Shown here piece after piece: positions 1 through 55,955 of a stretch of DNA of 55,955 bases (positions are counted from its first letter, which is position 1; each line of letters opens with the position of its first letter). The position numbers and the translations under genes were made by a program. The notes under the pieces are model-generated. The model was not told where the DNA came from and ran no database searches. It saw only the letters and a list, made by a program, of their open reading frames with translations. Origin of the DNA: Dokdonia sp. PRO95 (GTDB lineage: Bacteria > Bacteroidota > Bacteroidia > Flavobacteriales > Flavobacteriaceae); NCBI RefSeq assembly GCF_000355805.1, contig NZ_CM001837.1, positions 2,191,244 through 2,247,198 on the forward strand. The letters are read 5' to 3'.

Positions 1-26
1 GGATTCAGCAGCGTTGATCCCTTACT

Positions 27-416
27 TTACTTTACAAGCTTAAAAGGACTATGATAGTCATTATCTTTTGGATTTCCCTTAGGATTATAGAATGCTGTAG
101 TTTTTGTGTCAGATCTATAATGCTGTCTTTCTAATGTTGATACCTCAATAGTGATAAAATCAAACTCGGCTACTACTTTACCAGTTATCTCATAAACTGC
201 TTTACCTTGTATAGGGTTTTTCTTTAATGAAGGCGGAAAGTGAACAGTATCTATCCAATTACCGTTATAATCTAAGAAGGTTCCAAAGCACATGCGATTA
301 CCATTTGAGGTACCTGTGTTCTTTGCCGTTACCAGATATCCATAGATCTCTACAGTATTATTTAAATAGCCAGGCAAGTCTTTTGCTAAGACTTTTATAG
401 TAGGTGTAGACTGAAG
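27..416 (-). pseudogene. C-terminal remnant of a DnaE-type DNA polymerase III alpha subunit
   Basis: The reading frame is open from the in-frame TGA at 417-419 down to the stop at 27-29. Its product resembles the last ~120 residues of bacterial DnaE-family polymerases. The match is the terminal OB-fold-like segment with the pattern YLNNTVEIYGYLVT, then FGTFLD, DTVHFPPSLK and GKVVAEF. No polymerase, PHP or thumb domain lies upstream; the next gene on that strand (572-1000) is unrelated. No ATG is available at the right place; a TTG at 375-377 could start a 116-residue product. I infer a decayed gene fragment. A small free-standing OB-fold protein is the alternative. The family call comes from memory of the motif, not from a search. 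Confidence 0.55.
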
Positions 417-571
417 TCAATTGAATGGTGAATAATTTAGCTTCTAATCTTTTATGAAATCTAGATAGATTAATAATAAGGATTGAAATGTTTTCTACAT
501 GAAATGATAATGTGAACACGTATTGTACAGTTTGAGTACTCGCGTTGTAAAGGTTTTGAAAAGACTTTATA

Positions 572-1000
572 TTATGATTTTATAAAATCCTGATATTCCA
601 AGTAGAAGATTTCTAATTTGTCCATGTTTTCAAACATAAACTCAAAAACCTGTGGCCAGTGATTCTTATTATGAATGTTGACACCCTCTAATTTAATATA
701 TGCTCTTGAGATGAGCTTTCCGCTTTCCAGAATATAGTTTGAATCAAAAATAATATTTTGAGAAACTTCGTCCAGAAGTAGGTTTTTAAGACTCAATATT
801 TTATCGAAATAATAAGTTCTGTCTATTTCATCACGAGATTCTGAATCTATAGAGACTAAGGCTTTGTCATTATCAAAATCAAACTTGAGATTTAAATCTT
901 TTACTCCAGTATTATATAACATCCACTTCCTAGGATATCTCTTTCCGAAGAAAATCCAAAATTGTTTTCTTATTTCTTTAGACTCTTCTCTTGTGAACAT
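572..1000 (-). CDS. DUF4268 family protein
   Basis: A 142-residue soluble protein that begins MFTREESKEIRKQFW, an opening I recognise from flavobacterial DUF4268 proteins. It is rich in aromatic and acidic residues, with no signal peptide or membrane segment. The function of the family is not established; its fold has been compared with nuclease-like domains, which I cannot test here. The ATG (998-1000) overlaps the TAA of the upstream ZIP transporter gene in a TAATG arrangement, so the two are probably co-transcribed and translationally coupled. The length looks complete. Confidence 0.7.
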   Translation of the reverse strand: MFTREESKEIRKQFWIFFGKRYPRKWMLYNTGVKDLNLKFDFDNDKALVSIDSESRDEIDRTYYFDKILSLKNLLLDEVSQNIIFDSNYILESGKLISRAYIKLEGVNIHNKNHWPQVFEFMFENMDKLEIFYLEYQDFIKS

Positions 1001-1668
1001 TATAGAAAATATGCTATTATTATACCTAGAAATATTACTGCTAGTTTTGATGCATTAAATTGATGATTTTTTGACGATTCAAATAGGATGGTAGTAGATA
1101 CGTGTAACAATACGCCTACTACAAAGGCATTTACATAATTGCTATATTCTTGAAGAAATTTTAATTGAGATCTTAAAAATGCTCCTGCAGGTGTCATTAG
1201 TCCAAAGATGATTAAGAATATAATTGTGTTAATGTTGCTCATTTTGGAATTAAACAAGAATGCTGAGATGATAATCGCAATAGGAATCTTGTGAATGACC
1301 ACTCCATAAAGTAAATCTTGATTATCTGCAATGGGGAAGCCTTCAATTATAGAATGTAAACACAAACTGATGAATAATAAGAAAGGGAAGCTTCCTTCAT
1401 CTTGATGATGCATGTGTCCGTGTTCTGCGCCTTTAGAACCAAATTCTAACAGTATTTGAACAAGTAATCCGGCCATAATGTAGATTCCCACATTGTTAGT
1501 GCTTTCACTATAAACTTCGGGTAGAAATTCAAATATGATAACCGATAATAGAAAAGCGCCGCTAAATGAAAGCAAAAGCTTGATGCTGTTATTTACTACA
1601 GGCTTAAAAATAAGCGCAATAGTGAATCCAATAATAACTGCGATAATGGGTAAGATAATTGCTAACAA
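1000..1668 (-). CDS. ZIP family metal transporter
   Basis: A 222-residue inner-membrane protein with about seven to eight hydrophobic helices. Between helices 3 and 4 is a His-rich loop (HGHMHH), as in ZIP zinc/iron importers. The helix IV signature appears as HSIIEGFPIA and the helix V signature as HKIPIAI. Known ZIPs usually carry HExPHE in helix V; here the Glu after the first His is Lys, so the binuclear metal site may be altered. The substrate is probably Zn or a related divalent cation. The gene is divergent from the RlmL-like gene and overlaps the DUF4268 gene by one base at TAATG, suggesting a two-gene operon. Confidence 0.8.
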   Translation of the reverse strand: MLAIILPIIAVIIGFTIALIFKPVVNNSIKLLLSFSGAFLLSVIIFEFLPEVYSESTNNVGIYIMAGLLVQILLEFGSKGAEHGHMHHQDEGSFPFLLFISLCLHSIIEGFPIADNQDLLYGVVIHKIPIAIIISAFLFNSKMSNINTIIFLIIFGLMTPAGAFLRSQLKFLQEYSNYVNAFVVGVLLHVSTTILFESSKNHQFNASKLAVIFLGIIIAYFL

Positions 1669-1709
1669 ATGGTTAGGTATTTTGCGGTGTTAAGGCGATA
1701 AAATTAACG

Positions 1710-1717
1710 TATTTTTG
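1710..1717 (+). promoter_or_regulatory. TATTTTTG -7 box, probably giving a leaderless mRNA
   Basis: Exact match to the Bacteroidota -7 consensus TAnnTTTG. Only six bases separate it from the ATG at 1724, so transcription would start at or next to the start codon. No convincing TTG -33 element lies 19 bases upstream. Confidence 0.55.
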
Positions 1718-1723
1718 CGGTAT

Positions 1724-2899
1724 ATGAGCGAGACAAGTCAAAACTTTAAGATGGTAGCCAAAACGTTTTTTGGCTTCGAAAATATATTAGCAGAAGAGTT
1801 ACGTAATCTAGGGGCAGGTAATGTAGAAATCGGCGTGCGTAATGTTTCTTTTGAAGGGGATAAAGGTTTTATGTACAAGGCAAACCTTTGCTGTCGCACA
1901 GCAATCAAAATTTTAAAACCTATAGCCGAATTCAGAGTCATGAATGAAGATGACCTGTATCGTCGCATGCAGAGAATAAATTGGCGTAAGTACATGGATG
2001 TTAATACGACCTTTGCAATTAATGCAACAGTAAGCGGACCTACATTTACCCACTCGCAATATGTTTCGTTCAAGACAAAGGATGCTATTGTGGACAAATT
2101 TCGTCGAGAAGAGAATGTAAGACCTAATGTTGATACAAAACATCCAGACTTGCGTCTCAATGTGCATATACAAGACAACTGGTGTACATTATCATTAGAT
2201 AGTAGTGGAGCTTCACTTCACCATAGAGGTTATCGTACAGCTACAAATATTGCTCCTATTAATGAAGCACTTGCTGCAGGTTTAATAATGATGAGTGGAT
2301 GGTATGGGCAGTCGGATTTTCTTGACCCAATGTGTGGTTCTGGTACCATGTGTATAGAAGCGGCAATGATAGCTTGTAATGTTCCTGCAAACCTTAATAG
2401 AAAAGAGTTTGCTTTTGAAAAATGGGGTGATTGGGATGTAGATCTGTTTGAACTTATAGAAGCCTCTGCTCTTAAGAGAGTTAAAGATTTTAGATATACC
2501 ATCACGGGATATGATAAGGCACCTTCTGCAGTAGAAAAAGCAAGAGAGAATGTTAAAAATGCTCAACTATCAGATTTTGTTACTATAAAAGAAGAAAATT
2601 TCTTTAGGACAAAAAAAGATGGGAATGACTTCTTGCAGATGGTATTTAACCCACCATATGGTGAACGTTTACCAATTGAGATGGAAGAATTTTATAAAGA
2701 AATAGGCGACACCCTAAAATCTGGATATCCTGGATCTCACGCATGGATGATTACATCAAATATGGAATCACTAAAACATGTTGGTCTAAGACCTAGTAGG
2801 AAAATTAAATGTTTTAACGGTAGCTTAGAGAGTAGACTCGTTAAGTACGAAATGTATGAAGGAAGTAAAAAAGGGAAATACCTAAATAGGGAAGAATAA
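1724..2899 (+). CDS. THUMP-domain class I SAM-dependent rRNA methyltransferase (RlmL N-terminal type)
   Basis: A 391-residue protein. An N-terminal THUMP RNA-binding region (about residues 5-160) is followed by a Rossmann methyltransferase. The SAM-binding segment is FLDPMCGSGTMCIEAA and the catalytic motif is NPPYGERL, the NPPY type of N2-guanine methyltransferases. By homology it modifies 23S rRNA guanine (m2G2445), as in the N-terminal half of E. coli RlmL; the RlmK half is absent, which is usual outside gammaproteobacteria. The ATG at 1724 (MSETSQ) is preferred over an in-frame TTG at 1715, because that TTG lies inside the TATTTTTG promoter box. It is convergent with the beta-barrel gene that ends at 2929. 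Confidence 0.85.
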   Translation: MSETSQNFKMVAKTFFGFENILAEELRNLGAGNVEIGVRNVSFEGDKGFMYKANLCCRTAIKILKPIAEFRVMNEDDLYRRMQRINWRKYMDVNTTFAINATVSGPTFTHSQYVSFKTKDAIVDKFRREENVRPNVDTKHPDLRLNVHIQDNWCTLSLDSSGASLHHRGYRTATNIAPINEALAAGLIMMSGWYGQSDFLDPMCGSGTMCIEAAMIACNVPANLNRKEFAFEKWGDWDVDLFELIEASALKRVKDFRYTITGYDKAPSAVEKARENVKNAQLSDFVTIKEENFFRTKKDGNDFLQMVFNPPYGERLPIEMEEFYKEIGDTLKSGYPGSHAWMITSNMESLKHVGLRPSRKIKCFNGSLESRLVKYEMYEGSKKGKYLNREE

Positions 2900-2908
2900 C
2901 AAGTACTT

Positions 2909-2921
2909 TTTCGCGAAAGCG
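2909..2921. repeat. Dispersed palindrome, right-arm form (TTTCGCGAAAGCG)
   Basis: Contains the exact core TTTCGCGAAA. It starts ten bases after the RlmL-like stop codon, in the 29-base gap between convergent genes. Confidence 0.85.
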
Positions 2922-2928
2922 TAAATAA

Positions 2929-3651
2929 TTACTTTTTAAAAATAGGAATTAAATACGACAGTGTATATCCATATCCTACGCCTATTGGAGTACCTTCTGT
3001 AAGTTCTCCGAACCCTGGAATATATAAATTTGAGTAGCCTTCTGGATCTTTAGTAGTTATAGTTCTTTTTAATTGTGCATTTACTCCTAGATAAATATTA
3101 CTAAATAATTCTACCTCCAAGCCTACTTTGAGTTCAAGCCAGGTAGCATTTAGCCCCTTGAATTCTTGACTTAAATTTCTCGTGTCGTCACCAAATACAG
3201 GGTTAGTTGTGTAAATTGTATAGCTTTCTAGCTCTTGACTAAAACTAGAAAAACCAGCTCTAACCCCTGCGTAGATGAGATTGTTCATCCCAAACCAGTT
3301 TTCATAGGTATTATAATTGAAACCCGCTTTTATGTAACTGCCGCTCGTGGTATTTTCTAGATTAGCAAGATCTGAGCTCCAAGTTTCGTTTCCTATCTCG
3401 GCGGCGAGATAGTAATTTTTTTTGAGTCTAAAATCTGCAACGAGTTCCAGGCCTTTAAAATTGTCGTCAAGAAATGATCTAATAGGTTTTGAAATATCTA
3501 CTCCTACACGCAAACCATAATAGTCTGTAGGTGCAGTAATAGAATCATTAGTAGTGATTTCTTTAGTCGTTTCTTGAGCTCGTACAGAACTAGTGAAGAA
3601 AGCAAGAATTACACTAGTGAAAAATACTAATATGTGCTTCAGTCTGATCAT
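2929..3651 (-). CDS. Outer-membrane beta-barrel protein (DUF6048-like)
   Basis: A 240-residue protein with a signal peptide (hydrophobic stretch after MIRLKHI, cleavage near VRAQ). The body has alternating aromatic strands such as NYYLAAEIGNETW and NLIYAGVRAGF and ends in a terminal strand PIFKK, typical of small outer-membrane barrels. I believe it is the DUF6048 family, which often sits next to a DUF6452 lipoprotein in Flavobacteriia, as it does here. Its start overlaps the end of the upstream lipoprotein gene by 38 bases, so the pair is probably co-transcribed and acts together in the envelope. The function is unknown. Confidence 0.65.
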   Translation of the reverse strand: MIRLKHILVFFTSVILAFFTSSVRAQETTKEITTNDSITAPTDYYGLRVGVDISKPIRSFLDDNFKGLELVADFRLKKNYYLAAEIGNETWSSDLANLENTTSGSYIKAGFNYNTYENWFGMNNLIYAGVRAGFSSFSQELESYTIYTTNPVFGDDTRNLSQEFKGLNATWLELKVGLEVELFSNIYLGVNAQLKRTITTKDPEGYSNLYIPGFGELTEGTPIGVGYGYTLSYLIPIFKK

Positions 3652-4117
3652 TTACTGTTGGGTTTTCAATATCTATATTCTGTATCCATGCTCCATCTTG
3701 TTGTGGATCAATTGTATTTTGTAAATCATCATATACTACTCTAAAGCCACATGCTTTATTTACAAACTCATCTGTGACAGTGTAAGTGAATGTTAAATCA
3801 TCAGTATTGGGTTCTTCTTCATCATCTTCGGCGGTATTGATTGTAAATGAGTACGTTGTAAGTTCGGCATTTGTGCGTAAAGGAATCTCTATGCTCTCTA
3901 AGTTTACAAGTGCTATTACTTCGTTTACCTCCTGATCAATAATGGTTGTGACCGTTAGATTATTTGGAGCTTTTAATAGTGATGGGTTATTTACATCATA
4001 AAAATCAATAATAAGTAATGGAGTAGTGGGCGTAGTTTCTGCACAGATATCATCTCGTTCGCAAGAACTCTGCCCTAGACTGGCACTTATTATCAAAATT
4101 AAAAGTAGCTTTCTCAT
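3614..4117 (-). CDS. Lipoprotein (DUF6452-like)
   Basis: A 167-residue predicted lipoprotein. I chose the ATG at 4117 because MRKLLLILIISASLGQSSC gives a clean lipoprotein signal with Cys at residue 19. A longer start (4132) would overlap rlmD and put charged residues in front. The mature part is Thr/Asp/Glu-rich with two more cysteines (C24 near the N terminus and the later ACGF segment) and looks beta-rich. It begins one base after the rlmD stop, so rlmD, this gene and the beta-barrel gene form a tight three-gene unit. The family assignment is tentative and the function unknown. Confidence 0.6.
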   Translation of the reverse strand: MRKLLLILIISASLGQSSCERDDICAETTPTTPLLIIDFYDVNNPSLLKAPNNLTVTTIIDQEVNEVIALVNLESIEIPLRTNAELTTYSFTINTAEDDEEEPNTDDLTFTYTVTDEFVNKACGFRVVYDDLQNTIDPQQDGAWIQNIDIENPTVNDQTEAHISIFH

Positions 4118-4118
4118 T

Positions 4119-5531
4119 TTATCTCTTTTCAAGTAATACCACGTTCTCTACATGATGAGTTTGAGGGAACATGTCTACAGGTTGCACTTTTATAACCTTA
4201 TATGTTTCATCTAATAACGCAAGATCGCGAGCTTGTGTTGCACTGTTACAACTTACGTAGACTACTTTTTGTGGAGATATATTAATTATTTGCTGCACTA
4301 CATCTGCGTGCATACCATCTCTAGGTGGATCTGTGATAATAATATCTGGAACGCCGTGAGTATTTATAAATTCTGTATTAAACACTTTCTTCATGTCACC
4401 TACAAAAAACTCAGTATTCTCTATACCATTGAGCTTTGCATTTTCCTTAGCTGCTTCAATGGCATCTGGGACAGCTTCTACACCAATCACTTTTCTAGCT
4501 TTCTTTGCTACAAACTGAGCAATAGTACCAGTTCCAGTATATAAGTCATACACTAGTTCATTACCTGTAAGTCCAGCAAAGTCTCGTGTGATTTTGTATA
4601 ACTCGTAAGCTTGTTTTGAATTAGTCTGATAAAATGATTTGGCATTAATTTTAAACTTGAGCCCTTCCATTTCTTCAAAAATATGATCTCTTCCAGAGAA
4701 ACAAATTACTTCCTGATCGTAAATCGTGTCGTTTCCTTTACTATTTATAACATATAAAAGCGAGGTGATTTCTGGCCAAGTATCTTTAATATAGTTTAGT
4801 AGTAATTCTCTATTCTCAGTTTCTTCCTTAAAGAATTGAACAAGAACCATTAACTCACCATTAGATGATGTGCGTATCATTAATGTACGAAGGAGTCCAT
4901 CTTGATTACGGGCATTATAAAATGCCATATTATTTGCAGTTGCAAATTCTTTTATTCCATTACGTATGGCATTACTAGGGTCGCGCTGTAAATGACATTT
5001 ATCAATATCAAGTATTTTATCCCACATCCCAGCGATATGAAAGCCTAGGGCATTTCTATCTTCAATAACTTCATCACTTTTTATTTGTTCAAGTGTAAGC
5101 CATTTTGAGTCAGAAAAACCAAACTCCATCTTATTGCGGTAAAAGTATTGCTCTGAGCTTCCAGCAATAGGAGTAAGTTCAGGAAGTTCAATTTTACCTA
5201 AGCGTTTAAGGTTATTTTCTACCTCTTGCTGTTTGTATTCTAATTGGAATTTATAATCCATGTGTTGCCACTTACAGCCACCACATGCATCAAAATGTTC
5301 ACATTGGGGTTGAGTACGCTTTCGCGAAAGCGTTAATACCTCTATTGCAGTTCCTTCATAATAAGCTTTACGCTTTTTTGTAGTTTGTACGTTTACAACA
5401 TCTCCAGGTACAGCATTATTGATGAAAATTACTTTTCCATCTGGTGCGTGACCGATAGCTTTACCTTTTGCACCTGCATCTGTTACACTAATATTTTCAA
5501 AAACCTGTCTGTTTTGTTTACGTCTTCCCAT
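4119..5531 (-). CDS. rlmD: 23S rRNA (uracil-1939-C5)-methyltransferase RlmD
   Basis: A 470-residue member of the TrmA/RlmD family, which methylates uracil C5 with SAM. An N-terminal TRAM domain (about 12-65) is followed by four Fe-S cysteines: C77, C83, C86 (CEHFDACGGC) and C179 (DKC). The methyltransferase domain has the SAM motif DLYTGTGTIAQ, the TDPPRDG motif and the nucleophile in YVSCNSATQARDL. RlmD is the best guess; a related TrmA-family paralogue with another U target cannot be excluded. A palindrome copy (5317-5332) encodes LSRKR at the joint between TRAM and the Fe-S segment. A TACTTTTG box lies five bases upstream of the ATG. Confidence 0.88.
   Translation of the reverse strand: MGRRKQNRQVFENISVTDAGAKGKAIGHAPDGKVIFINNAVPGDVVNVQTTKKRKAYYEGTAIEVLTLSRKRTQPQCEHFDACGGCKWQHMDYKFQLEYKQQEVENNLKRLGKIELPELTPIAGSSEQYFYRNKMEFGFSDSKWLTLEQIKSDEVIEDRNALGFHIAGMWDKILDIDKCHLQRDPSNAIRNGIKEFATANNMAFYNARNQDGLLRTLMIRTSSNGELMVLVQFFKEETENRELLLNYIKDTWPEITSLLYVINSKGNDTIYDQEVICFSGRDHIFEEMEGLKFKINAKSFYQTNSKQAYELYKITRDFAGLTGNELVYDLYTGTGTIAQFVAKKARKVIGVEAVPDAIEAAKENAKLNGIENTEFFVGDMKKVFNTEFINTHGVPDIIITDPPRDGMHADVVQQIINISPQKVVYVSCNSATQARDLALLDETYKVIKVQPVDMFPQTHHVENVVLLEKR
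5317..5332. repeat. Dispersed palindrome, full 16-base form, inside rlmD
   Basis: Perfect CGCTTTCGCGAAAGCG. Read on the minus strand it encodes Leu-Ser-Arg-Lys-Arg (about residues 68-72), between the TRAM domain and the first Fe-S cysteine. Confidence 0.9.
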
Positions 5532-5536
5532 AGGCG

Positions 5537-5544
5537 CAAAAGTA
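5537..5544 (-). promoter_or_regulatory. TACTTTTG -7 box of rlmD, leaderless spacing
   Basis: Minus-strand TACTTTTG matches TAnnTTTG and is only five bases from the rlmD ATG. A correctly spaced TTG is not visible. Confidence 0.5.
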
Positions 5545-5637
5545 GGGCTTATATCAAAACCTTAATTGATTAAAAGCAGTTTTTTATAAAGCACTTTCTA
5601 TTCTGTAAGAAGAAAACCTACGCTATAGAAATGGCCC

Positions 5638-5672
5638 AAAAAAAAAGGCTACTTTAATTAAAAAGTAGCCTT
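5638..5672 (-). terminator. Rho-independent terminator of the MscS-like gene
   Basis: A nine-base-pair stem (GGCTACTTT with AAAGTAGCC) and a six-base loop. On the minus strand it is followed by nine T, about 20 bases after the stop of the gene at 5693. Confidence 0.85.
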
Positions 5673-5692
5673 AACAATAATGCGATTAATAT

Positions 5693-6859
5693 TTAATCAA
5701 TTTTATTGTCAAACTTATTTAAAATTTTCTTCATATGTTGACCTGCAGCTTCACGTCCACCCAGTCCAAAACTTAATACTATTGTGAGTGCTATAGTACC
5801 TAATGTAAGGCCAAAAGCAAGGTTAATGATTTCATCTGCAATACCCATTGTATTAAGGCCTATTGCAAGAAAAATAGCAATAATAGCCATGCGCACAATA
5901 GACGCTAAAAAAGCGTTTTCCTTTACAGCCATGTTTTTATATACGATACTAGCAATCCAATTACCAATCACTAAAATCACTAGACCAAAGAGGATTTTAC
6001 CTCCATAAACATTTACTGTCGCCAGTATCTCTGAAAGTTGGCTAAATTCAAGTTTTTCTACGGCTGTCGTAATACCAAATAATACAATAAAGAAATACAC
6101 AATGTTACCTATAAGGTTTACCACATTCACATTTCCAACCATCTTATCTAATTGTATTTTTTGAAGTGTAGCATTCATATTCATTCCATTAAGAATATCC
6201 TTTATAAGGCCACTTAAGAAACGTGCACCTATGGTAAATGCAATGAGTATGATTGCTGCCGTTGCAATTTTTGGAATAGCTTGCATAAAGCTCGATAGCA
6301 TTTCTGTAGCAGGTATAGAAATAGCGTCCATTCCTAAAATATTGAGAGCAACTATAAGTAATGGAATGAAAATAAAGATAAATACAATCTTCTTTAAAAT
6401 GTTTACAACATCAATCTTGGTCGAAATTTTTAATTTTGGAAGAAACTTACGAATGGTGTCACCAGACATTCCAACAAATTCTGCGATGATAGTAGCAAGC
6501 ATATAACCTATGTAACCTACAAGACCTGCACCTACAATTTTAGGTATGAATCCTAGAAAATCATCAAGCATATTTTTAAGAGGATCAAGAGCAGATGTAA
6601 GTCCTAATCTCCCTAGTACAAGTGTGAATACAAATATCATCACAAGTAAGTACACTAGTTTAGATATAAATTTTGAAAGTGTAATATTATCACTTTTAAG
6701 CTTATCGTCTAGCCCACTTTTTTTAATGATTTTTGCGGTTAGTTTTTTGAGTAATTTTGCTATAAAAATACCAACTATAAGCAGTAGTATTGCAATAAGC
6801 GCGTTAATTAGATAATCACCGCTAGTTAAGTTTCTTAGTAAATCGTTGAGATAGTCCAT
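5693..6859 (-). CDS. MscS-like mechanosensitive channel family protein (conserved TM-helix repeats)
   Basis: A 388-residue membrane protein with about eleven hydrophobic stretches in repeated blocks. One block has FIPKIVGAGLVGYIGYML and another has AIPKIATAAIILIAFTIG; these are the conserved TM-helix repeats found in a subgroup of MscS-related proteins. The C terminus ends in a pore-helix-like glycine-rich segment (SFGLGGREAAGQH) and lacks the large cytoplasmic beta and cage domain of classic MscS. Inner-membrane location and a role in osmotic pressure release are inferred from family membership. It is transcribed alone, with its own terminator. Confidence 0.75.
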   Translation of the reverse strand: MDYLNDLLRNLTSGDYLINALIAILLLIVGIFIAKLLKKLTAKIIKKSGLDDKLKSDNITLSKFISKLVYLLVMIFVFTLVLGRLGLTSALDPLKNMLDDFLGFIPKIVGAGLVGYIGYMLATIIAEFVGMSGDTIRKFLPKLKISTKIDVVNILKKIVFIFIFIPLLIVALNILGMDAISIPATEMLSSFMQAIPKIATAAIILIAFTIGARFLSGLIKDILNGMNMNATLQKIQLDKMVGNVNVVNLIGNIVYFFIVLFGITTAVEKLEFSQLSEILATVNVYGGKILFGLVILVIGNWIASIVYKNMAVKENAFLASIVRMAIIAIFLAIGLNTMGIADEIINLAFGLTLGTIALTIVLSFGLGGREAAGQHMKKILNKFDNKID

Positions 6860-6883
6860 TTTGATTAATTATTTTAGTTTTTT

Positions 6884-6891
6884 CAAAAGTA
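6884..6891 (-). promoter_or_regulatory. Possible -7 box (TACTTTTG) of the MscS-like gene
   Basis: Minus-strand TACTTTTG lies 24 bases upstream of the ATG. A TTG lies 22 bases further upstream, slightly wider than the usual spacing of 19. Confidence 0.4.
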
Positions 6892-7072
6892 AACTGCTTA
6901 TAAGTGAGGACTACAATATATTACTTACTAAGTGTTTGCATCGATTAAGTGCTAGGTTTTTTCGTTGTAATGCATTGATTTAAGCAAAAACAATTTATGA
7001 GGTTGATTTCTTACCTCTTGCTTCGAGCACAAATTAGGAATTGTAGATTACTATCTTTAAAATATTATTATT

Positions 7073-8356
7073 ATGGCCACTGTTGATCAACTTTCTTCAC
7101 AAGAGGCAATTGCACTAGAAGACAAGCATGGAGCACACAATTATCACCCACTTCCTGTGGTTTTAAGCAAGGGAGAAGGCGTTTATGTGTGGGACGTAGA
7201 AGGAAAAAAATACTACGACTTTCTATCTGCTTATTCTGCTGTAAACCAGGGACACTGTCACCCACGCATTGTAAATGCAATGACAGAACAAGCAAAAACA
7301 CTTACACTAACGTCTCGTGCGTTTTACAATGATACTCTAGGCCCGTACGAAAAATACGCTACAGAGTATTTTGACTTTGATAAGCTATTACCTATGAATA
7401 CTGGAGCAGAGGCTGTGGAGACAGCTATAAAGCTTGCGCGAAAATGGGCTTACGAGAAGAAAGGAGTTGCAGAACACGATGCTCAGATTATTGTTTGTGA
7501 AAATAACTTTCACGGTAGAACAACTACTATAATATCTTTTTCTAATGATGAAGGTGCTCGTAAAAACTTTGGGCCATATACTCCAGGATTTATCAAAATA
7601 CCATACGATGATGTTGATGCGCTAGAAAATGCTCTTAAGTCACATAAAAACATTGCAGGTTTTCTTGTAGAACCTATTCAAGGTGAGGCGGGTGTATATA
7701 CTCCGGCAGATGATTATATGCGCAAAGCGCAAGCATTATGTAATGAGCATGAGGTACTTTTTATAGCAGACGAAATTCAAACAGGAATTGCAAGAACTGG
7801 AGGACTACTTGCAGTATGTGGTAATTGTTCTTGTGAGTCTCACTGTGAGAAGCAACACGATACCTATGCGCAGCCTGATATTTTAATATTAGGAAAGGCG
7901 CTTTCTGGTGGTGCTTATCCAGTATCTGCCGTGCTTGCAAATGATCATATTATGGAGGTTATAAAGCCAGGGCAGCATGGTTCTACCTTTGGCGGAAACC
8001 CAATCGCTGGAGCGGTAGCGACGGCAGCATTAGAAGTTGTGAAGGATGAGCATTTAATACAAAACGCTCGTAAACTAGGAGCAATATTTCGTGAGAAGAT
8101 GCAAGCTTTTGTAGACACGAGTAATATCGCAACTTTAGTACGCGGTCGCGGTTTACTAAACGCTGTTGTAATTAACGATACAGAAGATAGCTCAACAGCT
8201 TGGGATATATGTATGGCGCTGCGCGATAACGGACTTCTTGCCAAACCAACCCATGGTAACATTATTCGTTTTGCCCCACCATTAGTGATGACAGAAGAGC
8301 AGCTTATTGAGTGTACTGATATTATTATCAAGACACTTAAGCAATTTGAAAAATAA
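7073..8356 (+). CDS. rocD: Ornithine--oxo-acid aminotransferase
   Basis: A 427-residue class III PLP aminotransferase that converts ornithine and 2-oxoglutarate to glutamate semialdehyde and glutamate. It shows the ornithine aminotransferase landmarks YDFLSAYSAVNQGHCHP near residue 48, the GAEAVETA cofactor loop (111-118), ADEIQTG (232-238) and the PLP lysine K275 in ILGKALSGG. An insertion between TGIARTG and PDILILGK carries C249, C252, C254, C258 and H262, a possible metal site not found in textbook enzymes. It is monocistronic, with a terminator just after the stop. The promoter has a near-consensus TATCTTTA about 15 bases before the ATG. Confidence 0.93.
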   Translation: MATVDQLSSQEAIALEDKHGAHNYHPLPVVLSKGEGVYVWDVEGKKYYDFLSAYSAVNQGHCHPRIVNAMTEQAKTLTLTSRAFYNDTLGPYEKYATEYFDFDKLLPMNTGAEAVETAIKLARKWAYEKKGVAEHDAQIIVCENNFHGRTTTIISFSNDEGARKNFGPYTPGFIKIPYDDVDALENALKSHKNIAGFLVEPIQGEAGVYTPADDYMRKAQALCNEHEVLFIADEIQTGIARTGGLLAVCGNCSCESHCEKQHDTYAQPDILILGKALSGGAYPVSAVLANDHIMEVIKPGQHGSTFGGNPIAGAVATAALEVVKDEHLIQNARKLGAIFREKMQAFVDTSNIATLVRGRGLLNAVVINDTEDSSTAWDICMALRDNGLLAKPTHGNIIRFAPPLVMTEEQLIECTDIIIKTLKQFEK

Positions 8357-8376
8357 ATTTCTCTAATTATAAAATG

Positions 8377-8416
8377 AAAAGCCGTTAGGATTATTGATCC
8401 TAGCGGCTTTTTTATT
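8377..8416 (+). terminator. Rho-independent terminator of rocD
   Basis: The stem GCCGTTAGGA with TCCTAGCGGC (one G-U pair) has a seven-base loop and is followed by six T. It lies about 25 bases after the rocD stop. Confidence 0.9.
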
Positions 8417-8429
8417 TTCATCGTTTAGC

Positions 8430-8460
8430 AAAAAAAACACGTCGTTAGACGTGTTTTTTA
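8430..8460 (-). terminator. Terminator of the CCC-motif membrane protein gene
   Basis: ACACGTC and GACGTGT form a stem with a GTTA loop, flanked by A and T runs on both sides. It can act in both directions and sits 22 bases past the minus-strand stop at 8482. Confidence 0.8.
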
Positions 8461-8481
8461 TATCAGTAACCTGAAATATTA

Positions 8482-8817
8482 CTATGATGCCATTCCAGCT
8501 TGCTCCATTTGTTGTTGTTGCCATTCTTGCATACCTTCCATTCCTCCGAACATAACAAGCATTACAACTATCATTAATAGTGTCAGCACACCTAAAACTA
8601 AACCAATAATAGCGATAATTCTTGCAGTTTTAAGCTGTCCATAATTATCGTAACTATCAGGAGATAGTAGATAAGTTTTTTTGTCTTTGTTTGCTAAAAA
8701 TAACCCTATTCCAGACAGTAGAATTCCTCCTATTCCCCATGAAAAACAACAGGCGATGAATGATACAATCCCTAATACTAGAGATATGGTTACGTTAGGC
8801 AGTTTACGATTTTCCAT
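8482..8817 (-). CDS. Small membrane protein with CCC-motif/DUF4190-like features
   Basis: A 111-residue protein with two hydrophobic helix regions (about 10-40 and 68-92). The first contains SFIACCFSWGIGG and is followed by a short charged loop; the tail is Gln-rich (EWQQQQMEQ). Small proteins of this shape occur beside DUF2752 genes in many Flavobacteriia, as here. No catalytic motif is visible and the function is unknown. It starts 27 bases after the DUF2752 stop and is likely in the same transcript. Confidence 0.65.
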   Translation of the reverse strand: MENRKLPNVTISLVLGIVSFIACCFSWGIGGILLSGIGLFLANKDKKTYLLSPDSYDNYGQLKTARIIAIIGLVLGVLTLLMIVVMLVMFGGMEGMQEWQQQQMEQAGMAS

Positions 8818-8844
8818 TTTAATGTTTGATGTTTAGTTAATTGA

Positions 8845-9120
8845 TTAGTTAGTCATTTTTATTGTATAGCTAATTATAATAGTAGCGACTGTCAATATAG
8901 CTAAAAATATCACACCTTTGTTTGCAAATTTTAAATTTGTAAACTGATTAAGCACTAAAAAACCCAGCAAAGCTATCAATGGATAGATTGCTGGGTACAT
9001 GTAAAATGCTTCTATAAACTCTCCTTTAAAAAGAAGAGAAATTGACCTTTGAATACCGCATCCCATACATTCAAATCCTAAATATTTCTTATTCAGGCAG
9101 GGCAACATGTATTCGTCCAT
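8845..9120 (-). CDS. DUF2752 family membrane protein
   Basis: A 91-residue protein with the DUF2752 hallmark, a Cys-rich start PCLNKKYLGFECMGCGIQRS followed by two membrane helices. The family is widespread and uncharacterised; its CxGCG motif suggests metal binding or a redox role, which is only inference. It lies downstream of the T9SS protein gene (gap of nine bases) and upstream of the CCC-motif gene on the same strand. Confidence 0.8.
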   Translation of the reverse strand: MDEYMLPCLNKKYLGFECMGCGIQRSISLLFKGEFIEAFYMYPAIYPLIALLGFLVLNQFTNLKFANKGVIFLAILTVATIIISYTIKMTN

Positions 9121-9129
9121 AGGTGTCTT

Positions 9130-11277
9130 TTAATTTACTATACTAATTTTACGACCTTTTGTGAGGCCATCACGAGTTGTAAATTTAACCACATATATTC
9201 CTGTTGCCAAGTTTCTTGTAGGGAAAGTATATTCACTCTGGCCACCTAGGTTTACTTCATTAAAAATCTTTTTTCCAGATAAATCAAAAAGTGATACATC
9301 CTCAACCACAATATTGTTTGGGTTGTAAATTTCAAGTTGGTTATTAGTATTGTTTTGGATAATAGTAAATGATTCAAGAACACTTTCTTCAATAAATGGA
9401 TCTTGCTCGTTAACAGCTATGTCAATAGTTTCATTTTCTACATTTGTGTCTTCTGCGGTTTCTTCTTCTGTTGATTCTTCATCTTCAGTTGTTTCTTCAT
9501 CCTCTGGTGCTTCTGAAGATGCAAAGCGAATGAAGAAGCGATCATCATATACTCCATCTTCGAGCATCATAAGTACTTCTTCTCCCAGAATAGAATGGTA
9601 TGTTTCGGTTTCCATGTCAACTAAGAAAACATCGTTGTACTCAAAGGCTTCTGTATAGTGTACGGCAAATTTAAATTCTGTAGGTCCAGAAGCTTTTATA
9701 GATAAAGGAATCCATTGGTATTCATCTTTTGGAACGGCATTGATTACGTAGTTGCTTTTGCCATCAATAATGAAACCTACATCAGTGCCAATCTCGCTTA
9801 GTGTCTGCGCATCCATTGCGGTATCATAACCTTCGGTCGCTGCGTCTAGAAATGCAATACTCATTTCTCTAGAGTAGGTGTCATTTATGCCAGCATAAAA
9901 TTTAATGTGTGAAGGCTTTTTAAGATCGTTTATATTTTCATAATAATTTGCAACACCATGAGCAGATACAATAGCAGTATTATCTTTGTTAGATTTTTGA
10001 GAAGATCTAAAATCAGAATTAGTTCCTTCTCGTACGAATACTCTTTGGTCGTTGCTGAAAGTAATATCTTCTGGTACAGCACCATTCATATCTTGGCCAG
10101 TTGCTCCAGTTACCATAAAACCTTGTCCTACAGGAGAGAACCTTCGGTCATAAGACAATGATGTTCCATCCGTATCTGCTGTTCCTGTAGACTCTCCGGT
10201 AATGTCATATGTCAAAAACGTCGCATTCACGTATATACCATCTCCGTCTATTACTCCCATTGGAGAATAGGTTCCATAACCTCCTTTGTAATCTACTAGG
10301 TAATGAGAAAGAGCTAGTGGATCGCTATCCCAGAAATATGCAGTACCAGTAGTAACTCTCTTTCTATCTATAGTCTTATTGATTACTTCTCCAGTATATG
10401 GTGATGTATATGAGTATGCATATGAATTTGGTTCACTTTCTCCTCTCGAGTTTTTAATTAAAAAGTGATTTAGATCTAAAGCCGATGGGTATGGATTTCC
10501 TACTTGCGTTTGCTGATCAGTACCAACAGCAATTTGAATATCGCCACTATTAGGACGTCCTCTAAAATCATAACGTTGTGAATCCCCAGGATTGTTCTCT
10601 GGTTGACTAACTTCAGTTGCTATTGTTGTATTATCTGTACCGGCAACACCTTTCATTGTGAAACCGTATCCTGGCTCTAGTGTTGCAGTATTAGTAATAT
10701 GTACCCAATCCCCGTAATTTTCTCCAGACTTGAAAGCCCATATCCAGTAGCTAGCAATGTTGAGAGCTCCAGCATTTTGGTTACCATCAAAACCTCCTAT
10801 TGCAAACGCAGGATTACTGAGTGTGACAGTTGTTGGTTTAAATAATACTTGGGCTGCAGAGTTTGTGCTTTTAAATGCAAATGGACCATTACCTTCACCT
10901 CTTGCGGGTTCTGAGAAACCATTAGCACCTTCAACTCGTGATAAGCCCACAGGTGATCCCCAGACATTGTAATCAAAGTTGTTTACAGTTCCTTCTTGGT
11001 ATATAGAAATTTCACCAGTTCCCTTGTTGTTTCTACTTATACTTCCTTGTCCTTGTAAAATTTGAGCATTATTTCTTAAAAGAATATTAGGTATCCCATT
11101 ATCTGTAGTCGCTGTGAGGCTTCTATTAGATTCTAATTCAACATCATTTTCAACATAAATAAAAGTATCGTTAACAAACACATAAGAGGCTGTGTTTGTA
11201 TCCGTAGGCTTTACAAAAAGTTGTGCATGAGCAGAGAATCCTAGGGTAAGTGCCGCTACAAGAAGTAGATTTTTCAT
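9130..11277 (-). CDS. Large secreted protein with a type IX secretion (type A) sorting domain
   Basis: A 715-residue extracellular or surface protein. The signal peptide is MKNLLLVAALTLGFSAHAQ. The body has many short beta-rich segments with repeated YxxxxSPYTGE-type and GNPYPSALD patterns. Around residues 590-620 is an acidic spacer of Glu, Asp and Thr. The last ~80 residues form the Por secretion C-terminal domain: a FTIIQNNTNNQLEIYNP start, the VSLFDLSGKKIF strand and LATGIYVVKFTTRDG near the end. It should leave the cell through the type IX system; no enzyme motif is recognisable, so adhesion or a structural role is possible. A TACATTTG promoter box lies upstream. Confidence 0.85.
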   Translation of the reverse strand: MKNLLLVAALTLGFSAHAQLFVKPTDTNTASYVFVNDTFIYVENDVELESNRSLTATTDNGIPNILLRNNAQILQGQGSISRNNKGTGEISIYQEGTVNNFDYNVWGSPVGLSRVEGANGFSEPARGEGNGPFAFKSTNSAAQVLFKPTTVTLSNPAFAIGGFDGNQNAGALNIASYWIWAFKSGENYGDWVHITNTATLEPGYGFTMKGVAGTDNTTIATEVSQPENNPGDSQRYDFRGRPNSGDIQIAVGTDQQTQVGNPYPSALDLNHFLIKNSRGESEPNSYAYSYTSPYTGEVINKTIDRKRVTTGTAYFWDSDPLALSHYLVDYKGGYGTYSPMGVIDGDGIYVNATFLTYDITGESTGTADTDGTSLSYDRRFSPVGQGFMVTGATGQDMNGAVPEDITFSNDQRVFVREGTNSDFRSSQKSNKDNTAIVSAHGVANYYENINDLKKPSHIKFYAGINDTYSREMSIAFLDAATEGYDTAMDAQTLSEIGTDVGFIIDGKSNYVINAVPKDEYQWIPLSIKASGPTEFKFAVHYTEAFEYNDVFLVDMETETYHSILGEEVLMMLEDGVYDDRFFIRFASSEAPEDEETTEDEESTEEETAEDTNVENETIDIAVNEQDPFIEESVLESFTIIQNNTNNQLEIYNPNNIVVEDVSLFDLSGKKIFNEVNLGGQSEYTFPTRNLATGIYVVKFTTRDGLTKGRKISIVN

Positions 11278-11321
11278 AATTTAAACTTTACACGTAGTTA
11301 TAACTTGGGGTCAAACTTAAT

Positions 11322-11329
11322 CAAATGTA
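11322..11329 (-). promoter_or_regulatory. -7 box (TACATTTG) of the T9SS protein gene
   Basis: Minus-strand TACATTTG matches TAnnTTTG, 44 bases upstream of the ATG at 11277. A -33 TTG is not evident. Confidence 0.5.
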
Positions 11330-11420
11330 GATAGGCCGAAGTATGTAGTATGCTTTTATGCTTACTTTTCGATACATTGTATATTTTTACCGACTAAAAA
11401 CCTTTTCTATTTGTAAAATT

Positions 11421-11969
11421 ATGAAATTAGGAGATCAAGTGCAAGCGTTAGACGATGATTTTGAGGGTGTTGTAGTTAATGTCGAAAACGGACAAGTTTC
11501 GGTAGAAGATGAGGATGGATTTATATCCTATTTTCGCGAAAGCGAGCTTATACCTGCAGTGTCTAAAAGTATGAGAGCCGCTCTTTCTGTAGTACCGGAT
11601 TCTGTGATTTCAGAAAAAGAAGAGGCAAAGAAAAAGAAGGCAATAAGGGTGAATCCCAAAGAACGTAACGCTCCAATGTTTGAGGTGGATCTGCATATTC
11701 ACAAATTAGTAGATAGACAGCGTGGTATGAGTAATTATGAGATTCTGACCATCCAACTCGATACGGCATCTAGGCAACTAGAATTTGCTATTAAAAAGCG
11801 TATTCCTAAGATGGTTTTTATCCATGGAGTGGGAGAAGGAGTGCTTCGTGAGGAGCTATACACACTACTTCGTAGGTATGATAATCTTAGATTTTATGAT
11901 GCAGATTTTCAAAAATATGGGGTAGGAGCAACCGAAGTTTACATTTATCAAAATGCAACCCCTAATTAA
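11421..11969 (+). CDS. Smr-domain protein (Smr/MutS family)
   Basis: A 182-residue cytoplasmic protein. I place the start at the ATG at 11421 (MKLGDQVQ), because the upstream in-frame ATG (11358) adds an unlikely hydrophobic leader. The N-terminal part (1-45) looks like a small beta-barrel of the type found in flavobacterial DUF2027 proteins. The C-terminal Smr domain (about 93-180) has the VDLHIHKL strand and the HGVGEGVLRE motif characteristic of this nuclease-like fold. The palindrome at 11532 encodes FRES at the end of the N-terminal domain. The 3' end overlaps the convergent lipoprotein gene by eight bases. Confidence 0.82.
   Translation: MKLGDQVQALDDDFEGVVVNVENGQVSVEDEDGFISYFRESELIPAVSKSMRAALSVVPDSVISEKEEAKKKKAIRVNPKERNAPMFEVDLHIHKLVDRQRGMSNYEILTIQLDTASRQLEFAIKKRIPKMVFIHGVGEGVLREELYTLLRRYDNLRFYDADFQKYGVGATEVYIYQNATPN
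11532..11544. repeat. Dispersed palindrome, right-arm form, inside the Smr gene
   Basis: TTTCGCGAAAGCG is read in frame as Phe-Arg-Glu-Ser, at the end of the N-terminal domain. Confidence 0.85.
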
Positions 11970-12879
11970 TTGTAGGTGTGACCGTGACAGATACATCACT
12001 AGCCGAGTATGTGCCTAGTAACTGTAATGTCTCATCTCGCAACTCCTCCTGATTAACAGGATTTACAAGTACTGTATTTGTAATCGTGATATCAAGTGTC
12101 AAATCTGTGATAAAGTACTCGTTTTCACGATAGATATTCACTATAGTTTCTACAGCAATATCAGGATTTAGGTAATCTGGAACGGTAGGAGCGTTAAGAT
12201 CAGATTTATCATTGTTTGGGTTTAAATCACTATTTAAATCTTCATTTCTTGTAAGAATGCCATCACCATCATCGTCATCATCTAGATAATCTGGAATGCC
12301 ATCGCCGTCAGAATCGCGAGCCATTAAAATTGTATTTCCTTCTATAGTAAAGTCTGTTCCTAATTCTAAAAGAGTGGGAACATTATCTCCGTCATCATCA
12401 AAATCTAAGTAATCAAGGATTCCGTCAAGATCTGTATCTACTAATAGTGTTGGGTCCTCCACTTCTGTAGGTATAGAATCTGCATCACTCTCTGTACCAC
12501 TAGAAAATATTTCTACCAGACCATCTGTACTTATAAATTCTTCTTGTACCACAGGGCTTGTAGGTGGTATCGCATTACAAAAATAGTCACTTGGATCTCC
12601 ATTAAATACACGGTATGAGTATTGGTCTGTGCCCGAAAGTAGTATAGAATACGAAGTATTTACTTCTGTAAATATAGGTTCGCCTGTCTCAAATTGTAAA
12701 GCAAGTGCCTCATTAGTACTCGACTTAGTCTTATAAAACACATAGTTAGTAACATCATTTACATTTTCACATCGTTGTAACTCAACATCGTCAAAATCTA
12801 ATTCTGTAACAATAACGTCGCCATCATCACACGATGTAATCAAAAATATAAGAGCAAGTAAAAGCGTGAGCTTTTTCAT
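11962..12879 (-). CDS. Lipoprotein with acidic Ca-binding (thrombospondin type 3-like) repeats
   Basis: A 305-residue predicted lipoprotein; MKKLTLLLALIFLITSC gives a lipobox with Cys17. From about residue 150 to 220 it has Asp-rich repeats such as DTDLDGILDYLDFDDDGD and DSDGDGIPDYLDDDDDGDG, the calcium-binding pattern of thrombospondin type 3 repeats common in Bacteroidota surface proteins. The rest is low-complexity and beta-rich. Outer-membrane or surface location is inferred. A TATTTTTG box lies 17 bases upstream of the ATG. No function beyond calcium-stabilised structure can be claimed. Confidence 0.78.
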   Translation of the reverse strand: MKKLTLLLALIFLITSCDDGDVIVTELDFDDVELQRCENVNDVTNYVFYKTKSSTNEALALQFETGEPIFTEVNTSYSILLSGTDQYSYRVFNGDPSDYFCNAIPPTSPVVQEEFISTDGLVEIFSSGTESDADSIPTEVEDPTLLVDTDLDGILDYLDFDDDGDNVPTLLELGTDFTIEGNTILMARDSDGDGIPDYLDDDDDGDGILTRNEDLNSDLNPNNDKSDLNAPTVPDYLNPDIAVETIVNIYRENEYFITDLTLDITITNTVLVNPVNQEELRDETLQLLGTYSASDVSVTVTPTIN

Positions 12880-12896
12880 AGATATAATGTTTAATG

Positions 12897-12904
12897 CAAA
12901 AATA
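12897..12904 (-). promoter_or_regulatory. -7 box (TATTTTTG) of the acidic-repeat lipoprotein gene
   Basis: Minus-strand TATTTTTG, 17 bases upstream of the ATG at 12879. Confidence 0.5.
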
Positions 12905-12924
12905 GGACAAAGTGTTTGAAATAT

Positions 12925-12936
12925 GCTTTCGCGAAA
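12925..12936. repeat. Dispersed palindrome, left-arm form, intergenic
   Basis: GCTTTCGCGAAA between divergent genes. It is the only exact intergenic copy that does not lie downstream of a gene. Confidence 0.85.
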
Positions 12937-13039
12937 ATGTTATTTACTTTCTAAAAAGCAGCTATTAGAATGATCGTTTAACTCTACAATTTCTAATAAC
13001 CAAATAGACACCTATCGAGCAGTCCCGAGTTATTTTGGT

Positions 13040-13047
13040 TATTTTTG
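13040..13047 (+). promoter_or_regulatory. -7 box (TATTTTTG) of the cysteine desulfurase gene
   Basis: Exact TAnnTTTG match 27 bases upstream of the ATG at 13075. No clear TTG -33. Confidence 0.5.
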
Positions 13048-13074
13048 TGCTAAAATCCCTAATGAATAACGTTT

Positions 13075-14232
13075 ATGTCTAAGGTTTATTTTGATAACGC
13101 AGCAACTACTCAAATAAGAGAAGAAGTACTCGATAGAATGATGGAGGTTATGCGCGATGTGTCTGGAAATCCATCGTCTACTCATGCAGTAGGACGTAGC
13201 GCTAAAAGTATTGTTGAAAATGCTCGAAAGACCGTAGCTAAGATTTTAAATGTATCTGCTGGAGAAATATTCTTTACTTCTGGAGGTACAGAGGCAGATA
13301 ACCTTGTAATCAATAGCGCAGCCCGTGATTTAGGAATACAGCGCATAATTACTTCACGCATAGAGCACCATGCTGTGCTTCATGCTGCCGAAGAAGCAGC
13401 GCGTACTAACAATATCAAACTAGAATACGTAAACTTAAAAAGTTGCGGAACTCCAGATGAGAAGCATCTAGAAGAAATGCTAAAATCAAGTGAAGACAAA
13501 ACGCTTGTGAGCTTAATGCATGTAAATAATGAAGTAGGTAATATGATTGATATAGAAGCTGTGGCGACTATGTGTAAATCATACGGGGCATTAGTACATA
13601 GTGATATGGTACAGAGTATAGGTCACTATGATGTAGACCTCCAGAAGATACCTGTAGATTTTGTCGCTGCTGCAGGCCACAAATTTCATGGACCTAAAGG
13701 AGTAGGGTTTGCTTTTGTGAGAAAAAATAGTGGTCTCAGACCTTTAATCTATGGCGGATCTCAAGAAAGAGGATTAAGAGCTGGAACAGAAGGAGTTCAT
13801 AATATTGCTGGATTAGAAACAGCAATGGAATATGCTTATAATAATCTAGAAGAGGAAAGCGCTTATGTGAGGGGCATAAAAGACTATTTCACCGAAAGGT
13901 TACAACAAGAAATTCCTAAAGCTAAGCTTAATGGTAATTGTTCTAATCCAGAAAAAAGCACATATACTTTACTTAATGTTTGTTTACCCATAGCCTCAGA
14001 AAAGGCACTTTTACTGTTATTTCAACTAGATATGAAAGGTATATCTTGTTCTAAAGGAAGTGCTTGTCAAAGTGGTAGCGACAAGGGCTCGCATGTATTG
14101 CAAGAAGTTTTATCGGGAGAAGATTTAGGAAAGCCTAGTGTGCGTTTTTCGTTCTCAAAATATAACACAAAAGCCGATGTGGATTATGTGATAGAAATTT
14201 TAAAAGAATTTCTAGAGGGCGTTCCTGCCTAA
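13075..14232 (+). CDS. Cysteine desulfurase (IscS/NifS class V aminotransferase)
   Basis: A 385-residue PLP enzyme that takes sulfur from cysteine for Fe-S clusters and thiolation. It has the N-terminal YFDNAATT motif, SGGTEADN near residue 65, the PLP lysine in AAGHKFHGPKG (about residue 202) and the sulfur-accepting cysteine loop SCSKGSACQSGS (about residues 323-334). The short catalytic loop fits the IscS/NifS group rather than SufS. It is alone in its unit: no iscU, sufE or regulator adjoins. The stop is one base from the convergent TonB receptor gene end, so the two transcripts must overlap. Confidence 0.9.
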   Translation: MSKVYFDNAATTQIREEVLDRMMEVMRDVSGNPSSTHAVGRSAKSIVENARKTVAKILNVSAGEIFFTSGGTEADNLVINSAARDLGIQRIITSRIEHHAVLHAAEEAARTNNIKLEYVNLKSCGTPDEKHLEEMLKSSEDKTLVSLMHVNNEVGNMIDIEAVATMCKSYGALVHSDMVQSIGHYDVDLQKIPVDFVAAAGHKFHGPKGVGFAFVRKNSGLRPLIYGGSQERGLRAGTEGVHNIAGLETAMEYAYNNLEEESAYVRGIKDYFTERLQQEIPKAKLNGNCSNPEKSTYTLLNVCLPIASEKALLLLFQLDMKGISCSKGSACQSGSDKGSHVLQEVLSGEDLGKPSVRFSFSKYNTKADVDYVIEILKEFLEGVPA

Positions 14233-14233
14233 T

Positions 14234-16705
14234 TTAGAACTTTGCAGACATTCTTACATTAAAGACTCTAGGTGATAGAAAATTAGGGATTGCAAATTGT
14301 TGTCTCGTACTAGCATCTCTTACAAAGGTATTTGTAATCGAGTTTTGTCTATTAAATATATTATAGATTTCAAATCCCGCAGTTAGATCTTTAAATACAT
14401 GAAGCCAGTGTCCCTTTGGGTATGGCTTTGTTGCATCTGTGAAGACATAGTTTATACCGATATCTGATCTAAAGTAATCTCGTAATCTCGGTAGCTCTGC
14501 AAATTGATATGGGTCTGCATAACTTGGAGATCCTCCAGGTAATCCTGTTTGATATACCATGTTAATGTATAATTTAAGATTTGGTATACTAGGAGCATAA
14601 TCTTGAAATAAGAAAGCAACCTTTAATCGCTGGTCTGTAGGTCGAGGTATATAGCCTTGATTATCTATATTTTCTTCTGTGCGTAATATGCCAAGACTTA
14701 TCCAACTTTCAGTTCCCGGTACAAACTCACCGTTAAGCCTTGTATCTAGACCGTACGATCGAGCAGTGGCATTATTAGTCGCTCTATATCTTATGCGTAC
14801 ATTTTCTAAGGTATATGGATTTACGTCAGTAAGTCCTTTGTAATAAGCTTCTGTAACTAGTTTAAAAGGACGTTCCCACATATTAAAGCTCCAATCGTGT
14901 CCAGCTACAATATGATAAGATTTTTGAGCTTTTACTTCTGGGCGTACTTGACCTAGTGAATCTCTTAACTCACGATAGAGTGGAGGTTGTGCATACAGAC
15001 CTCCTGATAGCCTAAAGATCATATCCTCACTTCCGCCTGGTTTTAAGCTTATCTGAGCTCTAGGGCTCACTATAGTTTGCGTGTTACTTTCTATACCGTC
15101 ACCGTTTACAGTCCATTGTTGGGCTCTTACTCCTGCATTAATCCACACTTCACGTTCTCCCCAATCTATTCTTTTACTGTATTGACCATAAGCAGAGATG
15201 CGATCAATTTGAACATTGTTGCGTGCTCTTATATTTGTAAAGGGTTCGAGAGGAGCGTCAAAAGCTTCATAAGGTTGCTGGTTTACAAATTCACTTATGG
15301 GAGGTCTAATTGAAAACCCAGCCGAATCTATTACTTCATACTCCTCAAGACGGTCTCGTATATCTTCTCTAGTATATTTAATTCCCCAATCGAGCTGATC
15401 GTCGTTTTTTAAGTATGTTCCTTTGTGCTCTAGATTAATAAATAGTGCGTCAAGATCATTACGTGCATGAGTAAGTTGAGAACCTATACCTTGAGTAAAT
15501 TCTACTTCTCCTAGATTTTCATCTCCTATGTTAGTGTTAGGTCTTCCCAAACGGTAATTTGCAAAAATGTCAAAATACTCTTGCTCTTGTGTGTGATATG
15601 CAGAGCCTAATAGTTTTAATGTCGTATGCTCATTAAGTTCATAAGTTCCTTTTAATGCTCCAAAGTAGGTCTCATATTTATCTTTTTCTTGACCTTCATA
15701 AAAAACAACAAGCGCTCTAGGATCTGCTAGCGTTCCAAAATTAGTCTGCCTCGTAAGTGGCTCATAATCGTATTTATTTACAGCAATATTTCCTAGAAAG
15801 TCCAATTGAAATTTATTTGAAAACTTATAGGTCAAGAAGGTCTGCGCGTCAAAAAAACGGGGTCTAAAGTTTGTTTCTGTCTGCTTTGCATCTACAAGCA
15901 AGCTATTGTCTCTGTAGCGTATACCTGCGAGTGCTGTAAAACGACCATCTTTTGTTATTCCCTCACCAGATATACTTCCTCCTAGTAAACTTGCGTCTAC
16001 ACTAGCGGCAAAAGATGTAGGCCTTCTATAGCTTATATCTAAAACCGAGGATAATTTATCTCCATATTTTGCTTGAAAGCCACCGGCACTAAAAGCCACA
16101 TTTTGGACGAGATCACTGTTTACAAAACTCAATCCTTCTTGTTGTCCAGATCTTACCAAGAAAGGTCTGTACACTTCTATCTCATTTACGTATACGAGAT
16201 TCTCATCAAAGTTGCCACCACGTACAGAATATTGTGTGCTCAGCTCGTTATTGTTACTTACGCCCGGTAAGGATTTTAATAAATTTTCTACTCCAGCATT
16301 TGCTCCAGGTGTTTTTCTAATAACTTCGGGAGATATTGTCACAACACCCTCAACGCGTTGTTGTGTAGTTGCCGTTATAATTACAGTTCCTAGTTGCTCT
16401 ACATCCTCTTTCAACACTGGATTAAACTCTACTTCAGCATTAGGGGAGAGGTTAAAAGGTTGCGTTATTTTCTTAAAGCCTACATAGGTGAAGTTTATAG
16501 TTACTTCCTCACCTGAAGGTATTTCTAGTAGGTAAAAACCATTGTCGTTTGTAGTTGTTCCATCCGTTCCATAGGAAACAGATACTCCAGGAATTGGAGT
16601 GTTCTTGTCGTCAATTACGATGCCTCGTAGGATAGCAGTTTGTGCTAGACTAGTAGCCGTAGCCATTAGAAACGTAATTATTAGGAATATGTAGTTTTTT
16701 TTCAA
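14234..16705 (-). CDS. TonB-dependent outer-membrane receptor with carboxypeptidase-like N-terminal domain
   Basis: An 823-residue receptor. The signal peptide (cleavage near SLAQ) is followed by a carboxypeptidase-like regulatory domain (about 25-105: LRGIVIDDKNTPIPGVSV) and a plug with VENLLKSLPGVSNNNELSTQYSVRGG. A long beta-barrel ends in SPRVFNVRMSAKF, a terminal strand with the usual aromatic end. No SusD partner is adjacent, so it is probably not a SusC glycan importer; the substrate is unknown. Its ATG overlaps the stop of the upstream M23 peptidase gene by four bases (ATGA), a tight coupling that suggests a shared envelope role. Confidence 0.88.
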   Translation of the reverse strand: MKKNYIFLIITFLMATATSLAQTAILRGIVIDDKNTPIPGVSVSYGTDGTTTNDNGFYLLEIPSGEEVTINFTYVGFKKITQPFNLSPNAEVEFNPVLKEDVEQLGTVIITATTQQRVEGVVTISPEVIRKTPGANAGVENLLKSLPGVSNNNELSTQYSVRGGNFDENLVYVNEIEVYRPFLVRSGQQEGLSFVNSDLVQNVAFSAGGFQAKYGDKLSSVLDISYRRPTSFAASVDASLLGGSISGEGITKDGRFTALAGIRYRDNSLLVDAKQTETNFRPRFFDAQTFLTYKFSNKFQLDFLGNIAVNKYDYEPLTRQTNFGTLADPRALVVFYEGQEKDKYETYFGALKGTYELNEHTTLKLLGSAYHTQEQEYFDIFANYRLGRPNTNIGDENLGEVEFTQGIGSQLTHARNDLDALFINLEHKGTYLKNDDQLDWGIKYTREDIRDRLEEYEVIDSAGFSIRPPISEFVNQQPYEAFDAPLEPFTNIRARNNVQIDRISAYGQYSKRIDWGEREVWINAGVRAQQWTVNGDGIESNTQTIVSPRAQISLKPGGSEDMIFRLSGGLYAQPPLYRELRDSLGQVRPEVKAQKSYHIVAGHDWSFNMWERPFKLVTEAYYKGLTDVNPYTLENVRIRYRATNNATARSYGLDTRLNGEFVPGTESWISLGILRTEENIDNQGYIPRPTDQRLKVAFLFQDYAPSIPNLKLYINMVYQTGLPGGSPSYADPYQFAELPRLRDYFRSDIGINYVFTDATKPYPKGHWLHVFKDLTAGFEIYNIFNRQNSITNTFVRDASTRQQFAIPNFLSPRVFNVRMSAKF

Positions 16706-18402
16706 ATGGAAGATTTTCTAAAGAAGGTAGTTTCAAATGTAGTACTATTTCCTACATTGTCAGTTACAATAAGTTTTAGATTGTTTTTTGTGTCTGTCAC
16801 CACGTTGTCATTAAAATCATGAGTAAGGCGCTTAGTCTTTGGGTCATATTCGAGTAGAATGTAGTTCCCATTTACAGTAGCTCTATAGCCTTTAATGCCG
16901 CTAGTAAGATCTGTTATTTCAAACTTGAGATATCTGTACTTAGACATCCATTTACTTTTTGTAACGTTTATGGCTTTTACAATAGGTAAGTCTGTATCTT
17001 TTGCTATCGTATAATCGCCTAATGTACGTGTACTTATTTGTAATTTATTGTCTTTTATTCTGGTATTACTGTAATAAACGTCGCCTTTATAGCCTATTCT
17101 TCCCAAATAAAGCTTATCTCGATCGTCTTCGTTGTAACCAGATAAGTCATAAGAGATTGTGATGTTTTTATGTACAGGGATTAAATCTTCATGCAATGTA
17201 AGTTTGTCTCCTTCTGTTTTTAAATTGAGAAAAGTATCTTCATATAATGCACCTTTTGGAATATAAACGTCAAATTTGCCGTCATTGTATGTATATCCTT
17301 GGTCACTATAGACATAATCCTTTATTGCACTTTTGTCAGCAGGTGTTATCGTTTCTTTTTTACCCGTGATAGGTACGTTAATGATTACATTATTACCTGC
17401 ATAGTCACGTACATTTATTTGATATTGATAAGATAGACTATCTATTATATCAAGGATACCATTATCTACTTGTTTAGTGTAAATACTCAATGGATTGTTT
17501 CTTTCTATAAAGAGTTTTTGAACCCTTTTGCGCTTGTCTTTATATAAGCCGTAGTCAATCATTCTGTTGAGGTAGCGAGTCTCTGCAAATGAAAATTTAT
17601 CCATAGTAACTTCAAAGTTTTCTTGACCATTTACAGCTGTGGTAATAGCGTATATACCATTTTTGTTATTGGCCAAATCTTGTTGATCTATGGTGCCTAT
17701 TGCAAAACCTATTTCTCCATATGCTTTAAGATTTTCGGCGAGGTAGCTGCCATCAGGCTTTTGTGTGAGTCTCACAGACACTGGATTTGCATTTTGATTA
17801 ATAGATGCATTTTCTCTCAAAGGGTACGCGCGTAGTTCATTAATAGTAGGTTTACGCGTGTCTTTCGCAGTAAGTCCAAACAAAAATGGATTCATAGGGC
17901 GTTCATTTGCATCTCTGATTTCAAAATGTAAATGCGGTCCGCCGCTGCTTCCAGTGTTACCGCTATATGCCAAAATCTCACCTTGACCTATCTCTAGTTC
18001 GCCTTTTTTAGGGAAAAGCTCTATCTCAAAGCTTTCTTTTTTATACTGAGCATTTTTTACAAATTCTTCTATCTCATCACAAAATTTTTGAAGGTGTCCA
18101 TAAACGGTAGTGTACCCATTAGGATGTGTAACATAAATGGCCTTCCCATAACCATAGTGCGATATCTTAATGCGTGTAACCGTACCTGCCGCCGATGCAT
18201 ACACTGGTAGCCCTTCTCTTCTTTGTGTTTTTAAATCTAACCCACTATGAAAGTGATTACTTCTCAGTTCTCCAAAACTTCCAGCAAGGACTAGCTGCCC
18301 ATCTAGCGGATTAACAAAATAGTCTTGGGGTATATCTTGCTGTGAGAATAGAAGCGTGGTTGTAACTACAAATAATGTAAAGGATAAAATACTTTTAATC
18401 AT
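16702..18402 (-). CDS. Secreted M23 family metallopeptidase (LytM-like)
   Basis: A 566-residue protein with signal peptide MIKSILSFTLFVVTTTLLFSQ. The M23 domain is N-terminal (about 30-180). Zinc and catalytic residues are visible: H52 and D56 in NHFHSGLDL, H103 in YGHLQ, and H157 and H159 in GGPHLHFEI. The C-terminal 350 residues are beta-rich, Ig-like modules without recognisable enzymes. The complete active site suggests peptidoglycan cross-bridge cleavage in the periplasm. It is the first gene of a pair with the TonB receptor, four-base overlap. Confidence 0.88.
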   Translation of the reverse strand: MIKSILSFTLFVVTTTLLFSQQDIPQDYFVNPLDGQLVLAGSFGELRSNHFHSGLDLKTQRREGLPVYASAAGTVTRIKISHYGYGKAIYVTHPNGYTTVYGHLQKFCDEIEEFVKNAQYKKESFEIELFPKKGELEIGQGEILAYSGNTGSSGGPHLHFEIRDANERPMNPFLFGLTAKDTRKPTINELRAYPLRENASINQNANPVSVRLTQKPDGSYLAENLKAYGEIGFAIGTIDQQDLANNKNGIYAITTAVNGQENFEVTMDKFSFAETRYLNRMIDYGLYKDKRKRVQKLFIERNNPLSIYTKQVDNGILDIIDSLSYQYQINVRDYAGNNVIINVPITGKKETITPADKSAIKDYVYSDQGYTYNDGKFDVYIPKGALYEDTFLNLKTEGDKLTLHEDLIPVHKNITISYDLSGYNEDDRDKLYLGRIGYKGDVYYSNTRIKDNKLQISTRTLGDYTIAKDTDLPIVKAINVTKSKWMSKYRYLKFEITDLTSGIKGYRATVNGNYILLEYDPKTKRLTHDFNDNVVTDTKNNLKLIVTDNVGNSTTFETTFFRKSSI

Positions 18403-18459
18403 AAGGGCTAATGTAGGTAATCAAGTAATAAAATAAAATGTAGAAGTATGTTATTAGTA

Positions 18460-18475
18460 CGCTTTCTCGAAAGCG
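18460..18475. repeat. Dispersed palindrome, one-mismatch copy
   Basis: CGCTTTCTCGAAAGCG differs from the full 16-base form at one central base. It starts 11 bases beyond the stop of the DUF4249 gene (18487). Confidence 0.7.
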
Positions 18476-18486
18476 TAAAAAGAAAA

Positions 18487-19380
18487 TTACTCATCTATAA
18501 CGAAGCTTGTCGTAAATTCTTGTGATAGCGAGAAGTAGCCTAAGATAAAAGCATCTGGTCTATTTACGTTATCAAACTGATCTATGTTGTCTATATCTGT
18601 TACATTAAGAAAGTTTCCTCTTACGGTGGCTGTTGGGGTTTGAAAAGGTCCATTATCTCCCTGCTGACTCTGTTCTACGAGACCATTCATGTAGTTGAAG
18701 AAGTCTTCTGTAGCTCCCAGAATACTAATGTTTACTTCGTCTCCCGTTGCTATACCAGTATCTTCTGCATCATAAAAATAAGAGAACTCAAATTGTTGTC
18801 CCTCATAAAAGCGGTCTTCGGTAGGTAAGAATTCATTAAAGCCGAAATCAAAGAGATAATAGTTTTCTTGAGCGTCAATATCTGTAAATGCAACAATAAC
18901 TTCCTTGTCATCTTCGTCAAAGAGTCCTCCATCACCCTGAGTGACAGAATCAATAGGAGAAGAAGGCGCAAATGAAGTTCTTGCTAGATATAATTGATCT
19001 TGGTAAGTAACATACAAAAGAAAGTCACTCTCGTCTTCAAACCAGCTCGTGACAATTTTATTATCTGATACAGGAGAAGTTGTTGTGCTAAAAGGTCTAT
19101 ACGACCCAGGAGAACCCGGAATAGGCTCGTATGGAACACTACTGCCATCATTTTCTTTTCTTAATTCTAGATTTTCAATTGAGGCAGGCTCTATAGCTCC
19201 AAAAAATGAAGATGATAAAGAAACTTTTATAGTTGCATCTGTTAGATTTTGTGCAGTATCTATTCTAATAAGTGCATCTACAATGAGTCGTGGATCTTCA
19301 TTTTCTAGATCTACATCTACTACATCTTCACAAGAAGTAGCAACAAAAAGTAGTGCGAGGGTTAAAAAGAAATATTTCAT
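18487..19380 (-). CDS. DUF4249 lipoprotein, partner of the TonB receptor
   Basis: A 297-residue lipoprotein; MKYFFLTLALLFVATSC gives Cys17. The next residues, EDVVDVDLENEDPRLIVDALI, are typical of DUF4249, a family almost always encoded next to a TonB receptor with a carboxypeptidase-like domain. The gene starts four bases after the stop of the split receptor (19385-21762), so it is in the same operon. By analogy it may be a surface lipoprotein that assists binding or uptake of the receptor's ligand, but no ligand is known. Confidence 0.82.
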   Translation of the reverse strand: MKYFFLTLALLFVATSCEDVVDVDLENEDPRLIVDALIRIDTAQNLTDATIKVSLSSSFFGAIEPASIENLELRKENDGSSVPYEPIPGSPGSYRPFSTTTSPVSDNKIVTSWFEDESDFLLYVTYQDQLYLARTSFAPSSPIDSVTQGDGGLFDEDDKEVIVAFTDIDAQENYYLFDFGFNEFLPTEDRFYEGQQFEFSYFYDAEDTGIATGDEVNISILGATEDFFNYMNGLVEQSQQGDNGPFQTPTATVRGNFLNVTDIDNIDQFDNVNRPDAFILGYFSLSQEFTTSFVIDE

Positions 19381-19384
19381 AATC

Positions 19385-21397
19385 TTAAAATTTGAAATTA
19401 TAAGTTACTGCTGGTATTACTCCAAAAATAGAAGTTCTAATGGCCTCATTGTTTCCAGTTTCTGCATTTTGCCTGAAGTTAATTGAAGCAGCATTTCGTC
19501 TATTGTAAGCGTTATAAAGACTAAAAATCCATTCGGATTGCCATGAGCGACCTTCATTTGCACTAGGAGTTAGCGTTGCGCTTAAGTCCAGTCTATGATA
19601 AGATGGCAATCGTTGTTTATTGCGAGGACCATATGTTGGAATAACAATACCTTGAAACTCAAATTGTCCTACGGGGAAATTTGTAGGCTGTCCTGTTTGA
19701 AAAAGGAAGTTACTACCAAATTTCCACTTCTTACTGAGTTCATAGCTTAGATTCATAGAGATGTCATGAGTTTTGTCATAAGGGGTGTTATACCATTGAC
19801 CTCTATTAATACCTAACTCATTTTCATTTCTCCCGGGGGTACGCTGCTCAGATTTTGAGAGTGTATATGATATAAATCCTTTAAGGTCGCCATCATTTTT
19901 TCTTAACAAAAATTCTAAGCCGTATGCTCTTGCTTCGCCTTGTAATACTACTTGCTCAATAGCATCATTTGCGATAAGTTGTGCGCCATCAATATAATCT
20001 ACTCTGCCATCAATATTTTTATAAAAAGCCTCTGTTTCTAGTGTGTATTCTGTGTTTTTAACTTCAAAATTTTTAAAATATCCTAAAGCATATTGATCTA
20101 GTTTTTGAGGTTGTATAAATTGACCGCTAGGTGTCCATATGTCTAATGGAGTAGGGGAGCTTGTATTTGATAATAAATGAAGGTATTGAACGAGTCTTGT
20201 GTAACTGGCCTTTATAGAGGTATCATCATTAAAGGCGTAAGATGCAGCAACTCTAGGCTCTAATGAATTAAAAGTTGCAAGCTTGTCACTCCTTGATAAG
20301 GAAGTATCTGTACCTATTGGGTCTTCACTTTTATAAATTAACAAAAATGGATCAAAAGTGACAGCTTGATTATCTCTATATATATTGATCTCATCTTGAC
20401 CAAGGCGTGTAAAATTACTGTATCGCAGGCCGTATTCTACAGTGAGGTCTTTAGACAATTTGTGCTCAACATCAACGTAGGCTGCAAACTCATTTGCATA
20501 TTTTTTTGTGAGTTGCTCTTCTATAATACCAGAATCTGGTCCATTAGGTTTTATGCGGCCAGGATTAAATGTGTAGTATAGATTATTTATCCCAGAGTAA
20601 ATCTTCATTTTATCATTCAAGTAATGAGTAAGATCGTACTTAAGGTTAATGTTGTTGATACCTGAGTTCCACTCAAAGCCTACAAAGTCAAGATCTAAAC
20701 CATAATAATAGTCACTATAAATCAGGGAGGCGTTAGAAAAGAGTTTGTCAGAAAATATGTGGTTCCATCGCACATTGCCTACGGCGTTGCCGTAAACATT
20801 TTTAAAACTATCATCTATACTAAAGAGATCTCTACCAAAATACCCTGAGAGATATAAACTATTGTTGTCATTTATATTGTAGTTAATCTTAGTGTTGAGG
20901 TCATAAAAGTATGCCTTGTTGTCTATATCAAATAAGGGTAAAAATAAATGAGCATATGACGCTCGTCCTCCTAGTAGAAACGCAGCTTTGTCCTTTACAA
21001 TAGGTCCTTCTACAAGTAATCTACTTGCGACAGCGCCTATTCCTCCGCTTACTTTTACATTTTTGCTATTACCTTCTTTTTGATAAATGTCTAATACAGA
21101 TGAGACTCGACCACCATAACGTGCAGGGATTCCGCCTTTGTAAAGTTTTAAATCTTTAATCGCATCAGGGTTAAACACTGAGAAAAACCCGAAGAGGTGA
21201 GAGGAGTTGAATATAGTGGCCTCATCAAGTAGGATTAAATTTTGATCTGCCGCACCACCGCGCACGTTAAACCCGGAAGCACCCTCACCAGCACTTGTAA
21301 CTCCAGGAAGTAATAAAATTGCTTTAATAACATCTGCTTCGCCAAGCACTACGGGAATTTGTTTAATCGTAGCCGCACTTAATGCATTTACACTCAT
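19385..21397 (-). CDS. TonB-dependent receptor, C-terminal part (plug and barrel) of a frameshifted gene
   Basis: A 670-residue open frame that starts inside the plug connection (MSVNALSAATIKQIP). It continues with plug motifs (VLGEADVIKAILLLPGVTSAGEGASGFNVRGG split over residues 16-48) and a beta-barrel to the final strand. It has no signal peptide, so on its own it could not reach the outer membrane. It should be fused to the upstream frame at 21394-21762, which holds the signal peptide and the carboxypeptidase-like domain. The frames meet at an ATGA overlap; one lost base upstream of CTCAAATG explains the split. Operon with the DUF4249 lipoprotein. Confidence 0.8.
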   Translation of the reverse strand: MSVNALSAATIKQIPVVLGEADVIKAILLLPGVTSAGEGASGFNVRGGAADQNLILLDEATIFNSSHLFGFFSVFNPDAIKDLKLYKGGIPARYGGRVSSVLDIYQKEGNSKNVKVSGGIGAVASRLLVEGPIVKDKAAFLLGGRASYAHLFLPLFDIDNKAYFYDLNTKINYNINDNNSLYLSGYFGRDLFSIDDSFKNVYGNAVGNVRWNHIFSDKLFSNASLIYSDYYYGLDLDFVGFEWNSGINNINLKYDLTHYLNDKMKIYSGINNLYYTFNPGRIKPNGPDSGIIEEQLTKKYANEFAAYVDVEHKLSKDLTVEYGLRYSNFTRLGQDEINIYRDNQAVTFDPFLLIYKSEDPIGTDTSLSRSDKLATFNSLEPRVAASYAFNDDTSIKASYTRLVQYLHLLSNTSSPTPLDIWTPSGQFIQPQKLDQYALGYFKNFEVKNTEYTLETEAFYKNIDGRVDYIDGAQLIANDAIEQVVLQGEARAYGLEFLLRKNDGDLKGFISYTLSKSEQRTPGRNENELGINRGQWYNTPYDKTHDISMNLSYELSKKWKFGSNFLFQTGQPTNFPVGQFEFQGIVIPTYGPRNKQRLPSYHRLDLSATLTPSANEGRSWQSEWIFSLYNAYNRRNAASINFRQNAETGNNEAIRTSIFGVIPAVTYNFKF

Positions 21398-21410
21398 TTG
21401 AGGTTACGTA
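21380..21410 (-). other. Frameshift junction in the TonB receptor
   Basis: On the minus strand AACCTCAAATGAG gives Asn-Leu-Lys-stop in the first frame and Met-Ser in the second. Adding one base ahead of CTCAA (for example CCT for CT) would give Asn-Pro-Gln-Met-Ser and one continuous receptor. The lesion may be natural or a sequencing error. Confidence 0.65.
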
Positions 21411-21762
21411 TACGCACTCGCTCTACTTTTTCTTCTATAACAACCTCGTTAAGCAATTCTTCAGATGGAGTGAGTTTAAAATTGCGACGTATGTCACTTG
21501 TGAGATTTACCGTTTCAATTACATCTGTATATCCTAAGTAGCTTACTTGTAATTGATAGATTCCCTCGGGCAATGTAATGGAGTAGAACCCATAAGAATT
21601 TGTAACTACACCATCATTTAATTCTGGAAATAATATGCTTACACCAATTAAAGTCTCATTACTTGAATTATCGGTGATTGTACCACTGAGTGTGTACTTT
21701 TCTTGACTCAATGAAAGCTGAGTAACTCCTAAGAGAAAGAGTAAAGTAAAGAACTTTTTCAT
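21394..21762 (-). CDS. TonB-dependent receptor, N-terminal part (signal and carboxypeptidase-like domain)
   Basis: A 122-residue open frame with signal peptide MKKFFTLLFLLGVTQLSLSQ. A carboxypeptidase-like regulatory domain follows (YTLSGTITDNSSNETLIGV, then YGFYSITLPEGIYQLQVSYLGY). It ends in the TonB-box-like stretch EELLNEVVIEEKVERVRI just before a premature TGA. In intact relatives this stretch runs straight into the plug domain, which here lies in the -strand frame 19385-21397. Full-length receptors of this type are around 790 residues, the sum of both parts. Confidence 0.78.
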   Translation of the reverse strand: MKKFFTLLFLLGVTQLSLSQEKYTLSGTITDNSSNETLIGVSILFPELNDGVVTNSYGFYSITLPEGIYQLQVSYLGYTDVIETVNLTSDIRRNFKLTPSEELLNEVVIEEKVERVRIRNLK

Positions 21763-21810
21763 GTTATAGTTTTGAGTAAAGCTAACGACAATAATTTAAT
21801 TAAACTTGTT

Positions 21811-21848
21811 AAAAAAATGAAAGCCTCTTCTGTCTAGAAGAGGCTTTT
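21811..21848 (-). terminator. Rho-independent terminator of icd
   Basis: AAGCCTCTTCT pairs with AGAAGAGGCTT. Minus-strand T-rich tail (seven T within a short run), about 37 bases past the icd stop. Confidence 0.8.
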
Positions 21849-21861
21849 AAATAGCTTTGTA

Positions 21862-21877
21862 CGCTTTCGCGAAAGCG
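21862..21877. repeat. Dispersed palindrome, full 16-base form, downstream of icd
   Basis: Perfect CGCTTTCGCGAAAGCG, seven bases beyond the icd stop and before the terminator. Confidence 0.9.
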
Positions 21878-21884
21878 TTATAAT

Positions 21885-24107
<2,223 letters not shown>

Positions 24108-24162
24108 TTAGAAGATATTTGTTTAGTAAATCTATTGAAAATTACTCGTAAGTCGAGCCTAG

Positions 24163-24194
24163 CAAATATACCAAATCACTAAGGTTATTTGCAA
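24163..24194 (-). promoter_or_regulatory. Promoter of icd
   Basis: Minus strand TATATTTG (24163-24170) with TTG at 24192-24194. The spacing of 21 bases is slightly wider than usual. The predicted leader is about 50 bases. Confidence 0.55.
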
Positions 24195-24508
24195 TGATAA
24201 GGAGTGTGAATACTGTGATAATTATCAAGAATTTAATAATTAATTGCGTGTCAAATCCATTTGAGTAGTTAAAGTGATTAATTGATGCTTTCTGAAGTCG
24301 TGGATACTTATTTGCTTTTGGTGTTGAAGGGCTGCATCTTTTTGTGATTAATCTATAATATGATTGTCAAGGTTTGTTCTTGAAATAGTTTATTACTTAT
24401 CAATATAGCTTATTAGGTATTAATTGTCTGTTTGTATAAGTGACGTTGTACTATGATTGTATTCAGGTTCTAACACTCTAGAACGTTCCAATTGTTAAGA
24501 TTGTATCC
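24195..24508. other. AT-rich intergenic spacer
   Basis: Between the icd promoter and the rplS terminator. I see no open frame with coding character, no palindrome copy and no stable hairpin. Confidence 0.5.
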
Positions 24509-24543
24509 AAAAAAAAAGCTCCATCGTTATGATGGAGCTTTTT
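24509..24543 (-). terminator. Rho-independent terminator of rplS
   Basis: AAAGCTCCATC pairs with GATGGAGCTTT over a seven-base loop, followed on the minus strand by about nine T. Located 20 bases past the rplS stop. Confidence 0.9.
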
Positions 24544-24562
24544 AGTAAAATATTGTGGTAGC

Positions 24563-24916
24563 TTAAGCGCCACGTCTTTCTTTAATACGAGCTTTCTTAC
24601 CAGTAAGACCTCTAAAGTAAAAGATACGTGCACGACGTACAATACCTTTCTTGTTTATTTCAATCTTTTGGATTGCAGGAAGGTTAAGTGGGAATACACG
24701 TTCCACACCAACAGTACCAGACATTTTACGGATTGTAAATGTTTGAGTTCTTCCAGTTCCTCTTAATTGAATCACAACTCCTCTAAAGAACTGTGTTCTA
24801 CTTTTTTCACCTTCCTTAATTTCGTAGTACACTGTAATTGTGTCACCAGCAGAAAAGGTTGGGAAATCATTTTTTGGGATGAATTCGTCTTGTACGAATT
24901 TTACTAAATCTTCCAT
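24563..24916 (-). CDS. rplS: 50S ribosomal protein L19
   Basis: A 117-residue bL19 protein of normal length. Landmarks are FSAGDTITVYYEIKEGEKSR, FRGVVIQLRGTGRTQTFTIR, VGVERVFPLN and the basic end RRARIFYFRGLTGKKARIKE. It lies at the subunit interface near 16S rRNA. Here rplS stands alone, away from trmD and rimM, with its own terminator. Confidence 0.97.
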   Translation of the reverse strand: MEDLVKFVQDEFIPKNDFPTFSAGDTITVYYEIKEGEKSRTQFFRGVVIQLRGTGRTQTFTIRKMSGTVGVERVFPLNLPAIQKIEINKKGIVRRARIFYFRGLTGKKARIKERRGA

Positions 24917-25042
24917 TTTATGGATATTAAAGTGGTTTTACATTAGGGCAACATTCACGCGTATCGTCAGAGGTTAGCCTAATCAGTTGCAAGAAATTCT
25001 TGCGGTATTAATTTCAGTATGTAAAAGTTGTAGTGGAGTGTT

Positions 25043-25056
25043 GCTTTCGCGAAAGC
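25043..25056. repeat. Dispersed palindrome, 14-base form, intergenic
   Basis: Perfect GCTTTCGCGAAAGC, 86 bases downstream of the rpsT stop and in the rplS upstream region. Confidence 0.9.
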
Positions 25057-25088
25057 GCTAGTAACACCTATCTACTTCGTAAATAACA

Positions 25089-25120
25089 AAAGAACCCCTA
25101 TAGAAATATAGAAGTTCTCT
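25089..25120 (-). terminator. Possible terminator of rpsT
   Basis: Minus strand AGAAC..CTATA..TATAG..GTTCT forms an interrupted hairpin followed by TTTTG. It begins about 22 bases past the rpsT stop. Weak stem. Confidence 0.45.
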
Positions 25121-25142
25121 GTATATCGTAATCGTAGTGCTA

Positions 25143-25394
25143 TTAAAGAGCTGCTACGTGCTTTGCAAGCTTAGACTTAAGGTTAGCTGCCTTGTTATCA
25201 TGAATGATATTACGTTTAGCTAACTTGTCAATCATAGAAGCTACAGCAGGATATAAAGCCTGTGCATCTTTTTGCTCAGTCATATCGCGTAGTCTTTTGA
25301 TCGCGTTACGAGTCGTTCTGTGTTGGTAACGATTTCTAAGACGCTTAGCTTCGTTGCTTCTAATTCTCTTTAAAGCTGACTTGTGATTTGCCAT
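25143..25394 (-). CDS. rpsT: 30S ribosomal protein S20
   Basis: An 83-residue, very basic bS20 protein of normal length. It starts MANHKSALKRIRSNEAKRL and contains the typical KLAKRNIIHDNKAANLKSKLAK helix in its C-terminal half. It binds 16S rRNA in the body of the 30S subunit. It lies 30 bases downstream of the two tRNA-Glu genes on the same strand, so read-through from the tRNA promoter may contribute to its expression. Confidence 0.96.
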   Translation of the reverse strand: MANHKSALKRIRSNEAKRLRNRYQHRTTRNAIKRLRDMTEQKDAQALYPAVASMIDKLAKRNIIHDNKAANLKSKLAKHVAAL

Positions 25395-25424
25395 TATTGT
25401 TTTTTCTAGTAATTATAAAAATTG

Positions 25425-25496
25425 TAGCCCGTAGGGGAATCGAACCCCTCTTACATGGATGAAAACCATGCGTCCTAGCCGATAGACGAACGGGCC
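25425..25496 (-). tRNA. tRNA-Glu (anticodon TTC), copy 1
   Basis: Cloverleaf on the minus strand: acceptor GGCCCGT with ACGGGCT, anticodon stem CATGG/CCATG enclosing the loop TTTTCAT (anticodon TTC), and a T arm with GGTTCGATTCC. The tRNA body looks identical to copy 2. No CCA is encoded. Confidence 0.95.
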
Positions 25497-25501
25497 AGAA
25501 A

Positions 25502-25527
25502 AATTCTGAAGTGTTACCTTCAGAATT
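25502..25527 (-). repeat. Perfect hairpin between the two tRNA-Glu genes
   Basis: AATTCTGAAG and CTTCAGAATT form a ten-base-pair stem with a six-base loop in the 48-base spacer. It may be a processing or folding signal in the tandem precursor. There is no T run, so it is unlikely to be a terminator. Confidence 0.7.
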
Positions 25528-25544
25528 CATTAATTCAAAATGTG

Positions 25545-25616
25545 TAGCCCGTAGGGGAATCGAACCCCTCTTACATGGATGAAAACCATGCGTCCTAGCC
25601 GATAGACGAACGGGCC
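25545..25616 (-). tRNA. tRNA-Glu (anticodon TTC), copy 2
   Basis: Same 72-base cloverleaf as copy 1 with anticodon TTC. It is transcribed first, followed by the hairpin spacer, copy 1 and rpsT. Confidence 0.95.
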
Positions 25617-25700
25617 TAGAACAACGTTTAAATTGCGGATGCAAAAATAAACATATTTCTAGATGTTGCAAGCCAATTTCAAACTTTTTTTTAAAAAATT

Positions 25701-27179
25701 TTAATAAGCCTTGGCAAACAGTACTCTACGATTAGAAGGAGCGCCAGAAAAAACGCATTTTCCTTCTTCTTCAACAGCATCCATAGGTATACATCTTATA
25801 GTTGCTTTTGTAATCTGTTTTATTTTTTCTTCAGTTTCTACTGTTCCGTCCCAGTGAGCACTTAGAAAGCCACCTTTAGTTTCAAGAACTTCTTTAAACT
25901 CTTCAAAGTCATTTACAGGCGTTACGTGTGTATCTCTATAGTTTTTTGCCTTTGTGTATAGGTTTTCTTGTATCTCTTTAAGAAGGTCTACTACAGTCTC
26001 TACAATATCCTCTTTGGCTACAAACTCCTTTGTGAGAGTATCGCGCCTAGCAAGTTCTACTGTTCGTTTCTCGAGGTCTTTAGGTCCTATTCCTATTCTT
26101 AAAGGAACACCCTTGAGCTCATACTCGTTGAATTTCCAACCTGGTTTATGTGTATCACGATTGTCAAACTTTACAGAAACTCCGTGAAGTTTGAGGTCTT
26201 GTACAATTTCATTTGCCACTTGAGATATCGCATCAAGTTGTTCTTGTCCTTTATATATTGGTACAATTACTACTTGAAACGGGGCGAGATTAGGAGGTAA
26301 AACAAGTCCCTGATCATCACTGTGGGTCATTATAAGCGCTCCCATGAGGCGTGTAGATACACCCCAAGATGTTGCCCATACATGCTCTTGTTTTCCTTGG
26401 TTTGTTGTAAATTTCACATCAAACGCTTTCGCGAAATTTTGACCTAAAAAGTGTGATGTGCCAGCTTGTAAGGCCTTCCCATCTTGCATAAGTGCTTCGA
26501 TACAAAAGGTTTCATCTGCCCCGGCAAAACGTTCACTTTCTGTCTTTACACCTTTAACTACAGGAATCGCTAAGAAATTCTCAGCAAATTCTGCATAGAT
26601 GTTATTCATCAATTCTGCCTCTACAAGTGCTTCTTGCTTAGTTGCGTGCGCTGTATGGCCTTCTTGCCATAAGAACTCTGCGGTTCTTAAGAATAGGCGA
26701 GTTCGCATTTCCCAGCGTACTACGTTTGCCCATTGGTTTATTAATAGTGGAAGGTCTCTATATGATTGAATCCATCCTTTATAAGTATTCCATATAATAG
26801 CCTCACTAGTAGGTCGAACGATAAGTTCTTCCTCTAATTTTGCATTGGGGTCAACTATAAGTTTGCTAGAGTCTTCAGGATCTGTTTTTAATCTGTAGTG
26901 TGTAACTACTGCACATTCCTTTGCAAATCCTTCTGCATTTTTCTCTTCTGCTTCAAAAAGGCTTTTAGGAACAAATAGCGGGAAATATGCGTTTTCATGT
27001 CCTGTTTCTTTGAACATGCGATCAAGTTCTGCTTGCATTTTCTCCCAGATAGCATATCCGTATGGTTTGATAACCATACAGCCGCGCACCGCTGAGTTTT
27101 CTGCTAGGTCTGCTTGAACTACTAATTCATTATACCATTTAGAATAATCTTCACTTCTTTTTGTGAGGTTCTTGCCCAT
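25701..27179 (-). CDS. proS: Prolyl-tRNA synthetase (archaeal/eukaryotic-like type)
   Basis: A 492-residue class II synthetase that charges tRNA-Pro. The length and absence of the bacterial editing insertion place it in the short, archaeal/eukaryote-like ProS group, common in Bacteroidota. Motif 1 region: [15 protein letters not shown]. Motif 2: [24 protein letters not shown]. Motif 3 is near [22 protein letters not shown] Cys-containing zinc-type C-terminal segment ends FAKAY. A palindrome copy encodes Phe-Ala-Lys-Ala within [11 protein letters not shown]. Divergent from the gene at 27279 across an inverted repeat. Confidence 0.95.
26424..26436. repeat. Dispersed palindrome, left-arm form, inside proS
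   Basis: CGCTTTCGCGAAA, read on the minus strand as Phe-Ala-Lys-Ala between LGQN and FDVKF. Confidence 0.9.
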
Positions 27180-27220
27180 AAAACTTATTTTGGCACAAAT
27201 GTTGTGTTAATTTGGTTGTA

Positions 27221-27247
27221 AAAATACCTAGCGAAATTAGGTATTTT
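27221..27247. repeat. Perfect inverted repeat between divergent promoters (operator candidate)
   Basis: AAAATACCTA (27221-27230) and TAGGTATTTT (27238-27247) form a perfect ten-base inverted repeat with a seven-base centre. The right arm overlaps the TATTTTTG box of the + strand gene; the left arm gives TATTTTTA on the minus strand toward proS. Either a regulator-binding site or paired -7 elements. Confidence 0.6.
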
Positions 27248-27249
27248 TG
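27242..27249 (+). promoter_or_regulatory. -7 box (TATTTTTG) of the Gly/Arg/Ser-rich lipoprotein gene
   Basis: Exact TAnnTTTG match, 29 bases upstream of the ATG at 27279. The nearest TTG is 23 bases upstream, so the -33 is uncertain. Confidence 0.5.
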
Positions 27250-27278
27250 AATCAAGCAACAATTAAAACATTATTGAT

Positions 27279-28457
27279 ATGGAATTTTATACTTCTCTTA
27301 TACGCACCACGAAGAATTTGTCATTTGTAGCTGTCACTTCAGTACTTATGATAGGTTGTGGTTCTAGTCAGAATTTTTATGATGAAGACGGGATTTATAG
27401 TAGTTCTCAAACTGATGTGGTAAGTAATTCTAATCAAGAAGTTTCTAATGGATCAAATTCTCAAGTTTATAAGAATTACTTCGAGAAAGGTGTGGAGGAG
27501 CTTAGCGATTTAGAGGAAGATGGTGCTATATTTACTGATATAGACTCCTATTCTTCAGAGGCTGGGACAGAAATCTATGTTGATGGAGCTAGTTTTGAAA
27601 CTAATACGGGCTATGCAGCCTGGGGAGATGAAGCTCAAGATGTAGAAGTTAATATTTATAACAATACGCCTTTTTGGGGATTCAATAACTGGGGAGGCTT
27701 TGGAGGCTACGGTTACGGATGGGGCGGAGGATTCTACGGAAATGCTTGGGGAGGCGGATTCTGGTCACCATGGGGTTACGGCTTTAATAGAGGATTTATT
27801 AACCCATTTTATGGTTATGGAGGATACGGGTACGCATATAATCGCCCATTCTTTTACCATGGTAATAATTTTAATAATAACTACTACCCTAATTATGGTA
27901 GAAATTATAGAGGTCGTGTAGCTTACAATGCAGGTAGAAGATCTTCTGTCGCAAATATAGGTAGAAGAGGTAATGCAATAAATGCTATCTCATCTTCAAG
28001 ATCTCGTTTACGTTCGGCTTCTGGAAGAACAACACGTCCTACAAGTAGAAATACATATTCTAGAAATAGAGGTACAAGTACTCGTGTTATAGGAGCTAGA
28101 CCATCATCTACTAATGGTGATGGTGTTACTAGAGGAAGACCTTCAAGTACTAACAGAGATGGAATTAGAGGAGGTAGACCTACAAGTGCAAATCGAGATG
28201 GTGTAACAAGAGGTAGACCTAATACAACAAGACCAAGTCGTCCTTCAAGACCATCTGGTACTCAATCTAGACCTTCACGTCCGGTAAGACCTAGCGGAAC
28301 TAAATCAAGACCAGCCTCGAGACCATCAAGACCAGCAGCCACGCCTAGCAGATCTTCATCAAGAAGTAGTTCTTACTCTCGATCTTCTTCTTCGTCAAGA
28401 AGCAGTAGCGGATCGTCGTCAAGATCTTCTGGAAGAAGCGGTGGGCGTAGAGGATAA
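27279..28457 (+). CDS. Low-complexity lipoprotein with Gly/Trp/Tyr- and Arg/Ser/Pro-rich regions
   Basis: A 392-residue protein with a lipoprotein-like signal (SVLMIGC, Cys27). Residues 28-125 are acidic and soluble. Residues about 128-205 are dominated by Gly, Trp, Tyr, Phe and Asn (NNWGGFGGYGYGWGGG style). The remainder is strongly basic and repetitive, with about four copies of a unit like GRPSSTNRDGV (about 28098-28230) and then RPSRPSG and SSSRSSS runs. I do not recognise a family. The composition suggests a surface-exposed, extended or condensate-like protein that binds polyanions. It is followed after 30 bases by the FadL-like gene, probably in one operon. Confidence 0.7.
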   Translation: MEFYTSLIRTTKNLSFVAVTSVLMIGCGSSQNFYDEDGIYSSSQTDVVSNSNQEVSNGSNSQVYKNYFEKGVEELSDLEEDGAIFTDIDSYSSEAGTEIYVDGASFETNTGYAAWGDEAQDVEVNIYNNTPFWGFNNWGGFGGYGYGWGGGFYGNAWGGGFWSPWGYGFNRGFINPFYGYGGYGYAYNRPFFYHGNNFNNNYYPNYGRNYRGRVAYNAGRRSSVANIGRRGNAINAISSSRSRLRSASGRTTRPTSRNTYSRNRGTSTRVIGARPSSTNGDGVTRGRPSSTNRDGIRGGRPTSANRDGVTRGRPNTTRPSRPSRPSGTQSRPSRPVRPSGTKSRPASRPSRPAATPSRSSSRSSSYSRSSSSSRSSSGSSSRSSGRSGGRRG

Positions 28458-28487
28458 TTGATATAGTTTACAACATAAGTTTTATAT

Positions 28488-30011
28488 ATGAAAAAATTAA
28501 TTTTAATAGCGGCATTAGTGGCTACGGGAACATCTTTCGGACAGACTATTTCTGATGCACTTCTATATACGTCATCAAATGTGACAGGAACAGCTCGTTA
28601 TAGAGCCATGGGAGGTGCCTTCGGTGCTTTGGGTGGAGATTTAAGTGCAATAGGAGATAATCCTGCAGCGAGTGCTGTATTTACCAGAGGTACAGTATCA
28701 CTTTCTATCGTTAATGATAACTACGATAATGATACTAGATATTTAGGCAACACTACAAACGTTTCGGACTCTGATTTATCTATAAATCAGGCTGGAGGTG
28801 TATTTATTATAGGAGGTTCAGGTAATTCTAAGTGGAATAAAGTTTCTCTTAGCTTCAATTATGATCGAACATCAAATCTTGATAATCAGTATACAGCTGT
28901 CGGAAATAATACAAATTCTATTTCCAGTTACTTTAGTGACTTTGCACAGGGAGTGCCGCTTGACTTGCTTGAAACTGTTGATGGTGAATCGGTAGCTGAT
29001 TTGTATCAATTTCTTGGAGAGACTGAAGGTTTTGGAGCTCAACAAGCATTATTAGGATTTCAATCATTTATTTTGGATCCTGTATCAAATGATTTAAGTA
29101 ATACTGAGTATTTTGTAAATACCGTTGCCGAAAATTATGACCAAGAGTACATCTTTGCATCATCGGGTTATAGTGGTAAAGCGTCATTTAATATAGGAGC
29201 TCAGTATGATGAAAATCTTTATTTAGGTCTAAATTTAAATTCTCACTTTATTGATTATAATCAGTCTACAGTTTTGTTTGAATCAAACAATGTTGGGGCA
29301 GATGAAGGTTTTACAAATATTACTGACATACGTTTTGAAAATAATTTAAGAACCATAGGTAGCGGGTTTTCTTTTCAATTAGGAAGTATTTATAAAGCTG
29401 GAGAAAACTTAAGGGTTGGTTTTACTTATGATTCACCTACGTGGACAACTATAAGCGAAGAGACTAATCAAAGTGTTTCTACTACTGCAATAGATGATGC
29501 AGGAGTGTTCAATACAGTGATTAACCCTAGGGTAACTAATATCTATGAGGATTATGAAATTAAAACTCCTGGAAAATATACAGGAAGTGTGGCATATCTT
29601 TTTGGACAGCAAGGTTTATTAAGCTTTGATTATTCTTATAAAGATTATACAAACCTAAGCTTTAGACCAGAAAGCGACTCTTTCTTTAATGCTCAAAATG
29701 CAGCAATAGATAATTTATTACAACCAGTAAATTCTTATAAACTTGGAGGAGAAATTAGATCTCAAGCATGGAGTTTTAGAGGTGGTTACCGCTATGAGGA
29801 TAGTCCGTTTAAAGATGAGACTACAGTAGGCGATTTATCTGGTTACTCTGCAGGAGTTGGTTATAATTTTGGAAAGATAAAACTAGACGTAGCGTACGAT
29901 ACATTCTCTCAAGAGCGCACTAATTCTCTATACAGTACAGGATTAACAAATGAGGCTACAGTAGACCGTGATAACACATCAGTGATTGCGACGCTTACAG
30001 TGAGTCTTTAA
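28488..30011 (+). CDS. OMPP1/FadL/TodX-like outer-membrane transporter
   Basis: A 507-residue outer-membrane protein with signal peptide MKKLILIAALVATGTSFGQ. Just after it come RYRAMGGAFGALGGDLSAIGDNPAAS, the N-terminal hatch-like pattern of FadL-type porins (split here over residues 37-62). Barrel strands follow and the terminal strand ends VIATLTVSL. FadL relatives take up fatty acids or aromatic compounds; the substrate here is unknown. It is downstream of the low-complexity lipoprotein and followed by a clear terminator. Confidence 0.82.
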   Translation: MKKLILIAALVATGTSFGQTISDALLYTSSNVTGTARYRAMGGAFGALGGDLSAIGDNPAASAVFTRGTVSLSIVNDNYDNDTRYLGNTTNVSDSDLSINQAGGVFIIGGSGNSKWNKVSLSFNYDRTSNLDNQYTAVGNNTNSISSYFSDFAQGVPLDLLETVDGESVADLYQFLGETEGFGAQQALLGFQSFILDPVSNDLSNTEYFVNTVAENYDQEYIFASSGYSGKASFNIGAQYDENLYLGLNLNSHFIDYNQSTVLFESNNVGADEGFTNITDIRFENNLRTIGSGFSFQLGSIYKAGENLRVGFTYDSPTWTTISEETNQSVSTTAIDDAGVFNTVINPRVTNIYEDYEIKTPGKYTGSVAYLFGQQGLLSFDYSYKDYTNLSFRPESDSFFNAQNAAIDNLLQPVNSYKLGGEIRSQAWSFRGGYRYEDSPFKDETTVGDLSGYSAGVGYNFGKIKLDVAYDTFSQERTNSLYSTGLTNEATVDRDNTSVIATLTVSL

Positions 30012-30030
30012 AAAGAACTTTTATAGTTAA

Positions 30031-30062
30031 TAAAAAAAGCTACCTTCGGGTGGCTTTTTTTA
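30031..30062 (+). terminator. Rho-independent terminator of the FadL-like gene
   Basis: AAGCTACC and GGTGGCTT close a TTCG tetraloop, with A run before and seven T after. It lies 20 bases past the stop. Confidence 0.92.
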
Positions 30063-30069
30063 TGAAACT

Positions 30070-30612
30070 ATGGGAACAATAATTGCACTATCAGGAAGTA
30101 ATAGCAAAACATCTATAAATAGTATGTTGCTAGATTATATTATCAATTCGATTCAATCTCAACCCGCGGCGCGTTTGCATCTTTTAGATTATGATATTCC
30201 TATGTATAATTTAGATTTAGAACAAGAACGAGGAATTCCAATTGATGTTCAAATCATAAAAAATAAGATTGCTGAGGCTTCTGGTATTATCATAGGAGTA
30301 AATGAGCACAACGGGATGATATCTGCCTTTTTTAAGAATATTCTAGACTGGCTTTCTCGTGCAGACAGGAATTTCTTAGCAAATAAAAAAATCCTCTTAG
30401 TGAGTACTTCTCCTGGGGCTAGAGGAGCTTCTTCTGCGCTTGAGTATATGAAGAGTACTGCCCCTCGTTTTGGAGGAGTTATAGCAGAGAGTTTTAGCTT
30501 TCCTTCATTTCAAGAAAACTTTGACGTAAAGGACCTCTCCATAACAAGTCCTTCTATGGAGTTAGGGATTTCTCAAGTGCTGGCTTCATTTCTTCAGCAG
30601 CTAGATGATTAG
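30070..30612 (+). CDS. NAD(P)H-dependent FMN reductase family protein
   Basis: A 180-residue flavodoxin-like protein. The N terminus IIALSGSNSKTSINSML is the phosphate-binding loop of the FMN reductase family, with GVNEHNGMISAFFKNILDWLSR in the middle (the family usually has PEYNxxxxxxLKNAIDW). The family reduces FMN or quinones and azo compounds with NAD(P)H; the substrate is unknown. It begins just seven bases after the upstream terminator and overlaps the convergent amylase gene by four bases. Confidence 0.82.
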   Translation: MGTIIALSGSNSKTSINSMLLDYIINSIQSQPAARLHLLDYDIPMYNLDLEQERGIPIDVQIIKNKIAEASGIIIGVNEHNGMISAFFKNILDWLSRADRNFLANKKILLVSTSPGARGASSALEYMKSTAPRFGGVIAESFSFPSFQENFDVKDLSITSPSMELGISQVLASFLQQLDD

Positions 30613-32282
30613 TTTTTTACAGCCTCTAGTAAAACAATATCATATGGAGTATCAAGAGTTATCTTGCCGTCGATTATACTAGCTTCTTGTCCTGAGTAGG
30701 TGTCCTTGACAGTTTGCGCTTTCGCGAAAGCGTTACCCACCAGAATTTCTTTCACCCCGATATTTAAGTCTAATCCTATGACCACAGTATCTGTCAGACC
30801 ATTTTTATCAAATGATCTTTTAAAAACATAAGGAGCTGCACTTAGCATCTCGTGAGTACCAGCACCTACCGAAGGGTGATCTCTTCTAAATGTACCTAGC
30901 TTTTGCCAGTGGCTAAGAACATTATTTGTAGTGCTGTTCTCAATATCTTCCCAGTTCATGAAGCTCCTTAATGTAGCATCACCATTTGTTCCTTCTATGG
31001 TGAGTTCTCTCGCAGTTTCATCACCATAATAAACCTGAGATATCCCCGTAGTTAATAATAGCTTAGTACCTGTTTCTATAGCTTTGTTTCGGTCTTTATC
31101 AAATGGTTGTCCATCATCATGTGAGGTAGCATAGTTTACAAAACTCTTATCGCTAAAGATCGAATCCTTGATTGCTGCATACTTGCTAAATAACTGTTCA
31201 TAGCTTCCTTGAGCATCATATTTAAATTGGAAGTTGATGAGATTGTCAAAGCCATTTGCAAAGTAATCTACCTTTTTATCTCCAAAATCATAAGAACGAC
31301 CTCTATCTATAGAGTAATTATACACTTCTCCAAACATGAAAAAGTCATTATCATCTATCACTTTGTCTTCATTATTTGCTTTATAATCTGCAAAGGCTTT
31401 ATCTGCTTGTGCTCTTAATGCCACCCATGAGGCTTCGTCTACATGTTTTGTAGTATCAACTCTAAAAGCATCTACTCCAAAATCACGTATATAATCCGTA
31501 AGCCATTTTATAATGTAATTGCGTGGTGTTTTCTTGAGGTTATTTGTTGCAAAATAAGAGTCAAGCTCAGCCATTTCTTCATCATAACGTCCTTCAGACT
31601 TCCATTTTGCTACTAATGTAGTAGGAAGTGTGACTTCTTGATCACTCTCTGTTAGGATGTCTGGAAGGTTTTCTACAAGACTGCAAGCAGTAGTGTTTTC
31701 ATAGGTGCTGAAAGCACAATTAGGATTTTCTCGTGCCCAATCTTCACCCCAGAATGGATCTTGCTCTGTAACTGGACCTGTGTGGTTAAGTACCACATCC
31801 ATAACGATACGTATATCTTTTTGATGTGCTGCGCTTATTAATTTTTGCAAGTCCTCTCTTGTACCAAAGTTAGGGTCTAGTGAAGTCCAGTCCTTGGTCC
31901 AGTAACCGTGATAACCATAAGTAACACCTGTGCCTTCATCTACTGCTCCATGTACTTGCTCTACAACTGGAGTAAACCAGATGGCATTAATCCCTAGATC
32001 TGTAAAATAGCCATCTTCTATTTTCTGTGTGATTCCTTTGATGTCACCACCCATAAAATCTCTAAGTACAGCACTCTCTTGAGTTCTATCAAAGTTGACA
32101 TCATTACTTGTGTCGCCATTATTAAAACGATCTGTAAGTAGGAAATACATATTTGAAGCTTCCCAGAGAAAAGGAGTTTTTCTTTCCACTTCAGCCTGCG
32201 TTACTGTAGTTTCTTTTTCTTTACAGCTTGATATTGAAACAACAACAAAGAGTAGTGCGACTATAGACTTTATATTCATCAT
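30609..32282 (-). CDS. Lipoprotein alpha-amylase family glycosidase (GH13)
   Basis: A 557-residue enzyme. I set the start at 32282 (MMNIKSIVALLFVVVSISSC), which gives a lipoprotein signal; a longer open frame to 32516 would run antisense into menA and lacks a signal. GH13 regions: I, DVVLNHTG; II, DAFRVDTTKH with the nucleophile Asp; III, FGEVYNY with the acid Glu; IV, YATSHDDGQPF with the stabilising Asp. Early region: YFLLTDRFNNGD. The enzyme probably acts at the cell surface on alpha-glucans. The palindrome at 30717 encodes AFAKA in the C-terminal beta domain. No susCD partners nearby. Confidence 0.87.
   Translation of the reverse strand: MMNIKSIVALLFVVVSISSCKEKETTVTQAEVERKTPFLWEASNMYFLLTDRFNNGDTSNDVNFDRTQESAVLRDFMGGDIKGITQKIEDGYFTDLGINAIWFTPVVEQVHGAVDEGTGVTYGYHGYWTKDWTSLDPNFGTREDLQKLISAAHQKDIRIVMDVVLNHTGPVTEQDPFWGEDWARENPNCAFSTYENTTACSLVENLPDILTESDQEVTLPTTLVAKWKSEGRYDEEMAELDSYFATNNLKKTPRNYIIKWLTDYIRDFGVDAFRVDTTKHVDEASWVALRAQADKAFADYKANNEDKVIDDNDFFMFGEVYNYSIDRGRSYDFGDKKVDYFANGFDNLINFQFKYDAQGSYEQLFSKYAAIKDSIFSDKSFVNYATSHDDGQPFDKDRNKAIETGTKLLLTTGISQVYYGDETARELTIEGTNGDATLRSFMNWEDIENSTTNNVLSHWQKLGTFRRDHPSVGAGTHEMLSAAPYVFKRSFDKNGLTDTVVIGLDLNIGVKEILVGNAFAKAQTVKDTYSGQEASIIDGKITLDTPYDIVLLEAVKN
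30717..30732. repeat. Dispersed palindrome, full 16-base form, inside the amylase gene
   Basis: Perfect CGCTTTCGCGAAAGCG read as Ala-Phe-Ala-Lys-Ala in VGNAFAKAQTVK, in the C-terminal non-catalytic domain. Confidence 0.9.
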
Positions 32283-32382
32283 GAGATTATTTTTAATCAT
32301 TACGAAGCTAGTGAATCCTTTTGAAATTTGAGAAGGGTAGAAGCCCAAAGAAAATAGTACATTTACGCACTTAAAAAATATT

Positions 32383-33285
32383 ATGCCCTCATTCCAAGTT
32401 TGGCTTAGTGCCGCCCGTCCTCGTACCTTACCACTTTCTATAGCTGGGATTCTTGTAGGAGGCGGACTTGCAATGCAAGAAGGTGCATTTAACTGGAGTA
32501 TTTTTATACTAGCCATACTTGCTACCTTAGGTTTTCAAATCTTATCTAATTATGCAAATGATTATGGTGATGGGGTTAAGGGAACAGATAATGCAGAGCG
32601 TGTAGGGCCCGCAAGAGCCATGCAAAGCGGCCTTCTAACGGCACAACATCTTAAGAAGGCAATCGTAATTACGTCAATTATTACCGTGGTCATAGTACTA
32701 CTCTTAATTTATGTCTCTTTTGGCGTAGATCACTTCTTGCTTTCGGTCTTATTCTTCCTTTTAGGAATTGCCGCTATCGTATCTGCTATAAAGTACACAG
32801 TAGGAAAAAGTGCCTACGGTTACAGAGGCTTAGGAGATGTTTTTGTATTTATATTCTTCGGTCTCGTGGGTGTACTAGGATCTTTCTTTCTATTTACACA
32901 GTATATTAATTTTATACAGATACTTCCCGCGCTTACTATAGGTGCATTATCTACTATGGTGTTGCATCTTAATAATATGAGAGATCGTGAAGCAGATGCT
33001 CGGGTAGGTAAAAACACACTTGCTGTTGTTTTAGGAGCAGCAGGAGCAGAAAAATATCATGCTGCGCTGTTTCTCTTAGGGCTTTTAAGCTGGGTTTCTT
33101 ATTTACTGCTTACAGCTACGCATATTTTCGATTGTATCTCTCTCATCGCTTTTATACCATTAGTTAGGCATATGTTTACCGTAAGAAATACATCTGCACA
33201 CGCATTACTCGATCCTGAGCTTAAGAAAGTTGCCTTGTCTACATTTCTACTTGCTGTACTGTATTTCGTAAGTTGCTATATTTAG
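32383..33285 (+). CDS. menA: 1,4-dihydroxy-2-naphthoate polyprenyltransferase
   Basis: A 300-residue inner-membrane UbiA-family prenyltransferase with about nine helices; it joins DHNA to a polyprenyl diphosphate to make demethylmenaquinone. MenA landmarks: SAARPRTLPLSIAGI at the start, the first Asp-rich motif NYANDYGDGVKGTDN (about residues 66-80), VGPARAMQSG, and the second motif NNMRDREADARVGK. It is separate from the other men genes in this window (43.9-51.4 kb). Divergent from the amylase gene; near-consensus TACATTTA before the ATG. It shares a bidirectional terminator with HU. Confidence 0.92.
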   Translation: MPSFQVWLSAARPRTLPLSIAGILVGGGLAMQEGAFNWSIFILAILATLGFQILSNYANDYGDGVKGTDNAERVGPARAMQSGLLTAQHLKKAIVITSIITVVIVLLLIYVSFGVDHFLLSVLFFLLGIAAIVSAIKYTVGKSAYGYRGLGDVFVFIFFGLVGVLGSFFLFTQYINFIQILPALTIGALSTMVLHLNNMRDREADARVGKNTLAVVLGAAGAEKYHAALFLLGLLSWVSYLLLTATHIFDCISLIAFIPLVRHMFTVRNTSAHALLDPELKKVALSTFLLAVLYFVSCYI

Positions 33286-33299
33286 AAAGTATATAATTA

Positions 33300-33312
33300 C
33301 GCTTTCGCGAAA
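33300..33312. repeat. Dispersed palindrome, left-arm form, downstream of menA
   Basis: CGCTTTCGCGAAA, 14 bases after the menA stop. Confidence 0.9.
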
Positions 33313-33417
33313 ATTTTCTAAAAACCTTTATTACCATCACGAAATAATCCACAATGTTATGCATCACTAATGGATTACCAATAAAACTGCGCTTTTCAAT
33401 AGAAGCCGGTGTAAAGC

Positions 33418-33452
33418 AAAAAAAAACGGGTAGCGTGAGCTACCCGTTTTTT
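33418..33452. terminator. Bidirectional terminator between menA and hup
   Basis: ACGGGTAGC and GCTACCCGT form a stem with a GTGA loop, with nine A before and six T after. It serves the convergent HU gene and possibly menA. Confidence 0.9.
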
Positions 33453-33471
33453 ATATAACAGTTAAAACTGA

Positions 33472-33744
33472 CTAGTTTACAGAAGTTGCAAGCTCAGATC
33501 CAGCTTTGAACTTTACTACGTTCTTTGCTGCAATTTTAATAGTTTTTCCAGTTTGTGGATTTCTTCCTTCACGTGCGTTACGCTTAGAAACAGACCAAGA
33601 TCCAAAACCTACAAGAGAAACACGTCCTCCATCTTTAAGAGTCTTTTCAACATCTCCTAAGAAAGATTCTAATGCTTTTTTTGCTGCAGCTTTAGTGATA
33701 CCTGCGTGCTCTGCCATTCCGTCAATTAATTCTGATTTGTTCAT
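33472..33744 (-). CDS. HU family DNA-binding protein
   Basis: A 90-residue nucleoid protein of normal length. It starts MNKSELIDGMAEHAGITKAAAKKAL and contains the DNA-binding arm signature GFGSWSVSKRNAREGRNPQTGKTIKI (split over residues 46-71). It binds and bends DNA as a dimer. It has a textbook promoter (TTG-N19-TAAATTTG) and its own terminator, consistent with strong expression. Confidence 0.96.
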   Translation of the reverse strand: MNKSELIDGMAEHAGITKAAAKKALESFLGDVEKTLKDGGRVSLVGFGSWSVSKRNAREGRNPQTGKTIKIAAKNVVKFKAGSELATSVN

Positions 33745-33800
33745 AATGTAAATTGTTAATTAATTAAATTGTTGGTTAAGCTAAATGCTTAATTCCCTAA

Positions 33801-33830
33801 CAAATTTATCCGAATTAATTGCCTATGCAA
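33801..33830 (-). promoter_or_regulatory. Promoter of the HU gene
   Basis: Minus strand: TTG at 33828-33830, exactly 19 bases, then TAAATTTG at 33801-33808. This fits the Bacteroidota consensus fully. The predicted leader is about 50 bases. Confidence 0.78.
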
Positions 33831-33932
33831 GCAATAGCAAGGGAAATGAGCGCTTTTGTTAATAAGTCAAGCCAATTGTTGATAAAGGCAGTCTCTTTTT
33901 ATAATTCCCTTAACACCAATAGGAGCAAGGGT

Positions 33933-34883
33933 TTAGCGCATTTTTGCATTTTTATCAAATTTGTATCCGTTTAAAAGGTCTTTAACAGCCATTTTTTTCT
34001 TCCCAGAGAGCTGTATTTCGGTGATGCAAATGTAACCTTCTGGCGTTGCGATAGCTAGATGATCATCTACTTGGGTTACTGCTCCAGATGGAATAAACAT
34101 CTCTTTTTCTGCTTTCGCGAAAGCGCTATAAATTTTTACACGTTGCTCTTTTCCTCCATTTTCGAGCATAGTGTAGGCAGCTGGATAAGGGCTCAGGCCT
34201 CTTATGTGATTGTAAATATCTTGAAGAGGAGCTTCCCAGTTTATTCTTGTGTTTTCACTATGTAACTTGTAAGCAGTCTTTAATTCTTTTGAGGAGTCTT
34301 GTACAAATGTGGTTACTTCGTCACTCGCTATTGCTTTAACAGTTTTTACTACAAGGTCTTTACCTGCAATCATAAGGCGATCATGTAAAGCGCCGGCATT
34401 TTCCTTGTCACCTATAGCAAGTTTCTCTTGTAAAATAATCTCACCGGTATCAATTTTTTCATCTATAAAGAAAGTGGTTACTCCAGTTTCTGTATCCCCA
34501 TTAATAATAGCCCAGTTTATAGGTGCAGCGCCACGATATTGAGGTAATAGAGAAGCATGAAGATTAAAGGTTCCATAAGCCGGCATTTTCCACACAGCTT
34601 CTGGAAGCATTCTAAAAGCAACTACAATCTGTAGGTTTGCATTAAGAGCTTTTAATTCTTTTAAAAACTCCTCGCTTTTAAGATTTGTAGGTTGCAAGAT
34701 GTTTAGGTTTTTAGTCTTAGCAAATGCCTTTACATCACTTTCTCTTACTTTTTGTCCTCTTCCTGCAGGGCGATCTGGAGCGGTAATTACTCCCACTACA
34801 TTATACTTTTCTTCTAGTAGGCCATTTAAAATGGTTACAGCAAACTCTGGTGTACCCATAAAAACTATGCGTAAATCTCTCAT
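33933..34883 (-). CDS. fmt: Methionyl-tRNA formyltransferase
   Basis: A 316-residue enzyme that formylates initiator Met-tRNA with 10-formyl-THF. It has RIVFMGTPEFAV at the N terminus, the formyltransferase core NLHASLLPQYRGAAPINWAI (about 105-125) and the following GDTETGVTTFFID. The C-terminal OB-fold domain ends in LSGKKKMAVKDLLNGY. The palindrome at 34111 encodes AFAKA in that domain. Its start overlaps recQ by four bases (ATGA), so it is translated from the recQ transcript. Confidence 0.95.
   Translation of the reverse strand: MRDLRIVFMGTPEFAVTILNGLLEEKYNVVGVITAPDRPAGRGQKVRESDVKAFAKTKNLNILQPTNLKSEEFLKELKALNANLQIVVAFRMLPEAVWKMPAYGTFNLHASLLPQYRGAAPINWAIINGDTETGVTTFFIDEKIDTGEIILQEKLAIGDKENAGALHDRLMIAGKDLVVKTVKAIASDEVTTFVQDSSKELKTAYKLHSENTRINWEAPLQDIYNHIRGLSPYPAAYTMLENGGKEQRVKIYSAFAKAEKEMFIPSGAVTQVDDHLAIATPEGYICITEIQLSGKKKMAVKDLLNGYKFDKNAKMR
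34111..34124. repeat. Dispersed palindrome, 14-base form, inside fmt
   Basis: Perfect GCTTTCGCGAAAGC, read as Ala-Phe-Ala-Lys-Ala in the C-terminal domain (IYSAFAKAEKE). Confidence 0.9.
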
Positions 34884-36769
34884 AATAAGGTGTAGGTGTT
34901 ATTTGCCAAAATGGCTATCTTTTTCTGATCCAAAAGTAGTCGAATCGTATTAATTATAGCTTGTTGTGGGTAGTCTAGTTGTGATATTTCTCGAGAAGTT
35001 TTTGGGCCTTCTCTTAAGATATCTATGATAGCACTGTCTATGGCAGTTCTTGAAATTCGATTTGTGGCATTTGTGCATACATCGCAGTGACCACAAGGTG
35101 TGGTTAATGTTTCATCAAAATACTGCATAAGTTGTATCGCTCTACAAACATTGTCTGTAGCAAGGTAAGTCTTTATTGCTTCTACTTGGTCTCTCTTGTA
35201 ACTCGCTTGTGCTTTGATATATGGAGCGATCACGTTTATTGTTCTGTCATCATCCCTAGGCACAAGAAAGGTGACTGCGGTATCATAGTTTTGATGCTCA
35301 TAATCTATAATGTCATCTTTCTCAAGAGTAAGTAAAACTTGATGTACTTGTTCTATCGTTTTACTAGCCTTTGTAGCTATGATACTGTAATTAATATTTG
35401 TTACTTGTTCAAAAACAGCTCCGTAAGTTCTAAGAACCGCCTTCACAACATCATCTAGCTGATTATTGCGTATTAAGTAGTAAGAAAGTGCAAAGTCATT
35501 TACCTTAAAGTTGATTGTTGCGCGTTTTGTAAATTCTTGTGACAAGCTTATGACACTATTGCGATCAAGCGTTTGAAGGGCATTAAACGTAAGTATAGTG
35601 TGAAGCTTATAGGTTGCACAAAACTCGCTAAAGTTAAAACGATGCAGTGTCTCTTGACCTTCACCATAAGAGATTTGAAAATAGTTGTTGAGGTGTTTAT
35701 ATATCTTTTTTATATCTGCTACCTGAGGGATAACTTTTATAAACTGATTATCTAGCCTTACTTCATCATTTTCATTGTAAAGAAGTACTGCCTGCGATTG
35801 TTGTCCTGCTCTTCCTGCTCTTCCTGCTTCTTGAAAGTAATTTTCTATACTATCTGGTATTTCTAAGTGTACCACAGTTGCTACATCTGCTTTATCAATA
35901 CCCATCCCAAAGGCACTCGTTCCAACCATGACTTGCACTTTATTATTTCTCCACGCTAGGTACTGTTTGTGACGTTCATCACGAGACATTCCACCATGAT
36001 AAGAAGTGGCAGAGATGCCTCTACCTTTTATAAAGTGAGCGGTGTTTAATGTAGCTTTTCTATTACGCACATAAACGATAGCGCTAGCCTTTGTATTTGC
36101 AAGGATTGTTTCTAGTTGATAAAACTTGTCTGTTGCTTGCACAACATTGTATGTGAGGTTAGGACGGTGATAGGAGGTTTTAAATAATTGTGGATCTTGT
36201 AATTCTAGCTGTTCTGTAATGTCTTTAAGCACCTTAGGTGTTGCTGTAGCCGTAAGCGCTATAAATGGCACCGAAGGTTTGAGAGCGCGTAGTTGAGAGA
36301 TTTGTCTATATGCAGGTCTAAAGTCGTGTCCCCATTGTGAAATACAATGAGCCTCATCTACCGCAATAAGAGAGACATTCATGAGTTTAATTCTTTCTCT
36401 TACGAGGTCTTGCTGTAATCGCTCTGGTGAGAGGTATAAGAGTTTATAATTTCCATAAATACAATTATCTAGTAAGCTGTCTAGATCACTAAAGGAAATT
36501 CCGCTGGTGATTGAGAGGGCTTTGATTCCTTTTTCTTGCAAAGTCATCACTTGATCTTTCATAAGGGCGATAAGCGGCGATACCACTATCGTAATCCCGT
36601 CAAGTATTAATGCTGGTAATTGATAGCATAGGGACTTCCCACCACCTGTAGGCAATAATGCGATACTATCATTTCCATCAAGCACATTTTTAATGATTTC
36701 TGCTTGTTGAGGTCTAAAGGTGGAGTGACCCCAATATTGTTGTAATATGTCTTGCGCTTGATTACTCAA
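34880..36769 (-). CDS. recQ: RecQ family ATP-dependent DNA helicase
   Basis: A 629-residue 3'-5' helicase. Motif 0/FRPQQ is near residue 19, Walker A is LLPTGGGKS (38-46), DEAH box at 138-141 in VDEAHCISQWGHDFRP, and motif VI is EAGRAGRAGQQSQAVLLY. The zinc-binding region has the cysteines of CRAIQLM and CGHCDVC, and a winged-helix-like tail follows. The C-terminal HRDC domain is not apparent, so this is the shorter RecQ form common in Bacteroidota, where several paralogues often occur. Overlaps the upstream NTPase gene by eight bases and fmt by four. Confidence 0.92.
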   Translation of the reverse strand: MSNQAQDILQQYWGHSTFRPQQAEIIKNVLDGNDSIALLPTGGGKSLCYQLPALILDGITIVVSPLIALMKDQVMTLQEKGIKALSITSGISFSDLDSLLDNCIYGNYKLLYLSPERLQQDLVRERIKLMNVSLIAVDEAHCISQWGHDFRPAYRQISQLRALKPSVPFIALTATATPKVLKDITEQLELQDPQLFKTSYHRPNLTYNVVQATDKFYQLETILANTKASAIVYVRNRKATLNTAHFIKGRGISATSYHGGMSRDERHKQYLAWRNNKVQVMVGTSAFGMGIDKADVATVVHLEIPDSIENYFQEAGRAGRAGQQSQAVLLYNENDEVRLDNQFIKVIPQVADIKKIYKHLNNYFQISYGEGQETLHRFNFSEFCATYKLHTILTFNALQTLDRNSVISLSQEFTKRATINFKVNDFALSYYLIRNNQLDDVVKAVLRTYGAVFEQVTNINYSIIATKASKTIEQVHQVLLTLEKDDIIDYEHQNYDTAVTFLVPRDDDRTINVIAPYIKAQASYKRDQVEAIKTYLATDNVCRAIQLMQYFDETLTTPCGHCDVCTNATNRISRTAIDSAIIDILREGPKTSREISQLDYPQQAIINTIRLLLDQKKIAILANNTYTLL

Positions 36770-37301
36770 GTGCTAGCGTTTTTAAAATAAATGCAGCTCT
36801 ATCTTCTACTGGAGACAGTGGTACTACAATAGGGTCGTACCCATAATTTTGGTATGTTTTTACAAGGTGTTTTTCAATTTTTTGAGCTTGTTCAAAAGTC
36901 TCGTATCGCTCTTGATCTACTTTGTGTATTTTCTCCCATGTGGGCAGTATAAAAACAATATCGTAGGTGTAGGTCTTACACGCTTGAACAAATGCCTCGG
37001 GATACTCTTGCCCTATAAAATCCATATATGCCACAGTGTCAGGAATCCCTCTGTCTATAAAAACGGTGTCTGTTATATAGGAGTCTACTTCTTTATGTTG
37101 CTGTATGCGAGCATCTCTCAGAAGCTCAGAAAAAAGCAGAGGTTTCTCTAGAAATAACTGGTCAATACCTTCTTTTTGAGCCTGGCTTATTACTTGTCTG
37201 GAGATTTCCTCAAGGCACGGGTATCCTAGTTGTTCTAGGTGATTAAGCAATGTTGTTTTTCCGGTAGATGGACCTCCTATGAGAAGTATACGTTTTGGCA
37301 T
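36762..37301 (-). CDS. P-loop ATP/GTP-binding protein (AAA_28-like)
   Basis: A 179-residue protein. The ATG at 37301 (MPKRILLIGGPSTGKTTLL) is preferred; the longer open frame adds 43 residues with no homologous feel and crosses the divergent promoter region. Walker A is GGPSTGKT at residues 9-16. EEISRQVI and the DRGIPDTVAYMDF segment are typical of AAA_28/thymidylate-kinase-like NTPases such as NadR C-terminal kinases. The substrate is unknown. First gene of the NTPase-recQ-fmt unit, with an eight-base overlap with recQ. A TAATTTTG box lies at 37322-37329. Confidence 0.78.
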   Translation of the reverse strand: MPKRILLIGGPSTGKTTLLNHLEQLGYPCLEEISRQVISQAQKEGIDQLFLEKPLLFSELLRDARIQQHKEVDSYITDTVFIDRGIPDTVAYMDFIGQEYPEAFVQACKTYTYDIVFILPTWEKIHKVDQERYETFEQAQKIEKHLVKTYQNYGYDPIVVPLSPVEDRAAFILKTLALE

Positions 37302-37356
37302 AAAAATGGTAGTCTTTTTAGCAAAATTAAGCAAACTACAAAGAACGCGATTTATG

Positions 37357-37364
37357 TACCTTTG
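37357..37364 (+). promoter_or_regulatory. -7 box (TACCTTTG) of the DUF493 gene
   Basis: Exact TAnnTTTG match, 17 bases upstream of the ATG at 37382. It is divergent from the TAATTTTG box of the NTPase gene. Confidence 0.5.
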
Positions 37365-37381
37365 TATTATAATATATACCC

Positions 37382-37672
37382 ATGAGTTCAAATAAAAACC
37401 CAGAAGAGTTTTATAAAAAATTAAGGACACAACTAGAAGAAACTTCTAGCTGGCCCGCACCTTACTTATATAAGTTTATTGTACCTGCAAATGCAGAAAA
37501 AGAAGCACAAATAGAAGGGCTTTTTAACCATCTAGGTGCAGTAATAAAAAAGAATGTCTCTCGCACAGGTAAGTACACAAGTGTTTCTATAAACGTACGT
37601 TTAGACAATCCTGATGTTGTCATAGAAAAGTATAAAGAGGTAGGGAAGATAGAAGGCGTTATTTCACTTTAA
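37382..37672 (+). CDS. DUF493 family protein (YbeD-like)
   Basis: A 96-residue protein. WPAPYLYKFIVPANAEKEAQI and the later VSINVRLDNPDVVIEKYKEV are typical of the small ferredoxin-like DUF493/YbeD fold, thought to be regulatory. In E. coli YbeD sits near lipoate genes; here no such neighbour exists. The palindrome begins nine bases after the stop. Confidence 0.85.
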   Translation: MSSNKNPEEFYKKLRTQLEETSSWPAPYLYKFIVPANAEKEAQIEGLFNHLGAVIKKNVSRTGKYTSVSINVRLDNPDVVIEKYKEVGKIEGVISL

Positions 37673-37681
37673 GGAGAAATA

Positions 37682-37694
37682 CGCTTTCGCGAAA
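37682..37694. repeat. Dispersed palindrome, left-arm form, downstream of DUF493
   Basis: CGCTTTCGCGAAA, nine bases after the DUF493 stop. Confidence 0.9.
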
Positions 37695-37730
37695 ATGTAA
37701 TTAATCACCACTATTTTGTAGCATCACTAT

Positions 37731-37835
37731 ATCTGCGTGAGGGATCGCAGTGGTTACCCTGCAGGCTCTTGAAGCGATAGCGAAAGCAGCCGAAGCGTAT
37801 AAACGTAGAGCCCGACCCTTGTGGTCACGCCCAAA
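37731..37835 (+). ncRNA. Candidate structured RNA or structured repeat element
   Basis: A GC-rich island in the 298-base gap between DUF493 and DUF4290. Long-range pairing is visible: GCGTGA (37735-37740) with TCACGC (37825-37830), GGG (37741-37743) with CCC (37816-37818), and GGCTCT (37764-37769) with AGAGCC (37807-37812). The sequence style (GAGGGATCGCAG ... GAGCCCGACCC) resembles elements I recall from other flavobacterial genomes; Flavo-1 is one Rfam candidate, not verified. No open frame of note. Strand is chosen by the T run at about 37861 and is uncertain. Confidence 0.5.
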
Positions 37836-37970
37836 GTAATCTCAAATTACAATAAAAACCTTTTTTTATCGTAATGTTATCAATTTACTAAAGACTAGAT
37901 GCGTTTACACAAATTTTAGTATTTTGCACATGTCTTTACTTAGAGGACGACTTCACTTAATTTTTTACAA

Positions 37971-38627
37971 TTGATAGATCAATTAGAGTACAATACGGAG
38001 AGAGATCATCTCATCATACCCGAGTACGGGCGCCATATACAGAAAATGGTAAATGATGCGACGGCAATGGAAGACGCAGATGAGCGTAATAAAACAGCTA
38101 AGGCAATCATAGCGGTAATGGGTAATTTACAACCACACTTGCGTGATGTGCCAGATTTTCAACACAAGCTTTGGGATCAGTTATTTATAATGTCTGACTT
38201 TCAACTTGATGTAGAATCTCCATATGGTAAACCATCAAGAGAGGAGCTTGCAGAGCGTCCACAACCTTTAGAATACCCACAAAATCACCCTAAATACCGA
38301 TTTTATGGTAATAACATCAAACGTATGATTGATGTAGCCGTAGGCTGGGAAAAAGGAGAAATGCGAGAAGGACTTGCAATGACCATTGCAAATCACATGA
38401 AAAAGTGTTTCTTAAATTGGAATAAAGATACGGTAGATGATGATGTGATATTTGATCATTTATTTGAGCTAAGTAATGGTGAGATTAATCTCAAAGAACG
38501 TGATGAAGAATTACGAGATTCCGACAGATTAATAAGAGCAAATAAGAAAGCAAAAGCTGCCGATAATCCTGTTAAGAAGAGGAGCTACTCAAAAAACAAC
38601 AACAATAACCGCAAGAAGCGTTACTAA
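37971..38627 (+). CDS. DUF4290 family protein
   Basis: A 218-residue soluble protein. LEYNTERDHLIIPEYGRHIQKMV at the start (split over residues 5-27) and the HPKYRFYGNNIKRMI segment are typical of DUF4290, a Bacteroidota family without known function. The C terminus is a basic, Asn/Lys-rich tail (KNNNNNRKKRY). The start codon appears to be TTG; the first ATG would remove the conserved N terminus. It lies 22 bases upstream of murA and is probably co-transcribed, as usual in this phylum. Confidence 0.83.
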   Translation: MIDQLEYNTERDHLIIPEYGRHIQKMVNDATAMEDADERNKTAKAIIAVMGNLQPHLRDVPDFQHKLWDQLFIMSDFQLDVESPYGKPSREELAERPQPLEYPQNHPKYRFYGNNIKRMIDVAVGWEKGEMREGLAMTIANHMKKCFLNWNKDTVDDDVIFDHLFELSNGEINLKERDEELRDSDRLIRANKKAKAADNPVKKRSYSKNNNNNRKKRY

Positions 38628-38649
38628 AAATATATATTTCTAATTAACT

Positions 38650-39963
38650 ATGGCAACATTTCAGATCGAGGGAGGTCACCAGCTTAAGGGCGACATCCAA
38701 CCACAAGGAGCAAAAAATGAGGCACTACAAATTTTATGCGGCGTATTACTCACTCCTGAAAAAGTAACCATAAGTAATGTGCCAGACATTATAGATGTAA
38801 ACAAGCTCATCATGATCTTGCAAAATCTAGGCGTTAAGGTGGAGAAAATAGCCAAAGGTGAATTCACTTTTCAAGCAGATGATCTCAATCTTGAGTACCT
38901 AGAAAGTGAGAAGTTTAAGAAAGAAGGAAGTGGTCTGCGTGGTTCTATAATGATTGTAGGGCCATTACTAGCTCGCTTTGGTAAAGGATATATTCCTCGC
39001 CCGGGAGGAGATAAAATAGGACGTAGACGTCTTGATACCCACTTTGAAGGTTTTATTAAACTTGGAGCAAAATTTCGCTACAACCGTGAGGAGCGATTCT
39101 ATGGTGTAGAGGCTCCAGAAGGACTTACAGGTGCATACATGCTACTAGACGAAGCATCTGTGACTGGTACTGCAAACATTGTAATGGCAGCTGTACTTGC
39201 AAAAGGAACAACTACAATTTATAATGCCGCTTGTGAGCCTTATTTACAGCAGCTTTGTAAAATGATGGTACGCATGGGAGCAAATATCCAAGGGATAGGC
39301 TCTAACATGCTTATTATAGAAGGAGTAGAGAAACTAGGTGGTTGCGAGCATAGAGTATTACCAGATATGATCGAAATAGGATCTTGGATAGGTCTTGCTG
39401 CAATGACTAAGAGTGAGATTACTATTAAAAATGTAAGCTGGGATGATCTAGGTGTTATACCTAATACCTTTAGAAAACTAGGGATTACGCTAGAACGTAA
39501 AGGAGATGATATTTACATTCCTGCACATACAGAGGGTTATCAGGTGGAATCATATATTGATGGTTCATTTATGACTATTTCTGATGCACCATGGCCAGGT
39601 TTTACTCCAGATCTTTTAAGTATTATTCTTGTAGTGGCAACCCAAGCAAAGGGCGAACTAATGGTTCACCAGAAAATGTTTGAAAGCCGTTTGTTCTTTA
39701 CAGATAAGCTTATAGATATGGGAGCAAAAGTGATACTTTGTGATCCGCATCGTGCAACTGTGATTGGACATAACTTCCAGTCTACGCTTAAGGCTACCAC
39801 AATGACATCGCCAGATATACGTGCCGGTATCTCATTACTTATTGCAGCTTTAAGTGCAAAAGGAACTTCTACTATTCATAATATCGAGCAAATAGACCGT
39901 GGTTATGAAAACATAGATGAGCGTCTTAGAGCAATAGGAGCAAAAATCACTAGAATAGATTAA
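38650..39963 (+). CDS. murA: UDP-N-acetylglucosamine 1-carboxyvinyltransferase
   Basis: A 437-residue EPSP-synthase-like enzyme for the first committed step of peptidoglycan synthesis. Substrate-binding K22 and N23 are in QGAKNEAL, and the C-terminal half has FESRLFFTDKL and the RAGISLLIAALSAKG segment. The active-site loop reads RPGGDKIGRRRLD: the usual catalytic Cys (Cys115 in E. coli) is Asp at residue 121 (GAT at 39010-39012). Such Asp variants are known to be active and fosfomycin-insensitive in other bacteria. Followed by a strong terminator. Confidence 0.95.
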   Translation: MATFQIEGGHQLKGDIQPQGAKNEALQILCGVLLTPEKVTISNVPDIIDVNKLIMILQNLGVKVEKIAKGEFTFQADDLNLEYLESEKFKKEGSGLRGSIMIVGPLLARFGKGYIPRPGGDKIGRRRLDTHFEGFIKLGAKFRYNREERFYGVEAPEGLTGAYMLLDEASVTGTANIVMAAVLAKGTTTIYNAACEPYLQQLCKMMVRMGANIQGIGSNMLIIEGVEKLGGCEHRVLPDMIEIGSWIGLAAMTKSEITIKNVSWDDLGVIPNTFRKLGITLERKGDDIYIPAHTEGYQVESYIDGSFMTISDAPWPGFTPDLLSIILVVATQAKGELMVHQKMFESRLFFTDKLIDMGAKVILCDPHRATVIGHNFQSTLKATTMTSPDIRAGISLLIAALSAKGTSTIHNIEQIDRGYENIDERLRAIGAKITRID

Positions 39964-39986
39964 TCTAATCTCTAGTTATAAAATTT

Positions 39987-40019
39987 AAAAAAGGCGCAAA
40001 TATCATTTGCGCCTTTTTT
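39987..40019 (+). terminator. Rho-independent terminator of murA
   Basis: GGCGCAAA and TTTGCGCC form a stem with a five-base loop, A run before and six T after. About 25 bases past the murA stop. Confidence 0.92.
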
Positions 40020-40032
40020 GTGGAATAGATTC

Positions 40033-40040
40033 TACCTTTG
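40033..40040 (+). promoter_or_regulatory. -7 box (TACCTTTG) of the GDPD gene, leaderless spacing
   Basis: Exact TAnnTTTG match, five bases before the ATG at 40046. A TTG in the terminator tail is only 12 bases upstream. Confidence 0.5.
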
Positions 40041-40045
40041 TGTAC

Positions 40046-41170
40046 ATGATTCGTTTAATCAGCATAACGCTTTTATTTTCAATACTCATCTTATCTTGTG
40101 ATCAAATGGAGGAACCTCAAATTCATAATACGCCTATTGTTATTGCACACAGGGGAGCACAATTTTTATATCCCGAGCATACGATGGAAGGGTATAAAAA
40201 AGCAATCGAACTAGGCGCAGATTTTATAGAGCCAGATCTTGTGATGACAAAGGATGGAATTCTTGTAGCTAGGCATGAGCCTTTTATTTCTGAAACGACT
40301 AATGTCTCTGCGCTCCCAGAATATGCAGATCGTAAAACAACCAAAATGCTTGATGGTGTAGCTGTGACAGATTGGTTTGTATCTGACTTCACGTTTAGCG
40401 AACTCAAAACACTACGAGCTAGGCAGTCTTGGGAAGAGAGAACTCACGAGTATGATGATCTTTTTGAGATCCCTACGTTTGAGGAGATTATCGCTTTCGC
40501 GAAAGCGCATAAAACCACATCAGGAAATTCTGTGGGTATTTATCCAGAATTAAAGCATCCTAGTTTTCATAAAAGTCTAGGGCTCGCCATGGAAGATGTC
40601 TTCCTTAATCAGATTACAATTGCTGGTTATGTAAGTAAGACTTCTCCCATTTTTGTGCAATGTTTTGAGGTGAGTACGTTGCAGTACATAGCAACTCATT
40701 CTGAAGTGAGACTTATACAGCTTATTGGTGCAGCTGGAATCTCTAGTAATGGAGATTTACGCTTCACTAAAGAAGATGGCAGCTATGATCCAGAAGGGCA
40801 ACCTTATGATTTCATACTTAATAAAAATGCTCACACGTACAGCTACTTTACAACCGAAGAGGGAATGAAGTTTGTCTCCGCCTATGCAGATGGTATAGGT
40901 CCTTGGAAACCTTTTGTAATTTCTTATAGTAAAACAGATGAAGGAGAGGTTGAGGTGCTAGCTCCTACAGATTTTGTTGCGATGGCACATAAGTATAAGT
41001 TAGAAGTGCATCCGTACACCTTTAGAAAAGAAGATACCCTGTGGAATAATAATAAGAGTGGTGCAACCGAGTATCAATTGTTTTTTAAGGCAGGGGTAGA
41101 CGGAGTTTTTAGCGATTATACTAAGGATGCCGTTGCTGCTAGAAACAAATTCTTTACTACTAGAGATTAG
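40046..41170 (+). CDS. Glycerophosphodiester phosphodiesterase, lipoprotein
   Basis: A 374-residue enzyme. The ATG at 40046 gives a lipoprotein signal (MIRLISITLLFSILILSC); the longer frame from 40007 would run through the terminator and promoter box. GDPD landmarks: IAHRGAQFLYPEHTMEGY with the catalytic His, GADFIEPDLVMTKDG with the metal-binding Glu and Asp, then RHEPFI, and PELKHPSFH. The length matches the periplasmic GlpQ type. It hydrolyses glycerophosphodiesters to glycerol-3-phosphate. The palindrome at 40492 encodes AFAKA between EEII and HKTTSG. Confidence 0.9.
   Translation: MIRLISITLLFSILILSCDQMEEPQIHNTPIVIAHRGAQFLYPEHTMEGYKKAIELGADFIEPDLVMTKDGILVARHEPFISETTNVSALPEYADRKTTKMLDGVAVTDWFVSDFTFSELKTLRARQSWEERTHEYDDLFEIPTFEEIIAFAKAHKTTSGNSVGIYPELKHPSFHKSLGLAMEDVFLNQITIAGYVSKTSPIFVQCFEVSTLQYIATHSEVRLIQLIGAAGISSNGDLRFTKEDGSYDPEGQPYDFILNKNAHTYSYFTTEEGMKFVSAYADGIGPWKPFVISYSKTDEGEVEVLAPTDFVAMAHKYKLEVHPYTFRKEDTLWNNNKSGATEYQLFFKAGVDGVFSDYTKDAVAARNKFFTTRD
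40492..40507. repeat. Dispersed palindrome, full 16-base form, inside the GDPD gene
   Basis: Perfect CGCTTTCGCGAAAGCG read as Ala-Phe-Ala-Lys-Ala in EEIIAFAKAHKT. Confidence 0.9.
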
Positions 41171-41207
41171 TTATTATAAGTAATAATATTTTCTTTACTT
41201 CTTTTGT

Positions 41208-41215
41208 TACCTTTG
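41208..41215 (+). promoter_or_regulatory. -7 box (TACCTTTG) of mtaB
   Basis: Exact TAnnTTTG match, 41 bases upstream of the mtaB ATG. Confidence 0.45.
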
Positions 41216-41256
41216 CAGTCCTCAAAAATTGAGCAATTTTTTCAAATCATCACCAC

Positions 41257-42600
41257 ATGTCCTCTACAAAGAAAGTCGCATTTTATACATTAGGTTGTAA
41301 ACTCAATTTTTCAGAGACTAGTACTATTGCTCGTAGTTTTGGACAGGAAGGTTTTGATAAAGTCGAGTTTTCTGAGCCTGCAGATGTCTATGTGATAAAT
41401 ACATGTAGTGTGACAGAAAATGCAGATAAGCGTTTTAAGTCTATTGTAAAACAAGCTCAAAAAGTAAATCCAGAAGGAGTCACTGTCGCAGTAGGTTGTT
41501 ATGCACAACTCAAGCCAGAAGAGCTTGCTGCTGTAGATGGTGTAGATCTCGTTCTTGGAGCGACAGAGAAGTTTAATGTTACTAGCTATATAAACGATTT
41601 ACTAGATAATCCAGATAGATCTAAGGAAGGTGGAGAAGTGCACGCTTGTGAGATTCAAGATGCAGATTTCTATGTAAGTTCTTATTCTATAGGAGATAGA
41701 ACTCGTGCCTTTCTAAAGGTGCAAGATGGCTGTGATTATAAATGCACCTATTGTACCATACCACTCGCTAGAGGTATTTCTAGAAGTGATACATTACAAA
41801 ATGTACTCGATAACGCTTCAAAAATAGCTGCGCAAGGTATAAAAGAGATTGTGCTTACTGGAGTTAATATAGGAGATTACGGTAAGGGTGAATTTGGTAA
41901 TAAAAAACACGAGCATACTTTTTTAGAACTTGTACAAGAACTTGATAAAGTAGAAGGAATAGAACGCTTAAGAATATCTTCCATAGAGCCTAATCTTCTT
42001 AAGAATGAAACAATAGATGTGGTGTCTAAGTCACGCACTTTTGTACCTCATTTTCACATTCCACTGCAGAGTGGAAGTAACAAGATTCTTGGGTTAATGC
42101 GTCGTCGTTATCAACGAGAGCTGTATGTAGACCGTGTTGCTAAAATAAAGGAGGTTATGCCCCACGCTTGTATAGGTGTAGATGTAATCGTAGGTTTTCC
42201 AGGAGAAACAGATGAGGATTTTCTAGAAACGTATAATTTCCTTACTAGTTTAGACATCTCTTACCTACACGTCTTCACGTACTCAGAACGTGATAATACT
42301 CCTGCAGCTGCAATGGATGGCGTAGTTCCCAAAAAAGTGCGAAGTAAACGTAGTAAAATGTTACGAGGACTTTCAGCCAAAATGCGTAGAGCATTCTATG
42401 AGTCTCAATTAAACAGCACGCGTACTGTACTTTTTGAAAGTGAGAATAAGGAAGGCTACATTCACGGGTTTACAGAAAATTACGTAAAAGTAAAATCTCC
42501 TTGGAATCCAGAACTTGTAAATACATTGCATGAGGTGGAGCTAACTTCCATAGACGATGATGGAATGGTAAGATTTGAATTTACAAAAGTTGAGGTGTAG
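41257..42600 (+). CDS. mtaB: tRNA (t6A37) methylthiotransferase MtaB
   Basis: A 447-residue radical SAM methylthiotransferase. The UPF0004 domain supplies C14 (TLGCKLN), C50 (INTCSVT) and C81 (GCYAQ) for the first 4Fe-4S cluster. The radical SAM cluster is C159, C163 and C166 (CDYKCTYC). A TRAM-like tail ends the protein. TLGCKLNFSE and NTCSVTENAD point to the MtaB group rather than MiaB or RimO. It adds a methylthio group to t6A37 of ANN-decoding tRNAs. Convergent with the acetyltransferase gene across the palindrome at 42607. Confidence 0.87.
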   Translation: MSSTKKVAFYTLGCKLNFSETSTIARSFGQEGFDKVEFSEPADVYVINTCSVTENADKRFKSIVKQAQKVNPEGVTVAVGCYAQLKPEELAAVDGVDLVLGATEKFNVTSYINDLLDNPDRSKEGGEVHACEIQDADFYVSSYSIGDRTRAFLKVQDGCDYKCTYCTIPLARGISRSDTLQNVLDNASKIAAQGIKEIVLTGVNIGDYGKGEFGNKKHEHTFLELVQELDKVEGIERLRISSIEPNLLKNETIDVVSKSRTFVPHFHIPLQSGSNKILGLMRRRYQRELYVDRVAKIKEVMPHACIGVDVIVGFPGETDEDFLETYNFLTSLDISYLHVFTYSERDNTPAAAMDGVVPKKVRSKRSKMLRGLSAKMRRAFYESQLNSTRTVLFESENKEGYIHGFTENYVKVKSPWNPELVNTLHEVELTSIDDDGMVRFEFTKVEV

Positions 42601-42606
42601 ATAATT

Positions 42607-42621
42607 GCTTTCGCGAAAGCG
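42607..42621. repeat. Dispersed palindrome, 15-base form, between convergent genes
   Basis: GCTTTCGCGAAAGCG in the 33-base gap between mtaB and the acetyltransferase gene. No classical terminator is present there. Confidence 0.9.
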
Positions 42622-42633
42622 CACTTTAAAAAT

Positions 42634-43224
42634 CTACTCTTCTTTACTATCCAGAATATCAATAAATCGCGTGTTCTTAATTTCTTCCCATTCTTCTTTG
42701 AGAATAGAATAACAACAAGAATTACGGCGTCTGCCATTCTTTGTAATAATATCCTTGCGCATAATACCTTCAAGCGTTGCGCCTAGTTTTTCTACCGCTT
42801 TTCTTGAGCGAGTATTACGCTCATCAATACGAAATTCTACGCGTTCATAACGTAGCTTTTCAAAGGCATAACGTAACATGAGAAACTTAACATGTAAGTT
42901 AAGACCGCTTCCGCGAAAATCTTCTCCAAGCCACGTCCATCCTATATGAACTACTTTATTTAAGGCGTCTATGTTACCAAATCGAGTAGATCCAGCAAAT
43001 TTGCCATGTTTTTTATCAAAAATTATAAATGGTAAAGCAGTTCCTAGAGATTGCCTTTTAATCGCGTCTTTTATATAAGCTGTAAGTTTAGGCCCAGTAG
43101 ATATGTCTGAACCGCCATAAGCGTTAAGATCGACTTCTTGTGATAGTGGAAGAAGATCACTGTAGTGATAATTTTCTAAGGCAAGTAATTTAGCTCTTTC
43201 GTTTTCTAATGTCTTTACTTTCAT
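42634..43224 (-). CDS. GNAT family N-acetyltransferase (RimJ/RimL-like)
   Basis: A 196-residue protein. The acetyl-CoA-binding motif A is WTWLGEDFRGSGLNLHVK, with the Arg-Gly-Ser-Gly pyrophosphate loop. The later FRIDERNTRSRKAVEKLGATLEGIMR is typical of the RimJ/RimL subgroup that acetylates N-terminal or side-chain amines. The substrate is unknown. The segment coding GEDFRGSG (near 42906) resembles a degenerate palindrome, but the Arg-Gly-Ser-Gly is required by the family. Confidence 0.87.
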   Translation of the reverse strand: MKVKTLENERAKLLALENYHYSDLLPLSQEVDLNAYGGSDISTGPKLTAYIKDAIKRQSLGTALPFIIFDKKHGKFAGSTRFGNIDALNKVVHIGWTWLGEDFRGSGLNLHVKFLMLRYAFEKLRYERVEFRIDERNTRSRKAVEKLGATLEGIMRKDIITKNGRRRNSCCYSILKEEWEEIKNTRFIDILDSKEE

Positions 43225-43227
43225 ATC

Positions 43228-43266
43228 AAAAAAAATGTGTCGTATTTAAAAATACGACACATTTTG
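43228..43266 (-). terminator. Terminator of the lipoprotein gene at 43291
   Basis: AAATGTGTCGTATTT pairs with AAATACGACACATTT across a short loop. On the minus strand it is followed by seven to eight T. It sits between the lipoprotein stop and the acetyltransferase start. Confidence 0.9.
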
Positions 43267-43290
43267 TAAGAAGCGATATGTTATGAGTTA

Positions 43291-43824
43291 TTATACTCCT
43301 AAAATCTCAGCATCTACTTTAAATTTAGTATAAATCTCGATTTCGTGATCAGACTCTATAGTTTGATCTGTTGTTGTTTCTGTACGTAATCTGTAAGAAT
43401 CTTTCTTAATGTACTCTTCAAGCTCTACATTTTCTATGTCTAGCGTAAGTGAGCGAGCTCCATTTTCTGGTATACCCACTTTAGAAGCTATGAGTTGTTC
43501 TGGAAGACCATCTGCAGTGATATAAATGAAAATTTCATTTAAAAAATCAAAATCACCAGAAGCAGGTGTTTGAAGGTCAAGTCTTATTGTGGTTAACTTT
43601 ACACTCTCCACAAGGCTAGAATTTGTATTGTTGTTCTCAAATTCTGACTCTGAGTTTGTTGTAGTCTCCGGAGTAACAATATCAAACGGCGTACCTAATA
43701 GGGTAGTGGCCTGTATGGTAAAATTTGTAGTGTAGTCTATATCAAACTTAGTGAGCTCATCTATTTTATCACAAGAGATAAATGTTAATATAAGTAATGT
43801 GATAGCTAGTGTCTTTTTAATCAT
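43291..43824 (-). CDS. Hypothetical lipoprotein
   Basis: A 177-residue predicted lipoprotein. The ATG at 43824 gives MIKKTLAITLLILTFISC with Cys18; an upstream ATG at 43845 adds seven residues that do not fit a signal. The mature part is Thr/Asn/Glu-rich and beta-structured (LTTIRLDLQTP, LTLDIENVELEEYI). I do not recognise a family. It is divergent from the thioesterase gene and has its own terminator. Confidence 0.65.
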   Translation of the reverse strand: MIKKTLAITLLILTFISCDKIDELTKFDIDYTTNFTIQATTLLGTPFDIVTPETTTNSESEFENNNTNSSLVESVKLTTIRLDLQTPASGDFDFLNEIFIYITADGLPEQLIASKVGIPENGARSLTLDIENVELEEYIKKDSYRLRTETTTDQTIESDHEIEIYTKFKVDAEILGV

Positions 43825-43902
43825 AATAGAGGGTTTTGTGTTCAATATTAACGAAATTTGATATGCGAAAGTATCTATAATTTGTTTGCTTGAAAGATTT
43901 AT

Positions 43903-44322
43903 ATGAAAAATAGTAAAGAAGAAGTACTAGCACGTCTAGCAGAGAGTTGTAAAAATACTTTAATGGAAACCTTAGATATTACTTATATCGATTTTGGAGA
44001 GGATTTTCTTGTAGCACAAATGCCTGTAACTCCAAAAGTGCATCAGCCTGATGGAGTGCTGCATGGAGGTGCTATGGTTGCACTTGCAGAGAGTGTAGGG
44101 AGCGCGGCTAGTTTTATGTTTCTCAATCAGGAGCATACCATTAGAGGTATCGAAATCTCGGCAAATCATGTGAAGAGCAAACGTGATGGGATGGTTTATG
44201 CAAAAGCTACATTTATACACAAAGGCAGAACCACCCAGCTTTGGAACATCGATGTGGTAGATGAAAATGATGCCCTTATATCTAAATGTAAATTGACTAC
44301 AATCGCATTGCCTAGGAAGTAA
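43903..44322 (+). CDS. Hotdog-fold thioesterase, probably DHNA-CoA thioesterase (MenI-like)
   Basis: A 139-residue PaaI-family hotdog protein. VHQPDGVLHGGAMVALAESVGSAAS (residues about 46-70) carries the HGG turn and the catalytic Glu of this family. Alone the fold does not fix the substrate, but the gene overlaps menF by one base (TAATG) and menD follows. Hydrolysis of 1,4-dihydroxy-2-naphthoyl-CoA, the step between MenB and MenA, is therefore the likely role. This is inference from context. Confidence 0.8.
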   Translation: MKNSKEEVLARLAESCKNTLMETLDITYIDFGEDFLVAQMPVTPKVHQPDGVLHGGAMVALAESVGSAASFMFLNQEHTIRGIEISANHVKSKRDGMVYAKATFIHKGRTTQLWNIDVVDENDALISKCKLTTIALPRK

Positions 44323-45455
44323 TGAATAGCACAGACTTTTTTAACCATATCGAAGAGCATTTTGAAAGTACATTGCCATTTGTGGTGTACAGAAAACCTA
44401 ATCAAGAAAAGATTCATGCGCTTTTACAAGATGATGAAATTCTTCATGAGGTAAATGACTTCTCAGAAAGTGGCTTTGTGTTTGCTCCTTTTGATGCATC
44501 TACTTCAGAGACTGTCTTGATTCCTACAGAAGAGTCTTTTGTTATGGAACTAGATTCTTTTGAAAATGATATACTGCTAGATGCAGAAACAATCGTTGTT
44601 AATCACACAAAAGAAGATCGTGCAGCACATATTGACTTAGTAAGAAAAGGAATTAAGGCCATAGCAGATACGGTTATGAAGAAAGTTGTGCTTTCGCGAA
44701 AGCAAAACATACCGCATAACTATGAATCTCCTGTGGAGATTTTCAAGCGATTACTTGGGACTTATAAAACTGCATTTGTGTATTGCTGGTATCATCCTAA
44801 GGTAGGTTTATGGCTAGGGGCTACTCCGGAAACATTGTTATCTATAAATAATAGACGTTTGCATACCATGTCGCTAGCTGGAACACAGAAAACAAGCACT
44901 AGCTCTCATGTGGTCTGGGGAGCAAAAGAAAGAGAGGAACAACAATTTGTGACAGATTCTATTGTTGAAAATCTATCAACGCTTGTAAATGACCTTCAAG
45001 TTTCTGATGTAATGACTCAGCAAGCAGGAACTTTGCTGCACCTTAAAACAGATATTTCTGCAATCATCAATGAAAATGAAACAAGCATAGCTGCTGTAAT
45101 AAATGCTTTACACCCCACACCAGCCGTTTGCGGACTACCAAAAAATGAAGCAAAAGATTTCATTCTTAATCATGAAGGATATGAACGTTCTTATTATACA
45201 GGGTTCTTAGGAGAACTTAATTATAAAACAGAAAAAAAGAGAGCAAGTACACGTAGGAATGTTGAGAATCTAGCGTATAGCACCATAAAAAAGCATACAC
45301 TCTTATTTGTAAACCTACGATGTATGGAAGTAGATGCTAGTGGAGCACAGTTATATGTAGGTGGAGGAGTAACCGCCTCAAGTGATGCTGTTGCAGAGTG
45401 GGAGGAAACCGTAAATAAGCTTCAAACCATAGCAAAAGTACTACGTACTACATAA
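44322..45455 (+). CDS. menF: Isochorismate synthase
   Basis: A 377-residue chorismate-binding enzyme that converts chorismate to isochorismate, entering menaquinone synthesis. It has VVLSRKQN, LGATPETLLS, SLAGTQK, and the terminal LYVGGGVTASSDAVAEWEETVNKLQ typical of the MenF/EntC/DhbC group. Menaquinone assignment rests on the coupling with the MenI-like gene (one-base overlap) and menD downstream. The palindrome at 44690 encodes Leu-Ser-Arg-Lys of the first motif. Confidence 0.9.
   Translation: MNSTDFFNHIEEHFESTLPFVVYRKPNQEKIHALLQDDEILHEVNDFSESGFVFAPFDASTSETVLIPTEESFVMELDSFENDILLDAETIVVNHTKEDRAAHIDLVRKGIKAIADTVMKKVVLSRKQNIPHNYESPVEIFKRLLGTYKTAFVYCWYHPKVGLWLGATPETLLSINNRRLHTMSLAGTQKTSTSSHVVWGAKEREEQQFVTDSIVENLSTLVNDLQVSDVMTQQAGTLLHLKTDISAIINENETSIAAVINALHPTPAVCGLPKNEAKDFILNHEGYERSYYTGFLGELNYKTEKKRASTRRNVENLAYSTIKKHTLLFVNLRCMEVDASGAQLYVGGGVTASSDAVAEWEETVNKLQTIAKVLRTT
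44690..44703. repeat. Dispersed palindrome, 14-base form, inside menF
   Basis: Perfect GCTTTCGCGAAAGC read as Leu-Ser-Arg-Lys in VVLSRKQN, a segment where this family normally has a Lys-Val-Val-Leu-Ser-Arg stretch. Here the protein motif itself may explain the copy. Confidence 0.85.
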
Positions 45456-45541
45456 TATGAGTGTACGATCTGAGAAACTAAATATCTCAAATTTTCTACA
45501 TTTCCTGATTGTGGATGCCTAATTCTATAGGGTAGAAATCG

Positions 45542-45549
45542 TATTTTTG
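45542..45549 (+). promoter_or_regulatory. -7 box (TATTTTTG) of menD, leaderless spacing
   Basis: Exact TAnnTTTG match, six bases before the ATG at 45556. It implies menD has its own promoter after the 100-base gap to menF. Confidence 0.5.
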
Positions 45550-45555
45550 TTACTA

Positions 45556-47274
45556 ATGATCCACTCTAAAATTCCTGTAGCACAATCTATCGTTCACCTT
45601 TGCTTAAGTAAAGGAATTGATACGGTTATTATATCTCCAGGGTCCCGTAACGCACCGCTCACTATTGAGTTTACAAAAAATCCAAATATAAAAGCATACA
45701 GCATTGTAGATGAGCGTTGTGCAGCCTTTGTAGCTTTAGGAATAGCACAGCAATCTAGAAAACCTGTGGCTATTGTATGTACTTCGGGTAGTGCTTTACT
45801 TAATTACTATCCAGCAATCTCTGAAGCTTTTTATAGTGATATACCGCTTATCGCTATAAGTGCAGATAGACCTATTGAACGTATAGATATAGGAGATGGA
45901 CAGACGATAAGGCAGAAGAACGTTTTTGAAAATCACATTTTGTATTCGGCAAATTTATATTCAGAATTAGTGCCTACAGACGAGGTTACGGATACTAAGG
46001 TTGCCCAGAAAATAAAGGAAAGCCAGCGACATAATGATCAAGAGATTAATAAAGCGCTCAATATTGCGATTGAACAATCTGGGCCAGTACATATTAATGT
46101 TCCTTTTTACGAGCCTTTGTATGAGATGACAGATGTGGCGATAGCAAAACCTATAGAAGTAGCACCTCACAAAATTATTGGTGAGTTATCTCTAGACGAG
46201 TTACAGCCATATATGGATAGCTGGAGTAAAGCAACGCGTAAGCTTGTAATTATTGGCGTTCAGGAACCTGATATGATGGATCAATCATTACTTGATATGC
46301 TAGGCAATGATCCAAGTGTTATTGTGTTTACAGAGACTACTTCAAATGTTTCTCATCCTAATTTTTTTACGCGCATAGATAACATTATAGGTAGTCTGGA
46401 TGATGACGGCTTTAAAGCATTGCAGCCAGATATTGTATTAACCTTTGGAGGAATGGTAGTTTCAAAAAAGGTAAAAGCTTTTCTTAGAAATTACCAGCCA
46501 CAACAACACTGGCATGTAGATACCAAGAAAGCTTATGATACTTATTTCTGTCTCAATAAGCACTTTGAAACATCTGCCTCTCACTTTTTAGAAAGCCTGA
46601 GAGAGCACACTTCTTACTCTCAAAGCCCTTACCAAAAGGAATGGCTCGCTGTAAGGGAAAAACGCGATATACTGCATACAGAGTATATCAATCAAATGGA
46701 ATGGTGCGATTTTAAGGCATTTGACCATATTCTCAGTGAGATTCCAGATCACTCAATGCTGCAACTAGGTAATAGTAGTACTGTGAGATACGCTCAGCTT
46801 TTTGATATCAATAAAACCCTTGAGGTGTATTGTAATAGAGGAACTAGTGGTATAGATGGAAGCACCAGTACGGCAATAGGAGCTGCTATGGTAAGTGCAA
46901 AACCTACTACACTCATTACTGGAGAGCTAAGTTTTTTTTATGATAGTAATGCGCTGTGGAACAAGAATATCCCGCAAGATTTCAAAATCATCGTTATTAA
47001 CAACAGTGGAGGAGGTATTTTCCGCATCTTGCCTAACAAGGATAAGAACACAGATAACTTTGATGAGTTTTTTGAAACTACGCATGATCTTTCGGCAGAG
47101 AAATTATGTGAGATGTATAATTTTAAGTACTTAAAAGCAGATAGTGAGGAAGGTTGCGCTTTCGCGAAAGCGGAGTTATATGCATCTAACGATAAACCTA
47201 CATTGCTTGAAATCTTCACACCGCGCAAAATCAACGATAAAGTGTTACTCGATTACTTTAACTTTATCAAGTAA
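45556..47274 (+). CDS. menD: 2-succinyl-5-enolpyruvyl-6-hydroxy-3-cyclohexene-1-carboxylate synthase
   Basis: A 572-residue thiamine-diphosphate enzyme that condenses isochorismate and 2-oxoglutarate. Landmarks: the N-terminal VISPGSRNAPLTIEF, DERCAAFVALG with the catalytic Glu, the CTSGSALLNYYPA stretch, and near the C terminus CNRGTSGIDGSTSTAIGAA and INNSGGGIFRILP (ThDP/Mg binding). The ATG at 45556 is chosen because the in-frame TTG at 45547 lies in the promoter box. The palindrome at 47157 encodes AFAKA close to the end. Confidence 0.93.
   Translation: MIHSKIPVAQSIVHLCLSKGIDTVIISPGSRNAPLTIEFTKNPNIKAYSIVDERCAAFVALGIAQQSRKPVAIVCTSGSALLNYYPAISEAFYSDIPLIAISADRPIERIDIGDGQTIRQKNVFENHILYSANLYSELVPTDEVTDTKVAQKIKESQRHNDQEINKALNIAIEQSGPVHINVPFYEPLYEMTDVAIAKPIEVAPHKIIGELSLDELQPYMDSWSKATRKLVIIGVQEPDMMDQSLLDMLGNDPSVIVFTETTSNVSHPNFFTRIDNIIGSLDDDGFKALQPDIVLTFGGMVVSKKVKAFLRNYQPQQHWHVDTKKAYDTYFCLNKHFETSASHFLESLREHTSYSQSPYQKEWLAVREKRDILHTEYINQMEWCDFKAFDHILSEIPDHSMLQLGNSSTVRYAQLFDINKTLEVYCNRGTSGIDGSTSTAIGAAMVSAKPTTLITGELSFFYDSNALWNKNIPQDFKIIVINNSGGGIFRILPNKDKNTDNFDEFFETTHDLSAEKLCEMYNFKYLKADSEEGCAFAKAELYASNDKPTLLEIFTPRKINDKVLLDYFNFIK
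47157..47172. repeat. Dispersed palindrome, full 16-base form, inside menD
   Basis: Perfect CGCTTTCGCGAAAGCG read as Ala-Phe-Ala-Lys-Ala in EGCAFAKAELY. Confidence 0.9.
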
Positions 47275-47353
47275 GCTTTTTTAAGGAGAGTTTAACTTTT
47301 TGTTTATCTTTAGGAAGTAAAATCGAATTAACTAAACTAGTAATAACATAATT

Positions 47354-47695
47354 ATGAGCAAAAGAGAAGAACTCATCGCTAAGTATGCAGATGATTTAAA
47401 AAACAAATGTGGAGTAACTCCAGATATGGATTTCCTTACAAAAGTAACAATAGGATGTGGACCGTCTATCTATAATAAAGACTCATCTACAGTTTCTGGA
47501 GGTAGTGCTACAGAAATCGCTACTGTGAAGAATAACTTCTTAATAAAAAAGCTAGGTCTTGCAGATAGCGCAGACTTAGATAAGGCTATCGATAGTGTTC
47601 TTGAAACATACGGAAAGTCTAACCGTAATAAATATCGTGCCGTAGTATACTATATGCTAGCTAAGCACTTTAAAAAAGAGTCTGTTTACAAATAG
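47354..47695 (+). CDS. DUF2853 family protein
   Basis: A 113-residue soluble, mostly helical protein. KYADDLKNKCGVTPDMDFL and TIGCGPSIYNKDSSTVSG (residues 11-50) match DUF2853, a small family of unknown function common in Bacteroidota and alphaproteobacteria. It follows menD by 79 bases and ends in a strong terminator. A near-consensus TATCTTTA lies upstream, so it may have its own promoter. Confidence 0.83.
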   Translation: MSKREELIAKYADDLKNKCGVTPDMDFLTKVTIGCGPSIYNKDSSTVSGGSATEIATVKNNFLIKKLGLADSADLDKAIDSVLETYGKSNRNKYRAVVYYMLAKHFKKESVYK

Positions 47696-47719
47696 ACTAC
47701 TATTACATTTTATATGTAG

Positions 47720-47757
47720 AAAACGCTTTGACAACAAGTCAAAGCGTTTTTTTGTTT
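47720..47757 (+). terminator. Rho-independent terminator of the DUF2853 gene
   Basis: AAACGCTTTGAC and GTCAAAGCGTTT pair around a five-base loop, followed by a T-rich tail. About 25 bases past the stop. Confidence 0.93.
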
Positions 47758-47846
47758 TAAGGTAGCTATTTGTTTGCTTAATCGTCTCAGGTATTCATCT
47801 CAAATTCTTGTTATTTGTACCCATAGATTAAGTCAGACGTAGATGG

Positions 47847-47876
47847 TTGTTTGTAATTCAAGTAATCGTATTTTTG
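47847..47876 (+). promoter_or_regulatory. Promoter of the CvfB-like gene
   Basis: TTG at 47847-47849, exactly 19 bases, then TATTTTTG at 47869-47876. A full match to the Bacteroidota consensus, with a predicted leader of about ten bases to the ATG at 47893. Confidence 0.75.
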
Positions 47877-47892
47877 CACTTTAATTAAGATT

Positions 47893-48726
47893 ATGTTAGA
47901 TATAGGAAAGTACCATATAATGAGAATAGATAGAGAGACAGAGCCTGGGCTTTTTCTTTCTAATGAAGCAGGAGATGACGTCTTGTTACCCAATAAATAT
48001 GTGCCAGAGGAGTATAAAATATGGGATGAACTTAACGTGTATGTTTATCTTGATCATGAAGAGAGGCCGGTAGCGACTACTCTTAAGCCTTTTATAGAGC
48101 TTAATGACTTTGGTTATTTGCGTTGTACTGCCGTAAATGAAGTAGGAGCATTTTTAGACTGGGGACTTGAAAAAGAACTGTTTGTTCCATTTGCTCAACA
48201 AGCTAGACCTATGAAAGTAGGAAGCTGGTACATTGTTTACATGTATCTAGACGCAAAAACAAACCGTCTTGCGGCTACAAGCAAAACCATGAAGTATTTA
48301 TCTAACGATAATGTTGAGGTTAAGAAATTTGATAAAGTAGAGGTGATTATTTCTCACATTACAGAGCGCGGTGCAAATGCAATTGTAAATAGTAAGCATA
48401 AAGGGCTCATCTACAAGGAAGATATTTTTGAAGATATAAGAACTGGTGATAAGCTTGAAGCATGGGTGAAGAAGGTGAGACCAGATGGGAAAATAGATCT
48501 GGTCCTGCAAGAAGAAGGATACAAAAGTATAGAGCCTAATGCACAGTATATCTTTGACGAACTTCAAGCAAATGATGGATTCATGGCTTTGCATGATAAA
48601 TCTGATCCAGTAGATATACAAAACCAATTAGGGTTAAGTAAAAAAAGTTTTAAAAAAGCGATTGGGACTTTGTATCGAGATCGTAAAATACTTATCAAGG
48701 ATGACGGAATACATCTTATAGATTAG
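47893..48726 (+). CDS. CvfB-like S1-domain RNA-binding protein
   Basis: A 277-residue cytoplasmic protein. It begins with S1-like domains (GLFLSNEAGDDVLLPNKYVP and VNEVGAFLDWGLEKELFVPF, with the following KVGSWYIVYMYLD) and ends in a winged-helix domain (DIQNQLGLSKKSFKKAIGTLYRDRKI). This is the order found in CvfB/YitL proteins, which bind RNA and affect virulence-gene expression in Staphylococcus. The role here is unknown. It has a full-consensus promoter and its own terminator. Confidence 0.85.
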   Translation: MLDIGKYHIMRIDRETEPGLFLSNEAGDDVLLPNKYVPEEYKIWDELNVYVYLDHEERPVATTLKPFIELNDFGYLRCTAVNEVGAFLDWGLEKELFVPFAQQARPMKVGSWYIVYMYLDAKTNRLAATSKTMKYLSNDNVEVKKFDKVEVIISHITERGANAIVNSKHKGLIYKEDIFEDIRTGDKLEAWVKKVRPDGKIDLVLQEEGYKSIEPNAQYIFDELQANDGFMALHDKSDPVDIQNQLGLSKKSFKKAIGTLYRDRKILIKDDGIHLID

Positions 48727-48744
48727 TTTTCTAAAATAAGTCCT

Positions 48745-48785
48745 AAAAACAGTAGGCAGCTCATCGAGCTGCCTACTGTTTTTAT
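48745..48785. terminator. Strong bidirectional terminator
   Basis: AAAAACAGTAGGCAGCTC pairs with GAGCTGCCTACTGTTTTT around a three-base loop, an 18-base-pair stem. It lies between the convergent CvfB-like gene and the gene ending at 48809. Confidence 0.93.
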
Positions 48786-48808
48786 ATATGGAGGATTTTA
48801 AAATATTC

Positions 48809-49225
48809 TTAGTAAACTGGACTAGATGAGCGACTAGTGACCCATTCAACAGCTGTGGGTAAGTTGTCAAATATTCTAGGTTCAAATGGATAAAATTTGC
48901 TCTCAAAAATGGAAGACTTTTTACTAGTCTCATTATAACTTACAATGGCGACTTTAGCATTAGGGATATTGAAAGGCTCAGTATTCATAAGTGCTGTAGG
49001 AACAACAGCATAAGCATTAAGTCTATTTGATATGTATCCAAATGTGTCTAAATGGTTAAAATGATCTTTGATAAGCGAGGCTAGATATTCGTAATTTTGA
49101 GCATCAAGTAAAACGCCTTCTTTAAATTCTGTTACGAGATAATTTTTAAACATAGTAACAGATCCGATGTCTAGATGATATATAGTTTCAATATCTTCTA
49201 TAGACTTTAATTCCCTTATACTCAT
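48809..49225 (-). CDS. Hypothetical protein, possible STAS/SpoIIAA-like fold
   Basis: A 138-residue soluble protein that I do not recognise. It has alternating strands and helices: a strand at FKNYLVTEFKEGVLLDAQ, a helix at NYEYLASLIKDHFNHL, a strand at AYAVVPTAL, a strand at KVAIVSYNE and a final helix near LPTAVEWVTS. This order resembles SpoIIAA/STAS-like proteins of Bacteroidota, but the similarity is only topological. It is monocistronic and uses the shared terminator at 48745. Function unknown. Confidence 0.6.
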   Translation of the reverse strand: MSIRELKSIEDIETIYHLDIGSVTMFKNYLVTEFKEGVLLDAQNYEYLASLIKDHFNHLDTFGYISNRLNAYAVVPTALMNTEPFNIPNAKVAIVSYNETSKKSSIFESKFYPFEPRIFDNLPTAVEWVTSRSSSPVY

Positions 49226-49354
49226 TGACTTTGGTAGTTGTGATTATTACTTAAAGATAATTTGAATAAAAACCTTAAGGATAATAAGTTACAAAGGGAC
49301 TACTGTATAGTGTTAAAATTCAATTAGTCGATAAAAGTGACTATTTCGTCGAGT

Positions 49355-50494
49355 TTAAAAACGAATCTTTCTAGAAATTTGTTTTGATAGCCCTTCTTTA
49401 TGCATAATCACAGAGATGGCCTTGAGACGTATGTAGGGCACACTCATATATATGTAGCCATCATACTTCGTTCTTCCAGAGTCTGTACCCCACGAGTTTT
49501 TTACTTTATAATAGACATTACCATTTTGATCTGTTGCTTTCCCTGTGATATGCATCAAGTGGTCATCTGTAGTATTATAGTTTTCAAACTCATCTTGACG
49601 GTATTGTTGTGTAATTGTTTTTTCTTGCTCCGGTCCTAGTACAGCGAGTTTCTTATTACTTTCATTATCTGGTATTACAGCTACACCGTGTTTTGAAGAA
49701 AAAGATAACTCACTCACATCACAATCTAGCGTTACTGTATAACCGTTGCTTAATGCGTTATCTATATTTGAAACAAACTCATCTAGCGGTACATTATACA
49801 TCGCTCCATTAGAAAAGTTATCAGGAATATTAAGGATGAATGATTTGTAAAATGGCTGGTGAGTAAAAGAAGTTAGTGTTACATAATCGGTAGGCACTAT
49901 CTTCATTTCCTTCGCAAACTCTTTAGGAGTGTACGTTTTACCATCATAAGAAAAATTATTAATATTCTCACCTAGATAAACATCCAGCACCTTATCTACT
50001 GCGGTTTTCCACTTTTTGCTTAATGTTCTTCCTGGATTATCTATATAAGTGTCTAGCATACTATGTATAACAGCCACCATTTCGGCGTGGTTATGTTTAG
50101 TATCTGTAAGTGTCAGACCGGTGTAGGCGCTGTTTGGTGCTAGGCCATAACGCGTAACACTATTAATGACATCGTGCGCGAGTCCGCCTTCAGAAAATTG
50201 AGCCTTTCCTTGACGCATTACATAATTTTCAGCTTTTGCCGGGTAAGTATTCCTTACTGTGTACATTTCTGAAAGATCTACCATTTTACCAGTAAGTCTA
50301 GCAATCTCGCTTTCTAAAAATGAAGATGTACTAAAACTCCAGCACGTTCCTGTTACTCCTTGACTTATGACTGGTGTAGCCTGTAAATCAATAGTATCTG
50401 TAAAAATGTAGGAACCCGTAGTGTTTTCTTGTGCGTAATACGCTTTTGCGAAAGCAAAAACAACCACAATACTTAGTAGTACTTTTTTCATCAT
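49355..50494 (-). CDS. Secreted C1-family (papain-like, bleomycin hydrolase-type) peptidase
   Basis: A 379-residue cysteine peptidase with a signal peptide (cleavage near YYAQ, about residue 22). The active site is complete: Q45 and C51 in QGVTGTCWSFS, the His in DDHLMHITG (H312 or H315) and N333 in VKNSWGTDSG. The architecture fits the C1B aminopeptidase group common in Bacteroidota, exported to the periplasm or outside. The signal peptide contains FAFAKAY, encoded by a degenerate palindrome copy (50441). It is divergent from menB. Confidence 0.87.
   Translation of the reverse strand: MMKKVLLSIVVVFAFAKAYYAQENTTGSYIFTDTIDLQATPVISQGVTGTCWSFSTSSFLESEIARLTGKMVDLSEMYTVRNTYPAKAENYVMRQGKAQFSEGGLAHDVINSVTRYGLAPNSAYTGLTLTDTKHNHAEMVAVIHSMLDTYIDNPGRTLSKKWKTAVDKVLDVYLGENINNFSYDGKTYTPKEFAKEMKIVPTDYVTLTSFTHQPFYKSFILNIPDNFSNGAMYNVPLDEFVSNIDNALSNGYTVTLDCDVSELSFSSKHGVAVIPDNESNKKLAVLGPEQEKTITQQYRQDEFENYNTTDDHLMHITGKATDQNGNVYYKVKNSWGTDSGRTKYDGYIYMSVPYIRLKAISVIMHKEGLSKQISRKIRF
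50441..50455. repeat. Dispersed palindrome, one-mismatch copy, in the C1 peptidase signal peptide
   Basis: CGCTTTTGCGAAAGC differs by one base in the centre and is read as Phe-Ala-Lys-Ala in the signal peptide. Confidence 0.65.
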
Positions 50495-50534
50495 CTAGTA
50501 ATAAAGAATTATTTTTACGTAAAAATAGCACATT

Positions 50535-51374
50535 ATGGATAAGCCAAACTGGCAAACAGCCAAAGAATATAAAGACATAACTTACAAAAAGAGTAACGGT
50601 GTTGCTCGCATAGCCTTTAATAGACCAGACGTGCGCAACGCGTTTAGGCCTAATACCACAAAGGAATTATATGATGCCTTTTATGATGCAAATGAAGATA
50701 CATCTATAGGAGTAGTGTTACTCTCTGCCGAGGGACCATCTTCTAAAGACGGCGTCTATAGTTTTTGCTCTGGTGGAGATCAAAAAGCACGTGGTAAAGA
50801 AGGTTATGTAGGTGAAGATGGATATCATAGATTAAATATACTTGAGGTGCAACGTCTCATACGTTTTATGCCTAAGGCAGTAATTGCTGTTGTCCCAGGA
50901 TGGGCAGTAGGAGGTGGGCATAGCCTGCACGTAGTTTGTGACTTAACTCTTGCAAGTAAGGAACACGCTATTTTTAAACAAACAGATGCAGATGTAACTT
51001 CTTTTGACGGTGGATACGGAAGTGCTTACCTCGCAAAAATGGTAGGTCAAAAGAAAGCGAGAGAGATTTTCTTCTTAGGTAGAAACTATTCTGCTCAAGA
51101 GGCTTATGAGATGGGGATGGTAAATGCAGTGATACCTCACGCAGAGCTAGAAGATACTGCCTACGAGTGGGCGCAAGAGATTCTTGCAAAATCACCTATT
51201 TCTATAAAGATGCTCAAATTTGCAATGAACCTTACAGATGACGGTATGGTGGGACAACAAGTTTTTGCTGGAGAGGCTACACGTCTAGCATATATGACAG
51301 ATGAGGCCGTAGAGGGTAGAAATGCATTTTTAGAAAAAAGAGCACCTAACTTTGATAAGAAGTGGATTCCTTAA
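50535..51374 (+). CDS. menB: 1,4-dihydroxy-2-naphthoyl-CoA synthase
   Basis: A 279-residue crotonase-family enzyme that closes the second ring of the naphthoate. MenB landmarks: IAFNRPDVRNAFRP, SGGDQKARGKEGY (oxyanion region), AVGGGHSLHVVCDLTLAS, and QTDADVTSFDGGYGSAYLA. The bicarbonate-dependent type is suggested by the QTDADV segment (Gly-Asp replaced in the other type). The C terminus ends RAPNFDKKWIP, usual for MenB. Divergent from the C1 peptidase; downstream terminator. Confidence 0.94.
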   Translation: MDKPNWQTAKEYKDITYKKSNGVARIAFNRPDVRNAFRPNTTKELYDAFYDANEDTSIGVVLLSAEGPSSKDGVYSFCSGGDQKARGKEGYVGEDGYHRLNILEVQRLIRFMPKAVIAVVPGWAVGGGHSLHVVCDLTLASKEHAIFKQTDADVTSFDGGYGSAYLAKMVGQKKAREIFFLGRNYSAQEAYEMGMVNAVIPHAELEDTAYEWAQEILAKSPISIKMLKFAMNLTDDGMVGQQVFAGEATRLAYMTDEAVEGRNAFLEKRAPNFDKKWIP

Positions 51375-51401
51375 TGAAAGGAATAATTTAATAGTAAACA
51401 T

Positions 51402-51439
51402 AAAAAATCCCGCTCTATATTATAGAGCGGGATTTTTAT
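51402..51439 (+). terminator. Rho-independent terminator between menB and the M42 gene
   Basis: AATCCCGCTCTATA pairs with TATAGAGCGGGATT, with A and T runs on both sides. It can serve both convergent genes. Confidence 0.92.
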
Positions 51440-51445
51440 TAAAAA

Positions 51446-51461
51446 CGCTTTCGCGAAAGCG
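51446..51461. repeat. Dispersed palindrome, full 16-base form, between convergent genes
   Basis: Perfect CGCTTTCGCGAAAGCG, ten bases beyond the M42 stop and next to the terminator. Confidence 0.9.
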
Positions 51462-51471
51462 TAACTACTAC

Positions 51472-52560
51472 TTATTCAAAATATGAAAACGTCTCACCAT
51501 CTTCTATAGTAAGCAGCGTTTCATAAATAAGTTTTATTACATTCTCTACATCTTCACGGTGTACCATCTCTACAGTAGTGTGCATATATCTTAATGGTAA
51601 TGATATAAGAGCAGAGGCAACACCACTACCGCTATAAGCAAAAGCATCTGTATCTGTACCCGTAGCACGAGAAAGTGCAGCCCTCTGGAAAGGAATCTCT
51701 TTCTTCTCTGCAGTTTCTGTAATACGGTCACGTAGTTTTTGCTGTACAGCAGGAGCATAAGCAACTACAGGGCCTTTGCCTATCTCTGCGTGTCCCTGTT
51801 TTTTCATATCTATCATAGGTGTTGTCGTGTCGTGAGTAACATCTGTGACAATGGCAACATCTGGTTTTATACGTTCTGCAATCATTTGTGCTCCACGCAG
51901 TCCTATCTCTTCTTGTACTGAGTTTGTGATGTATAGTCCAAAAGGTAGTTTCTTTTTATTCTCGTGTAAAAGTCTCGCTACCTCTGCAATCATAAAACCA
52001 CCAGCGCGGTTATCTATCGCTCTACACACAAATTTATCGTCATTAAGAATATGGAAGGTGTCTGGATACGTAATTACACAACCTACGTGTACACCCATTT
52101 TTTCTACCTCTTCTTTATCTTTTGCTCCTATGTCTATAAAGATATTGTCAGGTTTTGGTGCTTCTTCTTTTGCTTTATTACGAGTATGTATTGCTGGCCA
52201 GCCAAAAACTCCTTTTACAATTCCGTTTTTAGTATGCACGTTTACAATCTTAGAAGGTGCAATCTGGTGATCACTACCACCATTGCGTATTACATAGATA
52301 AGACCATTATCTGCTATGTAATTTACATACCAAGAGATTTCATCTGCGTGACCTTCTATTACAACCTTATATTTTGCCTCAGGATTTATTACCGCAACCG
52401 CCGTACCGTAGGTATCTGTGATAAACTCATCTACATATGGTTTAAGATAATCCATCCATAATTTCTGTCCATCCCACTCATAGCCTGTAGGGGCTGCGTT
52501 GTTGAGGTAACTCTCAAGAAAGTCTAGAGACTTTTTATTTAAAATGCTTTTTGAAGCCAT
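51472..52560 (-). CDS. M42 family metallopeptidase (glutamyl/deblocking aminopeptidase type)
   Basis: A 362-residue dinuclear zinc aminopeptidase. Metal and catalytic residues are visible in GHADEISWYVNYI, RAIDNRAGGFMIAEV, NSVQEEIGLRGAQM (catalytic Glu-Glu) and VTDVTHDTTTP. Near the C terminus, SLPLRYMHTTVEMVH has the third-site His. The family forms large tetrahedral complexes that trim peptides in the cytoplasm. No signal peptide. Convergent with menB. Confidence 0.92.
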   Translation of the reverse strand: MASKSILNKKSLDFLESYLNNAAPTGYEWDGQKLWMDYLKPYVDEFITDTYGTAVAVINPEAKYKVVIEGHADEISWYVNYIADNGLIYVIRNGGSDHQIAPSKIVNVHTKNGIVKGVFGWPAIHTRNKAKEEAPKPDNIFIDIGAKDKEEVEKMGVHVGCVITYPDTFHILNDDKFVCRAIDNRAGGFMIAEVARLLHENKKKLPFGLYITNSVQEEIGLRGAQMIAERIKPDVAIVTDVTHDTTTPMIDMKKQGHAEIGKGPVVAYAPAVQQKLRDRITETAEKKEIPFQRAALSRATGTDTDAFAYSGSGVASALISLPLRYMHTTVEMVHREDVENVIKLIYETLLTIEDGETFSYFE

Positions 52561-52668
52561 AGAATAATATTTTTTTTAAAAGTAAGAATATTAACCAAGA
52601 GTTAATGACGTTATAGCACTCTAATCTTTAATTTTGGAATGATTTTAGCTTAAAGCGAAATAAAAAAG

Positions 52669-53349
52669 ATGCGTATACATAATCTCCTATATATAATAGT
52701 ATTCATAGCAGGGCTTGCACAAGCTCAAGAAACTCCTGTAGATTCAACAGAAGTTGAAATTGAATATTACATAATTCAAGGAGACACCATTCCAAGGAGC
52801 GCTATAGATCTTAATGAGGTAATCGTTTTTAAAAGGCTAAAATTTGATAATAAGCAAGACCGAAGACGATACTTAATACTACGCCGTAAAACCAGAAAGG
52901 TTTTTCCTTATGCAAAACTCGCTGCAGATAGGCTGGTCGCGCTTAATAATAGACTTGACTCCATAGAAGGAAAACGTGCTAGAAAGAAATACACAAAAAT
53001 CATTCATAAGTACCTAGAAGGCGAATTTTCAGCAGAGCTTAAGAAACTCACACGCACAGAAGGGCAAATACTTATTAAACTCATACATCGTCAAACAGGT
53101 GAGACAGCCTTCGAGTTAATAAAGAGACTACGCAGTGGCTGGAGAGCATTTTGGTATAACACCACCGCAAGCGCTTTTGATATTTCACTTAAGAGAGAAT
53201 TCAATCCAGAACAAGAACAAGAGGATTACCTTATAGAAGATATACTACAGCGTTCTTTTCAATCAGGTATACTTGAGCCGCAGCCTAGTGTGTTAGATTT
53301 TAAATTTCTCGAATTATCAGATAAGTGGAAGAATAAAGGAGTAGAGTAG
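52669..53349 (+). CDS. DUF4294 family protein
   Basis: A 226-residue secreted or periplasmic protein. The signal peptide is MRIHNLLYIIVFIAGLAQA. The mature part has GDTIPRSAIDLNEVIVFKRL, then a basic helical region RRRYLILRRKTRKVFPYAKLAADRL and the LTRTEGQILIKLIHRQTGETAFELIK segment typical of DUF4294. Function unknown; the family is confined mainly to Bacteroidota and lies next to rrn or peptidase genes in some relatives. It is divergent from the M42 gene. Confidence 0.85.
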   Translation: MRIHNLLYIIVFIAGLAQAQETPVDSTEVEIEYYIIQGDTIPRSAIDLNEVIVFKRLKFDNKQDRRRYLILRRKTRKVFPYAKLAADRLVALNNRLDSIEGKRARKKYTKIIHKYLEGEFSAELKKLTRTEGQILIKLIHRQTGETAFELIKRLRSGWRAFWYNTTASAFDISLKREFNPEQEQEDYLIEDILQRSFQSGILEPQPSVLDFKFLELSDKWKNKGVE

Positions 53350-53381
53350 TACCTATATACTTTAGTGTAGTGTACCTTTTA

Positions 53382-53394
53382 CGCTTTCGCGAAA
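53382..53394. repeat. Dispersed palindrome, left-arm form, downstream of DUF4294
   Basis: CGCTTTCGCGAAA, 32 bases past the DUF4294 stop. It is the last copy; none is seen in the rRNA region. Confidence 0.9.
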
Positions 53395-53580
53395 ATTTCT
53401 AGGGTGGTTTTTGCAGCTATTTGATGGTTGCTGAGGTAAGATGTGCTAGTTTTTCTGAATTTATAGGGTGCAAAAGAGGGTTCTTTTATGGTTATTTATG
53501 TGTCAATCAAATTATTTTAAAAGCTACTTCTTGTGTTTACAGGGAGTTGCATATTTCCTTAAAATTTCCTTAAGAATATT
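53395..53580. other. AT-rich region upstream of the rRNA promoters
   Basis: No gene is seen. Two copies of ATTTCCTTAA lie near 53550-53575, just before promoter P1, and may form an upstream activating element. Confidence 0.4.
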
Positions 53581-53581
53581 C

Positions 53582-53611
53582 TTGTCAGATTAGAACTTCG
53601 GTGTATCTTTG
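53582..53611 (+). promoter_or_regulatory. rRNA promoter P1
   Basis: TTG at 53582-53584 (TTGTCA), 19 bases, TATCTTTG at 53604-53611. The start region reads CCACCCGCT, shared with P2 and P3. Confidence 0.75.
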
Positions 53612-53698
53612 CCACCCGCTTCACGGTAAGAGTTTGTTCTTTTAAATGGCTTCAAAAAGTTTGTTTTTATTTCTTCAAATTATTTTTCAAAAGATAGT

Positions 53699-53727
53699 TT
53701 GTAATTAGGAAAAAGGTTGTAGTTTTG
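53699..53727 (+). promoter_or_regulatory. rRNA promoter P2
   Basis: TTG at 53699-53701 (TTGTAA), 18 bases, TAGTTTTG at 53720-53727, followed by CAGCCGCT. Confidence 0.72.
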
Positions 53728-53829
53728 CAGCCGCTAACAAATGGAGGTTATTTGTGAGTTATGTTCATTGCAATTGTTACTTGGTTTTAGAGGTTGAAAA
53801 TTAAATTTTCAATTATTTTTAAGATTAAG

Positions 53830-53859
53830 TTGTGAGTTTAAAAAACAGTTGTATATTTG
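53830..53859 (+). promoter_or_regulatory. rRNA promoter P3
   Basis: TTG at 53830-53832 (TTGTGA), 19 bases, TATATTTG at 53852-53859, followed by CACCCGCT. Proximal promoter, about 270 bases from 16S rRNA. Confidence 0.75.
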
Positions 53860-54033
53860 CACCCGCTTAGAGAAACAGTAACATATCTAGCGAAGTTCAA
53901 GAGTTTTTATTGAGATGTTTTGGAAGATTAGTTAGTCTAATTTGAGGTTCGATTCCTTGGCATTTACAAGAGTTTTCTACTATTAATAGTGGTAGAGAAA
54001 GTTCATTGATTTATTGAATTGACAGCGCGTATT

Positions 54034-54050
54034 AATACCTTCGGGTATTA
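54034..54050 (+). other. Hairpin in the rRNA leader
   Basis: AATACC and GGTATT close a TTCG tetraloop in the transcribed leader. It may aid leader folding or processing; no T run follows. Confidence 0.5.
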
Positions 54051-54129
54051 TTACAAAGAATTTGAAAACTAGAAGTTTATTATTGACCGGATATTTCGAG
54101 TTGTGAGGAGTTAAAATTATTAACAACAC

Positions 54130-55652
<1,523 letters not shown>

Positions 55653-55866
55653 TCTAGAGCTTGTCCCTGTTATAGTGCGTTATGTATTTATATGTAACAA
55701 TATCTTTAACAAACAGCAAACGACTTACAACCGAAAGGTTAGTAATAGGTTTTAGTTTTCAATAGCTGTCGATTTAATTTTAATAAACAAGTAAATAGTA
55801 GTTAGACTTTAGTATTGAGTTTTTTACTTAAGACTATTACTTAACAACTATAGATTGTTTAATTAC
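55653..55866 (+). other. 16S-tRNA-Ile internal transcribed spacer
   Basis: AT-rich spacer with a small hairpin AACCGAAAGGTT near 55730. It contains no gene. Confidence 0.7.
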
Positions 55867-55940
55867 AGTCTCATAGCTCAGCTGGTTAGAGCGCTACACT
55901 GATAATGTAGAGGTCGGCAGTTCGAGTCTGCCTGAGACTA
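55867..55940 (+). tRNA. tRNA-Ile (anticodon GAT)
   Basis: Cloverleaf: acceptor AGTCTCA with TGAGACT, D arm GCTCAGCTGGTTAGAGC, anticodon stem CTACA/TGTAG with loop CTGATAA (anticodon GAT), T arm GGCAGTTCGAGTCTGCC. It lies in the rRNA spacer, normally followed by tRNA-Ala and 23S rRNA outside the window. No CCA is encoded. Confidence 0.97.
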
Positions 55941-55955
55941 CTAGTTAATAACCGG

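Follow-up and report, generated by a model that had tools for sequence, protein, structure and literature searches.

An iterated palindrome with strand-asymmetric arms in Dokdonia and two further genera of Flavobacteriaceae, a possible uptake-type self tag

Among the repeated DNA words described in bacteria, uptake signal sequences appear to be the known kind that best fits the element reported here, even though the known ones are non-palindromic. Bias in DNA uptake toward a short motif has been described for the Pasteurellaceae and the Neisseriaceae (PMC7811141; this and all other sources are cited from excerpts), and temperate phages of the Pasteurellaceae accumulate the motif (USS), with one group of large, likely lytic phages being USS-poor (PMC6776037). 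Two other kinds of abundant word bear on the comparison, namely Chi of Escherichia coli, with 1008 copies in 4.64 Mb (PMC1939737), and the highly iterated palindromes (HIPs) of cyanobacteria, which track methyltransferases that read their inner words (PMC4390886).

A palindrome in the window and its distribution among genera

The window is a stretch of 55,955 nucleotides from Dokdonia sp. PRO95. The original prediction had placed 17 copies of the ten-base core TTTCGCGAAA in it, and every one was found exactly there (Table 1). Its estimate that fewer than one would be expected by chance is borne out by dinucleotide shuffles, which gave a mean of 0.02 copies and in 0/100 cases reached 17. The three one-mismatch copies it named were also recovered, their positions marking the starts of 16-mers and not of the 10-bp cores, and a fourth one-mismatch core was absent from its list. 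Copies had been described as either the full 16 bases or lacking one arm. This holds for 6/17 and 7/17, respectively, whereas the remaining 4/17 are intact over the inner 14 bases and altered at one or both of the outermost positions. The proposed genome-wide count came out far above expectation, with 1018 copies in the 3.3-Mb genome as compared to 10 of the reversed word. The resulting density is ∼310 copies per Mb, and the mean of about one copy per 3.2 kb agrees with the ∼3 kb spacing read from the window. The element is a dispersed, highly iterated palindrome and neither an ordinary transposon nor a REP repeat, as had been proposed. The remark that no named element matches also stands, in that a literature look-up of the 14-mer was blank and the 10 papers that contain the 10-mer seem unrelated, judging by titles and the starts of abstracts.

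Table 1. Copies and near-copies of the palindrome, in window positions (G and L numbers are our handles for the sequences compared)
Feature	Position	Core	Context	Comparison
Palindrome, left arm lost	2906..2921	2909-2918	between convergent ORFs	retained in G006, G008
Full 16-bp palindrome	5317..5332	5320-5329	within rlmD-like ORF 4119-5531	retained in G006, G008
One-mismatch core TTGCGCGAAA	7434..7443		absent from the original prediction	
Palindrome, left arm lost	11529..11544	11532-11541	within ORF 11358-11969	retained in G006, G008
Palindrome, right arm lost	12924..12939	12927-12936	between divergent ORFs	retained in G006, G008
Decayed copy, one mismatch	18460..18475	from 18463		intact in G006, G008
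Full 16-bp palindrome	21862..21877	21865-21874	directly after stop of monomeric isocitrate dehydrogenase gene	retained in G006, G008
14-bp palindrome	25042..25057	25045-25054	intergenic	retained in G006, G008
Palindrome, right arm lost	26424..26439	26427-26436	within ORF 25701-27179	retained in G006; G008 loss is one C-to-T; lost in G003
Full 16-bp palindrome	30717..30732	30720-30729	within alpha-amylase-like ORF, reads AFAKA	retained in G006, G008, G003, G004, G016
Palindrome, right arm lost	33300..33315	33303-33312	after stop codon	retained in G006, G008
14-bp palindrome	34110..34125	34113-34122	within ORF 33933-34883, reads AFAKA	retained in G006, G008, G003, G004, G016
Palindrome, right arm lost	37682..37697	37685-37694	intergenic	retained in G006, G008
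Full 16-bp palindrome	40492..40507	40495-40504	within ORF 40007-41170, reads AFAKA	retained in G006, G008, G003, G016; lost in G004
14-bp palindrome	42606..42621	42609-42618	between convergent ORFs	retained in G006, G008, G004, G016; lost in G003, L070
One-mismatch copy TTCCGCGAAA	42906..42921	from 42909		
14-bp palindrome	44689..44704	44692-44701	within ORF 44322-45455, reads LSRK	retained in G006, G008 and 7/7 further aligned Dokdonia (67-76% DNA identity)
Full 16-bp palindrome	47157..47172	47160-47169	within menD, reads AFAKA; residues replaced, no indel	retained in G006, G008 and 2/8 further Dokdonia
Decayed copy, one mismatch	50441..50456	from 50444		intact in G006, G008 and in six more Dokdonia
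Full 16-bp palindrome	51446..51461	51449-51458	between convergent ORFs	G006 loss is one core change; retained in G008
Palindrome, right arm lost	53382..53397	53385-53394	last core base is right edge of 4-kb tract common with G003	retained in G006, G008

Hundreds of copies of the palindrome, hereafter also called the tag, are present in 18/18 Dokdonia genomes, with one 20-kb Dokdonia stretch (G013, L136) holding a single core. Among 397 genomes drawn from the family, high counts beyond Dokdonia were found in only two further genera, g26 and g206. The distant genus g26 carries a slightly different form, which also has the arms and departs from the Dokdonia form chiefly at position -9 and within those arms, and the g206 form has weaker arms. 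The placement of these genera on a MenD tree rests on two genomes for g26 and one for g206; the tree holds 19/35 sequences, a script filter having left out 16, including G425 and G176. The latter genome is tag-poor and matches MenD at 66%, equal to g206. No other comparable iterated palindrome was found in 13 sequence stretches (8-20 kb) of other genera and eight Salegentibacter/Gillisia loci, samples small enough to miss one.

Arms, spacing and mode of change

The unit consists of TTACGCTTTCGCGAAAGCGTAA within arms whose 5' side is depleted of C, whichever strand is read. This 5' flank is also enriched in GT, on both strands and alike in coding and intergenic copies. The flanks had been called unrelated, and they indeed have no alignable sequence in common, but they share this strong strand-asymmetric composition to ∼25-30 bases from the center. 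The core is flanked by an extended motif, which is weak in g206. A clear excess of near-matches is confined to core position 3 or its mirror (18 versus ∼2) and does not extend to the outer bases. T shows a three-base periodicity in the arms of two Dokdonia sets (permutation p 0.015 and 0.002; 0.19 in g26), and a phase count with position -11 included reaches significance for Dokdonia and g26, also among intergenic copies, and not for g206. Because position -11 dominates the phase count and codon structure confounds the coding copies, we set the periodicity aside as evidence.

The nested words CGCG, TCGCGA, and TTCGCGAA are not over-represented outside the palindrome (33 TCGCGA lie outside it, against a total expectation of 54, and TTCGCGAA lies outside it once). 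This bears on the proposed likeness to HIP1 of cyanobacteria, in which a DNA methyltransferase and methyl-directed repair would maintain the word. The likeness holds for its behavior, as a palindrome that is highly iterated in few genera, and the link between cyanobacterial HIPs and methyltransferases counts in its favor. However, the unit of at least 10 bp with arms reaching 25-30 bases from the center, the lack of inner-word excess, and the intergenic position of about half of the copies make this explanation improbable.

Although non-ORF DNA makes up 13% of the total, 70/137 copies lie outside ORFs. By raw counts, divergent and convergent regions hold 11 of these each, another 42 have co-directional ORFs on either side, and the last 6 are at the ends of stretches. 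The palindrome can form a hairpin, which would suit a transcript signal such as a terminator acting in both directions, but the equality of divergent and convergent regions and the 67/137 copies inside ORFs leave this reading with hardly any credence. An extended hairpin formed by flank pairing was rejected as well, since pairing between the arms outside the stem does not exceed what their composition would give, which also speaks against a terminator.

The cores are 99.4% identical, while the identity of bases 8-30 from the center falls a little short of the window average. Within the genes that were examined, copies substitute for residues with no indel, which refutes insertion as the mechanism for these coding cases, and each loss of the tag seen in a close relative is a single substitution. 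The alignment of one intergenic G004 site to the window is gapped, and insertion is possible there. The comparison with further Dokdonia comprises 30 pairs, one within an exchanged tract and one genome (L070) labelled G009 by guess; its reverse count of 21/29 has G013 entered twice. The original prediction had also allowed for a selfish short element, copied by a transposase or recombinase. The many copies, their presence on islands common to different genera, and the gapped G004 site would suit such an element, but coding copies of unchanged length, losses by single substitution, and flanks with nothing alignable in common make it a poor fit and extremely unlikely.

The spacing of sites is over-even in Dokdonia and in g26, and tags avoid one another within 1 kb. 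Sites were found in every one of 20 sampled places, at 4-10 per 20 kb, with no gross regional bias. Three large gaps of 10-15 kb were also observed, two with giant ORFs (1632-3213 aa) and a third with ordinary ORFs of up to 1123 aa. No RNA family was found in the three gaps, and following examination of their ORFs and RNA families, the notion that large gaps are foreign islands was rejected.

Over-regular spacing of this strength in both genera, a symmetric extended site, the lack of gross regional bias, and purifying conservation could be explained by a nucleoid or chromosome-organizing protein that needs regularly spaced binding sites and uses the arms as extra contacts. We regard this as unlikely. 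Retention of the site in phages and transferred islands (see below) is not obviously expected, and ParB, the sole such protein examined, gave a single match in 26/30 genomes. ParB was rejected as the reader, as an alignment of 30 had no column separating 12 tag-bearing from 18 tag-free genomes. The consensus parS word was absent from eight Dokdonia genomes, present once in each of three g26 genomes, and absent from the other 19.

Mobile elements and candidate readers

Temperate phages and transferred islands retain the tag. In related phages, 13/17 tags were retained at <90% identity (pairs not independent), and tagged phages were temperate in all three contigs with a lifestyle marker, while no virulent phage of these hosts was identified. 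Islands residing in hosts with tag-free chromosomes retained the tag below 80% identity in 42/74 comparisons, which count both directions and are not independent pairs. An uptake tag kept in such hosts would require shuttling of the islands through tagged hosts. A query for named phages and plasmids using an idealized 34-base site returned five phage and three plasmid records, with partial matches only (E 0.3 to 4) that we judged to be chance. Within the window, a 4-kb tract that is 97.8% identical in another species (G003) has one edge that coincides to the base with a core (Table 1) and an opposite end that does not.

No reader or receptor protein was found among the candidates. An AddB-type nuclease is present in 30/30 genomes examined, and AddA and AddB are both present and diverge faster than MenD. 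AddB has two weak separating columns of 987 (8 tag-bearing versus 12 tag-free genomes). AddA has 20 of 1148, but the five tag-bearing genomes compared all belong to a single clade, that of Dokdonia and g206, and these columns may simply reflect common descent. AddAB was rejected as the reader for want of a clear separating signal. ComEC was found in 30/30 and DprA in 16/16 genomes, equally in tag-free genera, and the two families also match 10/14 and 11/14 control genomes, respectively; they therefore neither discriminate tag bearers nor show competence.

These results bear on a bidirectional Chi-like hotspot, at which a processive end-processing enzyme (AddAB or another) would be switched from either side of the palindrome. 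RecA would then be loaded on the 3'-ended strand, which on each side is the C-poor, GT-rich one, and sites every 3 kb would serve to protect and repair whatever DNA the cell contains. RecA prefers GT-rich DNA, and the would-be 3' tail is just the C-depleted, GT-enriched 5' flank seen in both strands of coding and intergenic copies. One site per 3.2 kb is close to the density of E. coli Chi, sites are retained by phages and transferred islands, and AddA and AddB have the faster divergence noted above. However, known Chi sites are short words read in single-stranded form, unlike a 10-16-bp palindrome with arms, and the separating columns are few in AddB and confined to one clade in AddA. In addition, the universal presence of an AddB-type nuclease does not explain why so few genera are tagged, and since the phages that could be judged are temperate, phage self-protection is not demonstrated. 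We consider a Chi-like hotspot possible but doubtful.

A self tag for uptake or recombination and its known relatives

Most likely, the palindrome serves cells to recognize their own kind of DNA during uptake or recombination. This role was missing from the original prediction, and it fits the comparative evidence better than those listed there. Our favored form, a tentative choice ranked ahead of both a Chi-like hotspot and a nucleoid-protein site, is a palindromic, orientation-free self tag of the uptake-sequence kind, imported preferentially by a receptor such that tagged alleles spread. A predicted natural-transformation receptor in Dokdonia and the two other genera would bind the dyad-symmetric site of ∼50-60 bp (core plus arms), and tag-bearing DNA would be preferentially imported and recombined. 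Tagged alleles would thereby displace untagged ones, and the tag would accumulate at permissive sites throughout the chromosome, resident phages and conjugative elements included, at roughly one per stretch of fragment size. More speculative still is the wider proposal of a Bacteroidota dyad site of this size, with C-poor arms, read in uptake or recombination independent of orientation. It may have spread by drive through three genera, in their chromosomes as well as in the phages and conjugative elements residing there, with mobile elements needing the tag as a pass between hosts.

Several reports count in favor of an uptake tag. USS are said to evolve via point mutation and not insertion and to be accompanied by AT tracts (PMC7811141), Neisseria DUS have a conserved core and a comparable reported pattern (PMC2397512), DUES are above expectation in non-coding DNA (PMC1939737), and self DNA is preferred in transformation by one species of Flavobacteriaceae (PMC7965970). 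The window tract with an edge on a core and the ComEC and DprA genes count in its favor too, the genes saying little because tag-free genera and most control genomes have them as well. Counted against an uptake tag, recombination and not point mutation is the reported source of many DUS (PMC2397512), two routes that the present data do not tell apart, and the top k-mers listed for three other Flavobacteriaceae, including the self-DNA-preferring species, are A/T-rich words. The strand-asymmetric arms have, to our knowledge, no USS counterpart, which counts against it as well. So do the statement that DUES are non-palindromes (PMC1939737), the description of short-motif bias for two other families (PMC7811141), the retention of the tag by islands in tag-free hosts, and, given that Dokdonia tags avoid one another, the clustering of USS10 in Haemophilus influenzae, 23% of which lie within 100 bp of another (PMC7811141).

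Be it a self tag or a Chi-like site, the palindrome allows a prediction of which phages and conjugative elements live in these hosts. We know of no palindromic Chi-like site, so this would be the first known to us, with RecA-loading strands encoded in its flanks. Dokdonia strains are lab-grown proteorhodopsin models, and the system would permit a direct test of molecular drive versus function, that is, of whether the word spreads by uptake or by the cell's need. A palindromic uptake tag in marine Bacteroidota, if true, would be a further independent origin beside the two proteobacterial families (PMC7811141).

In comparison with known systems, REP, BIME, and MITE repeats differ in that the Dokdonia element shows no inserted unit in the genes examined, is not mainly intergenic, and has nothing alignable beyond the palindrome. 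Intrinsic terminators differ in that its copies lie equally between divergent ORFs and many are inside ORFs. The parS/Noc-type sites of ParB-family proteins are likewise symmetric words, with TTTC and GAAA halves in their consensus, but here 1018 copies occur in all 20 sampled places, not a few near the origin, and ParB has no separating residues. Chi is alike in density and, by inference, in GT-rich 3'-tail flanks, whereas the Dokdonia site is palindromic, longer, and limited to few genera despite the AddB-type nuclease in all 30. HIP1 and the alternate HIPs of cyanobacteria are also highly iterated palindromes of disputed role in certain lineages only, generally at 1000-2000 per Mb (PMC4390886) as compared to ∼310 here, and the Dokdonia unit is longer, with arms, is half intergenic, and shows no inner-word excess. 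USS and DUS differ in being non-palindromic (PMC1939737), whereas the Dokdonia word has no orientation, is found in Bacteroidota, has strand-asymmetric arms, and shows mutual avoidance within 1 kb. They are alike as clade-limited iterated words with dialects (18/18 Dokdonia, with variants in g26 and g206), with a core and extended flanks, although Dokdonia-type flanks are weak in g206. The likeness extends, as far as the excerpted sources go, to a conserved core in permissive places, an excess in non-coding DNA, and perhaps accumulation in temperate phages, and it includes change by substitution, seen in close-relative losses and coding cases, next to one intergenic case that aligns with gaps.

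Abundance and distribution among genera

The original prediction located 17 exact copies of a 10-base palindromic core, TTTCGCGAAA, in the window, and all 17 were recovered at their positions (Table). A mean of 0.02 copies was obtained from 100 dinucleotide-preserving shuffles. The 12-mer GCTTTCGCGAAA occurs 27 times in the window on the two strands together, as compared to an expectation of 0. The genome-wide count proposed as a check in the original prediction is likewise far from expectation: the genome, a single contig of 3,305,093 bases, contains 1018 cores versus 10 copies of the same letters read backwards. Regional density varied from 4 to 10 sites per 20 kb at 20 places around the genome.

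The forward-strand count of GCTTTCGCGAAA was 421 to 1049 per genome in 18 of 18 Dokdonia genomes and 0 or 1 per strand in 21 genomes from other genera. In a family draw of 397 genomes, hundreds of copies were found only in Dokdonia and two further Flavobacteriaceae genera, g26 (585 to 679 copies, three genomes) and g206 (482 copies, one genome); all other genomes had at most 23. Across 392 genomes drawn from the phylum, among them no other member of these three genera, the 14-mer count was 794 for the genome of the window and 0 to 6 for every other genome. In a tree of 19 MenD sequences, from which tag-poor G176 (MenD match equal to that of g206) was dropped by a filter, Dokdonia and g206 cluster together and g26 is placed far off.

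ParB does not separate the tag-bearing genera from the others. We regard a nucleoid-protein site in general as unlikely. Literature searches on the 10-mer and 14-mer, on iterated or overrepresented palindromes in Bacteroidetes, Flavobacteriaceae or Dokdonia, and on natural transformation in Dokdonia yielded no description of this element, as judged from listings with most subscription journals outside their coverage. The motifs given in a paper on Bacteroidetes LexA are other than this palindrome (PMC8565304).

Anatomy of the site

Site anatomy was analyzed in the window together with 20 other 20-kb stretches of the genome. These 455,955 bases contain 137 cores. The consensus of these cores reaches out to TTACGCTTTCGCGAAAGCGTAA. 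The minimal unit is the 10-mer: 137 of 138 occurrences of TTCGCGAA lie inside it, and TCGCGA shows no excess outside it. Among one-mismatch words, a clear excess (18 versus ∼2 expected) was observed only where the change affects core position 3 or the mirror-image position. The original prediction compared the element to the highly iterated palindromes of cyanobacteria. The resemblance to HIP1 stands, but as a likeness only.

Beyond TTACGCTTTCGCGAAAGCGTAA, to ∼25 to 30 bases from the centre, both strands are depleted in C on their 5′ side, with frequencies of 0.02 to 0.16, mostly below 0.10, versus a baseline of ∼0.18 at 60 bases or more; G ranges from 0.17 to 0.35. The depletion is seen in intergenic copies and within genes of both orientations. 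The arms are no more complementary than their composition dictates, and thus the site is not a longer hairpin. Arms in g26 are likewise C-poor, with T peaks at −11, −14, −17, and −20, and those in g206 are much weaker. A 3′ tail left by a Chi-like enzyme would consist of the GT-rich arm strand, and for this reason a bidirectional Chi-like hotspot is ranked as the first rival to an uptake-type self tag. We nevertheless consider it rather unlikely. AddB, as a candidate reader, does not clearly separate tag bearers from other genera. As a separate observation, AddA and AddB are 71% identical between genomes G000 and G003 (the latter a Dokdonia) and MenD is 85% identical (stretches L276-L282), and no AddA-sized ORF adjoins AddB on three g26 stretches.

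Position, conservation, and local features

Of the 137 copies, 67 lie inside ORFs of at least 90 codons, which span 87% of the DNA, corresponding to an approximately fourfold enrichment between ORFs. The remaining 70 are found between co-directional (42), divergent (11), or convergent (11) ORFs or at stretch ends (6). Most coding copies translate to AFAKA, RFRES, or LSRKR. Spacing is too even when compared to a null that kept the numbers of coding and intergenic copies constant: gaps under 1 kb account for 8.6% versus 29.7% (sd 3.7), and the gap coefficient of variation is 0.56 versus 0.97. The same was seen when the first 100 sites listed for the genome were examined, in other Dokdonia, and in g26. 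For g206, the coefficient of variation also indicates overly even spacing (p 0.015), with no deficit of short gaps (p 0.43).

In two close relatives at 89% identity, the core was exact in 32 of 34 comparisons versus ∼31% expected if unconstrained, and each of the two losses is due to one substitution within the core. The cores are 99.4% identical in either relative, and identity at positions 8 to 30, counted from the centre (0.85 to 0.88), is under the average of 0.89. Two window copies with one mismatch are intact in both. In more distant Dokdonia (mean identity 75%), the core was kept in 20 of 30 comparisons versus 8% expected. Genic copies lost there were replaced with length unchanged, and one intergenic site of Dokdonia G004, absent in the window, aligns with gaps. 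In the MenD protein, AFAKA stands without a gap in place of the different residues of other genera.

A 4-kb tract of the window, judged by its sequence identity to other Dokdonia, is a recent exchange between species. It is 97.8% identical to G003, versus 74 to 82% for the other blocks that align, and 95.9% identical to G016 as far as 51375 in a neighbourhood of ∼76%. Its right edge is the last base of a core, after which the next ∼160 bases are unalignable; no site lies at its left edge. The coincidence is a single case, and alignments would tend to end at a shared word.

Two other features of the window are listed in the Table. The dispersed repeat has copies at 74 to 88% identity elsewhere in the genome and in other Dokdonia, and no Rfam match reached the gathering score. 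On stretch L138 of Dokdonia G017, the 10-mer ACGAGGTACG occurs ten times within 20 kb and is probably a local repeat.

Table. Features of the window and their coordinates
Feature	Coordinates	Description
Exact cores	2909, 5320, 11532, 12927, 21865, 25045, 26427, 30720, 33303, 34113, 37685, 40495, 42609, 44692, 47160, 51449, 53385	17 copies (first base)
Ribosomal leader	24949-24976	L19-Flavobacteria ribosomal protein leader (Rfam RF03130), ∼66 bases from palindrome at 25042
Dispersed repeat	37734-37834	∼80-100 bases, between two ORFs
High-identity tract	49388-53394	
Core at right edge of tract	53385-53394	

Phages, islands, and comparison with uptake sequences

The 16-mer is present on 41 stretches of virus contigs, where genes for portal, capsid, terminase, and tape-measure proteins are among those encoded. 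Most stretches of 33 to 44% GC have C-poor arms, three of 47 to 48% GC carry two or three copies each with weak arms, and the single copies on eight GC-rich stretches look like chance. Three tagged phage contigs contain a lifestyle marker, and all three are temperate: one encodes a tyrosine integrase and two encode Mu-like transposases, one of the two also having a CI-like repressor. When related phages of less than 90% identity (most near 65%) were compared, 13 of 17 sites were kept versus 1.15 expected, the pairs being non-independent.

In several tag-free genera, copies are grouped on islands that recur with identical spacing. Like conjugative elements, some encode a coupling protein of the TraG type together with a DUF5712 protein, and relatives of the coupling protein (69 to 75% identity) occur in Dokdonia G008, G010, and G013. 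Between islands below 80% identity, 42 of 74 sites were kept versus 4.2 expected, with both directions counted. One island recurring across several Flavobacteriaceae genera (L140-L144, L153) mostly has two palindromes 933 bases apart and large ORFs of ∼1250, 405 to 418, and 811 to 858 aa, the sizes of which suggest putative metal efflux genes.

Our current, tentative reading is that the site is an uptake-type self tag. ComEC and DprA are present in tag bearers, but also in tag-free genera. It is the arms that uptake leaves unexplained. The site differs from uptake sequences in being palindromic and in that sites strongly avoid one another. It resembles them, as they are described in the literature (PMC6776037, PMC1939737, PMC7811141, PMC2397512), in its clade-limited abundance with dialects, extended motif, strict conservation at permissive places, intergenic excess, and build-up in phages, which are temperate in the three contigs with a lifestyle marker.
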